DNA of 64,000 nt from Chloranthus sessilifolius (taxonomy: Eukaryota > Streptophyta > Magnoliopsida > Chloranthales > Chloranthaceae): positions 105,383,416-105,447,415 of the forward strand of contig CM037596.1 in assembly GCA_021018995.1 (NCBI GenBank), written 5' to 3'. Both the position numbers and the translations under genes were made by a program. A model generated the notes under the pieces. That model was given only the letters and a program-made list of their open reading frames with translations. It was not told where the DNA came from and did not search any database. How positions within the stretch are numbered: the first letter of the stretch is position 1; each line of letters opens with the position of its first letter. Positions 1-64,000 of this stretch are shown one piece after another.

Positions 1-2
1 CT

Positions 3-687
3 TTATTTGGAGCAGTTACTGCTTCTGAGTTTCGTTGAATAAGTACTTGCACCATAGCCAAAGATGCATGGAAAATTCTTGAAACCACTTATGAAGGGAC
101 TCCTCAAGTAAAGATTTCCAAACTTCAAATGCTCACTTCTCAATTTGAAAATCTTCGCATGAATGACGATGAAAAGTTTTCTGATTTCTATATTCGCTTA
201 AATGATATTGTAAATGGCTCATTTAATTTAAGAGAACTTGTTTCTAATACTAAAATTGTGCGAAAAATTCTAAGGTCTCTACCTAAAAGGTTCAGATCAA
301 AAGTCAATGTTATTGTTGAATCTAAAGATGTTGACAATCTAAACTTTAGATGAACTCGTTGGGTCATTACAAACTTATGAATATGAAATTCAAGATAATC
401 ATGTCACTAAAAGTGTTGCATTTAAATCATCAAAGGTTGAGTCTGATTCTAGCAGTGATTCTGATAAATCAGATGAACTTGCTTTATTTGTTAAAAAATT
501 AAAAAATTTCTATAAAAATAAGAAGCAACCTTTTAAAAAATTTGAAAATTCTGAAAATTTTAAATCATTTGAGAAGAAACCTAAAAAGGATTTTCCTGAC
601 ACTACTCAATGTTTTAAGTGTCATGGTTATGGACATTACGCTAATAAATGTCCTAGTAAGAAAAATGATAAAGGAAAATCCAAAGCC
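3..687 (+). pseudogene. gag: SIRE copia gag, partial, broken
   Basis: This encodes the C-terminal two thirds of a copia nucleocapsid/capsid protein that would package element RNA in cytoplasmic particles. The capsid part reads in frame 3, with residues such as KILRSLPKRFR that are typical of SIRE gag. An in-frame TGA lies at 36-38, probably a mutated CGA Arg codon. An extra T around 345-347 shifts the frame; reading resumes at 349 (DELVGSLQTYEYE) and stays open into pol. A CCHC zinc knuckle (CFKCHGYGHYANKC, 610-651) binds RNA in this family and is intact. The gag start is outside the window. Confidence 0.88.
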
Positions 688-2970
688 TTGACTGCTTCAC
701 ATGAGATTGAAATATCAACTGAGTCATCTTCTGATGAATCTGAATCTAGTTCTTATGGGTTTAGAGCTTTTGTTGCTTTTATTGTGGAAACTAATAATTC
801 TCAAACTCCTTCTCATACTGAAACTGACTCTATTGATTCAATCTCATCTGCTAATGAAATTGATGGCAATGTATTGGATATGACAAATGCCTACAGTGAA
901 CTTTATCAAGAATCAATACATCTAACTAAAGAAAAAATTAAATTAATCAAAGAAGTGACTGAGTTAAAAAACATTATAAGAAATCTCCAAGAGAATGTAA
1001 ATTGTTTCACTCCAAAATTTATAGAACAAGAAAATAAAGTAAATTCTCTTATTGAAATAAATGAAAATTTAAAAAGGGAACTTGGTTTTATTTCTGAAAA
1101 ATATTCAAACATTTACAAGACTAATGAGAAAATGGAAAAATTACTCAGTTCTGGTCAAAGAACAACAGACAAATCAGGTATTGGATATCATCATGTAGTA
1201 AATAAAAATCTAAAACCTGATGTAACTCATGCTCCAAAATTTGTTAAAGAAATCAAATCACTCTCTACAAATTCTAGACAAAAGGGCAATAAATTCAGAT
1301 CTTCCAATACTAGATTTATTAATAGGAGAGTGCCAATCTGCTATACTTGTGGATGGGAAGGGCATACTTATGTGTATTGTCCATTTGACTTTGAATATTC
1401 TCAATACTATGTTCCTAACTCCCAAACTTTTAAGAAAAATAAAGTCATTTCATTGAGTAGTTCACATAAATATAACAACAAGCATGTGATTCATAACAAA
1501 TCAAATCTTAAATACAAACGTGTTTGGATTCGAAAATCTGATTTGACTGCTCAGGTTGCTCATATTTCACTAAAAGCAAGTGAATCATCTAAGTGGTTCC
1601 TTGATAGTGGCTGTTCTAGGCATATGACTGGTGAGAAATCATTCTTCTTTCATCTTAGTCCATGCTCAGAAGGAAATGTGACTTTCGGTAATGGAAGTTC
1701 TTGTAAAATTACTGGAAGAGGAATAATTAATGCACCTGGATGTCCTAAACTAAAAGAAGTCCTTTATGTTGAAGGACTTAAGGCTAATCTCATTAGTATT
1801 AGCCATTTATGTGATGATGAGATGAATATTAATTTTTCAAAAAATCTGTGCGCTGTTGTTGATTCTAATGGCAAAATTGTTCTTGAAGGGATTAGATCTA
1901 CTGATAACTGTTACACTTTTAGCGATCCTCTCCAAAATAATTGTCTTATCACTAAAACAAATGAGATCAATATCTGGCATCAGAGGCTTGGCCACATGAA
2001 TAAAAATGATCTTTACAAATTAGCCTCTGATCAACTTGTTCAAGGTTTACCTAAATTAAGTAAACTAGATGGATCTATTTGTAGTGCTTGTCAAATGGGT
2101 AAACAGACCCGTGTTCCGCAGAAGAAAGTAAATGTTCCTACTTCTTCTAGGATTCTTGAATTAATACATTTTGATTTTGTAGGTCCCATGAGAACAAGTA
2201 GTTTAGGAGGTAAGAAATATGTACTTGTTGTGGTTGATGATTTTTCTAGATATACTTGGGTTGCTTTTCTTAGAGAAAAATCTCAAGCTTTTGATGAATT
2301 TATTATCATTTCTAAGAGAACTCAAATTGAAAAAAATCTTTCTATAATTCGAATTCGAAGTGATCATGGTAAAGAATTTGAAATTTCATCTTTTGCGAAA
2401 TATTGTGCATCAAATGGAATAAAGCATGAATTTTCTACTCCTCACACACCTCAACAAAATGGTGTGGTTGAGAGGAAAGATAGGGTTCTTCAAGAGATGG
2501 CTAGGGTTATGTTAAATGCTAATAATGTGGCTAAAAATCTGTGGGCTGAGGCTGTTAGTACTGCATGTTATATTTCAAATCGAGTATACCTTAGACCAAA
2601 CACTACTAAGACTCCATATGAAATATGGAATGCTAAAAAACCTCAAGTTAGTTATTTTCGAATTTTTGGTAGTGCATGTCACATTTTAAGAGGTCGTGAA
2701 TATCTTAGTAAATTTGATGCTAAAACTGACAATGGTATTTTTCTTGGTTACTCATTGAACAGCAGAGCTTATAGGGTTTTTAATTTAAGAACTCTTACTG
2801 TCATTGAATCAGTTAATGTGGTTGTAGAAGATCAAAAATCAGATTCTTCTTCTGTTTTAAATAGAGATATTGACGATGAAGTTCTTATTGTTCCTATTAA
2901 TCATGAAAAAATTAGACTTGATAACACTAATTTATCTTCTGACAATGAAAATTCTACACACTACATCTAA
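688..2970 (+). pseudogene. pol: SIRE copia pol, protease and integrase part
   Basis: The frame is continuous with the gag C-terminus from 349, so position 688 is not a true start. A coiled-coil-like Lys/Glu-rich stretch comes first, then a second Cys-rich motif (CYTCGWEGHTYVYC, near residue 218). The aspartic protease follows with WFLDSGCSRHMTG (catalytic Asp near residue 306). The integrase zinc domain begins at WHQRLGHMNKND (near residue 431). The integrase core has Asp near 496, Asp near 559 (IRSDHGKEF) and Glu near 595 (NGVVERKDR), a correct D-x35-E spacing. The catalytic residues I can see are therefore present, but the frame is lost near 2940-2970, before reverse transcriptase. Confidence 0.92.
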
Positions 2971-4453
2971 TATCACTGAAGATATCAGTGTAGATATTTC
3001 ACACAACAATATCTTTAAAAATGAGTCTCGACATAGGCCTTCCTATGCTCGTGATATGAGAAGTCACCCACCTTCTGCTATCATTGGTGACTTGTCCACT
3101 CAACTACTTACTAGGCGAAAATTTAAAAATCTGTCAAACCTTCTTTGTCATGTATGTTACACATCAAATCTTGAACCAAAAAATATTAAAGAAGCTCTTC
3201 TTGATGAGCATTGGGTTACTGCGATGCAAGAAGAGCTCACTCAATTCAAAAGGAATGATGTGTGGGAACTTGTTTCTAGACCTTCAAACATTAGAATCAT
3301 CGGTACAAAATGGATTTTTAAAAATAAAACTAATGAAGAAGGTAAAATCATTAGAAACAAAGCAAGATTGGTGGCTCAAGGGTACACTCAGGTTGAAGGT
3401 ATTGATTTTCATGAAACATTTGCTCCTGTAGCTAGGCTTGAGTCCATTCGCATAATCTTAGCAATGGCATGTCATTTAAAATTTAAATTATACCAAATGG
3501 ATGTAAAGAGTGCATTTTTAAATGGTTTTTTGACTGAGGAAGTGTATGTGGAACAACCCAAAGGATTTGAAGATCCACATCATTCTCATGATGTATTTAA
3601 ACTTAAAAAGGCATTATATGGCTTGAAACAAGCACCTCGTGCTTGGTATGATAGACTCACAAAATACCTAATCACTAATGGTTTTAAACGTGGTAGTGTG
3701 GATAAAACATTATTTTTGAAAGAAGAATCATCTAATTTAACTGTTGCTCAAATTTATGTTGATGACATTATCTTTGGATCCACATTAGATTTAAATGCTC
3801 ATAAATTTCAAACTCTTATGAGCAATGAATTTGAAATGAGTTTATTCTGTGAGTTAAATTGCTTCTTAGGTCTCCAAATAAAACAATGTTCCACTGACAT
3901 TTTCATTTCTCAATCTAAATATGCAAAAGAACTTGTTAAGAAATTTAGCTTGGAATCAAGTAAACCTGCCCGCACCCCTATGAGTACGTCAGTGAAATTG
4001 ACAAAAGATGTAAATGGTAAAACTGTAGGGGATACACTTTATAGAAGCATGATAGGTAGTCTTCTCTATCTTACTGCTAGTAGACCGGATATTGCTTACA
4101 GTGTGGGTATGTGCGCTAGATTTCAGGCAGCCCCTAAGGAGTCTCACCTAACTATTCTTAAACGTATCATTCGTTATGTTAACGGTACATTAGAGTTAGG
4201 TCTCTGGTATCCTTTCGATACCACATCTCATATCATTGGATTTTTCGATTCTGATTGGGCCGGTAACTCTGATGATCGTAAAAGTACTAGTGGTGGTTGT
4301 TTTTATATCGGAAATTGTCTTGTTTCTTGGCTCAGCAAAAAACAAGCTTCGATTTCTTTATCCACTGCTGAAGCGGAATATATTTCTGCTGGTAATGGGT
4401 GCACTCAACTCTTATGGATGAAGCAAATGTTGTCTGACTATGGGATTTCTTAA
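2870..4453 (+). pseudogene. pol: SIRE copia pol, reverse transcriptase and RNase H part
   Basis: This continues pol in another frame after a shift near 2940-2970. Reverse transcriptase begins around [16 protein letters not shown] and includes [11 protein letters not shown], the first catalytic Asp in [12 protein letters not shown], and the YVDD box (3755-3766). RNase H follows with the catalytic patch FFDSDWAG, then [10 protein letters not shown] and AEAEYISAG. The frame ends at a TAA (4451-4453) after DYGIS, probably a C-to-T change of a Gln codon, because the next codons continue the domain. Together these enzymes would copy element RNA into DNA inside the virus-like particle. Confidence 0.93.
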
Positions 4454-4697
4454 GGTGTAATGACCTTGTTTTGTGATAACACGGTTATTTGTATTTACGA
4501 AAATCTGCATACAACATTCTAGGACTAAACACATTGATATTCGACACCACTTCATTCGTGATTTGGTGGAAGAAAAAATTATTCTCCTGGAGCACATACA
4601 CACACAATTACAATTAGCAGATATTTTTACAAAACCATTGGATTTTGATCGATTTGAATTTCTTCGAAAATCCATTGGTTTATGCTTCATCGATTAA
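4454..4697 (+). pseudogene. pol: SIRE pol C-terminal tail, frameshifted
   Basis: The remainder of RNase H lies behind the TAA at 4451. It first continues in the old frame (VMTLFCDNT) and then shifts near 4490-4510 into the frame holding HSRTKHIDIRHHFIRDLV, a highly conserved copia motif, and ADIFTKPLDFDRFEFLR at the C-terminus. A short open frame at 4473-4697 is this tail and not a separate gene. Confidence 0.85.
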
Positions 4698-5516
4698 TCA
4701 TTATTTCATCACTTGTATATATATATATATTTTTTCGCACATATTTTTATATAATTCTGTATGATACGTTCTAAAGTTTCATACGTGAACATGTGATAAA
4801 ATTTTCTAAGAATGCATTTGTATTATTTTGAGTTACACTTAATTGGCTTTTATTCTGTATCATCAAGGTATTTTTTATTATCGTTAGTATATAAAGGAAT
4901 TTTTTTTATCAATAGTCATTGCAACAAGCTTATGTTCTGGGTTAATGTTGAATCTTGGCTTATTTGTTCAAATAATGTTCTGTATTCTTCTGATTTCTCT
5001 TACAGTTTGCCTTTTCAACTCGAGTTAATAAGCCCGTAGAGTATTCTATACTTAATGCCCTAAGTCAACTGAATTAGGAGTCATTGGCCTAACTCTCGCT
5101 AAATGAGTTGAATAGAAAGCAAGTAAATTTTAGATTGAATATTCAAATTTTCTTTCACTCTACCTTGAAGCCTAATTGACTTGAGCAAGTAAAATCGTTG
5201 GGATTTCATAAAATCTATTGCCCTAAACTAACTAGTTGGGATTCAATGTTCTAAAGCTCATTAAAAAGGTCTTTTAGAAAGCTTAAAAAGGTGTGAGTAT
5301 CATTTCTTTTATGGAGAACATTTAAAAAAAAAAAAAAAGAGGAGTCTCAATATTATTTGGACTATATGTTGTTGTTGCAATTAACTTTGATTCTTAAAAT
5401 CTTTCTTTGTTAATTATTTTTTTTCGTAAAGTAATACCTATGATGTGTATTGAAAATAGTGAATTTTAAGCTACTCTAATTGCTTCGTATGCATTTTAGG
5501 ATGTTTTAACTCTTTC
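4698..5516 (+). other. SIRE spacer between pol and the third ORF
   Basis: AT-rich non-coding sequence with a short (AT) run near 4716 and a poly(A) tract near 5324. I see no coding potential or recognised site. Confidence 0.6.
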
Positions 5517-5869
5517 ACGGACGTCCGTGATTTCTACACGGACGTCCGTATTTACAACCCCTAACTAACAATTTTCTTTCGGCCGTCCGTGAATCACTAC
5601 GGACGTCCGGATTTCTATAGGTTTTCTGACACTTTACCACGGACGTCCGTGAATCACTTCGGACGTCCGGAATATAAACAGTTTCCAATGTTCGAACGGT
5701 CTTTTTGCAGTTATTGCACCTGACAACTGTCATTCATTCACGGACGTCCGTGCATGTCTCTACGGACGTCCGTCGGTTCAATTTCCAAAGTCTTCCTAAA
5801 GCGATTAAATTTTGTTTCCACGGATCTCAAGGTATTACGGACGTCCGTGATCTTCTTACGGACGTCCGT
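5517..5869 (+). repeat. Five phased pairs of a 12-bp palindrome (ACGGACGTCCGT)
   Basis: Pairs start at 5517/5538, 5579/5599, 5639/5659, 5740/5762 and 5837/5858. The start-to-start spacing is 21, 20, 20, 22 and 21 bp, about two helical turns. Most copies match ACGGACGTCCGT exactly or with one or two changes. The centre GACGTC resembles a plant bZIP (C-box/CRE-like) site; binding is inference. The array sits just 5' of the third ORF and the same motif recurs in the 3' LTR. Confidence 0.9.
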
Positions 5870-5967
5870 TCAAAATTTTTTCTAAACTGGCTTTTTGAAC
5901 CGTCTTCTTCATTTTTCACTCAAAATTTTTTCCACTCTGTGCTTCCCATTTCAACGAAAGATAAAGA

Positions 5968-7152
5968 ATGTCTCTAAATAGGAAAAACTCTAAGAAATCT
6001 AAAGGTTCTTCCTCTTCTTCATCGCATGAACTTTAACGTTTTCCTTCTAAAAGCCATGAAGAACGCTTTCAACGTTTATTTCTTACTCGAAATCTCATAG
6101 TCGAACGGGTTGTTCTTGACAAATTTCTCAGAGATCATGATATGTATGAGATGTTTGCTTCTCGGGATTGACTTTCACTTCTTTCTCTAACGGGCTCCGC
6201 TTACACCGATGTGGTTCGGTGTTTTTATGCTAATCTCCTCAATGCCAAGATAGTAGAGAGTAGGATGGAGTGTTATGCAGTGACTTACGTTTTTGGTAAG
6301 CAAATCACTTTTTCTCCTTTACTTATCTCTGAAATCTTAGGCATTCCTTTAAATGAAAATGGGTATAGTTATCCTGTAGATGAAAGTCAAATTCAATCAC
6401 TGTTTAGTCCTTCCACCGTCTATGACTATGTGTGCAATGTACCGTCTCAACTCACTGGAATTGCATTGCACTATTCTTCCTTGAAAATGAAATTTCAATG
6501 GCTTCGCCACGTTCTTTTTGCCACTCTTACACCACGAGCGGGAAATAAAGATCAAGTGCGTTGGGACATTATTTATCTAATGTTCCTGTTAGACAAAAAT
6601 CGTCCTTTGTGTGTATCTTCAATTATTTTTGAATTAATCGTTCGACGCATGAGGGATGATACCTCTAAAATGTCTCTTCCTTTTCCTATAATCATTAACA
6701 AGATTGTTGAGTCTCAAATGACTCTTCCTCCTTTTCTGGCTACTTTTAGAGCCATGGCACCATTAGGTAAGTTAAAAAAAATTGGGAAAAGGGTTAGACT
6801 AGATTTGGACGATGTTGAATTATTAGATGAAACGTCTGATGAGGATGAGGCAGAAGATTTTTCTGCTCAAGAAGATCTTCGTCAAGCTGCTGCTGCTCCT
6901 CCACCAGTTCCTCCGTATCAGGGTCAAGAGGGTCATTATTATGACCAACATTTTGATAGGATGCATACTGAGATGCAACATATGCATTCTGAAATTCATA
7001 ACTTATTTAATCGGATTGAAACTGGTTTCAATATCTATGGGGAGCAAATTTCTTCGCTACAAATGACAATGATTGACGATTTTGAAGCGATGATGAATCG
7101 TTTTAACATTGTCTTCCCGCCTCCAGGAGCACACTTTCCGCCTCTTGAATGA
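5968..7152 (+). pseudogene. SIRE env-like third ORF, two internal stops
   Basis: From ATG 5968 the frame reads MSLNRKNSKKSKGSSSSSS and is the same frame as the open part at 6211-7152, interrupted by TAA (6034-6036) and TGA (6169-6171). The stops could be CAA-to-TAA and TGG-to-TGA transitions. The position and content match the 'envelope-like'/'plant transposon protein' ORF of SIRE elements, of unproven function. After the folded N-terminal part come an acidic stretch (about 6820-6870), a Pro run (6895-6920) and a His/Met-rich heptad-like tail that could form a coiled coil. I see no clear transmembrane segment or signal peptide, so an envelope role is not supported by this copy. Confidence 0.75.
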
Positions 7153-7646
7153 TGTTTATTTTGTTATAATGCTGTAATTCTGATAATATTATTTTGGTTT
7201 AAGGATACATTATGTTTTAGTAATTCTGAAGAACTTTGGTAAATTTTTTTCTTTTCATGTCTTAATCTTTTCAATTTTAATATGATGTGAAAAGTTTTCT
7301 TCATTTGTGCTTAACTTCAGAATTTATATTTGAATGTAGTTTTACTGGTTAAATGTACCCTTTGTCACATTATAAAAAAAAGGGGGAGATACTCTTTATA
7401 TTTCACTTATGCTATTAATGTGTTCTATGGTTATTTCAACAGGTGAAGAGCTACAACTCAAAGATCAATTTCTAATATAGTGTTAAGGTTACACTTTTAC
7501 TTGGCAAATAGTTAGGGGGAGCAAATAGAGTTGTAATTTCAGCATTTGCATTCTAGATTGATGTATAGGACTTACAAGAGAAATGAATGTATTGTATTTT
7601 TTATTTTTTCAATTTTTGTAAACTATTTTTTTGTCATGATTGTGAC
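7153..7646 (+). other. SIRE 3' untranslated spacer with repeated purine tracts
   Basis: No coding potential. GGGGGAG-type purine runs occur near 7381, 7512 and 7650; such repeated polypurine motifs before the 3' LTR are common in SIRE elements. Confidence 0.55.
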
Positions 7647-7657
7647 AAAGGGGGAGA
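7647..7657 (+). promoter_or_regulatory. Polypurine tract of the SIRE element
   Basis: AAAGGGGGAGA directly precedes the TG that opens the 3' LTR. It would prime plus-strand DNA synthesis. Confidence 0.75.
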
Positions 7658-7658
7658 T

Positions 7659-8340
7659 TGTAAGACTTTTTGTCACCATCATGACCCAAAAAATAGTATT
7701 GCTCCTTTAGGAAATAGTTTTGCCAAGTAATTAAGTATGACAAATTGGTTTGTCATTATTGGATCCACGGTCGTCCGTAGTACACTCACGGACGTCCGTG
7801 GTCACGAACGACCGTGAGTGATTTACGGACGCCCGTGACCCTAAAACATATAAATTTTAGGTAGTTCGGGCAGTTTGGTAACTGATCCGAAAATCTTCAT
7901 TCTAAAAATTTTTTTAGTCCAAAATTTTGTCATTGAGATTACTTACCATCTTTTGATTTCATTCTTTAATCTCTTTGATGTTTATGGGTCTTTACGATTT
8001 CATGTTTGAGAGTGTAAGACTTGTGTGAGACAAGTGAACCTTCGCAAGAAACGTAGGTTGATGGAAATGTTCACTTGGATAGTATGATGGAGAAAGGCTG
8101 TCATGTTTGGTGATTGGAGTGCTAGGGCATATCATTCCAAAGAAGCACTGTAAAGTTTTTTTTTGTTCATAGTGAATTTCCTTTTGGATCTGAGATAGAT
8201 CTCGTGGTTTTTGCCTGTGATGGGTTTTTCACGTTAAAAATGTCTTACGTACTTATTTTGATTGTGTGATGATTATGAGTAGATTTTAATTGATAAATTT
8301 AATAGATTATATTAAAAATCCTAAATATCCCAAATTTTCA
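7659..8340 (+). repeat. 3' LTR of the SIRE element (right edge approximate)
   Basis: The repeat begins TGTAAGAC right after the polypurine tract. Two phased palindrome pairs (7767/7788 and 7804/7825, both 21 bp apart) lie just upstream of a TATA-like box at 7849-7855. A U5-like stretch with GGGTTTTTCACGTTAAAAA follows near 8222. The right end is put at CA 8339-8340 because the next bases align to the following element's LTR. The 5' LTR is not in the window, so the end could not be confirmed by comparison. Confidence 0.6.
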
Positions 8341-8932
8341 GAACCTACGTCCACGATCAAGTCTCGTTATTGACTGGAGACGTCTTCCTTCTTATTATCT
8401 TCTTCACTAATACAAAGAGTATTTTGTTTTTCACACTCTACACACCCTAAGGTTCCATCATTAAATAGGCGTACAAGAGGAGCAATCTTGGATTGCCTAC
8501 CAAATTTGGTTGGAGTGATACTCTTTTCATCTCTATTTGATTTTGATTGGTACTTGCCATCTTTGTCTTCATTTGATTAATTTTTTCCACCTATGTTGTT
8601 GCCATCTTTATGTTTATTTGATTGATCTTTGCCATCTGTGTGATTTCTGCCATGTGCAAAATCTGTGATCTTTGCCACTTATGCTCTTGCCATCTTTATG
8701 TTTATTTGATTGATCTTTGTCATATGTACAAAATCTGTAATCTTTGTCACCTATGCTCTTGCCATCTTCATGTTTATTTGATTGATCTTTGTCATCCGTG
8801 TGATATTTGCCACTTGTGATATTGCCATCTTTATGTGTACTTGAAAGATCTTTGCCACCAGTGTGATTTCTACCACATGTACTAAATATCTCGTCAATAT
8901 TTTTGGTGCAATTTGTATGAGTACCATTAACA
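8341..8932 (-). repeat. 3' LTR, missing its terminal ~96 bp
   Basis: Homologous to 15769-16465 and ending at the same ACCATTAACA. The left ~96 bp expected from the other LTR (15673-15768) are absent, so it was cut at the junction with the SIRE LTR. It also carries about 36 extra bp near 8365-8400 relative to the other copy. Its centre is a minisatellite of GATCTTTGCCAYCT-type units. Confidence 0.82.
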
Positions 8933-8942
8933 CCTCCCCTTC
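8933..8942 (-). promoter_or_regulatory. Polypurine tract
   Basis: On the minus strand GAAGGGGAGG directly precedes the TGTTAATGG start of the 3' LTR. Confidence 0.75.
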
Positions 8943-9009
8943 AAGCTGCAGGGTGAGCCGAAGTGAACACCTAGCTTGGACCGCAAGTCTGTAAAGGAAC
9001 TGCATGGAA

Positions 9010-9749
9010 GAGACTTGGTAAAAATGTCAGCGAGTTGATTACTTGAAGGAACAAAGCGAGTGACTAAAGTCCGAAGGGTAACTTTTTCTCTAACGAAATG
9101 GCAATCAACTTTTATCGCAAAAGAGTTCAGGCGCTCGATGAAAAAAAACTCCTAGATCGCGTAGAAGGGAAGCGATCCATGTAATGCCAGCAGCAGTGGA
9201 GAACATAGACCAATATTCAGCTTTGACGCTAGAACGAGCTACAGAGGGCTGTTTCTTTGCACACCAGGAAATTAAATTGGCACCAAGGAAAACGCAGAAG
9301 CCTGTAGTAGAATGTCGAGTGTCGGGGCAGCCAGCCCAGTCAGCATCAGAGAATCCACATAAGCGTGTAGGGCCGTGGGAGGTAAATTGAAGACAATGGT
9401 GTAATGTTCCTTTAACGTATCACAGTATACGTTTCACACATTGCCAATGAAGATCTGTTGGAGCATGCAGGAATTGGCAAACCAAGTTAACAGAATACGC
9501 GAGACCTGGCCGAGTTAAGGTAAGATATTGAAGAGCACCAACAATGCTTCTATAAATATGTGGATCTGCCAATTTTGGAGAGGATTGTTGAAGGTGATGT
9601 TTTTGAGCCAATGGAGTGGAGATGGCTTTACAATCAAGCATTTTGGCGTGCTTGAGAAGAGTAGATGCATATGTAGCTTGACTAAGTATATATGACACCG
9701 CCAGGGATCTTTGTAACCTCAATGGCGAGGAAATAGTGGAGATCGCCAA
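9010..9749 (-). pseudogene. pol: Copia RT C-terminus and RNase H
   Basis: At 9420-9749 the minus strand encodes the end of the RT connection region: LDCKAISTPL, then DPHIYRSIVGALQYLTLTRP and HWQCVKRIL. Below that RNase H continues in other frames: GFSDADWAGCPDTRHSTTG, LISWCAKKQPSVARSS and AEYWSM (about 9180-9380). The family's last motif, with HFVREKV and NQLADIFTKSL, is at about 9000-9110. Several frameshifts and stops separate the pieces. The plus-strand open frame at 9184-9390 is only the antisense of RNase H. Confidence 0.87.
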
Positions 9750-9818
9750 GGTCTTTCATAGAAAATTCATATCCAAGGTTTTGGTTTAGGTTTTGCACAA
9801 GGAATCCATTCTTACTAG

Positions 9819-10748
9819 TTAAGATAATATCGTCCACATATAAAAGTAAAATAGAAAACCCGAGGATGAGTGAAGGATGAATAGGGAAGGGTCAGCATCA
9901 CTACAATAGAACCCAAGATGGATGAGATAGGTGCTAAAACGATCAAACCAAGCCCTGAGAGCTAGTTTAAGTCCATAATGAGCCTTGTGCAAAAGGCAAA
10001 CATGATTAGGATATAGTCCATCAATAAAGCCCAGAGGTTGTTCCAAAAAAACTTGTTCTTTTAAATTACCGTGAAGAAAAGCAATTCGAACATCAAGTTG
10101 TTTTATGTGACACTTATTAATAGTAGCCAAAGTGATCACAAGATGAATAGTTACAGGCTTAACAACTGGGCTAATGGTTTCTTCGAAATCAAGGTTCGCA
10201 ACAAGACGAGCTGTAAGATGCTCATTAGTGCCGTCGGCATGCCTTTTAACTTTGAACACCCATTTGGACCCAACAACATTCATTGATAAGTGGCATGGAA
10301 CCAAAACCCAAGTCTGATTATGTTGCAAGGCAGCAAGCTCTTCTTCCATGGCTGCATACCATTGTGGATTATGAAGAGCAGATCGAATGGTATGAGATTC
10401 CACAGAGTCAGATCTAGTATTGTGGACTAAGCCAAAATGAAGAGAACGATAATTAATGGAAGATGAGGTTCCATCTCGAAGGCGAGTAGTCATCGGGTGG
10501 GCCATAGGGCTATCGCTATGAAGTATGGGCTCAGGTGACAAAGTTGGTGAAGAGTCACTAATATGAATAGGTAGGGGTGAAGCTAGTGCAATGGTTGGAG
10601 CATGACTAGTTGGAGAAGAATTAATTTCGCTAGGTTTTGGATTGTGGAGTAGAGTAATAGGACTAGGTTGTTCAATCAAGGGGGTAGGATTAGGAATGTG
10701 GAGAGTAGTAGTGGACTCAAATGTTAGTTGACAATCCAATTCGGTCAA
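9819..10748 (-). pseudogene. pol: Copia reverse transcriptase
   Basis: A Ser/Pro/Thr-rich linker comes first, then the RT domain: NPQWYAAMEEELAALQHNQT, VGSKWVFKVKRHADG, the first catalytic Asp in KQLDVRIAFLHG, and LLHKAHYGLKLALRAWFD. The usual Lys-Gln-Ala-Pro-Arg segment ([10 protein letters not shown]) reads AHYGLKLALR, so at least two conserved residues have changed. The frame shifts just before the catalytic box; LLYVDDIIL is present in the next frame near 9825-9850. Enzymatically dead as it stands. Confidence 0.9.
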
Positions 10749-10808
10749 ATCAAAGGTGGGTACAGAATGAGCAGGGATGATGGGTGTATGGCCTATTTGC
10801 TCGTCTTG

Positions 10809-11539
10809 CTACACGGAGTTGGGTTTGGTCCATTCAGTAACATTTGTGAAGGAAGTAATCTCCCCTTCAATAGTTTCAAAGGTGCCATCTTTTGATGTGG
10901 TAACATAAGGTAAATATTGTTCCTCAAAAGCTACATGTCGAGAAACGTAGACACGCCCAGTTGGAGGGTATAAACACCAGAATCCTTTATGATTCGAACC
11001 ATATCCAATTAATACACAGGGATAAGATTTTGGCGTAAAATTATCTTTTGCATAATTTCGCAAATAAGGATAACAACGACATCCGAAAAATTTAGAATTG
11101 TATAATCCGATTTTTCAAGATAAAGCAAAGAATATGGTGATTGCAGTTGCAGCTTTTATGAGGGTAACCTCTTTATAATATAAGAAACATGATTGCATTT
11201 GCAGCTTTTATGAGGGTAACCTCTTTATAAGAAACACAGCTGTTGAAAAAGAATCAACCCAATATTTGTGAGGCATATGCCTATTAAAGAGCAATGTCAT
11301 GCCAATCTAAACAATATGATGATGCTTTCTTTTAGCAATCCCATTTTGTTCAGATGTTCCTGAGCAGGACATTAGATGGTGTATACTAGATGTGCGCAAA
11401 AAATTAACAAAGGCTTGAGATGTAAACTCTCCTCCACCATCACTATGAAAATTTTTAATTTTCTTCTCAAAACGATTTTCAACAAGCTATTTAAAACTTT
11501 GAAAATTACTTAGAAACTCGGATTTTAGTCTCATAGGAA
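10809..11539 (-). pseudogene. pol: Copia integrase, core and C-terminal part
   Basis: The open part (10809-11063) is the post-core domain: SYPCVLIGYGSNHKGFWCL and TGRVYVSRHVAFEE. Upstream in the gene (11300-11535) other frames hold the core: IKNFHSDGGGEFTSQAF with its catalytic Asp, and SGTSEQNGIAKRKH. The last catalytic Glu of the DDE triad is replaced by Lys (codon AAA at 11331-11333). A tandem duplication of about 50 bp (GCAGCTTTTATGAGGG twice, 11140-11230) disrupts the part between. The integrase is cut at 11540 by an insertion. Confidence 0.85.
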
Positions 11540-12016
11540 AAAATCAGGTAAAACGTGTGTAGTCTGATGGAATCTAAATGGATCTGACGATCCGACCATC
11601 CAAATTTAGCCTAAAGATTTAGGCGCACGATCAATCAAAAACCAATAAATATATAAACTATAAATATGCGCACCTTGAGCGTTAGTCATTGATGGTTGCC
11701 GATCTTTAACGATGTTCTCGCGTTCAATGTCTCCTAGCATAATGGGGATGCTCTAGCCAATAGGGAAGATTGAATTATGTCGAGCTATCGTTGGGACCAA
11801 GCACCCCTTATATTTATAGCCAAAGAGTCCTATCCCATTAAGGACTGAAATTGTTAATTGTAGTGTGATTAGAAATTACAATCATACCTTAACTGAAAGA
11901 CTCAACAATCAGTTGCCTATTCTCTTCAAACTCACCAGAATAACAATTGTACATCTTAAGGTTGATCTTATACCATTCATCGGTCAACGGGTTTGAACAT
12001 AGTGCTGGCCACCAAA
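11540..12016. mobile_element. 477-bp insertion in integrase, family not recognised
   Basis: The integrase protein is interrupted between DDYVRRSY and MRLKSEF. The flanks carry the 7-bp repeat ATAGGAA (11533-11539 and 12017-12023). I see no terminal inverted repeats and no TG..CA ends. It contains TATA-like stretches at about 11650-11665 and 11808-11815. It could be a small non-autonomous element or part of a solo LTR. Confidence 0.5.
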
Positions 12017-12023
12017 ATAGGAA

Positions 12024-12300
12024 CGTCTAACATAGTCATCCACAAGAATAGCATAATACCGAAACTTTTGACATGATGTAATAGGTGTTGGTCCCCAGAT
12101 ATCATAGTGAATTTTAAATAAAGGAGTGGTAGATCCCTTATAATTTTCCGTGAAAGGTAGACGACATCTTCGTCCTAATTGACAACCATAGCAAGCTGAA
12201 GAGTTTTAATTCCAACTAGCAATATGTATTAAGTTTTTCGAATTTAATTGAGGATGACCTAACCGGTGATGCCCTGTCTCTTCTGATGCCTTTAACTAAG
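12024..12300 (-). pseudogene. pol: Copia integrase N-terminal part (zinc domain)
   Basis: The minus strand encodes HHRLGHPQLNSKNLIHIAS and SACYGCQLGRRCRLPF, the HHCC zinc domain, followed by HYDIWGPTPITSCQKFRYY and ILVDDYVRRSY, the start of the catalytic core. Stops interrupt it. It joins across the 477-bp insertion to the core at 11539. Confidence 0.82.
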
Positions 12301-12430
12301 GATGACCTAACCGGTGATGTCTTTAACTGAGGATGGCCTAACCTGTGATATCTTGAACTGAGGATGGCCTAACCTGTGATGCCATGTAATGTCTTGAACT
12401 GAGGATGGCCTAACCTGTCTCTTCTAATGC
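12240..12430 (-). repeat. Tandem amplification of the integrase LGHPQ-coding stretch
   Basis: About five copies of a roughly 30-40 bp unit (GAGGATGRCCTAACCKGTGA) run head to tail. The unit is the antisense of the TGHHRLGHPQL codons, so a piece of the zinc domain has been multiplied. Confidence 0.75.
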
Positions 12431-12474
12431 CTTAGTGATCTTTCTTCCTTCGATAGTAATATATGCTTGCTTTC

Positions 12475-14256
12475 TTATGTGTCCTAAAATTTGTACTCGC
12501 AAGTGCACGAAATATGATGTAGTCAATGGGTGCAAAGTACGAGATCGTTCCCACGAGGATTGGTTAGAAAATATAAAAACAGAAATATCAATTAACTAAA
12601 AAAAATTTCACACATCTTAAACAGTAACTAACAACCTAGAATTCTGGAAACTTTTCTTCCCATGGTAGGTTTATTATTTACAAAATATTAATCTGTGGAT
12701 TGAGATGTGAGATCTTTAACAGATATCTCAAAAGAAAAACTGCCCTATACACACGTGAGTTCTAAAATATAGATTTGAGATCACGGAGATGCATGATTAA
12801 CATCCCATGAGTGTATGATTAACACTCACACCTCGGACAATATTTGGAACCCAATCTTTAGTGTAATTTCCAAAGTACGATCTAAGATCAAGGAGATGTA
12901 TGATTAACACCCCATGGGTGTATGATTAACACCCACACCTCAGATCATGATTGGCACTCACCACTGGGATAAAGTCATACCATCAATCCGAGATCAAGGA
13001 GATGTATGATTAACACCCCATGAGTGTATAATTAACACTCACACCTCAGATGATGGTAAAACTTCACCCCGAGATGGGTGATAATTAAGATAAAATCATT
13101 ATTGCAGATCTGAAATCATAGGGCATGATTAGCTCCTAGATCTCGGACTGAAATGATGATTTCATCATTTTCAATGAATATTAGGGTCTTTAACAGCATC
13201 TGACATCTCAATCACAGATTTATATTAATATAAATGTATACCTCGGATGGGGTTCATTACATCCCCATCCTTAATGAAACTAGCCACACATAGTAAAAAT
13301 AAATAACATGGTTAAAATGTAAATAAACATTAACATCAATATTTAAAATACCGTAAAGAGCTTTATTATTATCCACAAAAAGCTTTAATCCAAGTCCGTA
13401 CACCTCCTTCTTGAAAGTGGATCCAAATCAGAAAATTAAGACTTATCTTCTTCTCAAAATGAATATTAAAAAGGTAGTTCAAGAAAATGGGACTCAATGC
13501 CCTTACACTTTGAAACGCAGAAAACTAAAAATAAAAGAATGCAGAAAAATGAAAACTCTCTAAAAAACAGAACTCTCTCCAAAGAAGAATGCAGAAAAAA
13601 ATAAGAATAAATCTCCGAAGGACTCTCCGAATGAATATATCTCCAAGAATATCTTTTTCCTTAATTGCCAAAACAGAAGCCGCTTTTTCCTCCAAGATTT
13701 TATTCCGTGAAAAGAGTACCGAGATTCTCGCGGCTAAACAAAATTCCGAACTCAAATTCAAATTTGGTCGATCGATCGACTAAAGAGGGTCGATCAGATT
13801 CTGTTTTGAAATTTCAAATCTTTCGGATTAAGTTGATCGATCGACCAAAAAGGGTCGATCAATCGACCTCCCAGATTTTCGTGAACTCCCGCTACACTTT
13901 GCATTCAGACACTGCCTCGGTATTGCGGCCATAGCTTTCTATCCCGAAGTCAGATTGAGGCGATTCTTACGGCGTTGGAAAGCTGACGACGAGTTCTCCA
14001 ACTTTTATGTTTTGAAAATTTTCTGAATCTAACGTCTTAAAGGTTCAAATTGAGCTCCAAGTCGAGATAAGTTCCGAATGATCCAAGGTAGCACGAATTT
14101 GACGTTATATTCTGAACTTTTTGGGTTATTTCATGCTCAACACATCTCCAGGCCTGTAAATCACTAAAAATATATAAAACATGTTAAATGACTTTCATCG
14201 GATAACTAAATGTAGGTCTTTAGGGGTGAAATATCATCATATTTCACTGCACATCA
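12475..14256 (-). repeat. 1,782-bp solo LTR inserted in the copia element (copy A)
   Basis: Flanked by the 5-bp TSD CTTTC (12470-12474 and 14257-14261). Read on the minus strand it starts TGATGTGCAGTG and ends ACACATAA, a decayed CA end. It is homologous end to end with the solo LTR at 39715-41566 in opposite orientation. It carries a tandem array of ~80-bp units with TGTATGATTAACACYC (12780-13060) and phased palindromes (13767-13867). The terminal module GCAAGTGCACG plus GATCGTTCCCACGAGG lies at 12498-12560. A hairpin with 9-bp arms (GTGAAATAT) lies at 14226-14247. I recall similar LTRs in Tat/Athila-type gypsy elements, but the lineage is not proven here. Confidence 0.82.
13767..13867. repeat. 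Phased palindromes in solo LTR A (GTCGATCGATCGAC type)
   Basis: Pairs at 13767/13789 and 13832/13854, each 22 bp apart. Three of the four are clean palindromes of the form GTCGATNNATCGAC or one base off; the second is degenerate. Confidence 0.8.
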
Positions 14257-15008
14257 CTTTCCATGATATAAGGCAAAAAGTCCTCCCTCTTATGTCCCGT
14301 TGCTAGGATCTTTCTTGTCTTTCGATCCCTGACACAAGACGAGTCTGATGAGAATTCAAAGATACACGAGTTATCTTTAGCAAATTGACTGACTGATATG
14401 AAAATTTTCTTAATATTTGGAACAAGAAGAACATTGTGAAGATCAAGATTCCCAAAGGGGGTATGTAAAGGAGCATGACCGATATGAGAGATGTCTAAAC
14501 TATTTTCATCCCCAATACAAACTTTATCAGTGCCAAAATATGAAGATAAATTTTTAAAATTACCTGAATTGTTAGTCATATGAGACGTAGCACCTGTGTC
14601 AGCATACCAGTTTGGATCTTGAGTTTCAGAAATACTCATGGCGGTGAGGGCTTGTGGAACCTCTTCGCTTTGATATGAGTGATCAAATCGATGCCAACAC
14701 CCAGTCGAAGTAGGGCCAAACTTACCACAGGTCTGACATTTTATATTTGCAAACTTGTTCCGATTGTTATTGAAGGAGTGTTGAAGAGACATGTGACCAA
14801 CAGGTCCACGTGATTGTGGAGACTGATTTTGGATCCGTGTGGAATGAGAATCTTCACCTTCCAAGTTTTGTTGATTTGGATTGGAGGACGACCCATTCTG
14901 TCCGATCGGAGCAAACCCACGTCCTTGAGAAATAAACTGTCGTGATGAATCCTGTCTAAAAAATTTGCAATTGTTTTTATAGTTACTCCCTTTTCCAATG
15001 AAGGCCAC
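14257..15008 (-). pseudogene. gag-pol: Copia gag C-terminus and protease
   Basis: The open frame runs from 15008 down to 14244, but its last codons and stop lie inside the solo LTR, so the gene part ends at 14257. A Gln/Ser/Asn-rich linker is followed by a zinc knuckle CQTCGKFGPTSTGC in which the His of the CCHC motif is Pro (codon CCT, probably from CAT). The protease follows with WYADTGATSHMTNN (active Asp in DTG), VCIGDENSLDISHIG and LHNVLLVPNIKK. The knuckle change should abolish zinc binding at that site. Confidence 0.88.
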
Positions 15009-15571
15009 ATTTTGATCAATATTATGATGTTCTAATTAGTTATTTGATTCTTTTCTCAATTTATATGTAAGGCTTGAACAAATTCGGTGTAAGATGGTAA
15101 AGGAGGTTTAGAAATCATAAAGGTGACGAAGGCATCATCATAGTTGGGACCCTCAAAGCACCGAGTGAAAATCGCAACAGAATCATTTCCCTTTCGGCAA
15201 GTATACAACATTTGCATCAGGTGGAGTTCTCGATCCTTTCAGATTCGCACATAATTTTCTTCTAAGCAGGTCCATATTTCATGAGCAGTTTTAACCCAAT
15301 AACAAGGATAAGGGCTTCTTCAGTCATGGTAGTTGTTAACCGAGCTTCGACTATACAGTCATTTTTTTTTTGTTGGGTAGATCAGCTTGAGCTTGTAGGG
15401 TTGATCTGGCCTGTAGAGATCTCTTGCTTTGGTTTGCTGATGGAACCAACGAGGTATCTGTGCAGTTCTGCTCCATCTACCAGAGACTCAAATTGCATCT
15501 TCCATAGCGTATGATTTTCCAAGTGTCACGCAACTCGTAAAGGTAGAGGTAGATGATGATGGAGACGCCAT
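15009..15571 (-). pseudogene. gag: Copia gag N-terminal part
   Basis: An ATG at 15571 opens MASPSSSTSTFTSC on the minus strand. Downstream in shifted frames come WKMQFESLVDGAELHRYL, VGSINKP, KTAHEIWTCLEE and NYDDAFVTFMISKPPLPSY, all typical of copia gag (UBN2-type). Several frameshifts and stops are present. Plus- and minus-strand open frames at 15281-15514 and 15477-15743 are shadows or LTR read-through. Confidence 0.75.
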
Positions 15572-15660
15572 AGCAAATAGAGGGTGTGTAGTGATCTGTA
15601 GCACAAAGGAGGTTTTGTTTATCACAGATAGAGAAACAGATTAGAATCCCAGAGTCTAGT

Positions 15661-15672
15661 GCTTTAAGACCA
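15661..15672 (-). promoter_or_regulatory. Degenerate primer-binding site
   Basis: On the minus strand TGGTCTTAAAGC matches 9 of 12 bases of the tRNA-Met site TGGTATCAGAGC and abuts the LTR end. Confidence 0.6.
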
Positions 15673-16465
15673 TGAGAAAATAGTAATAAAATAATAATAA
15701 GCAAATAGAAGAAGTGCAAGGAGCAAGTAATGTCACAACACACAATTTTAACGTGGTTCAGTGTTTCAACTTACGTCCACGATCAAGTCTTCACTAATAC
15801 AAAGCTTATTTTATTTTTCACACTCTACACACCCTAAGGTTCCATAATTAAATAGGTCTACAAGAGGAGCAATCTTGGATTGCCTACCAGATTTGGTTGG
15901 AGTGATACTCTTGCCTTCTTTATTTGATTTTGATTGTTACTTGCCATTTTTGTTTACTCTACCATCTACCTCAACTTTGAGGTTTCTGATAGTAGCTTGG
16001 TATAGTTGGGTCTTGTCAACTTTGTCTTCATTTGAGTGATTTTTGCCACCTATGTTCTTGCCATCTTTATATTTATTTGATTGATCTTTGCCATCTGTGT
16101 GATTTCTACCATATGCGTAAAATCTGTGATCTTTGCCACCTATGCTCTTGCCATCTTTATGTCTATTTGATTGATCTTTGCCATATGTGCAAAATCTATG
16201 ATCTTTGCCACCTATGCTCTTGCCATCTTTATATTTATTTGATTGATCTTTGTCATCTGTTTGATTTCTGCCATATGTGCAAAATCTGTGATCTTTGCCA
16301 CTTGTGATATTGCCATCTTTATGTGTACTTGATAGATCTTTTCCACCTATGATTTTGCCATCTTTATGTGTACTTGATAGATCTTTTCCCCCAGTGTGAT
16401 TTCTGCCACAAGTACTAAATCTCTTGTCAATATTTTTGGTGTCATTTGTATGAGTACCATTAACA
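15673..16465 (-). repeat. 5' LTR (793 bp) of the copia element
   Basis: On the minus strand it starts TGTTAATGG at 16465 and ends TTTTCTCA at 15673 next to the primer site. A minisatellite (about 16027-16400) of 70-100 bp units with GATCTTTGCCACCTATGCTC gives a repeating Leu-Cys-His reading that mimics a gene. The five bases to the right (TTATA) may be the target duplication, but the other side is lost. Confidence 0.82.
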
Positions 16466-16475
16466 TTATAAAAAA

Positions 16476-17110
16476 AAGAGAGAAGCCATTTGTATAATCT
16501 TTACTCAGAAAGATTATGGAAGAGTTTCGATTAAGACTTGATGAGGTTTAGTTCCCCAAACAAATCAAATCCATTTGTATGATGTGGATATGTCCTGCAC
16601 TTGCGACGACAAGGCTCAATGTTGTTTCTTAATATTGCTCTGGTAAAGGGGGAATTGTTGGTTTGATCTGGGATCATGATGATAGATTTTTTGGTAGTTA
16701 CTTCTTTCCTTTTAACAAAGGAAATGCTATTTCAAGTTATCTTAATACTATTTTGCAAGGCATTCTTTTGGCGATTGATTTGGGCTTCATAAGACTTCAA
16801 GTGGAGATGACTTCAAGAGTTGCTATACACACTATTAAGAGAGAATTTATGATCCCGTAGCATTATTTGGGTCTGATCAGAGATATAAGAGAATTATCTA
16901 AAGGCTTTCATCAAATCTCACTTTCTCATATTAATAAAGAATGTAACAAGTGTGCTGATTTTATTTCCATCTAGGCATAGATGCTAGCAATGTTGTTAGA
17001 TGGAATACCATAGATGTCCTTCCTCCTTTTACCTTTCTCTTGAGAGATAACTTTATGATTTCTAATCAGTTGTAATCTCTAATTAATTTTTTTAAGATAG
17101 AGTGAAGCCC
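16476..17110 (+). pseudogene. LINE remnant, RNase H domain
   Basis: The plus strand reads GIVGLIWDHDDRFFGSYF, ILLAIDLGFIRLQVEMTS and, after a stop at 16860, ISLSHINKECNKCADF. These match the plant L1-type C-terminal RNase H domain in order: the GLI.D.G start, the LGF..V.VE.DS segment and the closing Asn-Asp/Ala motif. The catalytic Asp that normally follows VE is replaced (VEMTS). Domain alone, no upstream RT found. Confidence 0.7.
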
Positions 17111-17311
17111 CATCAACCTCAAGCCGACTTATCGAAAAAAAATAAAAATAAAATTAAAGTTTTACAGATCTTTCCATCATGGTATTCAAATCAACGTCGG
17201 TGTCTTCATATCAGACAACTTAGATGGTGTTACATGTGGCATAAATCCCAAAAATAACAAAGCCTTTCTTTTTAGCCATGTGTCGCGATACAAATATGTT
17301 TGCTCTCACTA

Positions 17312-17420
17312 CATGAAAACAAAGGAAAAACAACACCACTTGTTTAAGAAAAACAACTATCGAAAGCAGTTGAAACATAATAACAGCCTAAGGCAGTTGT
17401 TTTAAAGGGGTAAAATAGAG
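17312..17420 (+). mobile_element. Possible CACTA-type terminus
   Basis: Begins CACTACATGAAAAC and holds repeated GCAGTTG subterminal motifs. A matching right end was not found, so only the terminus is called. Confidence 0.3.
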
Positions 17421-17430
17421 ATTTTTCAAG

Positions 17431-17816
17431 CTATAAATACGACTCCATGGAAACCCGAGCTCGCACGAAATCGAGGTTGGTCGATCTTCTTCTCCTTAAA
17501 ATCTCTACAAAAGCATCATTTCACCCCTCCAAAACCCTAATTCCTTTTAGAACCAGTCGAATTGAGCGAGGATTTTTGTTGATCTGCGTGAAGAAATGCT
17601 CTGACTACGGATTCATTTGTTTGTTGATGAATTTGAGAAGGGGCGGATGACAGGTCCAGTGGAATTGAAGGAGGTTTTTATGGATGGACTGGGGATTCAG
17701 AGTGCGAGGAGTTGTAGAGGTGAGATCCAGCTCCTCGAAGAGCAGATTCAGAATCGGTATGAAGATATGGAGTTGAATGCTTCGATTCTTAGTGGTTTCG
17801 TAAATGCTATCTAATG
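17431..17816 (+). other. Gene-like fragment of unknown identity
   Basis: A TATA-like CTATAAATAC (17431) precedes ATG 17447. An overlapping frame (17617-17814) reads FVDEFEKGRMTGPVELKE and EIQLLEEQIQNRYEDMELN. That composition looks like true protein, but I do not recognise the family. The frames are mutually shifted, so this is at best a broken or captured exon. Confidence 0.3.
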
Positions 17817-17845
17817 ATGAGACTTCAAACCCCCTTACCATAGAT

Positions 17846-18056
17846 GCAACGAAAGCCAGTGTGAAGCTTGTTAAGAAACAGAGCAACAACGATGAAGATG
17901 AAAGCTCTGATGACGAAATGTCACAGTATAAAAGGAGAACACAGTAAGCATCTTTGTTAAAAATAGTTGAAAATCTGGTAGCTGTTTGCAATCCATTTCC
18001 TTGATGTAATATTGATATTTCTGTTGTTTCTCATGCAAATCACTCTTAATATGAAG
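17846..18056 (+). pseudogene. Nucleolin-like acidic exon, first copy
   Basis: Encodes ASVKLVKKQSNNDEDESSDD, a Lys-Lys plus Asp/Glu/Ser pattern like the acidic repeats of plant nucleolin. A donor-like CA|GTAAGC follows at 17946. The following intron-like stretch, including CTCATGCAAATCACTC (18030-18045), matches 23675-23690, so this is a diverged duplicate of the block at 23.5 kb. The short acidic repeat alone cannot prove nucleolin. Confidence 0.35.
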
Positions 18057-18065
18057 GAAACATAC

Positions 18066-18450
18066 ACTACGTGAAAATGCAGAAAAAGCAATAGCTGATG
18101 ACTATCGTTTTTAAAAATAACGACAGCTTTTAATCGTCGAGTGGGCTGTCGTAAAAAAGGTTGTAGTATTTGTTAATGACGGATTGTAGCTGTCGTTACA
18201 ACGACAGTCATTAGTTGTCGACCAATAACGATTGTTTTTAGCAGTCGTATTAAATGTCTTTTTACAAAAAAAAAATATGGCATCTTTATTTTTAAATAAC
18301 GTATTATGACAGTTGTTTCCGCGTGCAAAAAACAACAGCTTCCGAAAGTAGGGAAAAAAAGACGATTTTGAGCAGTTGTTTTAATATTTTATTTTAAAAA
18401 AATAATTATTATTAAATTTCACGTACAACGATTATATAAGTTGCTTATTG
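18066..18450. repeat. CACTA-like terminus with subterminal inverted repeats
   Basis: Starts CACTACGTGAAAATG and is followed by repeated AACGACAG, CTGTCGTT and TTGTCG motifs on both strands, as in subterminal regions of CACTA elements. The right end was not found. Confidence 0.4.
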
Positions 18451-21400
18451 AAATTTTCATTTGAAAAAAATAAAATTAAACTAATAATAATCCCAATACA
18501 CAAATTCTCCGTAACAAATTCTCTATTTTTAGATAAATAGATGAAACATTTATTGTTCTTACAACTTACAATTCTCACATAGTTTATAAAAACACAAAAT
18601 AAAAAAAATAAAAAATACTTCTAACTGTATCTTCTTCCTTTCCAAGCTATTAATCTCTTCTGGCTGGCTATGAAGCTGAACTCTCACATTTGGCTAGCTG
18701 AATCAATCGCCTTATCTGGTAGGTGACGCCCTGCACAACATATAATCACAGTAGAGATTAGCAACTGATTCAATACAAAGTGTGACTACAGGTAGAACAT
18801 ATAGACTATGTAATAACACTAGATATATGATTGATAGTGAAAACCGAACCACCTTAAAAATGGGCCAACATAAACAAAAATTATGAGAATAAAAAACTAG
18901 CTTCATTGATCATCACTTGAAGGGTTATTAAAAGCATCAATAAATCAAAAGAAGCAGAGATCAAGGAAGAACTTAGAGGTTGAAATTGGACAATGAGATT
19001 GTTGTAGTACCAGATTGGAGAAGAAGCATAAAGTAGATGAATTGCCTCATCACCCAACATGATATTTTTCTTTTTTAAAATATATTAATAAACATCTTTA
19101 TGAATCATCATAATAAAATATTCAAGAATCCATGGAACCCTCCGTTCACCCTAAAACCATACAAAAATTTACAATTAGCAGACAAATTAAGACCCAAACC
19201 ATAAAGATGCACAAAGAGAACAATCATACATTATAGGTTGTGTTTGAACTTTGGATCCAACATCATACCGCAGTTGAGTTTGCCTCTCCTTGGAAAAGAG
19301 TTAGAAATATGAAAAGAAGGAATAGACGTATATTGGTGTACAAAGCAACATAGAAGAAGTACGAATGTATGATTATTTCGGACAACTGAAGAAGTACAGA
19401 TATGGACAAGATTTGTTGAGATAAGAAACAACTAGACTTGCCACATTCATGCTTACCTATGGAGCTTGTGCACCCATTTTTAAATTATTATTTTTTAAAA
19501 TAGGGTAAGCTATGAGAAACAATGCATAGGCCAAAACCATGAGGGGATAAACACAACTAACATTGTACTGACTGCAACATTTTAGTGGGCGCAGTATGAA
19601 ACCTTAAATATTTCCAGTCTATCATATCTAACATGGGATTATTTGATGGAGAGTTGAAGCACGGCATGGGATGAATTAAGTAATCAATTTGACAGGTGCT
19701 CAGTTTGAAAGATAACTTTAGAAATATATACATTTTTTATATATTAAGGAATTTTAGGAGTTAGTCACTAGATGAGAGCCTAAACGCTAAAAGGTTATCA
19801 CCTATGCATGCTTGGGGGGCTTTTAACTACCTTGTTGAATAGAATTTACAAACCTCTATAGATGTATTATCTATTAGTCAGTTTATTCACAATGTGTGGA
19901 TGAGGCGTACCATTTGTGTTCGCTCCCCTTTTTCTTCTGTAACTTCATCTTAAACAATCTGTCAATCTGCGTAGCAAATTGCAAAAGAAAAACACTAAAC
20001 CTACCCTCGAATAAGAAAGGTAAAAATAACGCATTTCATCATGAAAAGAGAAAGGAACAAAACAAGGAAATGAAAGTAAAATCATACCACCATGGACTAT
20101 AACAGTGCAGAAGATATCTGAAGCTTGGTTGCTCAAATGTCGTGCACAGAAGCTTTAACTTAAAAATCTAAAGTGGCTATAACCCATTAAAAATCAGCAA
20201 TTCCAACATGTCAAAAAATGACGATTAAAAATAAGAAAATTTTCAAGGAGGCGCTAATTTCCGTTGAAAAGGCAAAATAATAATAATAAATAAATAAATA
20301 AAATAAAAATAAAAAAATCATATTTTAAAAAGATTTTCATAATAAGCATTTGTCGCTAGACAGTAGCGACATATTGCCTTTCCTTTTAACTTCTCTCTCG
20401 AGTGTCCAGCTTAATATTTATTTCACAACCTTATGATACTCTGTGCCACCCTTTATCTTGATGAGTCCCACGAAAATATGATTTTCACAGATTTCATTGT
20501 TTAAAAAAAATTGGGAAACCCTATTTATCCAGGGTTCAGTGGCTAGAAGGTGCTCATACCCTTTACAATCTAGAACTCAACTCACATACCATAATAATTT
20601 CCCTATAAAGTTAACTAACTAAAGTGTATAACATTGCAAATACAGAGGAAATAAATCAAAGCAAAACCAAATTTCTTTTAAGCATTTTATCAAACAGATG
20701 TAGCTCAACCCCTACGCTCCAACCCCACTTCACATCTAGACTCTTGATTTGATGTAGAAGTTTCCCAATCAATCTCTCACCCTTGAATTTAAATGAATCA
20801 TTACACTTGAATGCTTGACATCGTTACCCAAACAATCGATATTCCCACCCCCACCACCCACCTAGCTTTATCCTTCCCTACTAGCACCAAATGCTCTTAA
20901 TTATATTTCCCTTGGCTAGCTAAATGTCAAGTGCTAGTTCTAAGTTTCACCATGGTTGGGTCTACAAGTCTAAACACAACCATTCATTTTGTTAAAATCT
21001 CAGAACCTGACCTGGGATCCCAAGCGTTGAGTGCTGTTGTAGTCAATGTTCAATAGCTCTAGAGACTTTGATTTAAGCCTAAGTTATTTGGGCCCAACCT
21101 CGCTGTACACTTAAATTTTGTAAATGGTGATAGAGTCCATTGTTATCAATCTAGACCATCTACTACAACAGTGTTCCACAGAATTCATGTAGATATTCTT
21201 GCAAAGGGAATCAAAACGATACATAAGGGTTCTGATTTTGACATTGCAGCCTGAATAATGGACAAAACTACATGGACCTTGACATTTCACAAATTGGATT
21301 TCAGACAATAGGAAATTAAGAAAACAATATGATCAGAATCAGAGCCTAAGAAAGTCTACAAAGTTATTCTTTTAGCAGAGATGTCATGTAGAAAAAGATT

Positions 21401-21706
21401 TTTGTAGGATCGACAAATGGTGATCGAGAAATTGTAGACAGAAATCAGATGGCCGAAGATGCATTTGAAGCAGAGGTGGGAATAAAATAATGAATAAAAA
21501 ATATAATCAAACAATCATTCCATACCTTATTGAGTGTAGGAGAGATACCGGAGTCGGCCAGCGAGTGTCCGGCGTCTGATGGTCGAGCGGCCGGGAGTCG
21601 GCGCCAGAGGAGATAGACAGGCGAGAGGACTTGGAGAAAGGAAGAAGATTAGAAAGAAGGGATCGTGGATTAGGTTAATTTAGGTTAATTTAAAGTTAGT
21701 TTTAGG
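18451..21706. other. No supported gene; possible decayed minus-strand exons
   Basis: The stretch is AT-rich with only short open frames. On the minus strand a GC-richer block (21540-21660) looks like a 5' leader, followed by a donor-like AAG|GTATGG near 21520. An acceptor-like TTGTGCAG lies near 18733. I could not connect these into a coding gene; a non-coding or dead gene is possible. Confidence 0.3.
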
Positions 21707-22161
21707 GAGTACCTTTAAATCCACCCACCAAATCTTTGTGTTCACCCACGCTGAAACACTTTGATTATATTTGAATCAAATCTTTGTGTTCACCCACGGT
21801 GAAACACTTTGATTATATTGAATCGGACGATTGAGATTTTTTATCATCCCAATCTTTCACACAATGAATCTTGAGAACATGAACGTACTATCAGCAAGTT
21901 GTTTTTTTATTTCATGTGGTACACACCCAAAAAAGGGACGCTAAAATCAATTTTGAGCATGCACGTGATGTTAAGGTCATTTTTCTGAGATGTGTGCCAC
22001 GATAAATAAAAGACAAACCGTCTGATGGTAGACACATGATATCAAGATCCATCGTGTGAAAGATTGAGAGGATAAACAATCTCCACCATCTGATTCTACC
22101 AAGTCAACGTGCTTCAGTGTTGGTGAACTCAAAGATTTGGTGGGTGGATTTAAAGTTACTC
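21707..22161. mobile_element. Foldback MITE, family F, copy 1
   Basis: Ends GAGTACCTTTAAATCC and, inverted, GAGTAACTTTAAATCC; the arms continue inverted for over 150 bp. The flanks repeat TTAGG (21702-21706 and 22162-22166). A short internal duplication (AATCTTTGTGTTCACCCACG twice) lies at 21730-21810. Confidence 0.75.
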
Positions 22162-22166
22162 TTAGG

Positions 22167-22551
22167 TTTAATTGGGTACTTTTTATGGCACCTATAAACT
22201 CTTGTTGGAAACCTACGTCATAATCAACAATCGCTTTAAATCAGAAGATGGAGATCGTCTTCGCTCCAATCTTCCACACAAAGGATCTCCAATCAATGAG
22301 CATACCATCTGACGGTCGGTTTTCAATTCCAAATGGCACAGATCCCGAAAGCGTTGTCCTAAAGTCACTTTTGCGCATGATGTGTGGCATGTGATTTTAA
22401 AGCCACTTTTTGAGATATGTGACATGTGGAATCGAAAAGTGACGTATGATAGTACGTTCATAGCATCAAGATTTCTTATGTGGAAAATTGGAGCGAAACA
22501 CGATCTCCATCCTCTGATTTAAAGCAATCAATGATGTTAGGTTCTATTAAA
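22167..22551. repeat. Diverged foldback MITE related to family F
   Basis: Shares inverted ATCAGAAGATGGAGATCGT-like arms and the central WTTTCACACGATGGATCT-like motifs with copy 1, but is strongly diverged. Ends are not resolved. Confidence 0.5.
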
Positions 22552-23380
22552 GACACCCATTTTTTAATGAGTACAATCCATGCATCGAATCTTTGTGAGC
22601 ACTCATGATGAAATGCATTGACTGCATTTAATTAGATGATGTAGATTATTTATCGTCCCAATCCTTTTAAGATGGATCTTGATATCATGAGCATGTCAGC
22701 CGACCCATATCATCCGACCGTCAGTGTTTGACATCATGGGGCACGTATCCCAGAAAGGGTGAAAAGCCACGAACTGACACTTATTATGCCTAAACATGAT
22801 TTTAAGGTCAATTTTTTGGGATGTGTGTTGTGTGAAATAAAAAAATCGAACCATCTGATATGTGCTCATGATCTGAAAATCCGTTGCGAAAAAAATTATG
22901 ACGAAAAATGATCTCCATCGTTAGATTTAAAGCATGTAAGTGGGTGAACTCAAATTTCATGGGTGAATTTAAAGTAGGGTTGTTAATGGGTCGAGTCATG
23001 GCCCGACCCTAGCCCGGGCTGCCAAGGGGTCAGCCAGAGCCCAGTCATAGGGCGGGCAAACTCTACCGAAGCCCGACATAAAGCATGCCGAACTAGGCAA
23101 GATTGTGGGATATTCTTCTCTTTTAAAATTATTTTATACTTATATGCGTAATCTTTTTTTTTTTTTTTAAGTTAATTGTAAATTTAGTTTTGATATAAAC
23201 TATTTATTAACCCTATTATATATTAGGAATTAAACTTTATATATATATATATAGATATGTTACCAAGCTTCCACTAGCTATCTTATAAGCCCAGCCATGT
23301 ATATGCAATCGATTTATTCCCTATAAAAGCATGCTTTTTTCGGCCTGAGTTGCGGACAACTCTAATTTAAAGGTACTCTT
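22552..23380. mobile_element. Foldback MITE, family F, split by a hAT-like MITE
   Basis: The left arm begins around 22560 and the right arm GGGTGAATTTAAAG is cut at 22974; its last bases GTACTCTTG continue at 23373 after the inserted element. Confidence 0.65.
22975..23364. mobile_element. hAT-like MITE, 390 bp
   Basis: A perfect 8-bp TSD ATTTAAAG flanks it (22967-22974 and 23365-23372). The ends are TAGGGTTGT and, inverted, TAGAGTTGT. The interior is rich in GGCCCGACCC-type words and a short (AT) run. Confidence 0.8.
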
Positions 23381-23464
23381 GTAATTTACAACCTAAAAAA
23401 CTACTTCAGTATATAAAATCGTTTATCCCGCCCCACTAATGTAATTTTTTTCACATTTTCACGT

Positions 23465-24000
23465 TGTGTATAGCCCATTGCGAAGGTTGTTAAAAAATAG
23501 AGCAGCTATGATGAAGATGAAAGCTTTGAGGATAGCTCTGATGAAGAGCCTTCAAAGGCACATCTGATGAAAATGGTGGACATCTCCATGAATAAATTCA
23601 GCATTCGTTAGATGTTTATGTTGTGTTTTTTTCATTAATCTATTTCTTATTTTTAATGATCTCTTCATTGTTCCTCATGCAAACCACTCCTATTATGAAG
23701 CCGAATATAACTATTAAAAAGGATAGTAGCAGTGATGAAGAAGATAGTTCTGATAATGATGAGTCTCCAAAATCACAGCAAAAGCAAAAGGTGAACGATC
23801 TGATTTGAAAATTGATTTTCTGTTAATTTGTTGAGATTTTTCTAATTGGATCATCTACGCGTGTGTGTGGTTTAGCTAATTGCTATTGTAACTCTGCCCA
23901 TGTGCCAGCCAACCAAAAAGGAGGATAGCAGTTCTGAGGAGGAATCGTTTGATGAGAGTGAGGATGAAAAGTTTGCCGAGACTTCTTAGAAAAAGGTAGA
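23465..24000 (+). pseudogene. Nucleolin-like acidic exons, second copy
   Basis: Three exon-like pieces read PIAKVVKK (then a stop) with DEDESFEDSSDEEPSK (23468-23560), KKDSSSDEEDSSDNDESPKS (about 23718-23790) and PTKKEDSSSEEESFDESEDE (about 23910-23980). Intron-like AT-rich DNA separates them. The Lys-Lys/acidic-Ser modules resemble the N-terminal region of plant nucleolin. No RNA-recognition motif follows. Stops in two pieces argue for a pseudogene. A similar acidic protein cannot be excluded. Confidence 0.4.
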
Positions 24001-26024
24001 AATTTACTCTGACATAATGTCTTTGCTTTCTTCAAAGAAATGATGATTCATGATTAAATCACTAAATAAACCTTATATGGACCTTTAAGGTTTATTTCGC
24101 AAATTATAGTATGATCTCACCTTATATCTTGTAGAAAAAAAAATGAATAACATCAAGGAAATTGGCTGTTGAATTATGAAGTGCAAAACATAGGTATGCT
24201 TTGCTGATTTTTGCAGGTGTTGTGAGATTACAATAATGCTTAAAAGCCTTGTTGAAGTGCATACTTAGGTGCGAGCCTATGATATTAGTTTTGATGCTAC
24301 AGTAATAATAGGAGGTTTTGTTGATGGTGCGATGGGGAATGAGGACTGGGGTTTCTGTAGGTTCATCGACGTGCAAATTAGCAGTGCTTTACTTGACTAT
24401 GATTCCATTGATTATTGTTCTTACATGTTATGGATTTTGATGCCCTAGTTGTTCAAATCAGATCTGAGAAAGGTGAGTTGTAATTGCATGAATCTGAATG
24501 GGACAAAGTTAAGTTTTGATTCGTTTGATATTTTGACTCTCGATGATTAAATTCTGATGCCCTAGCTGTGTCCTGTTTCTGTCGCAGATGGGATGCAGAT
24601 CCAGTTCAACAATCGGTTTCCGGCGAGCCTCATTCCTCATAGGTTGGAATACCTATACTATTAATTTTTTTTAGAGTATTGTTTTGGATTGATTGTAGCA
24701 CTAGATTTGGGCAATAGATAACCAATATTGTTTTGCTCCGAGTAATTATTTAATAAGTACATTACTTTTAGTTTATTCACTCATTGTTGTTTGATCTGTT
24801 GGAGATTTTTGTATTATATGTATTTGAAAGAGGTGTCTTGCCGCTGTGGGGCTAAAAGCCTATTGCTTGAGCATTGACAAATCCTTCTTCATTTTTCTCT
24901 TGCTTCTCTAATACACCTATATTTCTTGTAGTTCACATATCCCTAATTTTGAGCTATAATTTTATACAATTTTCATAAGCAATGGATTAGCAATCCCCAT
25001 TCAAACATCTGCATCTAATTCATCTGAAAAATAAAACTCGGGTTTTGATAGAATTATGACTGGTTTGAGGGGCTCACAATCACTCCATTAGCACACCAGT
25101 CAACCCCCCCAGGGCTTCAACAAATCCCTATACCAACCCTCTTGTCCATGAATCTGTCATGCACTGCAGAGCCAGTAGGATTCCAAGCTTTCATTATCTC
25201 GTCAGTGATCAGCATATTGTTCTGACCATACCTTCTAACCGCTTCGTTTTCATACAGCAAAAAACGTCTCATATAATGTGATTGCAGCTTGTGTGTAGTT
25301 CGGTTCTTCCTCTCTGCTTTTGCTGATTTAAAGTACATCTGTAAATATATATTCTTATTATGCACGAAGCTATACGGTATAAGGATCATTCATCATTAAC
25401 ATCATCAACCCATCTATATGGGGTCGGCCCTAGTGTAATGATAATTATTCTTCAGCCTTAAAAATGAAAATAGATGGTTATGATGAAACTTATTACTAAG
25501 AAATTTTACTGAATATAATGTAATATTGTTTTCCCTTATTATCAATTCCATAGGTGAACTGTAACTTGGTTTCATGATCAATTCAAATGGTTATTGCGGA
25601 GCAAGATAATATGGCCAGAGTGATGAATGATTTTTGACTTAGAGAAAGAAGCAACTCTACACATTGATCTTGCAAAGTCTAATCCAAGGTCCAAACGCCC
25701 AAAAACAAGTCCCCAGAAGCTGCATTTGATATTTTCTTTTATGTTCAATGCTGGCTTCTCTTCTCTTTGATTGGATATTTTTCTGTTATTTTCACGAGTA
25801 CAGAAGTATTCCTACTTGTGTAGTAAAAAGAACTTAAATTTGCTGATATTGTGAACTGAGTTTGTTGTTTTTGTAAAATAGAGGATGGAAGGCCTAATTC
25901 AATGGACAAGAAATTAAAGGATTTGCTGCATTTTCAAGAGGCCATCCTGATATTGGTAAGGTGTTTGAGTCCTGAAATGTTAGGCTTTTAGTTATAGCGG
26001 TGATGGGATAATAGGTTTTGCAAT
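24001..26024. other. Mostly non-coding, one exon-like frame
   Basis: Apart from the minus-strand exon-like frame described separately, I see AT-rich sequence with intron-like composition and no repeat family I recognise. Confidence 0.35.
25117..25341 (-). other. Unidentified exon-like open frame
   Basis: The minus strand reads MYFKSAKAERKNRTTHKLQS, then RRFLLYENEAVRRYGQNNM and ITDEIMKAWNPTGSAVHD before a stop at 25117. A good acceptor (ATATTTACAG) precedes it at about 25342, which is why I start there and not at an upstream ATG. The mixed composition, with many Arg, Lys, Tyr and Trp codons, looks like real protein. I do not recognise the family and found no other exon. It may be a terminal exon of a broken or distant gene. 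Confidence 0.35.
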
Positions 26025-26982
26025 GGGAAAATTAGAAAAACAAACGTTTTAGCCAAAAATTCAAAACTTAACATTTAAAAAAAAAAAAAGGTTTTAAATG
26101 TTTTTTGAAGTTCAGAGATCCGTGAGATCTCAAATCCTCATTAAAGTGAATTTGTGAGTTTACAAATTTTCCCCTAGTTGTCTTCTCCACTCAAACCACC
26201 CCCGACAAAACCGGCTGCCGGTAAAGATTAGGGTTCCGACTTCCCGACTACTTTCGCGACCTTCTCGAAGCGGATCGTTGGTTATTCTATGCACCAACGA
26301 TAGCATCACCAATAGGTGGAGCTGGTTTCGTCTCGGGGGAGGTGACTGACCAGGTTGTGGTAATGGGTTCGATTGAACCAGTGTTGGAGGTGATTGAACC
26401 GGTTGGGATTGTGAGAAAACCGGTGTTGGAGGTGATTGAACCGGCTGGGATAGTGAAGAAACCTGTGGTTGAGGCGACTGAACTAGTGGTAGGAATGTGG
26501 GTGATTGAACAGATGTTGGAGATGATTGAAGTGGTGGGGACGATGAAAAAACTGGTGATGGAGGCAACTGATAGGATGGTGAGAATGGGGGTGATTGAAC
26601 CAGGGGAAGGGGTGATTGAGGGGTTGGGGTTTTGGGGAAATCGGAAGCTGAGGTGGTTGAACCGGTGGTTGAAATGGAGGAGATTGAACAGGCGGTTAAG
26701 ATGACTGATCCGATTGAATCGGTGGTTGTGATGGAGATATCGTAATGGGAGTTGGCGATGAAGCCGTCGGAGCTGGTTTCGTCGAAGTGAACTCGTCACA
26801 GCCGTCAGTGGTTTTGAGTGGAGAAGACAACCAGGGAGAAATTTGTAAATTTACAAATTGAGTATTTGAGATTTCACGGATCTTAGAACCTCAAAAAAAT
26901 GTGAGACTTTTTTTTAAAACGTTTAAGTTCTAGATTTTTGGCTAAAACGTTTGTCTTTTAAGGTTGTTTTTCTAAAGTGCCC
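26025..26982 (-). mobile_element. Mutator-type non-autonomous element carrying a Pro-rich segment (copy 1)
   Basis: A perfect 9-bp TSD TTTTGCAAT (26016-26024 and 26983-26991) and terminal inverted repeats of about 150 bp mark a Mutator-like element. The end is GGGCACTTTAGAAAAAC; the left end has decayed to GGGAAAATTAG. Between the arms the minus strand encodes Pro/Gln/Ser-rich repeats such as PVQSPPTPVFSQSQPVQSPP, opening near KPAPTASSPTP and closing near ETKPAPPIGDAIVGA. Frameshifts split it. This is the layout of a Pack-MULE (captured gene segment). The source gene is unknown; an extensin-like or PERK-type Pro-rich ectodomain is one possibility. Confidence 0.78.
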
Positions 26983-26991
26983 TTTTGCAAT

Positions 26992-27923
26992 TTAGCTACT
27001 TTCTTTTAGGCTCATTTGAGCTTGAGAAGTTAGTAATTTGGTATTGCTCATGTTATCTTTTTCTTGATGTAATGTTTTTTTCCCTGAATTTTTAAGTAAG
27101 AATGAAGTATGGTAAAAATTTGCACTTGCTTTCATTCATTTTTTCAACACTCAGGTGTTTCACATCACCTTAGTTCATTCTTTCTATCTTTATAGTCTCT
27201 TAATGGGAATGTGCAGTTCTTCTAAGAGCTCATCGTTCACATGTTTGGCACACTTGCGCACTAACAGGTGTTGACAGCAATATTCACATGCCTGGAATGG
27301 GTAATTTTGGTTACAACATGAATGGTTATCTATATAGACAAAGGTTATTGCACACTACTTAAGCACATGATATTTCATTTTTCTTCTCTAAGTAGTGTCA
27401 TTTTATGTTCCCCTTCAATTTTCTTAATGAAAGTTATAGAGCCCAGTAAAAAAGTGGCTAATGCATGCCCATTGTTTCCTATAGTTGATTCTCCTATCCT
27501 AAGTTGTGCCATCCAATGCACTTCTAAATTTTTCATCATTTTCTTGTGTTTTCAGTTAGGAAACTTGAATGAAGCTGTCAATTATATGAACCCAATGAAA
27601 ATAGTAGTGAGCTAGGTTTACCTTGTTATTTAAATCCAAGTTCTAAATAAATCAAGCATTGAACAATTGACAGGTTTTTTGCAAATACCCCCCTCAGTTA
27701 TGCTCATATTAGAAATAATTCCCCCAATTATAGTTATTTGCTCTAAACCCCCTAGCTAGCATTTTGGTGTTCATAAAACACCTTCTTTAACGATGCAACT
27801 TTAAATGGTTAACCAACCGTTAAAGAATAGCCTAAATACCATATTTATCCTTTTTTAAATTAAATTACTAAATTGTCACCCTCTACACGTAGTTAGAGTT
27901 GGCGGCCCTCCACTTACAAAAAA
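26992..27923. other. No gene seen
   Basis: AT-rich sequence with short open frames only. Near 27680-27780 there is CCCCCC-rich sequence of the type that often marks another MITE, but I could not define ends. Confidence 0.4.
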
Positions 27924-28545
27924 GAGTAGTTTTAAATCCACCCACAAAATCTTTGAGTTCACCCACACTGAAAAGCATTGACTGCATTGAATCGGACGAT
28001 GGAGATTGTTTATCGTCCCAATCTTTCACACGATGGATCTTGAGATGACGGAGGCACCATTAGACGGTTGACTGCATTGAATCGGATGATGGAGATCATT
28101 TATCTTCCCAACCTTTCACACGATGTATCTTAAGATTATGGTAGCACCATCAGACAATTGACTGCATTGAATTGGACGATGGAGGTCGTTTATTGTCTCA
28201 ACCTTTCACACAATGGATCTTGAGATCATGGTGGCACCATCAGACAGTTGACTGCATTGAATCGGATGATGGAGATCGTTTATCGTCCAAACCTTTCACG
28301 CGATGAATCTTGAGATCATGGTGGCACCATCAGACAGTTGGTTTTTTATTTCATGTGGTACACACCCAAAAAAATGACCTTAAAATTAATTTTAACCGTG
28401 TACGTGACGTTAAGGTCACTTTTCTGATATGTGTACCACGAAATAAAACACTGATCGTCTAATAGTATGCCTAAAAGATCTCCATCGTCTGATTCAATGC
28501 AATCAATGTGTTTTTGCGTGGGTGAACTCAAAGATTCGGTGGATG
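27924..28545. mobile_element. Foldback MITE, family F, with a four-fold 90-bp arm repeat
   Basis: Left end GAGTAGTTTTAAATCC. The arm segment starting TTGACTGCATTGAATCGG recurs at 27978, 28068, 28158 and 28248, exactly 90 bp apart. The right arm (GTGGGTGAACTCAAAGATTC) is present, but the terminal bases are missing beyond 28545. Confidence 0.75.
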
Positions 28546-29433
28546 GAAGCAGATGCGGTTATGCAATCCAGTTCCTAAAATAAAATAAAAAGATAAATTT
28601 TTTGTACAGAATGATAATATGAAGCACTACACCATTATTATATAATGGTTACCATTATACCAACGATGATATGATAGTGAATCTGATCAATTGTATAACC
28701 AGTGATTCATCAAATGGTAACAATCAATTGAATTTAGAATTTTTCTAATCCATAATTGGGCCTCAAAGGTCGGGTTCTGTGGGGTAGACTAAAAGGTTGG
28801 ATGGACACGATATTTTATATACAATCTAAGAAATAATGAGGTTTTGAACCGGATCCGGTCAGATGAAGCAGGGGCTCGAGTTCGGTCGGCTGTCAAAATT
28901 TTGGCCTGCCTCGACCCATTGATAACCTAGTCTTCACTGATTTTTAGGGTCTTGATAGTTGAGGGAGCAAGTTTTCGACACAATAGGCTCTTCATAAGCT
29001 TGATATTCTCTTGATGTCGATGATGACCCAACAATGAAAATATCCAATCTGCATTATGAGTTATGACGTCACTTTTAGTAAACTCCACTTGGATACAACA
29101 AAGCTGGAGGATAAACAGATAAAATCAGTCTTGTTTGACAACCCAGGTTCTAAGGATCGGCTAATATCGAGAGAAAAAAAATTGTATCGATAAGTATTCA
29201 GCCAATACCAATTGGTCTTTCATTTGATGGGTCCTGAATCATATAAGAAATTGGAGGGACGGGTATTTTGAGTGGAACATGTAGATTTAAGGTTTTCTTT
29301 TAAAGAATAATTGCATCGTTTGCCACAAATCCTCCATTGGTTGAGTATTCATCCAAACGTTAGCATACTTTAATGGGGAATCACCCATCTGATGAGTCTT
29401 GAATCTGATGGGTGAATGAAGGGCCTTTTAGAA
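28546..29433. other. No gene; MITE fragments
   Basis: Contains a GGGCTCGAGTTCGG-type fragment (28870) and a short GTATCG-rich piece (29155-29215) related to the CGAT palindromic family, neither with clear ends. Confidence 0.35.
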
Positions 29434-29840
29434 AAGTACCTTTAAAGCCACCCACTGAATCTTTAAGTTCACCCACGCTGAAACACATTGATTGAATTGA
29501 ATCGAACGATGGAGATCATTTATCCTCCCAATCTTTCATACAATGGATCTTGAGATCATGATCGTACCATCAGACGGTCAGTGTTTTATTTCATGTGGCA
29601 CACATCTCAGAAAAATGACCTTAACATCACGTGCATGCTGAAAATTGATATTAAGGTCACTTTTATGGGTGTGTACCACATGAAATAAAAAATAGACCGT
29701 CTAATGGTACACCTATGATCTAAAGATCGATCTCATGAAAGATTGGGACGATAAGCAATCTCCATCGTTTGATTTAATGCAGTCGATGTGTTTTAGCATG
29801 GGTGAACTACAAGATTTTGTGGGTAGATTTAAAGGTACTC
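29434..29840. mobile_element. Foldback MITE, family F, 407 bp, 9-bp flanking repeat
   Basis: Ends AAGTACCTTTAAAGCC and, inverted, GAGTACCTTTAAATC. The flanks repeat CTTTTAGAA (29425-29433 and 29841-29849). A 9-bp duplication suggests Mutator-type mobilisation for this family, although copy 1 shows only five matching bases. Confidence 0.78.
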
Positions 29841-30167
29841 CTTTTAGAATAATGGTAAATTATAATGGCATGACTTGTAAATAAAGGTGATTGAAGGGTC
29901 TTTTAGAATGGTGATAAACTTTAATGGCATGACTTGTAAATATAGATAAATGAAAGGCGTTTTAGAATGGTGGTATTTTTAAAATATTGGTTTCATTAAG
30001 GGAAAAATAGACTTTCCGTCCATAAACTCACGGCTAGTTAACAACATGGGGTTATATGAAACAGAAACACAAAAGTAGGGGCTGCAGAATAAATACTCAT
30101 AACTCAGGAGGTTTCTTATAGTATTAGCATAACACGGGGGGGAGGGGATACGGGGCAGGGGGGATAT

Positions 30168-31260
30168 GGGGCGGGGGGTATATGCAAAACACCTATAATT
30201 GACATTCATATCAGCTAATAAGTAATAAGAAAGCCAACGGGCCTAACTCAACCTCACAAGACCGGCTTATAAAATGAGGTTTGCCCAAATTATATATAGT
30301 CCAAGACCTCCAAGCCCATAGGCAATGTGGGACTATTCTAGCAGATAAACACGGGGGGAGTAGGTGTCATGTCCATGAAAAGTATCAACTATTTCATTTT
30401 AAGTGTTTATATGCTAGGAGTAGCATGTTGTTTTTTCGATCCCAACAACCCTAAATTTATAACAGGGCACTTTAGAAAAATAACCTTAAAAAATAAACGT
30501 TTTAGCCAAAAATTCAGAACTTAAACGTTTTAAAAAAAAAGGCTTTCATGGTTTTTTAAAGTTCTGAGATCCGTGAAATCTCAAATGCACAATTTGTAAC
30601 TTTACAAAATTGTCCTTGGCTTTCTTCTCCACTCAAAACCACCGACGACTGAGACAAGTTCACCCCGATGAAACCAACTCCAACGACTTTATCGCCAACT
30701 CCCATTACGGGGCGGGGTGGATATACAAAAAACCCATAATTGACATTCATATCAGCTAATAAGTAATAAGAAAGCCAACGGGCCTAACTCAACCTCACAA
30801 AACTGGCTTATAAGATGAGGTTTGTCCAAATTATATATAGTCCAAGACCTCCAAGCCTATAGGCAATGTGGGACTATTCTAGCAGATAAACACGGGGGGG
30901 GGGGGGGGAGAGTAGGTGTCATGTCTCTAAAGAGTATCAACTATTTCATTTTAAGTGTTTATATGCTATGAGTATCATGTTGTTTTTTCGATCCCAACAA
31001 CCCTAAATTTATAAAAGGGCACTTTAGAAAAACAATCTTAAAAAATAAACGTTTTAGCCAAAAATTCAGAACTTAAACGTTTTAAAAAAAAAGGCTTTCA
31101 TGGTTTTTTAAAGTGCTAAGATCCGTGAAATCTCAAATGCACAATTTGTAACTTTACAAAATTGTCCTTGGCTTTCTTCTCCACTCAAAACCACCGACGG
31201 CTGAGACAAGTTCACCCCGATGAAACCAACTCCGACGGCTTTATCGCCAACTCCCATTAC
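30168..31260. repeat. Tandem duplication, two ~545-bp units
   Basis: Unit 1 (30168-30708) and unit 2 (30709-31260) align from GGGGCGGGG to CCCATTAC with few differences, the largest being a longer G-run near 30894. Each unit includes flanking DNA plus the left end of a Mutator-type element. Confidence 0.85.
30465..30708. mobile_element. Truncated left end of the Mutator-type element
   Basis: Starts GGGCACTTTAGAAAAA like the complete copy at 31017 and stops abruptly at the tandem-duplication join. Confidence 0.8.
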
Positions 31261-32116
31261 GATATCTCCAATGCCTTCTCCTGCTCTGTCCCCGACTCCC
31301 ACACCCGAAACACCCTTCTCCTGCTCTGTCCACCACAAGTTCAATCTCCATCGCAACCACCGGTTCAATTAGGTCAATCAACTCCACCACCAATTCAATC
31401 TCCATCACAACCGCCGGTTCAATCGGGTCAATCATATTCACCACCAGTTCAATCGAGTCAACCATCTTCACCGCTAGGTCAATCTCCATCGCAACCACCG
31501 GTTCAATTAGAGTCACGCTCACCGCCAATTCAATCTCCACCATTTCAACCACCGATTCAGCCACCTCAGCTTCCGATTTCCCAAAAACCCAACCCACTCA
31601 ATCACCCCTTTCCTGGATTCAATCACCCCTATTGTCACCATCATATTAGTTGCCTCCATCACCAATTTTGTTAATCGTCCCCACCACTTCAATCATCTCT
31701 AACATCGGTACAATTGCCCACATTCCTACCACCGGTTCAGTCGCCTCAACCCCGTGGATGGCCGGCATGGCTTTCTGCTGCCGCAGGTGATGCTCTTGAT
31801 GGCTGAACTCCTCGTCGTGCCGACAATTTCGAGAAGCTCGCAAACTCCTCGCTGCGCCAACACCTTCGAGAAGGTGGCATAGGTAGTCGGGAAGTCGGAA
31901 CCCTAATCTTCACCGGCGGTTGGTTTTGTTGGGGGTGATTTGAGTGGAGAAGACAACCAAAGCAAAGTTGTAAGCTCACAAATCCACTTAAATGAGGATT
32001 TGAGATCTCACGAATCTTTGAACTTCAAAAAATTGTGAATTTTTTTTTTTAAACATTTAAATTCTGGATATTTGGCTAAAATGTTTATTTTTTAAGGTTG
32101 TTTTTCTAATTTTCCC
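31017..32116 (+). mobile_element. Mutator-type element carrying the Pro-rich segment (copy 2)
   Basis: A perfect 9-bp TSD TTTATAAAA (31008-31016 and 32117-32125) and the same terminal repeat (GGGCACTTTAGAAAAAC) as copy 1. Here the Pro/Gln/Ser-rich segment reads on the plus strand, opposite to copy 1. The open frame 31162-31674 includes VQSPSQPPVQ, SYSPPVQSSQPSSP and PIQSPPFQPPIQPPQLP. It has stops and frameshifts relative to copy 1, and about 140 bp more interior sequence. The right half includes Arg-Glu-Val-Gly-like codons shared with copy 1. Confidence 0.8.
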
Positions 32117-32125
32117 TTTATAAAA

Positions 32126-32806
32126 TGGTTTTGATCTGTAACCATAGTAAAGTGATAATTATATTTGAAAGAGTAACTCTCCTGCTGCTTGTACACAGAT
32201 AGGTGCATGACCGCCACAACGTGGTGCACATATTCGATCAATCTAAGTAGACCAACTAGTAGCATAACATTGACACATGTATCAGCCAAAAAATCATGCC
32301 TATGAAAGGATTAGAACCGTCTGATCGTACACTTTTATATCAAACGGTTCAAATCCCCTTTGTGTGTATTCTGGAGCTTCTTCGGATTAATATATGAACT
32401 ACCAGTTTAATGATTTGGATTGGTCAAAACCATATTCTATGTGGCCATATTCTATGTGGCCTAAAAATGGGACGTTCTTTGCTTTATCTGTAATGGGGTC
32501 ACGACCCCATTTGTCCTCAAACTTAACTATGTTTTGGACACTAACGTAGATGTTTTCTGATCAGTACTTCCTTTATTCTGAATTTCTGATCATATATGCG
32601 GTCATATTTCTTCTCTTAATTTCTTAATATTTTCTGATGGAACAAAACACCAAAAGATTGCCAATCTGAATAGGTAAGCTTTAATTTGTTAGGCTGGTGA
32701 TCTCAAAGTTTCTTTTTTTTAATATATATTCCTTAACGTGGGTGTTCTTCACTTTAGTTCAAAGGATCTTTTTATGATTCTTAGTGGAGTAAATGGATCA
32801 GGTTCG
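32126..32806. other. No gene seen
   Basis: AT-rich sequence with only short open frames and no repeat I can define. Confidence 0.4.
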
Positions 32807-32814
32807 GTCCCAGT

Positions 32815-32941
32815 CAAGGTTCAAAATTTTGGCCGAAAACTATAATTATCGATAGTTATCGGCACTGTAGCAAGATTTCGGCCGAAATTTCGGTTTCAGT
32901 CCACACGAAAACCAAAACGAAATCCGGAATTTTGAACCTTG
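32815..32941. mobile_element. hAT-like MITE, family C, 127 bp
   Basis: Ends CAAGGTTCAAAATTTTGGCC and its inverted copy; interior GGCCGAAAATTTCGG-type palindromes. The 8-bp flanks GTCCCAGT (32807-32814) and GTCCCAAT (32942-32949) match 7 of 8. Confidence 0.78.
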
Positions 32942-32949
32942 GTCCCAAT

Positions 32950-33756
32950 CGATAGTGACGGAGACCTGACCATCAAGGGACTGGATCTGCATTTTTTATC
33001 AAAGCCCTAACAGGTCTAGATCAGGCCAGATTTGCCGGACCTATTAATAATCGGGGTCTGGTTTTGAGTCTTTATGTTCTTGAATTTTCTTTGTAGTATT
33101 TACTTTTCCTCTATTTCTAATATAAAGAAGCGTGTTTGTTATATTGTATAACTTGAAATAATATAATCTCAAGGGTTTAGGCGAGCTGGTCAGGTACTTG
33201 TTGCCAAAAGCAAGAGACTTTAGTTTGAATCTCTTCCCCCCTTTGTGGCCATCCTAGGAATTTATATCCTGCGCTTCCACGACATGTGCTAATTTAGAGT
33301 GCGCATGTGCCCTTGTGATTAAACGGATGATCTAAGAGGCCCGAATACCCAAGTTTTCAAATATATATATATAATAATGGAAATAATATAGTAGATCTAC
33401 TATATTATTTCAAATTGTGACATCAATGGATTTAAGCAGAGTTTGGGTGGACTCCCTTGTAAAATTAGCCACTGATTTTTTGTCCAATGGGTTTGACTCT
33501 GGTTTTTCACCTGGTGAAGTACTGGAATTTATTGAAAAGGGTAAGCATCCAACATATTCCATATATTGGCGGAACGGGTTAGGCCTAGGGCTCTCACTGG
33601 GCCGTCTTAGCTCAAATTTTCACCTGCACCTGGTCCGAAAAAAGTGATATTTTCTATTAAGCAAACCTGACCCAGTATTCAGACCAAATTAACTATGTTG
33701 CAACCCAGATTAATCAGGGCCGGACTAGGGTTGAGTGTTCCAACACCCGGCTCGCA
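32950..33756. other. No gene seen
   Basis: Only an isolated short open frame (33417-33647) without family features; fragments rich in GGCCGGA-type words occur at both ends. Confidence 0.35.
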
Positions 33757-33758
33757 CC

Positions 33759-33838
<80 letters not shown>
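33757..33838. repeat. (AT)n microsatellite
   Basis: About 78-80 bp of uninterrupted AT. Similar tracts occur at 37133-37166, 48695-48732, 57695-57735, 58281-58337 and 60661-60707. Confidence 0.95.
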
Positions 33839-33840
<2 letters not shown>

Positions 33841-34664
33841 TTTTAAAGTTATTAAAAAAAAATTATTTTAATTAAATATAATTTACTTAAATGTCCTGAG
33901 ATTAATCGTTGTCCGGTATAACCATTGTGCAACTGTTGTTTGATATAATCATTGTGTAACAAACTAAAATGAAATATTTGAATAAAAGCATGTATATGGG
34001 CCTCTATGATACTAATATAATTATTTGATTAAATTTTAACTTCTTCAAGATTTGATTAGGAAAGAAAAAAATGTTCAAGTCCAACCAAATTTTATTAGAA
34101 AAAATAGTCCAGCCAAATTTATTGAAAAAAAACAAACGAAAAAAGCCCGGAAAAACACCCAGCCCGACCCGGGCTGAGTACATCGCTGCCGAGTTAAGGT
34201 CGGGCTAAAAATTTTGAGAACCCGGCCTGGATAGGTTAGGGCCGATTTTAAACAATTGTTAGTTTTGTCTTTTCGTTTTCAATATTTTTTTTACATATAT
34301 ATGGTGTGACAGTGGTTTTTCAATTTTTTTTTTTATGAGGATAGCAGTGTAAGGATAAGAGGGTATATTAGCTTCTAACAATATTTATTTCAAAATGGGA
34401 TTGTGGGTTCAAATCCCTGTGTCAAACCCTAGATCACGGGTCATGTAGGATGTGATCGCGAGTTACACTCATCCTTTATCTTTTAAGGATTCAACTAGCC
34501 CTTTAGCCATTTAGGTCCGAAGAAAAAATAATTATTATTTATAATATTTTTCCCCTCAACCAAAGTAGATTTCATCATCTGTCACCTGAACGTGTGAAAT
34601 CTAGTTACTTAGCTACATTTACATGAACAATTATATGCATAATGTGACACGGACACAAGGCACG
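33839..34664. other. No gene seen
   Basis: AT-rich, with a CCCGACCCGGGCTG-type fragment (34140-34240) related to hAT-like MITE interiors. Confidence 0.4.
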
Positions 34665-34822
34665 CACTACAGAAAATAAGCCTCTTAGCAGCAGCCAAAA
34701 CTTCTGTTATTGACCAAAAATTTTGTTGTTTTCAGTAGAGATAAGACTAGTAGCGCCAGTTTTTTTATTAATAGCGACAATTTTAGTTGCCGCTAAAACA
34801 CCTCATTTTTTTATGGTAACAT
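34665..34822. mobile_element. CACTA-type MITE, degenerate copy
   Basis: Starts CACTACAGAAAATAAG and shares the interior (AGCGACAATTTT, GCCGCTAA) with the 152-bp copies at 37263 and 48451. The right end is degenerate. Confidence 0.6.
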
Positions 34823-36506
34823 ACTTGGTAGAATGACAAGTCTGTGACCGAATTTTACTAGTTTGAATCGCATGACTTGTATTCAATTTGTGATTTTTTA
34901 GCTAAACTTCTCATCCTATTACTTCGATTCTGAGTTACACCCATCCTTTTAAGAAAAATAAAATATTATTTTCTTAATGATTTTATCCATCAAAATTCAA
35001 GTCAAACCTTTTCATCGGGTGTTTGAACATGGGGTATTAATATTTTGTGGCAGTTAACTCCTTCAATTGGGTACCTGCTTTCCCTAGTTGGCTTGAATGC
35101 ATGGAGCATATAATTATTTTGTGGTTTTTCAGGTTGACATTTTATCTTATTACCAGGGTGCTTGATAAGATAAGTATCTTATTTTATTTTATTGAAAAAG
35201 TCAAGCAAAACGATTTTATTTTATATAAAAAGTCTATCATCAATAAACGGTAAAAGGGCTCCTCTATTTGAGCCCACACATTTTTTGAAAGTGCCCAAGT
35301 CTGAGACCCCTTCAAAATCATTAGTTCCTTCTAATTATATGATAGAGATCATTTTTCACCCTAATCATCTCACAATAGATCTTGAGATTGTTGAGCACCT
35401 ATCAAACAATTAGTTTGTGATTTCATGAGTCATAATTCTTAAAAAAATAGCCCTTAAATCATATGACACAGATCACGCTCAAACTTGAATTTAGGGCTTT
35501 GTTTTTAGATCTTTGACTCTGTAGAATCACACTCTGACCCTTTTATAAGTGTGTCAGGATCTCAAGATATATCGTGTGGCAGCTTAGGGTGAAATACGAG
35601 CTCCATCATTTGATTCCATCATTTGATTCTCACACGATCTGAGTATGGGTGTTTTCAGAAAATGCGGAGCAGCAAATAGAGATACCTAATTGATAAATGT
35701 CAAGAGTAAACGACAAATATGTACTTGCCGTACCATTAAAAGATTATAGACAAGTATCTCTTTCCGTACCTTCTGGACAAAAAGCCATTGAAAGTTGACT
35801 TTATATTATCTTATAATTTTATATATGAAGTTGGGTAACCGACCCGTCCACTTTTGAGGGCGATCGGTCCTCCAGTTTTGTTTTCAGTCATGACAACTTT
35901 ATTTAAATACCAAAGTGTTTGAATGATCTTACACCATTAGAGTAAACTTTTTATCTTACACTACTAAACTTCTAATTCATCAATAAACCATATCTCACGC
36001 TTCAACTAAAGAAACATGCCTATAAGTGAATGTGAATCATTCAATTGATTGATGAACTTTAATATTAGTCATTAAAAGCTAAGAGCAAAAAATGGTATTA
36101 GAAAGCACAGATCGGATGATTCAATCTCCCTAAATCACGATATTTGGCGCTATTGTCCATCAATGTATGATTTAGTTTTTTGATGGTATGGATTACTCAC
36201 ATTGTAACCTACTAATAGTGTAAGATCATTTAAACACCATTTCGATTTTTAAACATAAGTATTTTACTTTTTGATAAATCTCTGACCTCAAACAATATTG
36301 GTTGCCCAGTGAGAAAATGGTGTATGCCCCACCCAACCTAATGGTGTTACTAGCCTGACCCTACAGGTCAATGATATATACCCGATCCAACTTGATTTAA
36401 AACCCTTTATTTTCTTTGATTCATGACCCAACCCAAGTCAAGTATCGGGTTGATATGATCTGTTGACATTCCTAATTCTCATGATTGATAGCTCAAACCT
36501 TCTACC
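34823..36506. other. No gene; one diverged foldback (35245-35655)
   Basis: The inverted arms (GGGCTCCTCTATTTGAG side and the GGTGTTTTCAGAAAATGC side) with AGATCTTGAGAT-like centres mark an old foldback element. The rest is featureless AT-rich DNA. Confidence 0.4.
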
Positions 36507-36754
36507 CAAGGTAATAAAATCGGAATCCAACTCTGGTATCGGTCCTCGGAGGAGTACCGATATAACTCGGCCAATACGTATTGGCCGATACTAATATGTA
36601 TCGGTCTATTTTAAAAAGAAAAAGGAAAATATAGGTATCGACCGATACTCAGGACCAATACGTATCGCCGATACATATATTATTGTATCGGTTTACAGAG
36701 AAATCAATGAATATCACTGATATGTATCGGTATCGACCAATTTTTAATACCATA
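36507..36754. mobile_element. CGAT-rich MITE, family C relative
   Basis: Ends CAAGGTAATAAAATCGG and, inverted, TATGGTATTAAAAATTGG; interior repeats of TATCGGCCGATA-type palindromes. The flanks CTTCTACC and CTTCTTCT match 6 of 8. Confidence 0.6.
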
Positions 36755-37126
36755 CTTCTTCTCGTATTGAGTAATGGCCTTTATTTATTTCTTTTCTAAG
36801 ATGTTCTAAGACAACTAGCGACTAATATCAGTCTATATATGATTCATTCCCACATGCAATGCATTAGAACTTCACCAAATACCAAATATATTTGTAGAGC
36901 AATATACGTACAAATTATATTTCCTTTCAAGTGGTAAAGGAAGTCGGCTAATAACTACTCCTCGAGTCAACTTTTCAAAAAAAAAAATTCGTTGCTAATG
37001 TCACAAAATCCCGTGTATATAATATATAAATAACTAAAATATTAACCGGTTGATAATTAAGTGACATAACATTATGTGTATCCCATATTATATTGTAGGT
37101 AAGGTTAAATTTATTAAAATTTTAAA

Positions 37127-37169
<43 letters not shown>

Positions 37170-37262
37170 TTCTTATGACGTGATTGTAGAGTTTGAACCC
37201 TACAATGCAATGGAGTCCACTTAGGCTTACAAGTGACACAAATTCAAATCACACCCATCCCC

Positions 37263-37414
37263 CACTATAAAAATAAGGTGTTTTAGCGACACTTGCTATT
37301 AAGGCAATTTGTGGTAGTGGCAAGACTAATAGTGAAAGTTTTTTATAGCGACAGGATTAATAGCAGCAATTTTTTATTAAAAAAACTGTCGCTAATAGTC
37401 TTATTTTTTGTAGT
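37263..37414. mobile_element. CACTA-type MITE, 152 bp
   Basis: Ends CACTATAAAAATAAGG and, inverted, CACTACAAAAAATAAG, with the 3-bp TSD CCC on both sides. Interior has TAGCGACA and TGTCGCTA arms. Confidence 0.78.
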
Positions 37415-37706
37415 GCCCCCTTAGGAAATATTTGTCCCTCTAGGGTTTTAGAAAAAACAGATTTGAACTTTTTTATCCTACAAAATCACAAGTCAAATAT
37501 CTTAGATTGCCCAACAAACATGATGCATTAATTTTTTTTTCAAATTTAACCCAATAAATATCAGTGGAAAAACACTCTTTTTAAAAAAAGAAAAAGAAAT
37601 TTTTTATAGTAGTTGGTTGACATTGGGTAAGTTGCCGTAGAACCCAATCATCGAACTGGTTGCCACGCGACACTCCACTGACCACGTCGTAGGGTTCAAC
37701 CCTACA

Positions 37707-38228
37707 CAGGGTCGGCCTTTGACCAAGGCCCAAGCGGAGGCCTTCTCGGGCCCCCAAATATTTAGGAGCCCCAAATCTTGGAAATCTTTACTCTTTACCA
37801 TTTAGTTGCTTAATATAATTTTTAATGTATAAATGTATTTTACCATTTAGTTACTTGATATATATAATTTTTAATGTATAAATGTATTGAAATGATCTCA
37901 TTATTTAGTTGGTTAAGTGATTAGTGTTGTTTTACTTATTACCCAACAAGTTGTGTTCAACTCTTCTCATATCCTATACTTACATTTTTTTTAAATGGGT
38001 CATGGATCGGGTCTCGGCTAGGTCGGTGTAGGTCATTAGTCAAGTCACTAGCCTCACTGGGCTAGGCTGGTCATATATTGACCTAGTAGGTTCTCTAGCC
38101 CAATTTTTTATCATACTAGATTTGTCTGACCAAATCCTTTATATATAGGGTACCTCTAAAAGCGCCGACGAATCTTCGAAAGCGCCCATGTCCCAGATCT
38201 CTTGATAACCATTGATTCATTCGAATGC
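37707..38228. mobile_element. Truncated hAT-like element end
   Basis: Starts CAGGGTCGGCC and aligns in inverse orientation with 49200-49740, the right half of the hAT-like element. It ends abruptly at 38228 where gypsy RT sequence begins. Confidence 0.75.
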
Positions 38229-39017
38229 GATGACTGGATCAACTGTTATACTAGTTTCAGAGACGACATTGCCCAACAAACTGACCTGCTCGAGCCAAAA
38301 CTCACACTTGCTGAGTTAGCATATAATTTGTGGTCTATGAGTGTTTGGAGAGCCCCTCATAAGTGCCGCTCATGCTCCTCTCTCGTTCTCGAATAGATGA
38401 GAATATCATCTATAAAAATAATTACTGATTTGTCAAGGTGTGGTTTGAATACCCGGTTCATTAAGTCCATAAACGGCATTAGTGCGTTCGTCAAACCAAA
38501 TGGCATCACTAGAAATTCGTAGTGACCATACCTCGTGTGGAATACAATCTTTGAAATATCTCTAGTCTTGATCTTCAATTGATGGTAGCCTGACTTCAAA
38601 TCGATCTTTGAAAAGAATTTTGTACCTTACAGATGATCAAAGAGGTTACCAATCCGAGGTAGTGGATAGCGGTTCTTGATCGTTAACTTATTCAATCGAC
38701 AATAGTCAATGCAAAGTCACAGGGAACCATTTTTCTTTTTGACAAATGAAACTGGTGCTCCCCAATGAGACATACTAGGCCCGATAAGCTTTTTATCCAG
38801 TAACTCCTGCAATTGCACCTTGAGTTCCTTCAGTTCTGTTGGTGCCAACCTTTGACACTGGCTTGGTGTCTGGAGCTAAATCGATCACGAATTCAATTTG
38901 CCGAACCGGTGGTAGTCCAGGTAGATCCTCGGGAAATACATTCGAAAATTCACATGCGACTGGAATGATATCGATGTCATTCCTCTCTTCTCGGTGTGCT
39001 TGCAAGAAAGCTAGGTA
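38229..39017 (-). pseudogene. pol: Gypsy reverse transcriptase, partial
   Basis: From the high end: SGYLAFLQAHREERNDID and FPEDLPGLPP (linker after protease), then [75 protein letters not shown], and the catalytic [10 protein letters not shown]. It fades out near 38230 after HKLYANSASVSFG. Stops follow NGSL, FDHL and EERHL-type segments, and short frameshifts are present near 38800. The RT thumb, RNase H and integrase are lost at the breakpoint. Confidence 0.9.
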
Positions 39018-39714
39018 CCCACTGTGACAACCCGAATTTTTCCAACATAATTTTCTTAGATATATATTTTTTTTCTTCCTTTCAACTTTGAACCAAATAG
39101 GAAAATTCGGACCGCCAAATCGTAGATCACAATCTGTTCAGGAATACTTGGTACAAACATATGACATAAATAAAAACTCCAATTCTAATATACAACTTGA
39201 ATTAGTAAACTTACCAAACTACACAAGTACATTGTACGATCCCGAAATCTTAGCAGTCTTCAAGTCCTCAATCCACGAGTTCCTTATCCTGATAATTGTT
39301 ATACCTATGACGTATAGTCGAGGTGAGCTAACAACTAAGCTCAGGTATCCAATATAAATTTACATTTTCATCATTTGAAATCATAGATTCTAAGACAAGA
39401 GTTAAAATCATCATTCAAAATTGAATTTCAAAATCTTATTCATTTTCCTTCTTTTCAAAACGGACTTTCAAAGCATAACTTTCAAAGCATTTACTTTTCA
39501 AAACGAAATCTCCTCAAAACAGAATCGAGCAAAAGATCCTTTTTAAAACAGTCGGACTTATCCAAGGGTGTCCAAGCTTCAAGCACATTTGCAAACAACG
39601 TCAAATTTGCAACTGAAACAGTATCAGGTGTTCAAAGGTGTATCAATGTATCCAAGGGTGTCTCAATGTTTTCCAAGGGTGTATCAATGTATCCAAGGGT
39701 GCTTCAATGTTTTC

Positions 39715-41566
39715 TGATGAGTACTGAAAAATGATGATAGTTCACCCCTAAATACCTATATTTAGCTGTCCGATGAAGGCTATCTGATGAGAATGATTAG
39801 ATTTGAAGTGTTTCAGGTAAATACAAGCCAAGTATAGAAAACAGCCCAAGAATTCTGAATATAATGTCAAAACACTGCAACTTTGGGTAATCAAGAACTT
39901 GGTGCGACTTGCGGATAATTTTTGACCTTCAAGACGGCCGAATTAGGACATTGTCAAAACATGAAAGTTGTAGATATTTTTGTCATCTTTCCAACGGCGT
40001 ACGAATTCCCTCAATCCGAGTTCGGGCCAGGAAGTTATGGCCGAAATACCGAAGCCGTGTCTGATACAAAGAAAGTGCTGAATTTCACGGATTTCTGGGG
40101 TCGATGCATCGACCCTGTAGGTCGATTAATCGAGGATAAGTCAGAGTCTGACACGAAACTGACACTGTAAAGCTAATTTTTGGGACTTTTTTGCGGCTCG
40201 ATGCATCGACCCTCCCTGGTCGATTAATCGACCCTAAAATTACGGCTTGGGAAACTTCTGCGACGAGGGGTCTATTTAAAATGACTCAAACACTTCGGAA
40301 AAAGGGAATTAGATAGAGAGATTTTTTTTAGAGATTTAAGTAGAGAATTAGATAGAATTAATTTTAGGAAAGAGTTAGTTTTAGAGTTTTTAGTTTTTAG
40401 CTATTATTTTTCATAGTTAGACATAGAAATAGGGAAGTTTTATTATTCCTTTTCGAGAGCTTTGTTCCCTTAATTTTTCAGTATTCATTCCTTCAGTTTA
40501 TAAATTTTGTTCAAAGTTTATTCATGCATTAATTTCGTTTCTGAAGATCATCGTACTTTTGGATCAAAGTAAGTTCTTTTGAAGTTTGAGGTAATTTTAA
40601 TTTCTTAAATTAATGTTATTTTCCCGTCTTTATTTATTTATGTGATTTAATTACAATATGTGTGGCTAAATTTATAGGGATGGGGATCTAATGATTCACA
40701 TCCGAGGGATGTACTTTTAATAATATAAATTAAGGATTAAAATATGAGATTTTATTTTATGATTGTTGTGCTATCATGAACGGATGAAATCCCCGCCACT
40801 AATCGGGATCGCGTGTGCCTAGCCATGCCCGGGATCTCAAATCTGTGACGGTAATTTTACCCAATCATTGTTATGGTCTTTTTGCTTTCATCGTGTGGAT
40901 CTAATTACGATTATGTTCCGGGATCGAGTGTGCCTAGCCATGCCCTGGATCTTGGATCTGTAATGGTAATTTTATCTTAAATACTCCCTAATCTGAATAA
41001 AGTGTGCCTAGCCATGCCCTTGATTTCAGATTTATAAGTGGTATTCTTATTGAAATTTTCACCCACTTTGGGAATGATTTTTATTTGAACCTGAGATCAT
41101 GTGTGCCTAGCCATGCCCTTGATCCCAGATCTATATATGAAAATCATCTAAGTCCTGATTGCAGGGATGCAACGTGGAACCTATTAGGGTGTTGACCATT
41201 GATCTTCCATAAAAGATGTTTGTTACCAATGAAATATCTCATAATTTAATCCTTAGATTTATATTATGGGAAGAACGGACCAAAGATGGGAGGATTTAGT
41301 ATCTTCATCTTTATCATCATCTTTACCTTTCCTTTTGAATGATCAATTGAATTTTATTTTTGTAGTCATTAATTACCATCTCATCAACCGCTTAAATCAT
41401 AAAACTGGTAGAATACTGTTAGATCGTCATAGATTTCTAGAATTGCTTGTCTCTTTTAGATCTTTCAAAATTAGTCCTCGTGGGAACGATCTCGTACTCC
41501 GCACCCACTATATACAAACCGATTCGTGCACTTGCGAGTAAAACATTACAATTAAAAATCACATCA
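39715..41566 (+). repeat. 1,852-bp solo LTR (copy B), nested in the previous one
   Basis: TSD TTTTC (39710-39714 and 41567-41571), ends TGATGAGTACTG and AATCACATCA. Homologous to copy A (12475-14256, opposite orientation) along its length. A TATA-like TATTTAAA lies at 40273, downstream of phased palindromes. About four tandem units with GTGTGCCTAGCCATGCCC span 40800-41130. The conserved 3' module CTCGTGGGAACGATCTCG and CGTGCACTTGCGAGTA is at 41478-41540. Confidence 0.88.
40100..40232 (+). repeat. Phased palindrome pairs in solo LTR B
   Basis: GTCGATGCATCGAC at 40100 with GTCGATTAATCGAG at 40121 (21 bp apart), and CTCGATGCATCGAC at 40197 with GTCGATTAATCGAC at 40219 (22 bp apart). The last site ends about 40 bp before the TATA-like box at 40273. 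Confidence 0.88.
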
Positions 41567-42286
41567 TTTTCCAAGGGTGTATCAATGATTGTCCAAGGGA
41601 TGCATGATTTCCTAGGGATGAATGATGTTTCCAAGGGATGCATATGCAACGTATACGGATTATACAGCCGTACCGGCCCAAGGGATGCAGTCAAAAAAAT
41701 CCAAAAGATTCACAATGCAAGTTCCATGTCAAAAGTCCAAGCGTCGTAGTAATCAACATTTTCAAGCGTCAATAATTCACATCTTTCTAAGGCAGTCAAA
41801 GCAATCCAAATGAGTTCAAAAACCCTTTCAAAATCTCACTTTCATCATACGAGTGAAGTTCAAAACAATATCAAGGGCTATTTAAAATTAAACAGTATCA
41901 AGTGCGTCTTTACAAATCACGATTTAAGTGCAAAGCATTGAACTTCTCCTACATATTTCTAGAGTTCATATTCAAATTCGTAAATTCCAGTTCTAGTTTC
42001 AAAGACTTCAAACACGGTCAAACTTATCATATTCAATCACATCAAGGAGCTATGAACCAAACTCCAATATGTAATTTTGTATTGAAGATCCCCTACCTCA
42101 ATTCATGCTCATCACATTCCTTGCATAGCTCTCCTGAGAACTCACATGTAAGCTCAACACTTTAATCATACATTCAAAGTGCCCAAAATACTCCTTAGGA
42201 ATGCTCATTTCTACATTCAAAGAACCTAAGGTACACATTTCTAAAGTGTTCAGACCAAAAGAAACAAAACACATTTTACTCTGTTT

Positions 42287-42490
42287 CTCGCGCGAGCGAG
42301 CCCAAAATATGTAATTTCTCGCGTGACCTACTGAAAATTGGTCTGCTGCTGTGTGTCACGCGAGGCCTCACACGAGTGAGCCTCAAGTCACTTAAGTTCT
42401 CGCGTGAGCAAGTCACAGCCTCACAGGCTTTCTTATATATTCTGAAGGTTTCTCAGACGAGCTAGCTCGAGAGCTCGTACTCGCGAGAAC
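42287..42490. repeat. CTCGCGCGAG-type palindromes in the solo LTR
   Basis: Sites at 42287, 42318, about 42355/42367, 42399 and a cluster at 42458-42488. The clearest intervals are about 31-32 bp, near three helical turns; phasing is weaker than in the other arrays. Confidence 0.65.
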
Positions 42491-43257
42491 CAGAGATGTT
42501 TCAGATCCAAATTTTTCCTCAACTCGATCTTCCTCAAATCTCTTTCATACTTTACATACATTACATCAAGCATTTAATAATAAAATTTAAACACATTTAG
42601 CGTCGATTTCTCACCTTTACTCGATGAATCGCTCGTAGATCAGATAGTCTTCTTCCTTGCAAATAAATGGGTTTCCAAACTCCATTTTGATCTTTCCAAG
42701 CTCCACAATCACCACAATGTTGATACGATCGTAGGGTAGTCTCTCACACACACGTCACACAATCTCACTATGATCTCGCGGCTCAAAACACACAAAACTT
42801 CTCACAAGAAATTGGGTTTTCAAAATCCCATTCGGCTTCAAATCACACCCCGCAACTCACCAACCGTCTCAAACGACCACGAACCTCCTCCTCACTCAAG
42901 CTCACTAATTCTTCACAAAATCCCAAAGCTTCGGAGCACACGAATCTGGCGAGCTCCTCTTCTCCTTCTTTCTCTCTTCCTTCTCTCTCAAAGCTACAAC
43001 TCTCAAAACCCACAAATGGGTCTCACGTGTGAGCCCCCCCCCCCCCTTTTATTTAGCAAGTGTGTTTGCTTTCTTGCAAAGTACTAACACAATAGTTTTG
43101 TGTTACCTTATCCACTTATCCTCTCTCTTGGTGTGAGACACATACACACCAAAGTGTGTTTACTTGCATGGGTTCCCTTGTGAATCACACACCACATTCA
43201 CATGCACATATTATCTGACTTACACGATTTCTAAGATTTTAGGGTCATTACACCCAC

Positions 43258-43660
43258 TACACCTGTTTCTCATAAGACGCTCTGCTCGGATGGCGGAGAT
43301 GAATGGTGTAAAAGTTAGTCTTATGCCATAAAATCTGCATGATTTATCCTCTTTGGGGCGAAAAATGACCATCTTTCTTCAACAATCGACATTTGTGTTA
43401 TGAGTGGATGACCAATCCATGCCAAGGATCGCGTCGAATCCTTGCATATCTAATATGATCAGATCAGCCATTGATTCATGATCTTCATAATCCTTGATAG
43501 CGACGATAACTAATCGAAACACTATATCAGTGCTAAGATAATTTCCTGTTGGAACTGACACGACCAAGATAAAATCTAGGGGTTCAAGAATGACTTTCAA
43601 CCTTACTGCAAACTGCGAAATTACAAACGAGTTGATAGACTACCCTGAGTCTATCAAAAC
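43258..43660 (-). pseudogene. pol: Gypsy protease
   Basis: The minus strand reads EARVLIDSG, a stop, then STNSFVISQFAVRL and, in the open part 43379-43600, PTGNYLSTDIVFRLVI and ADLIILDMQGFDAILGMDW. The aspartic protease active site (DSG) and the ILGMDW flap-end motif are intact. The tail (FTPFISAIRAERLMRNR) ends at the TSD of the inserted solo LTR and resumes at 39017. Confidence 0.87.
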
Positions 43661-43785
43661 TCGTGCCTCGTAACAACAATAGTCACTTTCTTTATACATT
43701 TGTAAGGAAACTAGATTTTATACATACTACTCAATTAGATGTGCACAAAAGAAATTTTGACATGCAAAAGTAGCAATGTAAAAGA

Positions 43786-44494
43786 CTATTTGATTTTATG
43801 CACCTTCTTCATCAAAAATAAAGGAAAACAGATTGACAATTTATAGGCAATCATACCTTGGATCACATCATTTGTTGCCTGGGCATCCTGTACCGAGACG
43901 GCATAGGCTCTACCTTGCACTGTAGGTTGTGAGGACCTCAAATTCATTGTTGGAGGCCTCTGAGCCATCATCGATGTTATCAACCCTTTCTTCCATTCTG
44001 GACAATCCCTGATCAAATGTCCTTGCTTGCCACATTTGAAACATCCATTCTTTGTCCACCTATATTCCTCTGTTTTATGTGATTTCCCACACCATGTACA
44101 CTTCTCAATTGGCATAGAAAAACCAGCACGTGACATAGGTTGTCCTCTCGACACCCCAGTAGTAGCCGGAGTGGAAGGGCGGAATTGTCTCATTGGTGCC
44201 AAGTCAGATGGGCTCGAATACATGGAGTGAATAGGCCGACTCGGTGTTGAGTAAGTGGACTGAAAAGGTTGACTTGATGTCAATGTCGACATCCTTTGTT
44301 TCTTGCTCAATTCCCTAGAGTTAGAAGATTACATCTGGTTCGTTCTATTTTTGTTCTGTATGTCTCTCTTCTGATACATGTCTTCTAAGTCTTGCTCGGC
44401 AATGAGCATCAGTTCAATGACCTCTGTATAGGTCTTCGTTCTGAAAAAAGAAATTCTTCCCTTGATGGCGGGTTTCTAGCCATGCTCAAACTTC
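43786..44494 (-). pseudogene. gag: Gypsy gag, C-terminal half with zinc knuckle
   Basis: The part nearest the insertion encodes KKFEHG, TYTEVIELMLIAEQDLED, then a stop near 44330. The open frame 43786-44310 has CTWCGKSHKTEEYRWTKNGC and a clean CCHC knuckle CFKCGKQGHLIRDCPE. This binds element RNA in the particle. Upstream gag resumes at 46907 beyond the inserted solo LTR. Confidence 0.88.
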
Positions 44495-44499
44495 TTAAC

Positions 44500-46901
44500 T
44501 ATAATAGCCCGAAAAATCACGCTAAACTATGACCTCGGGATCCGTGCCCGATCGGTCATAGGTTTGACCAAATGGAAGTCCAATAGTTAGCATGAGGTGT
44601 GATGAATGGATGAGATGTGATAAATTGAATGTCTATGTGGTGTGTGTTGTAAATGTGAAGTCGCATACACCTATAGCGGTGTATGTGCTCAACACACACG
44701 TGAGGAAAGGGATAAAAGGGTTTAATAACCCTAAATGTGTGTTTTTGGTGGTTGAGAGAGAAGTAAAGAAGAGAGAGAGAGGAAGTAAAGAGAGGAGTTA
44801 TTGCAACTGATTGGAGGGGGGATTCAAGCGATAAAAGCCGGATTCAACACAGTTTGGATCTGTTAGAGCCAAAGCTGGAAACCCTAGCCTTCCAACCACT
44901 GGATTGAAATCAACTTACATTGATTCAAGGTAAATTTTATGAATAAAATGCATAGATCGAGAGTCTAAATTGTAGTTGAAAATGGTTTAAATCATAGAAT
45001 AATGGTTTAGAAAAATAGAGGAAAAGTGTGGAAAAGATGGGAAGAACAAAATGAAGGGTTGACCGACAATTTCGATTAATCAAATTGGGTTTCATTAATC
45101 GAAATTGGGAAGTTGAAAAGTCGAGATTCGATTTCGATTAATCGAATTGGAATTCATTAATCGATTTTGATTTCGATTAATCGATTTGGGTATCGACAAT
45201 CGATCGGGAACTCTCCAAAGGACCTCTGTGGGTTGAGTGAAATGGCCGACTAATCGAAATGGGATTTCAATTAATCGATTTCAGTTTTCGATTAATCGAT
45301 TTGGGATCGATTAATCGATTTTAGGAACTCGACTACTCGAATTGAAAATCGACTTTGCGAAACAGAGAATTTCGATTAATCGAATTAGGATTCGATTAAT
45401 CGAATGAAAATCTCGATTAATCGATTTGAGAATCGATTAATCGATATTGACTTTCGATTAATCGATTTTGGAATTTGATTAATCGACTGAGATAAATTAT
45501 GTTGACTTTTGGGTTTGACTTTAAGATTCTTGGAGAGTCTTGGACCTTCTTTATTGCATCCTTAGTGATGTGTTTCACCTGTTATGTGGTACCATAGGTG
45601 GTACGTGTGAACTAATGCACAAGGAGCCACGTGGGACCTTGATGCGTTGAGCAAACAAAGACTTGAGGTAGGGAACACCTTGAACATGTACCTTATTTTA
45701 CAAGAGCATGTATGTAGTGATATAGATTTCAATTCAGTTGTTTAATTGCTTAAGAATTGTGAAAAGTGTGTGTGCGTGTGACATCCATAAGAGTAATACT
45801 AATAAGCCATCCCCAGGGGGTGAAGAAGTAAAGAGATCAGAACATCAGATGTGATGCAAGTGAATGGATACATCCTAGGGATGTATCCAAGATTGAATCA
45901 TGTTTGATAGGGCCTAACTGATATAAGATAGCACACTTACACGGTGAATAACTATATGTAAGGCACCGATATTTTTATTATTTGAGGTTTGATAGGTTAC
46001 CCCACCGACGTGGCGGGATATCCACGACTGACACGGCAGGATATCCGAGTACCGAACTGTGACCGTGAGGCTGAGACAAGTGAAACCCGCCACCAATCCC
46101 CAAGGAAAGGGCTTGGTACTATATTTGTATTCCTGTGAATACGTTAAAACTGTCTATATAGATGACGATGAAGGGTATCTCATCAGGGCTCGATGCTATA
46201 TTGCTCGGGGATTACTTAAGTTGAAAGTTTAAGTTTTGCTTTAGGCCTTTTCAGCATCATTCATGACTAAATGAAAACATAAGTAATGAACAGTAAAATG
46301 AAATGCTTTTAACTGTTTTCATCAATAACTGCATAGACACATCATGCATGGCATATCATGGAATATATGTGAGTTATAATTTATATGTTCAACCGTATTT
46401 GTTCCCTATTGAGCTAGGATGTAGCTCACCCTATAGACTATACGTCGCAGGTCCACTACTAGCAATGCAGGCTTGAGAGGCCGATCCCGTGAGTCGGACC
46501 TTGCGGCCGGCGAAGAATTGGAGCCACCTCCTGAGGACTTTTTCTAGAGGACTCCGTTGTGCCGCTTTGAGGGCTTTTAGAGAGATTTTGTACGACTTGG
46601 TATGTCAAGCCTTGATTTTGTTTAAAACCATGTATCTAAGGAGTTGGGATTATTCTTTTGGGACGAACCATCCGTGATGATTTCTATCATCGATGGTTCA
46701 GATCGGTTCTCCATTCATGCAGAGGCATGAGGGTAGAACTGTCTTTTGGGGAGTTAATTAATATAGATTTAAATTCCGCAATTTCGTTTATTATACTTTT
46801 GATGCTTGATATACTAGTGTTTCGTGCTTAGCTAAAGGGCACGATCAAGATGATCGTGCTGATGGCACGAGTTTCGGGGTGTCGAAATCCGGGCTGTCAC
46901 A
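44500..46901 (+). repeat. 2,402-bp Tekay-type solo LTR
   Basis: TSD TTAAC (44495-44499 and 46902-46906). Ends TATAATAGCCCG (decayed TG) and CGGGCTGTCACA. The stretch GAGCTAGGATGTAGCTCACC (46412) and the GC-rich GAGTCGGACCTTGCGGCCGG (46492) are of the kind seen in Del/Tekay LTRs. It splits gag between TTELMRV and VKKFEHG. Contains the large phased CGATTAATCG array. Confidence 0.87.
45071..45490 (+). repeat. Phased CGATTAATCG palindrome array, about 17 sites
   Basis: ATTAATCG cores start at 45075, 45094, 45137, 45156, 45176, 45196, 45249, 45270, 45291, 45310, 45332, 45375, 45395, 45416, 45436, 45457 and 45478. Neighbouring intervals are 19-22 bp, with three gaps of 43, 53 and 43 bp that fit two or nearly three steps. 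A few sites are degenerate. Confidence 0.88.
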
Positions 46902-46906
46902 TTAAC

Positions 46907-47345
46907 CCTCATAAGTTCTGTGGTAACGTGAAGAGGTGCGAACTTAGAAAGCCTTGTGAATTCGGCTTCATACTCACGTATGGTCATCTGACCCTGCTCC
47001 AATGCCACCAACTTAACCTCCTATTGATCTCTTACATCATCCGGGAAGTATTTTTCATTAAACTCATAAGTAAACTGCGGCCATGCCCATGGGGAAATCG
47101 AGATCTCTTGCAATCTGATCCTCTCTGCAGACTTCCACCAAGCATCAGCCGCTCCAGTCAATTGGAAGGTAGCCCAATGGACTTTTTCCTCCCCAGTGCT
47201 CAGAATCAACTGGAGAAGCTTCTCCATCTGGTTTATCCAATCCTCCGCTTCAAGTGGGGTCAGGTTGACCTTGGAAACTCGGAGGGTTCATCCTCCTGAA
47301 CTCGTGGAATCTTGAGGGTGGACGTCTCACTGCAAGTTGGGCCAT
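46907..47345 (-). pseudogene. gag: Gypsy gag, capsid part
   Basis: Minus strand: AQLAVRRPPSRFHEFRRM, NPPSFQGQPDP, then WINQMEKLLQLILSTGEEKV, AADAWWKSAERIR, TYEFNEKYFPDDVRDQ, a stop, and QGQMTIREYEAEFTRLSKF. This is the conserved plant gypsy gag (retrotrans_gag) domain. A frameshift near 47260 and the stop disable it. Confidence 0.87.
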
Positions 47346-47857
47346 TGTATTGACAGGGCCGGCCCTGAGATTTTGGGGGCCCAAGGCGAGTTCCTAAAAT
47401 GGGACCCCTCTTTCATATTAATTTTAAAAAATGAAAATTGTCACAATTTTTTTTTTTACAAATAAAACAATACTCATTGCTTTTATATTACAATATCCTC
47501 ATATTGCATTCCATTGGTTATAATTTGAAAACACAACTAACAAATTAAAGAAACTATATCTTAAATAAAATGCAACACAAAAAGAGAAAAGTTAAATAGT
47601 AGAACGTACCCGACGGATCAAGTAACTCAACCAATAACAATTTTTATTACTTTAACTATCATTGAATCTTTCACTACCAATTTTTAGCACTTTAACAGTC
47701 TCAAAAGTTTCAAATAGGTTCATTGGATAAGTCTCATTGAGTAGATAAAAATTGACAAGTCATTTGTTAAAATTGGAGTTGTAACGAGTCTGAAATCGCC
47801 ATTTTAAGTTATGGTCATTTAATAAGAAAAATTTATATATATATATATATATATAGG

Positions 47858-48146
47858 GAGCCGGTTAGGTCCTCCAATGGAGGACGGTGACCGTCCTCCA
47901 AGGTACACATGGAGCTCCACGTGGTAAAGATCAATATTAAAAAAAAAAAAATTTAACCCACAAGTCAAAGTTTGACGGGTTTCATTGGTCCACATTTCAT
48001 GGTTCAAAAAATACACGATGGATATGTTTTCAATATGATGATCTAACCAATGCACCCGAGCTCCACGTGGCATCGAAACAATATTTTGGGTGCCATGTGG
48101 AAGCTTGGAGGACAATGACCGTCCTCCCATGGAGGACGAACACCTT
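47858..48146. mobile_element. Foldback MITE, family G
   Basis: Begins GGTCCTCCAATGGAGGACGG and ends with the inverted GGACAATGACCGTCCTCC. It shares GAGCTCCACGTGG and CCCACAAGTCAAAGTT with the copies at 53950-55260 and 60715-60840. Confidence 0.65.
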
Positions 48147-48159
48147 TTTCATATATCTA

Positions 48160-48689
48160 TCTCCACCCACTGAATCGAGTTCACCCATACATTGATTGCA
48201 TTCAATCGGATGATGGAGAGTGTTTATTGTCCCAATCTTTCACCCGATGAATCTTAAGATCATGGGTGTACCATCGTACAGTCGATTTTTTATTTCATAT
48301 GGTACACACCCAAATAAATTACCTTAAAATCAATTTTGCGTGTGCACGTGATGTTAAGGTCACTTTTCTAAGATGTGTACCACGTGAAATAAAATACTGA
48401 CAGTCTGATGGTACGCCCATGATCTCAATATCCATCATGTGAAATATTGACACTACAAAAAATAAGACTATTAGCGGTAGCCAAAAACTACCGCTAATAT
48501 CCTTGCCGCTAACAGTCTTAATAACCTTTAATAGTTTTTTTAATAATAGTGGCAGTTTTTTGCTGTAAAAAACTGCCGCTAATAGTCTTACTTTTTGTAG
48601 TGTGAGAGGATAAACAATTTCCATCGTCTGATTCAACGGAGTCAATGCATTTCAACATGGGTGAACTCAAAAATTCAGTGGGTGGATTT

Positions 48690-48695
<6 letters not shown>
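48160..48695. mobile_element. Foldback MITE, family F, split by a CACTA MITE
   Basis: Inverted arms CTCCACCCACTGAATC and GATTCAGTGGGTGG-like; interior CATCTTGAGATCAT-like motifs. Interrupted at 48451-48602. Confidence 0.65.
48451..48602. mobile_element. CACTA-type MITE, 152 bp
   Basis: Ends CACTACAAAAAATAAGAC and its inverse, 3-bp TSD TGA on both sides (48448-48450 and 48603-48605). Same length as the copy at 37263-37414. Confidence 0.85.
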
Positions 48696-48735
<40 letters not shown>

Positions 48736-48937
48736 GTACCTCTAAACGTGCCTATATCCCAGACCCCTTGAAATCCATTGAATCCTTGGAATCACCTATC
48801 AAAGAGTCGGTTTGTGATTCCATGTGTCATAGATCCCAAAAAAATGGCCATAAAGTCACATTTGAGCGTGATTTGTGCTATATGATTCAATGACATTTTT
48901 TCAGGGGGATTTGTGAGACATGGAATAAAAAATTGGG

Positions 48938-49485
48938 CGTCTGATAGGTGGGCCATGATCTGAAGATCTATTTTGTAAAAGATAGGTATGAAAATTAATC
49001 TCCATCATCTCATTCGAAGGAATCAATGGTTTTCAAGGGGTCGAGGACGTGGGCGCATCCGAAGAACCTGTGAGCACATTTAGAGGTACCATATATATAA
49101 AGAATTTGGTCAAACAAATATGGTCCGGTCAAAATTGGGCCATAGAATCTACTGGGTCAATACATATGATTGACTTGGCCCAATGACCCGACCAATGATC
49201 TGCTCTGTCCAATGATAGGTGGGCCATGATCTGAAGATCTATATTGTAAAAGATAGGTATGAAAATTAATCTTCATCATCTCATTGTAAAGAATCAATGA
49301 TTTTCAAGGGGTTGGGGACGTGGGCGCATCAGGAGAACGCGTGAGCGCGTTTAGAGGTACCCTATAGATAAAGAATTTGGTCAAACAATTATGATCCGAT
49401 CAAAATTGGGCCATAGAATCTATTAGGTCAATACCTATGACTGGCTTGGCCCAGTGACCCGCCCAATGATCTGCACCGACCCGGC
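48938..49485. repeat. Tandem duplication, ~273-bp units
   Basis: GATAGGTGGGCCATGATCTG opens two units (48938 and about 49213) that run through GAGGTACC and GGCCCAATGACCCG with scattered substitutions. Confidence 0.8.
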
Positions 49486-49748
49486 CGAGACCCCATCTAT
49501 GACCCATTAAAAAAAAATGCAAATATGATATTGGGAAGAATCGAACCGACAACCTATTGAGTAAAAAGTAAAGTAACACTAGTCACTTAACAAACTAAAC
49601 AATTAGAGCGATTCAAATTTTTTGTACATCAAAAATTATATCAAGCAACTACATGATAAATTCTTTCAAAATATGAGGCCCCCAAAAATTTAGGGGCTCA
49701 AGGAACCCAGCTCTTGGGCCTTGGCCCAGGGCCGACCCTGTGTGTTGA

Positions 49749-49956
49749 CCATAGTCTCCAACAACTGCCCATGTAATCCTTCATTACCTCTACCAACTAG
49801 AATGGTGTTAGGACTCTCATCATTACTCCCTTCCCCCAATGGGATGGTATTAGGACTCCTAGGGATTTCGACACCACTTGGTATGTCCTCGTACTCCGGA
49901 ACGTCACTCATAAGGACCGTCTTCGGCCTGCCTCTACCTCTTACCCGTGGAGCCAT
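49749..49956 (-). pseudogene. gag: Gypsy gag N-terminus
   Basis: ATG at 49956 opens MAPRVRGRGRPKTV, a basic start common in Del/Tekay gag, followed by VPEYEDIPSGVEIPRSPN and LLETMVNT. At 49748 it is cut by the hAT-like element and resumes at 47345. The leader between the primer site and ATG is about 120 bp. Confidence 0.82.
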
Positions 49957-50079
49957 ACTGATTTGTCAATGATCGAATAAAATTCGATCAGCACTTGTTA
50001 TGACAAAATTAGGCTCATTATCCTATAAAATCTGAATCTAAAGTTATGGCTCTGAGTCCCCATAAAATCTAAAGTCTAG

Positions 50080-50091
50080 GCTCTGATACCA
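50080..50091 (-). promoter_or_regulatory. Primer-binding site of the gypsy element
   Basis: On the minus strand TGGTATCAGAGC, a perfect match to the 3' end of initiator tRNA-Met, a few bases inside the LTR end. Confidence 0.9.
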
Positions 50092-50095
50092 AATA

Positions 50096-52395
50096 TGGTA
50101 GCCCGACTTTTTTACACTAATTTCTAGAAAAGGTCGGGTCGCCAAATGATTATCCAATTTCCCCTAAGCATGATGATAGGAAAATCAAACCGTCCGATGC
50201 CTTCTAAGGCATGCTCTCTCATACGGAATGCTAAACAAACATCATCTAACACTATTTTGATTCCAATTCTATATATGACATAATCCAAAACTGACAAAAA
50301 TAGCTACCGGTAATGGCCAACCGTCACATAAACAGTGGTTTCAAACTATAAATAGTAATATCACTTTAGTTCAAGTAATTTACTTATAATCAAAATGAAC
50401 TTAACCCAAAATCTATCACCAATAACTACGGGAAGTAATCTTCAGGCAAAAACTCCTCTGCTTCTAACACATAATCAAGGTCTTTTAATTCAGGATCCTG
50501 ATTCACATCTACACCTATGACATAAATGTCGGGATGATCTAACAGTCTTAGCTTAGTAGGAAAATATCAATATTAACTCATATTTCATAAATTTGAAACA
50601 CGGGTTCAATGATATAATCAACAACATTTATCACATTAAAATTGAATCAAACGATGATCTTTCAAATATAACTTCATGTTCAAATAGAATTTAAAAGCAT
50701 TGATATTCAACATAGTATTCAAACGAAATTCGAAAATTCATGTGACTTAAATTTCTATTATTTCGTACTTCTTACATGCTATGCTTTGTTCATTAAATGA
50801 CTTAAATTGTAACTTAAGTAACTCCAACGCGATAATAGCATTGAGCCTTATAGATGGAAAGTCTTCTAACCATCATCTTTAAATAAACACTTACAGAGTG
50901 TACGGTATAAACCGCCGTATCGGTCCATGGTGGATGGTACAAACCGCCATATCGGTCCTTATGAGGTTTTGTTCACATAACCTTAAATCAATATACACAA
51001 CTAATATTCAATACTTAAATCAATATTTTAATACATAACAAATGTCGGAATTTAAAGACTTTGTATTCATTGAGTCGGTAATTCAGAATCGATGTTCGAT
51101 TTCAATAGTTCACATTCATAGTTTGACTATTTGATGAAACACACAATTACTATGATTATTTCACAATCATATTCATGTTAATCGTATCACGTATCTATGT
51201 ATCAAAAAATCAAAATGGGAATTAAGTATTGAATTTTCTCTATCTTAAGTTTAGTGCCTTTCAAAGCGATCCAAAGGTTTTTTTCTACCTCTTCCATTCT
51301 TAACCAAAATTACATTAATATCATACTACGTGTCAATGACGGAAAAATCATACGGTTCGAAGTTTCTCCAAGTTTTTCCAAAGAAAATCGAAGCAGCCAG
51401 AAATAAGGGAAATCGATCGATCGATTTCCTTCAGAAAACTGACACCTTAATTCTGTCAAACTCGATCGATCGATTTCAAAATCGAGTATTTGATTTCAAA
51501 CTCGATCGTTCAATTCCTTCCAAAATTCTGCACTTTTCAATCCTGTTAAAATCGATCGATCGATTTCCAAATACATCATTCGATTTTGACAGATTCTGTA
51601 GCCCTTCGGGCTTCATCTTCTTTGGTTCATTTTTCTCCCAATTTCCAAAAATACTCAATCACACACCATACATTTATCAATCTAAGATTAGAAAACTAAT
51701 TCTCATACCGTAAGGTTACGATGCTCACCTTTTTGAGGTTGTTCATGCAGCTTTCGATGATTTCCTTTAAAAAGGGGTTTCGGTGTCGAATGGCGGATTC
51801 TCACAACCATTGACTCGAAATGAAGCCCAATACTAAGTTCCTCACACCAATAAGTATTGATTCTAACCTTCATAATCGCGTACAACACTTTCACAACGAT
51901 CGGTTCATCCTCAATATAACTCACACTCTTTGAAACTCTTAGATCTAAGAAATGTCGGAGTTCAAAGCTTCTCCGCGATTGAAATTTACGAAAGACGGAG
52001 CTCGTGCGATGTTGGTGTCAAATGTTTCATGAAGGATGCAGAGAGATCTCGCAATGGAATCTCACGAGAGGGTTTGAAAGAGAAGAAGAAAGCTCTCTCT
52101 CTCTCTCTCTCACTACACTTCTTTTACAAACAAAACCCAAATGAAATATCTTAGATATTTCATTTCACTTGACTTTATCCTTTAGCTTTTGTGGGGTTAT
52201 TGGAAGTTGAGAAAGCACACTGCAAGTCGGTGCACGGTTCCTCATCTAAGGCCACAAATGATTTTCAACTTCACTTTTGACACACATCACACATTGATTA
52301 AATATTTATTCTAAAATTTCAAGGCGGTATCGATCGCCATACTGAACACGCACACGAGGTCGGTTGCATTCAGGTTCGAATTTTCTCAAAATGTT

Positions 52396-52398
<3 letters not shown>
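50096..52398 (-). repeat. 5' LTR of the gypsy element (2,303 bp)
   Basis: Read on minus it starts TGTAACATTTTGAG at 52398 and ends GTCGGGCTACCA at 50096 next to the primer site. The GTCGGGCT end matches the family of the two solo LTRs. It contains the repeated CCGCCRTATCGGTCC (50905-50975) and phased AATCGATCGATCGATT sites. Confidence 0.82.
51411..51585 (-). repeat. Phased AATCGATCGATCGATT palindromes in the gypsy LTR
   Basis: One site at 51411; a triple at 51460, 51480 and 51500 (20 bp apart); a pair at 51550 and 51570 (20 bp apart). The second member of each group is degenerate but keeps its flanks. Confidence 0.78.
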
Positions 52399-52448
<50 letters not shown>

Positions 52449-53949
52449 TATATTATTATTTATCTTTAACGTTTATCGAATCATCACCGTCATCATCATC
52501 ATCATCATCATCATCTATAGCTTATCTTATCAGATGTTGTATAATCCTATTTAGCGTATCTAGTTAACTGTTTTTTACAATGTATATTTATCATCAGTCT
52601 TTACTTTAATTATTCTAAATGCATGCATTTATACTAATTCAAATGTACCTATGGACTAAGTTGATCCTCCTCACATTTAGAAGAGAAAGAAAACAGTAAT
52701 AATAAAGAATAAAATAAAATATGTTGGATGAAGATCTATCGAGGAGAAATGCTCTCAAGATCTATGATACAAAAGATTGAGTCAAAAGATACACTTAATC
52801 ATCAAAAAATAAAATTTTGACTGATGCGTATCGGCCAATATGTATTAGTGATACTGAAACGGGATACCGATATGATCGGAACGATACGTATCGGTTTGGC
52901 TGAAAACTGATACATATCTCGATCCAATACGTAACAGTATCAGTCGATTTTTGATACCTCGGTGCCTAATGCTACCTCACTCATTAAGGTGAGAAAAACT
53001 CAAAACCATAATCCAGCTTAGTATCATATGCTAAATTCATAGGCAGTACATATTAGATGTCAAACACGAAAACCGAGGTCCTTGATAGTTGCATAACTTT
53101 TTGGAATGTATGCCACATGAAATTGTTACGTGCTATTTGACTCCTACGATCTCGAGAACTATTTTGTAGAATATTAAAAAGAAAAATGATTTTTATCGGC
53201 TTAATGAAACATTTTGGATTCCATAGTATATGTTGATTTTAGATGACATTTGACTTCTTTAAATGGAATGAGGAGATTGTTTTTCTCCCTAATCTTTTAT
53301 AACAAAGATCTTTAGATCATGACACACTTATTAGACGGTATAAATTTCGATTATGTATAAAAGTTAACTTGAGCACCAAGTAATGTGAAGCGAACATTAT
53401 AAGAAAATCCAGGGTACACCACTGGGTGCACGAGGCTATAGTCTTAGATTGTATTTGCATTAAAAAAAATGAGCATCTAAAATAGGTTTAGAAAATCACC
53501 TAGTAGCCATACGATCTTGATGATATCTGGTGCACCACGTGGCCATGTGGTGCCATAAGTAAGAAGTTAAAAATAGAATAATAATAATGGCCCACTCACC
53601 ACCGTCAGCGAGTTGGTGGATCACCTAATGCCAGTTCACCTTTGGGTCTAACCTATGTCTCACTCCGCAATCCTTCATTTCACCAACGGTCTAGATCTCA
53701 TCAAATTCAACGGTCCAGATTAAATAATACTCATCAACTGTGAATATACACACTCCAAAAGCTTTTTCCTATTAGTAATTATTATATTGCAGCCACCTTG
53801 CACCTTTTGAGGTGCACGTGTTACTAGTGCTGAGACGAAGGATAGGTATGGGGATAAAACCGCTTCCAAAATATACCGAAGAAAACCCGTAAAGTAACTT
53901 TAGGAGAAAAGCCGGGAAATTATGAAAATAAAAAAATATATTAATAAGA
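52399..53949. other. Microsatellite and MITE fragments, no gene
   Basis: (AT)n at 52399-52443 abuts the LTR; a short ATC run follows near 52490. A CGAT-rich MITE-like piece spans about 52800-52967 (GCGTATCGGCC, inverted GGCACCGAGGTATC side). A diverged foldback follows (53050-53400). Confidence 0.5.
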
Positions 53950-55263
53950 GAGTCCTTTAGGTCATTCAATGGAAGACGGTGACTGCCCTCTAAAATACAC
54001 ATGGAGCTCCACGTGGCACTCAAAACATTGTTTGGGTGTCACGTGGAGCACAAGTAGACGGTTTAGATCAATATTACAAAAAAAAATCGAAAATTTTTTT
54101 TTAAACCCACAAGTCAAAGTTCGACGGGTGTCATTGCTCCATATTTTACGATTCAAAAAACACACGATTGAGATGACTTTTCAATTTTTTTTTGTTGAGA
54201 TGAGTTTTCAATTTTATTTTTTTGTCAAAGATGATCTAAGCAATGCACCCGAGCTCCAGGTGGCATCAAAACAATATTTTGGGTGTCACGTGAAAGTTTA
54301 GAGGACGGTGAGTGTCCTTCATGAGAGGGATGTGACGGGGCCAATACTCGAACTTACAGCGTGGTGCACGTGGCACGACATGTGATGCCAGGAGGGCACG
54401 CGAGATGGGGCCAAGTGGGCCCGGCGACGTGGTCGCGCTGCGAGGACGCGACACGGTCGCATGAGGGTACGACGCGGAGCGTCACGGTCGCGACATGGAC
54501 GCGACATAGTCAAGGTGGGCTAGCGATGCATGAGGCGTTGCGGTATGTCAAACCAAGGGGTTTGAGGTTCTCTTGCCATTCTGGCTGAATGACTGTTTTA
54601 CCCTTATATAGGGGAAGGGAGCTTGAGAGTTATTCTCTCGCACACGGGGCCTTGCGTTGCCAGAGGGGGCGCAAGTGTCTCCTAGGCCTGAAAGGGTGGG
54701 CCTAGAACGTCGACGCAGCGATGCCGTGTGGAACCCGAGTGAGGTTGATGTATGGCTCCAGACTACGCGTCACGGTGCATATGGTTGGGCAACCTCGCGT
54801 GAAAATACTAAGGCGCTGCGTGAGACTCAGTAGAGCACGACAGCATGTGGGCTAAAGATGAACGTGTGCTAGTAATTCGGAACGCACACGCAAGTGGAGA
54901 CTCGCTGGAGACCGCACGCGCGAGGCACAAGGTTGTGGGCTCTTCAAAGAAAGTAACGAGGTACTAGTGCAAAGATAGGGTGAAGCTTGAACAGCGGTTA
55001 GCGCAATGGCAGCATTGGCGTAAGGGACACGATGAGCTGAATGGTAGGCCGTGAAACAGAGGCAACCATGTTGGGAGGAGTTCGCCCCAGGCGGGTGGTA
55101 TCGGTGATGTGCGATGGGTTGGCGTTACGCGGTAGCTAAGCACTGTTAAAGAGCGAAGGACGCCTCGCGACGATTGGTATCGGTAGGTGACCTAGCTAAG
55201 CGTGCGTTAGGTGCCGACGGATCAAGTCGCTAAGTGCGACCGTGATGAGGGACACCTTTTCCT
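53950..55263. mobile_element. Foldback MITE, family G, split by a GC-rich insertion
   Basis: Starts GAGTCCTTTAGGTCATTCAA and shares GAGCTCCACGTGG, CCCACAAGTCAAAGTT and GTGTCACGTG with 47858-48146. Its right end AGGACGGTGAGTGTCC is cut at 54330; ACACCTTTT continues at 55253. Confidence 0.65.
54331..55247. mobile_element. GC-rich 917-bp insertion, LTR-like, unidentified
   Basis: Flanked by AGGGA (54326-54330 and 55248-55252), a 5-bp TSD. Starts TGTGACGGGGCC and ends ACCGTGATG (a perfect CA end is missing). A TATA-like CCTTATATAGGGG lies at 54602. Base composition is strikingly GC-rich against AT-rich surroundings. A solo LTR is the likeliest reading; no coding domain seen. Confidence 0.6.
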
Positions 55264-56070
55264 ATTAATAATTATGAACAATAAAAATTATACATATTTT
55301 GACAAAACACGGATTTAAATGGGAAAAATAAGTGTTTAAAATTTCATTTTAAACATGTTTTTTTTTCATTTTTTCAAAATCACGCATTCAAAATATGTTT
55401 TTTCCGAAACATTTTACATGTGGCATAACGTGGGTGAAACCATCATAGTGGAATAATAAACGTGTAAAAGTCAGTGTCGCATGAAAAATCAGAGCCGTTG
55501 ACTTTTGATCAGATCCAAAAGTACTTACCACCAATCAATGGTCCACTTATGGACCAATCATAGCCCACATATCAGACGGTCAGTTGTTGATTCTGCATGC
55601 CACACATCCCCAAAGTGACTGTAATCATGGTGCACCATGGTGTGACATGTGTAATCAACATCTGACCTGATATCTGGGATGAAAAATGACCTTTATCATA
55701 TGATTCATGACTGTCAATAGTATGAGTGTTGGAACCATCAGTTGCGCCGCAAGAATCTTTGATTGCAAAAATCACTACCCTTGTTATTCGCAAGGATCAA
55801 AATTTCGGCCGAAATTATCGGTTTCGATCCCCACCAAAACGATAATATAAGACCAAAATTTCGTTCCAAATTTGTTTGGGACCCAAATTTTCGAGCAAAT
55901 TTTTTATTTTCGGCCGAAATTTCAGTTCAAATTTTTTGTTTCTTGATCCTTGGTTATTAGTGTGAATCTATCCCTAGAGTTCGATTACAATGGTTGTGAT
56001 AATGGCATGCGTTTGCAATTAGTCTATACAAACTCCAATACCCTTTGGTTAAAGGTAGTTGATCGGCTTA
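55264..56070. other. No gene; foldback remnants
   Basis: An old foldback element with ATCAGACGGTCAGTTGTTG spans about 55490-55760. The family C MITE at 55791-55952 is listed separately. Confidence 0.4.
55791..55952. mobile_element. hAT-like MITE, family C, 162 bp
   Basis: Ends CAAGGATCAAAATTTCGG and, inverted, CAAGGATCAAGAAACAAA. 8-bp flanks GTTATTCG (55783-55790) and GTTATTAG (55953-55960) match 7 of 8. Interior TTTCGGCCGAAA palindromes. Confidence 0.78.
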
Positions 56071-56074
56071 CTAT

Positions 56075-57500
56075 GTGTATTTAATTAAGTCTTAACTTAT
56101 TACAAGCGCACAATGAAAATTGTAAAGCTAGTATAATCGTTCTCACGAAAATAATTATTCTCCTAATTAGCATTTTTAGAGAAAACTTATATTTACCTTT
56201 AAGATTTTAAAGTACTTGAGAAATATAAATAAAAGAATGATTTCTTAAACTAATTTGCAGAAAGTAAATTTTAAATCCTCCTTCTTTAGATTGTGATTGT
56301 CAATCACGAACTTCAACTATCGGATGTTTATAAATTTAAAATATCGTTATACCATATATCAAGTTTCCTAACATCGGTCGTCAATCAAAATCAAAATTCT
56401 ATCAATATAGATTTAATCTAATCTTTAATCTACCAGAAATTTAGGTGTCAATCAAACTTCAAATAATCAAAGAAGGAAAAATAAAACCATTACATTAATC
56501 TGCAAACTTTAATCTGAGTCGTCAATTCAAATCAAAATTTGGAGATGTTTACAAAGCAGGAAATTATAATAAAAATAAATCTAAACTAGAAAGCAAAAGT
56601 AAAACCATCCAAAGGGTTAATCTTTCAGTTCCCTTAGCCTTAATTGTCAGGCAAAATCTTAGAGAATTGTGGACAATTTTACTTGATAAACATAAACTAC
56701 TTTGATCGGAAGAAAACACAGACATCAATTGTCAATTGATGTTGACAAATTCTTCGATGAGATTATTCCTATGCCGAGTCTCTTATTTATGGATCATAAA
56801 GGTCGGTTTACAAAGATCTAATTATAATAAAAGAAATTACTAAATATAAAAGTATCCCAATATAACTCTAATTTCTAATCCTATCTTCCTTACTTTTAGA
56901 TAGTTGATCATGTGCTTCTAGATTGTTCTCCTTATTTTCAGTAGCTGAAATCTTTAAGAGTCCTTCTTCATCAATCATCTCAGATCCGTGATTCACCACA
57001 CTTTTAATTCAAGAATTCTTCTAATTTGGTTCATGGCGGTGTGGATCTTCACTTCATCAGCACCATTGAAAAACTTCATTTTGTAGAATTGTAGATCACG
57101 ATTTCTCTTTTTAACTTGGCTTTTTTTATGGACGATTCCTCATTTACGATTTCATTTATGAATGGTTGCTCTTTTACTTCATTATAGCTACGATCGATCG
57201 TACTTCCGTGTCACTTTTACTTTTGAACTTTTCTGGAAAATCGTAAAGTACAATTTCTCATTTCTTTTGTCTTCTATTTGTTTCCGCTCAATCGTAAAAC
57301 ACAATTATTTGCTTTTAGTACTCATCGAATATTCTTCTCACGTTCAATCATCTTTTTAGTGCTTTATGAAGTTTTTTTATGAAGATTAACACTTTTGATC
57401 TATTTTATTGTTTTTCCTTAGTAATTGTACATCTCTAACTTGTTAGTAGTAAACTAAAATCTAAGAACACTAAGTTAAAGGTGATAAATTGGTAAATTAT
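56075..57500 (-). repeat. LTR-like repeat, copy C
   Basis: Its first 530 bp align with 63525-64000 (GTCTTAACYTATTACAAGCG, then repeated GTCAATCAAA words). It opens with the same module as solo LTRs A and B: an AAGCGCAC word followed by TAGTATA and ATCGTTCTCACGA. The right end is not resolved and may lie near 57500, next to another inverted repeat. Confidence 0.65.
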
Positions 57501-57511
57501 GTGACAGATTA

Positions 57512-57690
57512 GTAGCCTGGTACTATGGACCCGATAACTTACCTGATTCCATACTAATTTGCAGCTATGTGGCGTTCAATCATATGATCAGATGCCATAG
57601 ATAGGAGTGGCTCGATGATCACTATTATTTTGTGAAGGTATATATTCACAAAATAATAGTGATAGGTATATATATCTTCACAAAATAATA

Positions 57691-57738
<48 letters not shown>

Positions 57739-57983
57739 CATTTGGTCAAAAGTGTCAATTACACAAAAAATGAACAGTAAATTACATTTGGTTTTATTAT
57801 TCACCTCTCACCACGGTTGACGTCATTGGCTGAGCAATTTTATATTTTAATTTATTTTTTTTACAAAATAATTGGGATCATCAAGCCACTCCTATCTATG
57901 TCATCTGATCATGTGATTAGATGCCATGTGGCTGCAAATTAGTGTGGAATCAAGTAAGTTGCATGTCCATGGTACCAGGCTAC
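57512..57983. mobile_element. MITE with ~125-bp inverted arms
   Basis: Left arm GTAGCCTGGTACTATGGAC and right arm its inverse with GTCCATGGTACCAGGCTAC; arms run through GATAGGAGTGGCT to AATTATTTTGT. Centre is an (AT)n tract and repeats of CACAAAATAATAGTGATA. ATTA adjoins both ends and may be the TSD. Confidence 0.72.
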
Positions 57984-58274
57984 CATTACCCTACACGTTT
58001 TACCCCACTTCTCCCCTCGAACTTGTGAGCAATCTAGATTGTCTTCTTTTTTGCATAAGTTTGCTTTAAAAATATTTGCCATTTTATATTCATCCCTTGC
58101 TCTTTTATTGTGATACTTTTATAGTTCATCAAAAACAAATGTCATAAAAAAAAAAAAAAAAAAAAAGAATAAAAAACTTTTATAAGTGCCAAGCGAATAG
58201 AGCCTTTATCCCATCCATTTTCAGTTGGAGTCTAATGTTATATATTAGCATAGTAATATATATGTCATTATTTT

Positions 58275-58280
<6 letters not shown>

Positions 58281-58337
<57 letters not shown>
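58281..58337. repeat. (AT)n microsatellite
   Basis: A long AT tract bordered by TTTTAAAATT and AATTTTAAGA, so the whole is near-palindromic. Confidence 0.9.
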
Positions 58338-58342
<5 letters not shown>

Positions 58343-58639
58343 AAGATTATTTGTATTATATAAAAAGCTAAACTAGTGCTTCGGAAAGACAAATAAAACA
58401 CAAGTTAGCACCACAGGCATTGCTATCTGGAAAATTGAACCTTTCGGAGAAAAGCAGGATAGGTATCTAGGTAAATGAAGGAAACCCTTAAAGAAGGGCA
58501 AAAACTACGTTAGGAGGAAACCGAAAGATATGAAAGAAGACCTCCACAATGTACAAAACACCCCATGTCAAAAAGAAACATGCCAAAAAGAAACCCGAAA
58601 AATTAGTGCCCAAACCCAATTACATAATATTTAAAAAAG

Positions 58640-60300
58640 AAGTAAGTTGCTCGGCTTGAAATCTTCATAGATTGAAGATGGAGATACTTCCGATAGCTTT
58701 AGCTATTGCCCAAGGGCAAACCAAAATGATGCAGTCGCGAAAGAGGGAGTATTCATTGGAGATTTTGTTCTTGCACCGGACGTTATTTCTGGCTAGCCAG
58801 ATATTTCAGAATATCGAAAAAATGGAAATGATCCCAAATCCAATTTTTAAGCCCCACGAAAGGATAGGTCTCTCAATTTAAAACCATATCAGTTACCTCT
58901 GCTTGAACACAAGAGAGCACACCAAAAGTTCTGAAGCACCTAACCCAAATCGGTCACACCTTAATACAATGGAGGAATAAGTGTTTAGTGGGAATTTTGA
59001 GTAAGATTGTAAAAGAAGTATTGTAAAAGAAGTATCTCTAGCTGATATTCATACCTCGTTTAGTGGGAATTTTGAGTTTCCAGATGAAGCACCAATTGAG
59101 CTTGGGGTAACTGGAGTAGAGTATTCTAAACATCGATTTGACCGAAAAGGAGTCACTGCTTTTAGAAGTCCATATGCGCTTGTCGACCTAATTAAGCTTG
59201 AATCTGAAGTTCTTATGGATGATGATAAGATTGCAGTGTTCTTCAATTTTCACATCAGTAAGACATCTTTTAAAATTGATTGACCAACAACCATTAGAGG
59301 AAAAGACTTCCTGAATTGTAACTCTCGGATGCAAGGATCAAAATATCGGTAAAGCGATATGTATTGTCCTGACCTCCAGGACGATACGTATCGGGTATCG
59401 GCCGATACATTCAATGTATCGGCGATACATTGAATGTATCGGTTTGATACATTGAATTTTATTTTTTTCCGATTGTCTATATAATCGATAGCGACTGTGT
59501 AGACAATCGCCATCGATTGTGTAGATAATTGAAAAAAAAAAAATTCAATTGTCTACACAATCAATGGCGATTGTCTACACAGTCACTATCAATTGTGTAG
59601 ACAATCGAAAAAAAAAATTTCGTTTGTCTACACGATTGTCTACACAATCGATGGCGATTGTCTACACAGTCGTCATCGATTGTGTAGACAATCGAAAAAA
59701 ATATATATATACATATTATCAGATGATACATTGAAATTATTGTCCGATAATTTTAATGTATCGTCCGTATTGTACGATATGGGCGATACATTGCCCGTAT
59801 TGGACGATAAGTACATTATTTTTAAGGGGGTACGATACAATGCCTTTGTATCGTACCGCCCAAGTTAAAAATCGATACATATCGGTATCGGACGATTTTT
59901 TGACTCATGCTCGGATGAACAGTGATGGCATACAAATTAGGAAATTTAAAATTAAGGGAACGATCAAGATTTTTCCATTTGTCAATCCATTGATATATAT
60001 ACATTCCCGTCGGTACCAATTATATAATTAAAAAATTTCATGAAATCTTCGCAAACCTTCAAAATACATTTCCACCACCAAGAGGAATTTTGATATTTGG
60101 AATTTGTGATATTCCATCTGTCACCGCTAACATGATATTTTTTTATAATTAGGTCTTTTCATTAGCTAGGCTTGTTGTCATTGACGCGCCACCACCATTT
60201 TGAAAGAAGGGCATCGTTCATTTTATCGATAGGCCTAAGGCCGAGGTCCCCTGCCCTTTTTGGTTTCACAATCTTATCCCAACTATATGTATCATTATAT
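58640..60300 (-). pseudogene. L1-type LINE remnant (RT C-terminus to zinc-knuckle domain), split by a MITE
   Basis: Reading on minus from 60300: YSWDKIVKPKRAGDLGLRP and IDKMNDALLSKWWWRVND (end of LINE RT), then GTDGNVYI and WIDKWKNLDRSLNFKFPNLY; the MITE intervenes; then SIWCFIWKLKIPTK, HLFLHC and PIWVRCFRTFGV, and IWLARNNVRCKNK. These are the RT C-terminal and zf-RVT domains of plant L1 elements, in the correct order, with many stops and shifts. Plus-strand open frames in 59022-59282 are its antisense. Confidence 0.8.
59332..59909. mobile_element. hAT-like MITE, family C, 578 bp, with internal inverted array
   Basis: Perfect 8-bp TSD CTCGGATG (59324-59331 and 59910-59917). Ends CAAGGATCAAAATATCGG and, inverted, CATGAGTCAAAAAATCG. 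The centre holds repeated, inverted GATTGTCTACACAATCGA units (about 59470-59700), and the arms are rich in GTATCG and CGATAC. Confidence 0.87.
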
Positions 60301-60657
60301 GATAAGAATAATATAGTAGCAAACTCGTAAAATTCTTGAACTTTGTATGCAAATACATAGAACTAACCTGAAACTTTTTGTGCTTTTCTAATGGTTACTT
60401 TGCTTTCACTTGGGTTCATGAGGTGGAAAGTTAAATGGAGGCTATTATTTATTTCACATGGATGGGTGAAATGAACTCATTTACTCTTTGAAGTCTCATG
60501 TGATCGGCTGAAACACCTTTCACATGGATTGGACTTGGTGAAATCGGACAGATGGACTCTATAAATAGAACTCCATATCTCTTCACTTCTCACACTAAGT
60601 CCCTTGTTTATCTTGAGAGTTCCTAACAGCTACAAAAGCTATGAAGGGAAAATAAAT

Positions 60658-60712
<55 letters not shown>

Positions 60713-60899
60713 GGTGAAGGTACTCTAGGTGAAGTACTCTCACAGTATTCTAACATTACATTAAGCGTCACATGGTCACCCAAATACTGTTTTGGTGTCA
60801 CATGAAACTTCAGCAACCTATATAGCTCAATTTAAAAAAAATGAATTCAAAACTAAGTTTTAAAATTAAAAGTCAAAAAATAAATATAAGAAATAAATA
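60301..60899. other. Promoter-like stretch, (AT)n and family G fragment; no gene
   Basis: A TATA-like CTCTATAAATAGAAC lies near 60556 and may be part of an older LTR. (AT)n spans 60661-60707. 60715-60840 resembles the right half of family G (GGTGTCACATG). I cannot set element ends. Confidence 0.4.
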
Positions 60900-61515
60900 A
60901 ACAAAACAAAGAAGAGAGAGAGAGAGAGGGGGATGCCTAAGAGGCGCGTGCAAAAAATACCCAACGTCTCTAACCCCAATGAGCCGGCGGCTTCCAATGA
61001 ATGTTAAATCTAATAGTTGCTCCAATGGCTCTTAAGTTTAAAGGAGCGCGACCCAACAACGAAAATATCTTAAATGATCTTTTCTAACATAAGGGTGTTT
61101 TCAAATTGCGATTTATCTCTTCAGCGTCATCTGAAAGAACACAATTGTTCAAAATTTTGTCTATAAATAGAATCAAATCCTGATTAGAATACACAATAAA
61201 AATTATAATCTCTCTCTCCTCTCTCTTGTGTTCTTATTTTCTTTCTTTAAGGGTGGTTCTTTTTGTGTATCAAGAAATATGTGCCGCGAGTTCTCTTTCT
61301 AGAAAGTACAATCAAGAAGAGAACGTTTAATTCTTAAAGAAATCGGACTCGGTTATATCCTAAAGGTAGATTTGCTAAGAACCTAATTGCATCTTTGTTT
61401 ATCCGACAAAATGAGGGTCTCTATTGTCTTTAAAACAACGAAGTGAACTACGTGCCTCGGAGGCATTTTTAATACTCTATATTATCAACAATTTAAAGGC
61501 AATAGTTTGTTATAA
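60900..61515 (+). repeat. Probable 5' LTR of the Tork-like copia element (left edge unknown)
   Basis: It ends just before the primer-binding site. A TATA-like CTATAAATAG is at 61161, followed by CT-rich leader sequence, as in copia LTR promoters. Confidence 0.5.
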
Positions 61516-61526
61516 TGGTTCAGAGC
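61516..61526 (+). promoter_or_regulatory. Primer-binding site, one base deleted
   Basis: TGGTTCAGAGC equals the tRNA-Met site TGGTATCAGAGC minus one A. Confidence 0.75.
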
Positions 61527-63500
61527 ATAAAATTCATGAATCAAGATCTCATTATACTTGTCCGCTCCGGTAGGTCAAACTTCAAACGATGGCAACAAAA
61601 TATGTAATTTATTTTGCGACAATTCAAGGTTTTCTACACCCTCACGACACCATGCATGTCCACTAATTCCTGTAGTGACAACAATGGAAAGTACAACTAG
61701 TAGAGGAACGAATGCTCGACTCAAATGATTAGAAGATGACCAAGATTGTCGAAACCACATCCTTAATGTAATGAGGAGAGGTTGTTCAACATATTTTATA
61801 AGTGCACTACTGCAAAAGATTTATGAGATTCTTTAGAGAAGAAGTGTTTAACTGCAGATGTTGGTACAAAGGCCTTTTTAATCTCTAAATATTTTAATTT
61901 TAAAATAACTATGGATAAATCGATTCTTGAATAAGTTCAAGAATGACAGCTTATCGTCAGTGAGATGGAAAAAGAGAACATGGAACTTCCTGAAATTTTA
62001 AAGTGGGTGTTATTCTTGCTAAGTTTCTACCTAGTTGGAAAAATGATGAGAAATCTAAGACCCATAACAAAGATATTCATACTTTAAATGAGATTTTTAA
62101 GGGTCTTAAGATTGAAGAAAAAAATAAAATCAGAGATAAGAAAATTATTGTTACTGAACCTGTTAGGACTCACATTATTGAATCAACATTTGAAGAGAAG
62201 AAAAAGGACAAGAGATTTTCTACTAAGTAGAAATCCTTTAAGAAAATTTTCAGAAGAGCAATAAGTCTAAGATGACCGAGAAGAAAATTGCTATGTTTGT
62301 GGAAAAGGGGCACTTTGCAAAAGAATGCAAATTTCGTAACAAGTCAAAATTGGAATCTAACATAGTTGAAGATATAGTCATTACATTGTATTAGAAGTCA
62401 ATATGGTAGAATCCAAAGGCCATTGGTGGGTTGATTCTGGTGCAACTCAACATATCTATTTTGGCAGGTCTGCCTTCAAGACATACAAGCCTCTAGATGA
62501 ATTGGCAACAACTATACATGGGGACTTCGTCTACCTCTTAGATTGTAGGAATTAGAACGGTGGAATCTTCGAAAAAGACTCTTATTGACGAATGTGCTTC
62601 ATGCTTCACATATCAGGAAGAACATAAGTTATACATATCTCTTAGAATAAAGTGGGTTCAAGTTAGTTCTTATTTCTAGAAAGATGATATTGTCCAAGAA
62701 TAAAGTTTTAATTGGGAAGGGCTATGTTATAAACAATATAATCAAGTAAAATTTCATTAATGAAAATGGTTATTCTATTTATATTATAGAGTCTTTTTAT
62801 TTATGTCATGTTAGGGTAGGACCTATTCATTCTGAAGCAATGAAAAATATGATAACTTTAGAATTACTTTTTAAATTTCTAAAATCAAATGATGAAAAAT
62901 GTTAAATATGTGTGCAATCTAAATTACTGAAAAATTCACATAATAGTGTAGAACGAAATGCTAATATTTTCAAATTAATACTCTAATATTTATGAAATAA
63001 ATGGTGTGCTTATCAGAGGTAGCAATAGATATTTTATAATATTAATAAATGATTATAGTAGATGTTAAATTCAAGCTTAACCATACTTAGAAGTGATAGA
63101 GGATGAGAATATCTTTCTCACGAGTTCTTTGAATTTTGTGAACAAAATGAGATTGTTTATGAAGTAATATTTAACTAAAAATAAAATAGAGCCTTATTAG
63201 AGATATGTTTAATTTTATGTTATTAAATTCGAGCTTAACAATAAATTTATGGGGTGAAGCTATTTATACAACATGTTATATTTTAAATAGGATATCTTGT
63301 TACAAAAATAATAAAACTCCATATAACTTACAAAAGAAAAAAAATCAAAATTAAAAAATTTAATAGTACGAGGTTGCCTAGCCAATGTTAAGAAATCAAA
63401 TGGCAAAATTAAAATCAGTAGCAAAACAGTGACATGAAAATTTTGATAAAAAAATATAAGATTTTGACTTTAAATCAAATGAAATGAATAGTTGCTTATA
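61527..63500 (+). pseudogene. gag-pol: Tork-like copia gag-pol, heavily decayed
   Basis: After the primer site, gag begins around KFMNQDLIILVRSGRSNFKR. An open stretch (62003-62230) reads VILAKFLPSWKNDEKSK and LNEIFKGLKIEEKNKIRDKK. A CCHC knuckle CYVCGKG/HFAKECK (about 62289-62331) is split by one base. Protease follows (WWVDSGATQHIYFGRSAF, Asp codon at 62433). The integrase zinc region (CVQSKLLKNS) and fragments of the core (ILINDYSR, LRSDRG-like, WGEAIYTTCYILN) lie at 62820-63330. Nothing past integrase is recognisable; it fades at about 63500 into the next repeat. Confidence 0.8.
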
Positions 63501-63514
63501 CAACTCTTCTGTGA

Positions 63515-64000
63515 ATTATGCTCTGTCTTAACCTATTACAAGCGCACAATGGAAATTGCAGCACTAGTATAGGATCGTTCTCATGAGGGATATTGAAACT
63601 CTTAAAAACTTTTATTTGCCTTTAAAAAATAAAGAATGAGTTTAAATTAAACTAAAGTGCAGGAAAATAAATCTAAATCATCCAACCTCAAGATCCTGAC
63701 CGTCAATCAATTTCCTTTAGTTCTTGGATATCTACAAAAATTGAAATATAGTTACACTATATCTAAGTCTCTCAGAATTTGAGCGTCAATCAAAAACAGA
63801 AATTCTTTTAATATAAATCTAGAAAAAACGGAATTTGGGTGTCAATAAAAAACTAGAAAATTGTAGATAAAAAATAAAATACCATTACACTAATCTTTCA
63901 AATTCTCAACTTTAGTCGTCAATTAAAATTAAGAACTATCAAATGTTTACAAGGCAGAAAAAATACAATAAAAATAAATCTAAACTAGAAAGCAATAAAA
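63515..64000 (-). repeat. LTR-like repeat, copy D, cut by window end
   Basis: Aligns with the start of copy C (56075): CTTAACCTATTACAAGCGCA, TAGTATAGGATCGTTCTCAT and spaced GTCAATCAA words. Continues beyond the window. Confidence 0.65.

Follow-up and report, generated by a model that had tools for sequence, protein, structure and literature searches.

Palindrome doublets two helical turns apart in LTR retrotransposons of Chloranthus sessilifolius: predicted promoter-proximal sites for paired dimeric proteins

Several families of LTR retrotransposons in Chloranthus sessilifolius carry palindromes in doublets, with centres 19–22 bp apart. From the sequence, we predict with a probability of about 0.68 that these doublets are promoter-proximal sites for paired dimeric proteins. 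The binders would be DNA-binding dimers, most probably of host transcription factors, with one dimer on each palindrome. At a distance of about two helical turns, the two dimers of a doublet would lie on the same face of the DNA and be able to touch; they may cooperate, and may thereby activate transcription. In several families the array stands directly ahead of a TATA-like box in the LTR, at a family-typical distance, and the same type of array would mark the presumed internal promoter of an env-like PF20167 gene, where this gene exists. The palindrome differs by lineage, and the doublet rule is common to most lineages. In some of these families, the arrangement resembles one switch design spelled out in different DNA words.

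Palindrome arrays in the window

A stretch of 64,000 nucleotides (the window) was analysed. Its first-pass annotation had described palindromes repeated every 19–22 bp in five unrelated LTR elements, each family with its own palindrome. The observation of spaced arrays is partly confirmed. The spacing was found in the SIRE element, in solo LTR B, in the Tekay-like LTR and in one doublet of solo LTR A, but not in the window copy of the gypsy LTR. The claim of one palindrome per family is half right: the SIRE palindrome, ACGGACGTCCGT, is distinct, whereas those of A, B, Tekay-like and gypsy LTRs all fit TCGATNNATCGA.

In the SIRE element, pol (RVT_2, positions 2861–4450, E 6.1e-72) is followed by an array at 5515..5869 on the forward strand, with 10 members of ACGGACGTCCGT (at most 2 mismatches) in five doublets spaced 21, 20, 20, 22 and 21 bp. 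This main array is internal, between pol and the env-like ORF, and not in an LTR. The open part of that ORF, which encodes PF20167 (Transposase_32), occupies 6172..7149 (forward strand), and the frame from the ATG at 5968 stops before 6172. At the place of TATAAA in other SIRE copies stands the variant CTAAAC (5882..5887, forward strand), 18 bp past the last palindrome centre, for which the TATA pattern was loosened after inspection. A second array, absent from the first-pass list, lies at 7767..7836 (forward strand) within the 3' LTR, whose start was read from the sequence at about 7659, after the polypurine tract. It comprises two doublets, of 21 and 21 bp, and TATAAAT at 7849 is 18 bp past its last centre. 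When up to 3 mismatches were allowed, the element held 10 internal and 4 LTR members. Palindromes before the TATA box and before env have been published for Sireviruses as RM boxes (Bousios et al., 2010, PMC2829016). The window SIRE element conforms to that description in motif (a CGG-CCG palindromic repeat in at least 8 copies), in position (an LTR cluster before TATA and a cluster upstream of the env-like gene) and in being copia (RVT_2).

Solo LTRs A and B are homologous, with 72% identity over 422 bp on opposite strands. LTR A carries GTCGATNNATCGAC-type sites at 13767..13867 on the reverse strand, with one doublet at 22 bp; the partner of the second site is degenerate (more than 2 mismatches). 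LTR B was set at 39715..41566 (forward strand; 1852 bp from TG to CA, flanked by the target duplication TTTTC). Of ten combinations of TG, CA and duplication listed, this one was chosen because homology stops there; 31 of the 40 other matches listed span exactly 1–1852. Its array (40098..40233, forward strand) consists of GTCGATGCATCGAC / GTCGATTAATCGAC doublets at 21 and 22 bp, and the TATA-like CTATTTAAA (40272..40280, forward strand) lies 46 bp past the last palindrome centre. The core of the B family is TCGATNNATCGA and not the CGG-CCG of RM boxes. No reverse transcriptase was seen in a 5.4-kb interior piece of this family (L086), which we take to be Athila-like from PF20167 and from a tRNA-Asp-type primer site.

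The Tekay-like LTR (the lineage name is that of the first-pass annotation) has an array at 45069..45486 on the reverse strand, in which 16 members of TCGATTAATCGA (at most 3 mismatches) give 12 of 15 neighbour distances of 19–22 bp; a homologous stretch is present in L047. The gypsy LTR starts near 51206, and many of the matches listed begin at query base 6–9. In its array (51408..51588, forward strand) the TCGATCGATCGA sites of the window copy are 49, 40 and 50 bp apart (at most 3 mismatches). In other genomic copies of this LTR, neighbours at 20 bp are frequent.

Palindrome spacing in the window and the genome

Perfect palindromes of at least 12 bp with at least two G/C were scanned in the window and in 100 dinucleotide shuffles. 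The window held 56, as compared with a shuffle mean of 18.5 (maximum 28), and 17 pairs with centres 8–60 bp apart, as compared with a mean of 0.3 (maximum 2). Ten of these pairs were spaced 19–22 bp and five 38–41 bp. An independent sample consisted of 20 stretches of 10 kb, out of 100 drawn at random positions within the first 90 Mb of contigs C1–C14. It gave 48 pairs 6–100 bp apart, against 1.5 in shuffles, with 12 at 19–22 bp and 8 at 40–42 bp. When window and sample were combined, 84 of 159 TCGATNNATCGA nearest-neighbour distances (at most 2 mismatches, distances up to 120 bp) were 19–22 bp; three shuffles of the same DNA gave a mean of 8.3 pairs, none of them at 19–22 bp.

The observation is largely correct and extends across the genome. 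The C. sessilifolius genome contains 335,892 TCGATNNATCGA sites, as compared with 967 for the reversed control, and among pairs 12–42 bp apart genome-wide, 142,475 of 168,435 were spaced 19–22 bp. Palindromes other than those of the window also turn up elsewhere in the genome.

Spacer sequences and conservation

The spacing could have arisen by tandem duplication, with one 20–22 bp unit per LTR amplified by slippage and the palindrome carried along. Such an origin was named in the first-pass annotation as grounds for abandoning selection, and it holds partly for the Tekay-like LTR, where spacers are alike (identity 0.59 against 0.40) and Tandem Repeats Finder gives units of 19–21 and 39–41 bp. 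A period of 19–22 bp is also frequent among tandem repeats of this DNA that are not palindromic (35 of 196 rows). Outside the Tekay type the explanation is contradicted, in that the distance is kept and the spacers are not: 35 distinct spacers were found among 38 non-Tekay pairs of at most 22 bp, with an identity of 0.365 as compared with 0.337 in shuffles. Spacers between CAATCGATTG sites were slightly alike (0.398 against 0.355, reached by 0 of 500 shuffles). Tandem duplication alone is nevertheless insufficient, because 37 of 50 CAATCGATTG pairs among those listed are spaced exactly 22 bp, with 30 distinct spacers among the 37. The same distance is shown by several different palindromes, and doublets recur with free, variable gaps between them (for example in L070). 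Among tandem repeat units, significant inverted symmetry was seen in 16 of 46 at periods 19–22 and in 4 of 78 at other periods of 14–39, by a rough home-made symmetry score applied to overlapping rows. As a general account, tandem duplication is improbable. The distinct spacers and free gaps also led us to drop the initial notion that every doublet is a simple minisatellite; units homologous over their full length do not occur outside the Tekay-like arrays and occur in part inside them.

Non-CpG palindrome positions were more conserved than spacers (0.886 as compared with 0.770), in the same direction in 20 of 20 split samples. With CpG positions counted there was no difference (0.783 for palindromes, 0.773 for spacers). 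The doublet spacing looks selected, as had been proposed from the window, because it is kept with hardly or slightly alike spacers and with several palindromes, and because conservation at non-CpG palindrome positions exceeds that of the spacers.

Helical phasing past the doublet is not established. The in-phase component at 10.5 bp came to 0.29 for window and random sample together, with a jitter p of 0.0005; the related gypsy copies gave 0.44 (p below 0.0005), the CAATCGATTG arrays 0.20 (p 0.01) and six SIRE distances 0.39 (p 0.05), but L077–L083 gave −0.17. When each distinct distance was counted once, the values were, in the same order, 0.14, 0.04, 0.10, 0.40 and −0.14. In none of the five sets was 10.5 the period of best fit (7.7, 9.9, 11.8, 6.9 and 6.2, respectively).

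Arrays ahead of TATA-like boxes and PF20167 ORFs

In SIRE elements the TATA-like box lies about 15–18 bp from the array on the LTR and ORF sides alike (18 bp in the LTR; 15–17 bp on the ORF side in four copies). In B-type elements it lies at 43, 44 and 46 bp in LTRs and at 45 and 46 bp on the ORF side. At the PF20167 ORF of L049, which has another palindrome (CGCTCGAGCG), the box is 14 bp from the array. In L118, with palindrome CCTCGCGAGG, the TATA position is kept (19), yet only one of seven distances is near 21. The SIRE arrays L112, L113 and L116 have no TATA-like box.

Counting two ends per array, 25 of 165 array flanks had a TATA-like box no more than 76 bp from the last centre, as compared with 8.5 expected, by box patterns picked after inspection and with SIRE copies that are not mutually independent. 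Eight flanks had a box at 15–19 bp (0.6 expected) and 10 at 35–49 bp (2.1 expected). An early impression that most arrays are backed by a TATA box was discarded, as 140 of the 165 flanks lack one inside that distance.

Of the options offered in the first-pass annotation, protein binding is the best, because arrays in some families hold family-typical distances to TATA-like boxes. That annotation had also raised stems in the transcript, by which neighbouring palindromes would pair and act through hairpins or small RNAs. In CAATCGATTG doublets, complementarity between the two facing flanks was seen in 16 of 30 cases (9.8 expected, p 0.009), which could be read either way, and maize small RNAs are reported to be in excess at Sirevirus LTR palindrome clusters (PMC10760457, PMC5311732). 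However, the centres of neighbouring TCGATNNATCGA sites show no matching for pairing (11 of 40, 9.3 expected), a hairpin leaves a loop of constant length and free sequence unexplained, and the arrays would lie partly outside the transcript, because they are positioned ahead of TATA-like boxes. We regard RNA stems as highly improbable and the claim of stems between neighbours as not borne out.

Arrays of differing palindromes precede the PF20167 ORFs of SIRE, B-type, L049 and L118 elements, and the PF20167 proteins are very diverged (21% identity between SIRE and B over 172 aa). Of 3,483 candidates in a protein search with the PF20167 ORF, not one had an E value of 0.001 or lower. The L049 element has RVT_1 in place of RVT_2 and CGCTCGAGCG in place of CGG-CCG; although its array works in the manner of an RM array, it does not belong to that class.

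These associations are consistent with a binder encoded by the element. By analogy with VANC of VANDAL transposons (PMC5735166), the PF20167 protein of each lineage might recognise its own palindrome and activate or de-silence its own element. In a wider scheme, plant LTR retrotransposons of both superfamilies would share a circuit of two promoters, that of the LTR and an internal one for the PF20167 gene, each built of lineage palindrome doublets at two helical turns and at a family-typical distance from TATA; PF20167 would be no envelope protein but a nuclear DNA binder that recognises the palindrome and activates or de-silences its own lineage. In sunflower, a nuclear signal is predicted for an Athila PF20167 protein (PMC11728184). 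Against an element-encoded binder, four env-less Sireviruses also carry palindromes (PMC2829016), and no PF20167 was found with Tekay-like arrays in an unsystematic search within the stretches examined. We consider both the element-encoded binder and this wider scheme unlikely, and favour host dimers on palindrome doublets.

CpG content of the palindromes

CG was present in 47 of 51 palindromes paired at 19–22 bp, as compared with 123 of 344 other palindromes, and of the 87 substitutions counted among array members, 49 were CpG transitions, as would be expected of methylated DNA. The regular CpGs of the palindromes (a nCGnnCGnnCGn skeleton in SIRE, TCGATCGATCGA and TCGCTCGAGCGA) might be a chromatin feature serving methylation, nucleosome placement or silencing. 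Yet part of the CpG skeleton is missing from TCGATTAATCGA and CAATCGATTG, the CpG positions are those that decay (0.666 as compared with 0.886 at non-CpG positions), and the family-typical distances to TATA-like boxes indicate promoters. The odds of a chromatin role are low, and paired protein sites are preferred. That TCAATCGATTGA derived from TCGATCGATCGA through CpG decay is only an idea.

Relation to known systems

As in the SIRE arrays, the core of the published Sirevirus RM boxes is CGG-CCG. That study, in the part seen, compared Ty1/copia elements, among which it called the motif Sirevirus-specific, and gives no spacing rule (PMC2829016). The present arrays differ in their 19–22 bp doublets, in their further palindromes and in that Ty3/gypsy elements share the arrangement. 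What has been published for Sirevirus palindromes is thereby extended, in one species, by the spacing rule and by the Ty3/gypsy cases; neither a 21-bp doublet rule nor arrays of this kind in Ty3/gypsy LTRs were found described in the open-access literature searched.

The maize Sirevirus small-RNA hotspots likewise are palindrome clusters in the LTR cis region (Bousios et al., 2016, as described in PMC10760457 and PMC5311732); that work concerned secondary structure and small RNAs in maize copia families, whereas the evidence here favours DNA sites. Family-specific short motifs arrayed in non-coding transposon DNA, as found here, are also bound by VANC in VANDAL elements (Hosaka et al., 2017, PMC5735166), but those are DNA transposons with a known element-encoded binder, and the text searched contains no occurrence of palindromes. 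PF20167 is shared with the sunflower Athila element in a study of additional Athila/Tekay ORFs, the main text of which has no occurrence of 'palindrom' (PMC11728184).

The proposed reading would make a peculiarity of Sireviruses part of a more general cis-regulatory grammar among plant LTR retrotransposons, composed of a lineage palindrome, doublets at two helical turns, a family-typical TATA distance, and one unit used at both the LTR and the env-like gene. It makes testable both the activator of these very abundant elements and the role of the env-like PF20167 proteins. With 335,892 sites of one core, the arrays could be a sink for, or a source of, binding sites of host regulators. LOB-domain proteins may be binders of CGGAnnTCCG; a literature search gave no support for that binding.

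Viral contigs with paired patterns (19 and 22 stretches) were taken for phage DNA, by composition alone, and set aside. G+C content was at least 50% in 34 of these 41 stretches, nearly all of which had only two to four sites.

Palindrome arrays in the window

The transposons of the window mark it as plant DNA. The shuffle test found 56 perfect palindromes of at least 12 bp with at least two G/C in the window, against a mean of 18.5 in shuffles, and 17 close pairs against 0.3, with 10 of the 17 pairs 19–22 bp apart. This confirms the existence of palindrome arrays, which the first-pass annotation had described as helically phased in five unrelated LTR retrotransposons, each with its own palindrome. 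The claim of one palindrome per unrelated family fails for LTR A, LTR B, the Tekay-like LTR and the gypsy LTR, which have the core TCGATNNATCGA in common (the names Tekay and gypsy are those of the annotation), and again for LTRs A and B, which are relatives (72% over 422 bp). The main array of the SIRE copia element is not an LTR feature but lies between the pol RVT_2 match and the env-like PF20167 (Transposase_32) ORF; a second array does lie in the 3′ LTR. Nor was a spacing of about 20 bp recovered in the window's gypsy LTR, where neighbouring sites lie at distances of 49, 40 and 50 bp.

The palindromes ACGGACGTCCGT (SIRE), TCGATCGATCGA (gypsy) and TCGCTCGAGCGA (L049, a stretch elsewhere in the genome) have a common skeleton, nCGnnCGnnCGn. 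The stretch 59395–59695 contains additional inverted-repeat units, absent from the annotation, that recur with periods of 20 bp and 22 bp (GTATCGGCGATAC..., CGATTGTCTACACAATCG...); their centre holds a gap or a single base.

Doublet spacing is held where spacer sequence varies

In 20 randomly placed 10-kb stretches from the first 90 Mb of contigs C1–C14, the ones used out of 100 drawn, 130 palindromes were found as compared with 54 in shuffles, including additional ones such as TCAATCGATTGA and CTCGCTCGAGCGAG, and 48 pairs as compared with 1.5, 12 of them at 19–22 bp and eight at 40–42 bp. Over the 2.17 Gb counted (32 contigs), TCGATNNATCGA occurred 335,892 times and GTCGATNNATCGAC 29,216 times, against 967 and 37 for the reversed words, a contrast partly unrelated to palindromes because reversal turns CG into GC. 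The spacing contrast is independent of this swap. Pairs of TCGATNNATCGA at 12–42 bp numbered 168,435 (three in the reversed control), and 142,475 of these (85%) fell at 19–22 bp, four of the 31 allowed distances. There were 24,571 pairs of CAATCGATTG at 12–42 bp and 2,643 of CGGACGTCCG, both against none in the control; the CGGACGTCCG pairs listed were mostly at 20–23 and 40 bp. Dense AAGATAGC...GCTATCTT inverted repeats at 20–21 bp in another stretch (L050, 5190–5370 and 8101–8360) are unlike an LTR promoter array and are possibly transposon subterminal repeats.

Simple tandem duplication, the alternative named in the annotation, is supported in part for the Tekay type, where 18 9-bp spacers had a likeness of 0.59 against 0.40 shuffled (reached by 0 of 500 shuffles), but not elsewhere. 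Among the first 100 TCGATNNATCGA pairs listed, all from contig C1, 85 were at 19–22 bp and 50 at exactly 21 bp; the same range held 37 of the 40 non-Tekay-type pairs. The 38 listed non-Tekay pairs at 22 bp or less had 35 distinct spacers, and the 24 distinct 9-bp spacers had a likeness of 0.365 against 0.337 (reached by 3 of 500 shuffles). The CAATCGATTG pairs were exactly 22 bp apart in 37 of 50 listed places, with 30 distinct spacers whose cores showed slight extra likeness (0.398 against 0.355 shuffled; 0 of 500). Gaps between doublets vary, as in 22-104-22-83-22-103-22 (L070). Spacer likeness, distinct-spacer counts and free gaps thus show that the doublet distance is kept although the spacer sequence is not, and that a duplication signal remains in the Tekay-like array. 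As a caution, periods of 19–22 bp are also frequent in non-palindromic tandem repeats of the same DNA (35 of 196 TRF rows). Significant inverted symmetry, assessed on overlapping rows with a score devised for this analysis, was found in 16 of 46 units at periods 19–22 and in 4 of 78 at the remaining periods from 14 to 39.

Conservation of the palindromes

Conservation was assessed in 21 gypsy LTR copies, the window's and 20 picked from 65 matches listed. Pairwise identity at non-CpG palindrome positions was 0.886, as compared with 0.770 in non-CpG spacer and 0.806 upstream, and palindromes scored above spacers in every one of 20 split samples, whose sites had been defined on other copies. Counted whole, palindromes were no better conserved than spacers (0.783 versus 0.773) because their CpG positions decay (0.666). 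Of 87 substitutions in members of the arrays, 49 were CpG transitions, which are expected in methylated DNA.

The 139 site distances in these copies included 20 bp 31 times, 31 bp 19 times, 39–41 bp 10 times and 50–53 bp 26 times. This is suggestive of two, three, four and five turns, but all the copies inherit a single ancestral layout. Helical phasing past the doublet is not established across families.

Arrays upstream of PF20167 ORFs

PF20167 ORFs were found in a copia element (window, 6172–7149) and also outside copia, at L049 4390–5613, L060 247–1041 and L086 861–1538. They are highly diverged (SIRE versus L086, 21% over 172 aa), and the L049 match (34.7 of 45 bits) and that in L060 are below the curated cut-off. 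The 1.4-kb upstream pieces of 12 matches, hand-picked from 150 listed, contained 89 palindromes, as compared with 38 in shuffles. When members with as many as two mismatches are counted, SIRE-type arrays were present in eight of the 12 (L108–L110 and L112–L116, mutually related copies; all members of the one in L116 are imperfect), L117 carried a GTCGATNNATCGAC array and L118 a CCTCGCGAGG array; none was found within 1.4 kb of the matches in L107 and L111. The L118 array departs from the doublet rule, with a single distance of 22 among its seven and the remainder at 32–102; the L118 frame from the first ATG opens with a lysine- and arginine-rich stretch. In L049, which contains RVT_1, a CGCTCGAGCG array precedes the ORF (distances 22, 69, 22, 66, 23, 22) and a second lies farther downstream (22, 41, 33, 44, 23, 23, 22).

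Box distances were taken from the centre of the last palindrome to the first base of a TATA-like box, in part with box patterns picked case by case after inspection. On the ORF side of SIRE arrays the box lay at 17 (L108), 16 (L110), 15 (L114) and 16 bp (L115), with looser variants in L109 (TTTAAA, 15) and the window (CTAAAC, 18); none was found in L112, L113 or L116. In the window's SIRE LTR it lay at 18. B-type LTRs had it at 46 (window), 44 (L086) and 43 (L079), and the B-type ORF side at 45 (L117) and 46 (L086). Other distances were 14 in L049, 37 in L050, 37, 35 and 35 for CAATCGATTG-type arrays (L060, L071, L072), and 19 bp beyond the CCTCGCGAGG array for TATAAA in L118. With a uniform pattern, 25 of the 165 array flanks had a box within 76 bp, whereas shuffled flanks predict 8.5; the counts were eight against 0.6 at 15–19 bp and 10 against 2.1 at 35–49 bp. 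The other 140 flanks had none within 76 bp, partly because every array has two ends. Our reading is that an activator array abuts a core promoter, with equal geometry at both promoters of one lineage, a match so far evident in SIRE and the B family alone.

Proposed dimer docking and comparison with known motifs

We favour, at roughly two chances in three, a reading in which the palindromes are sites for dimers that dock pairwise. Each palindrome would bind one dimer, two dimers would dock as a pair on a doublet, and the docked dimers would drive the LTR promoter and also a presumed internal promoter in front of the env-like gene. RNA stems between neighbouring palindromes, a suggestion of the annotation, are disfavoured: facing flanks of CAATCGATTG doublets were complementary in 16 of 30 cases against 9.8 (p 0.009), but centre pairs were compatible with pairing in only 11 of 40, with 9.3 expected. 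The two flanks of one palindrome were mutually complementary in 23 of 45 cases against 13.4, which fits longer palindromes varying symmetrically.

The binder of such sites may be the PF20167 protein itself or a host factor. A predicted nuclear signal on the sunflower Athila PF20167 protein (PMC11728184) and the precedent of VANC, element-encoded proteins binding arrayed family-specific motifs (PMC5735166), speak for the former; PMC2829016 speaks against it, as palindromes are present also in Sireviruses without env. That paper, a comparison of Ty1/copia elements, describes palindromic RM boxes with a CGG-CCG core in LTRs near the TATA box and upstream of env, and terms the motif Sirevirus-specific. 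The SIRE arrays are thus the part already known, whereas here arrays occur also outside copia, with other palindromes. As far as the literature was searched, this occurrence, the doublet spacing rule and the matching array–TATA geometry at LTR and PF20167 ORF are new.

Solo LTR B and apparent nested insertions

Solo LTR B (1852 bases) has TG...CA ends and a target duplication, TTTTC, and its termini coincide with the end of homology to LTR A and to another stretch, L061. Among 40 other matches listed (those scored of 7,242 candidates), 31 span exactly its 1852 bases, and all are 92–95% identical except one 70-base piece. L086 is a B element interior, to which L117 aligns left and right of a ~1.85-kb stretch carrying an LTR B-type array; judging from the coordinates, this stretch is probably a solo LTR B that inserted between array and ORF in L086. 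We take the B family to be Athila-like from its primer-site type, a putative label that also draws on the presence of PF20167. LTR A appears to be nested inside a minus-strand copia element at 8401–16465 (RVT_2 at 9822–10808, Pol_BBD at 14247–15035), which has similar repeats at 8401–8932 and 15788–16465.
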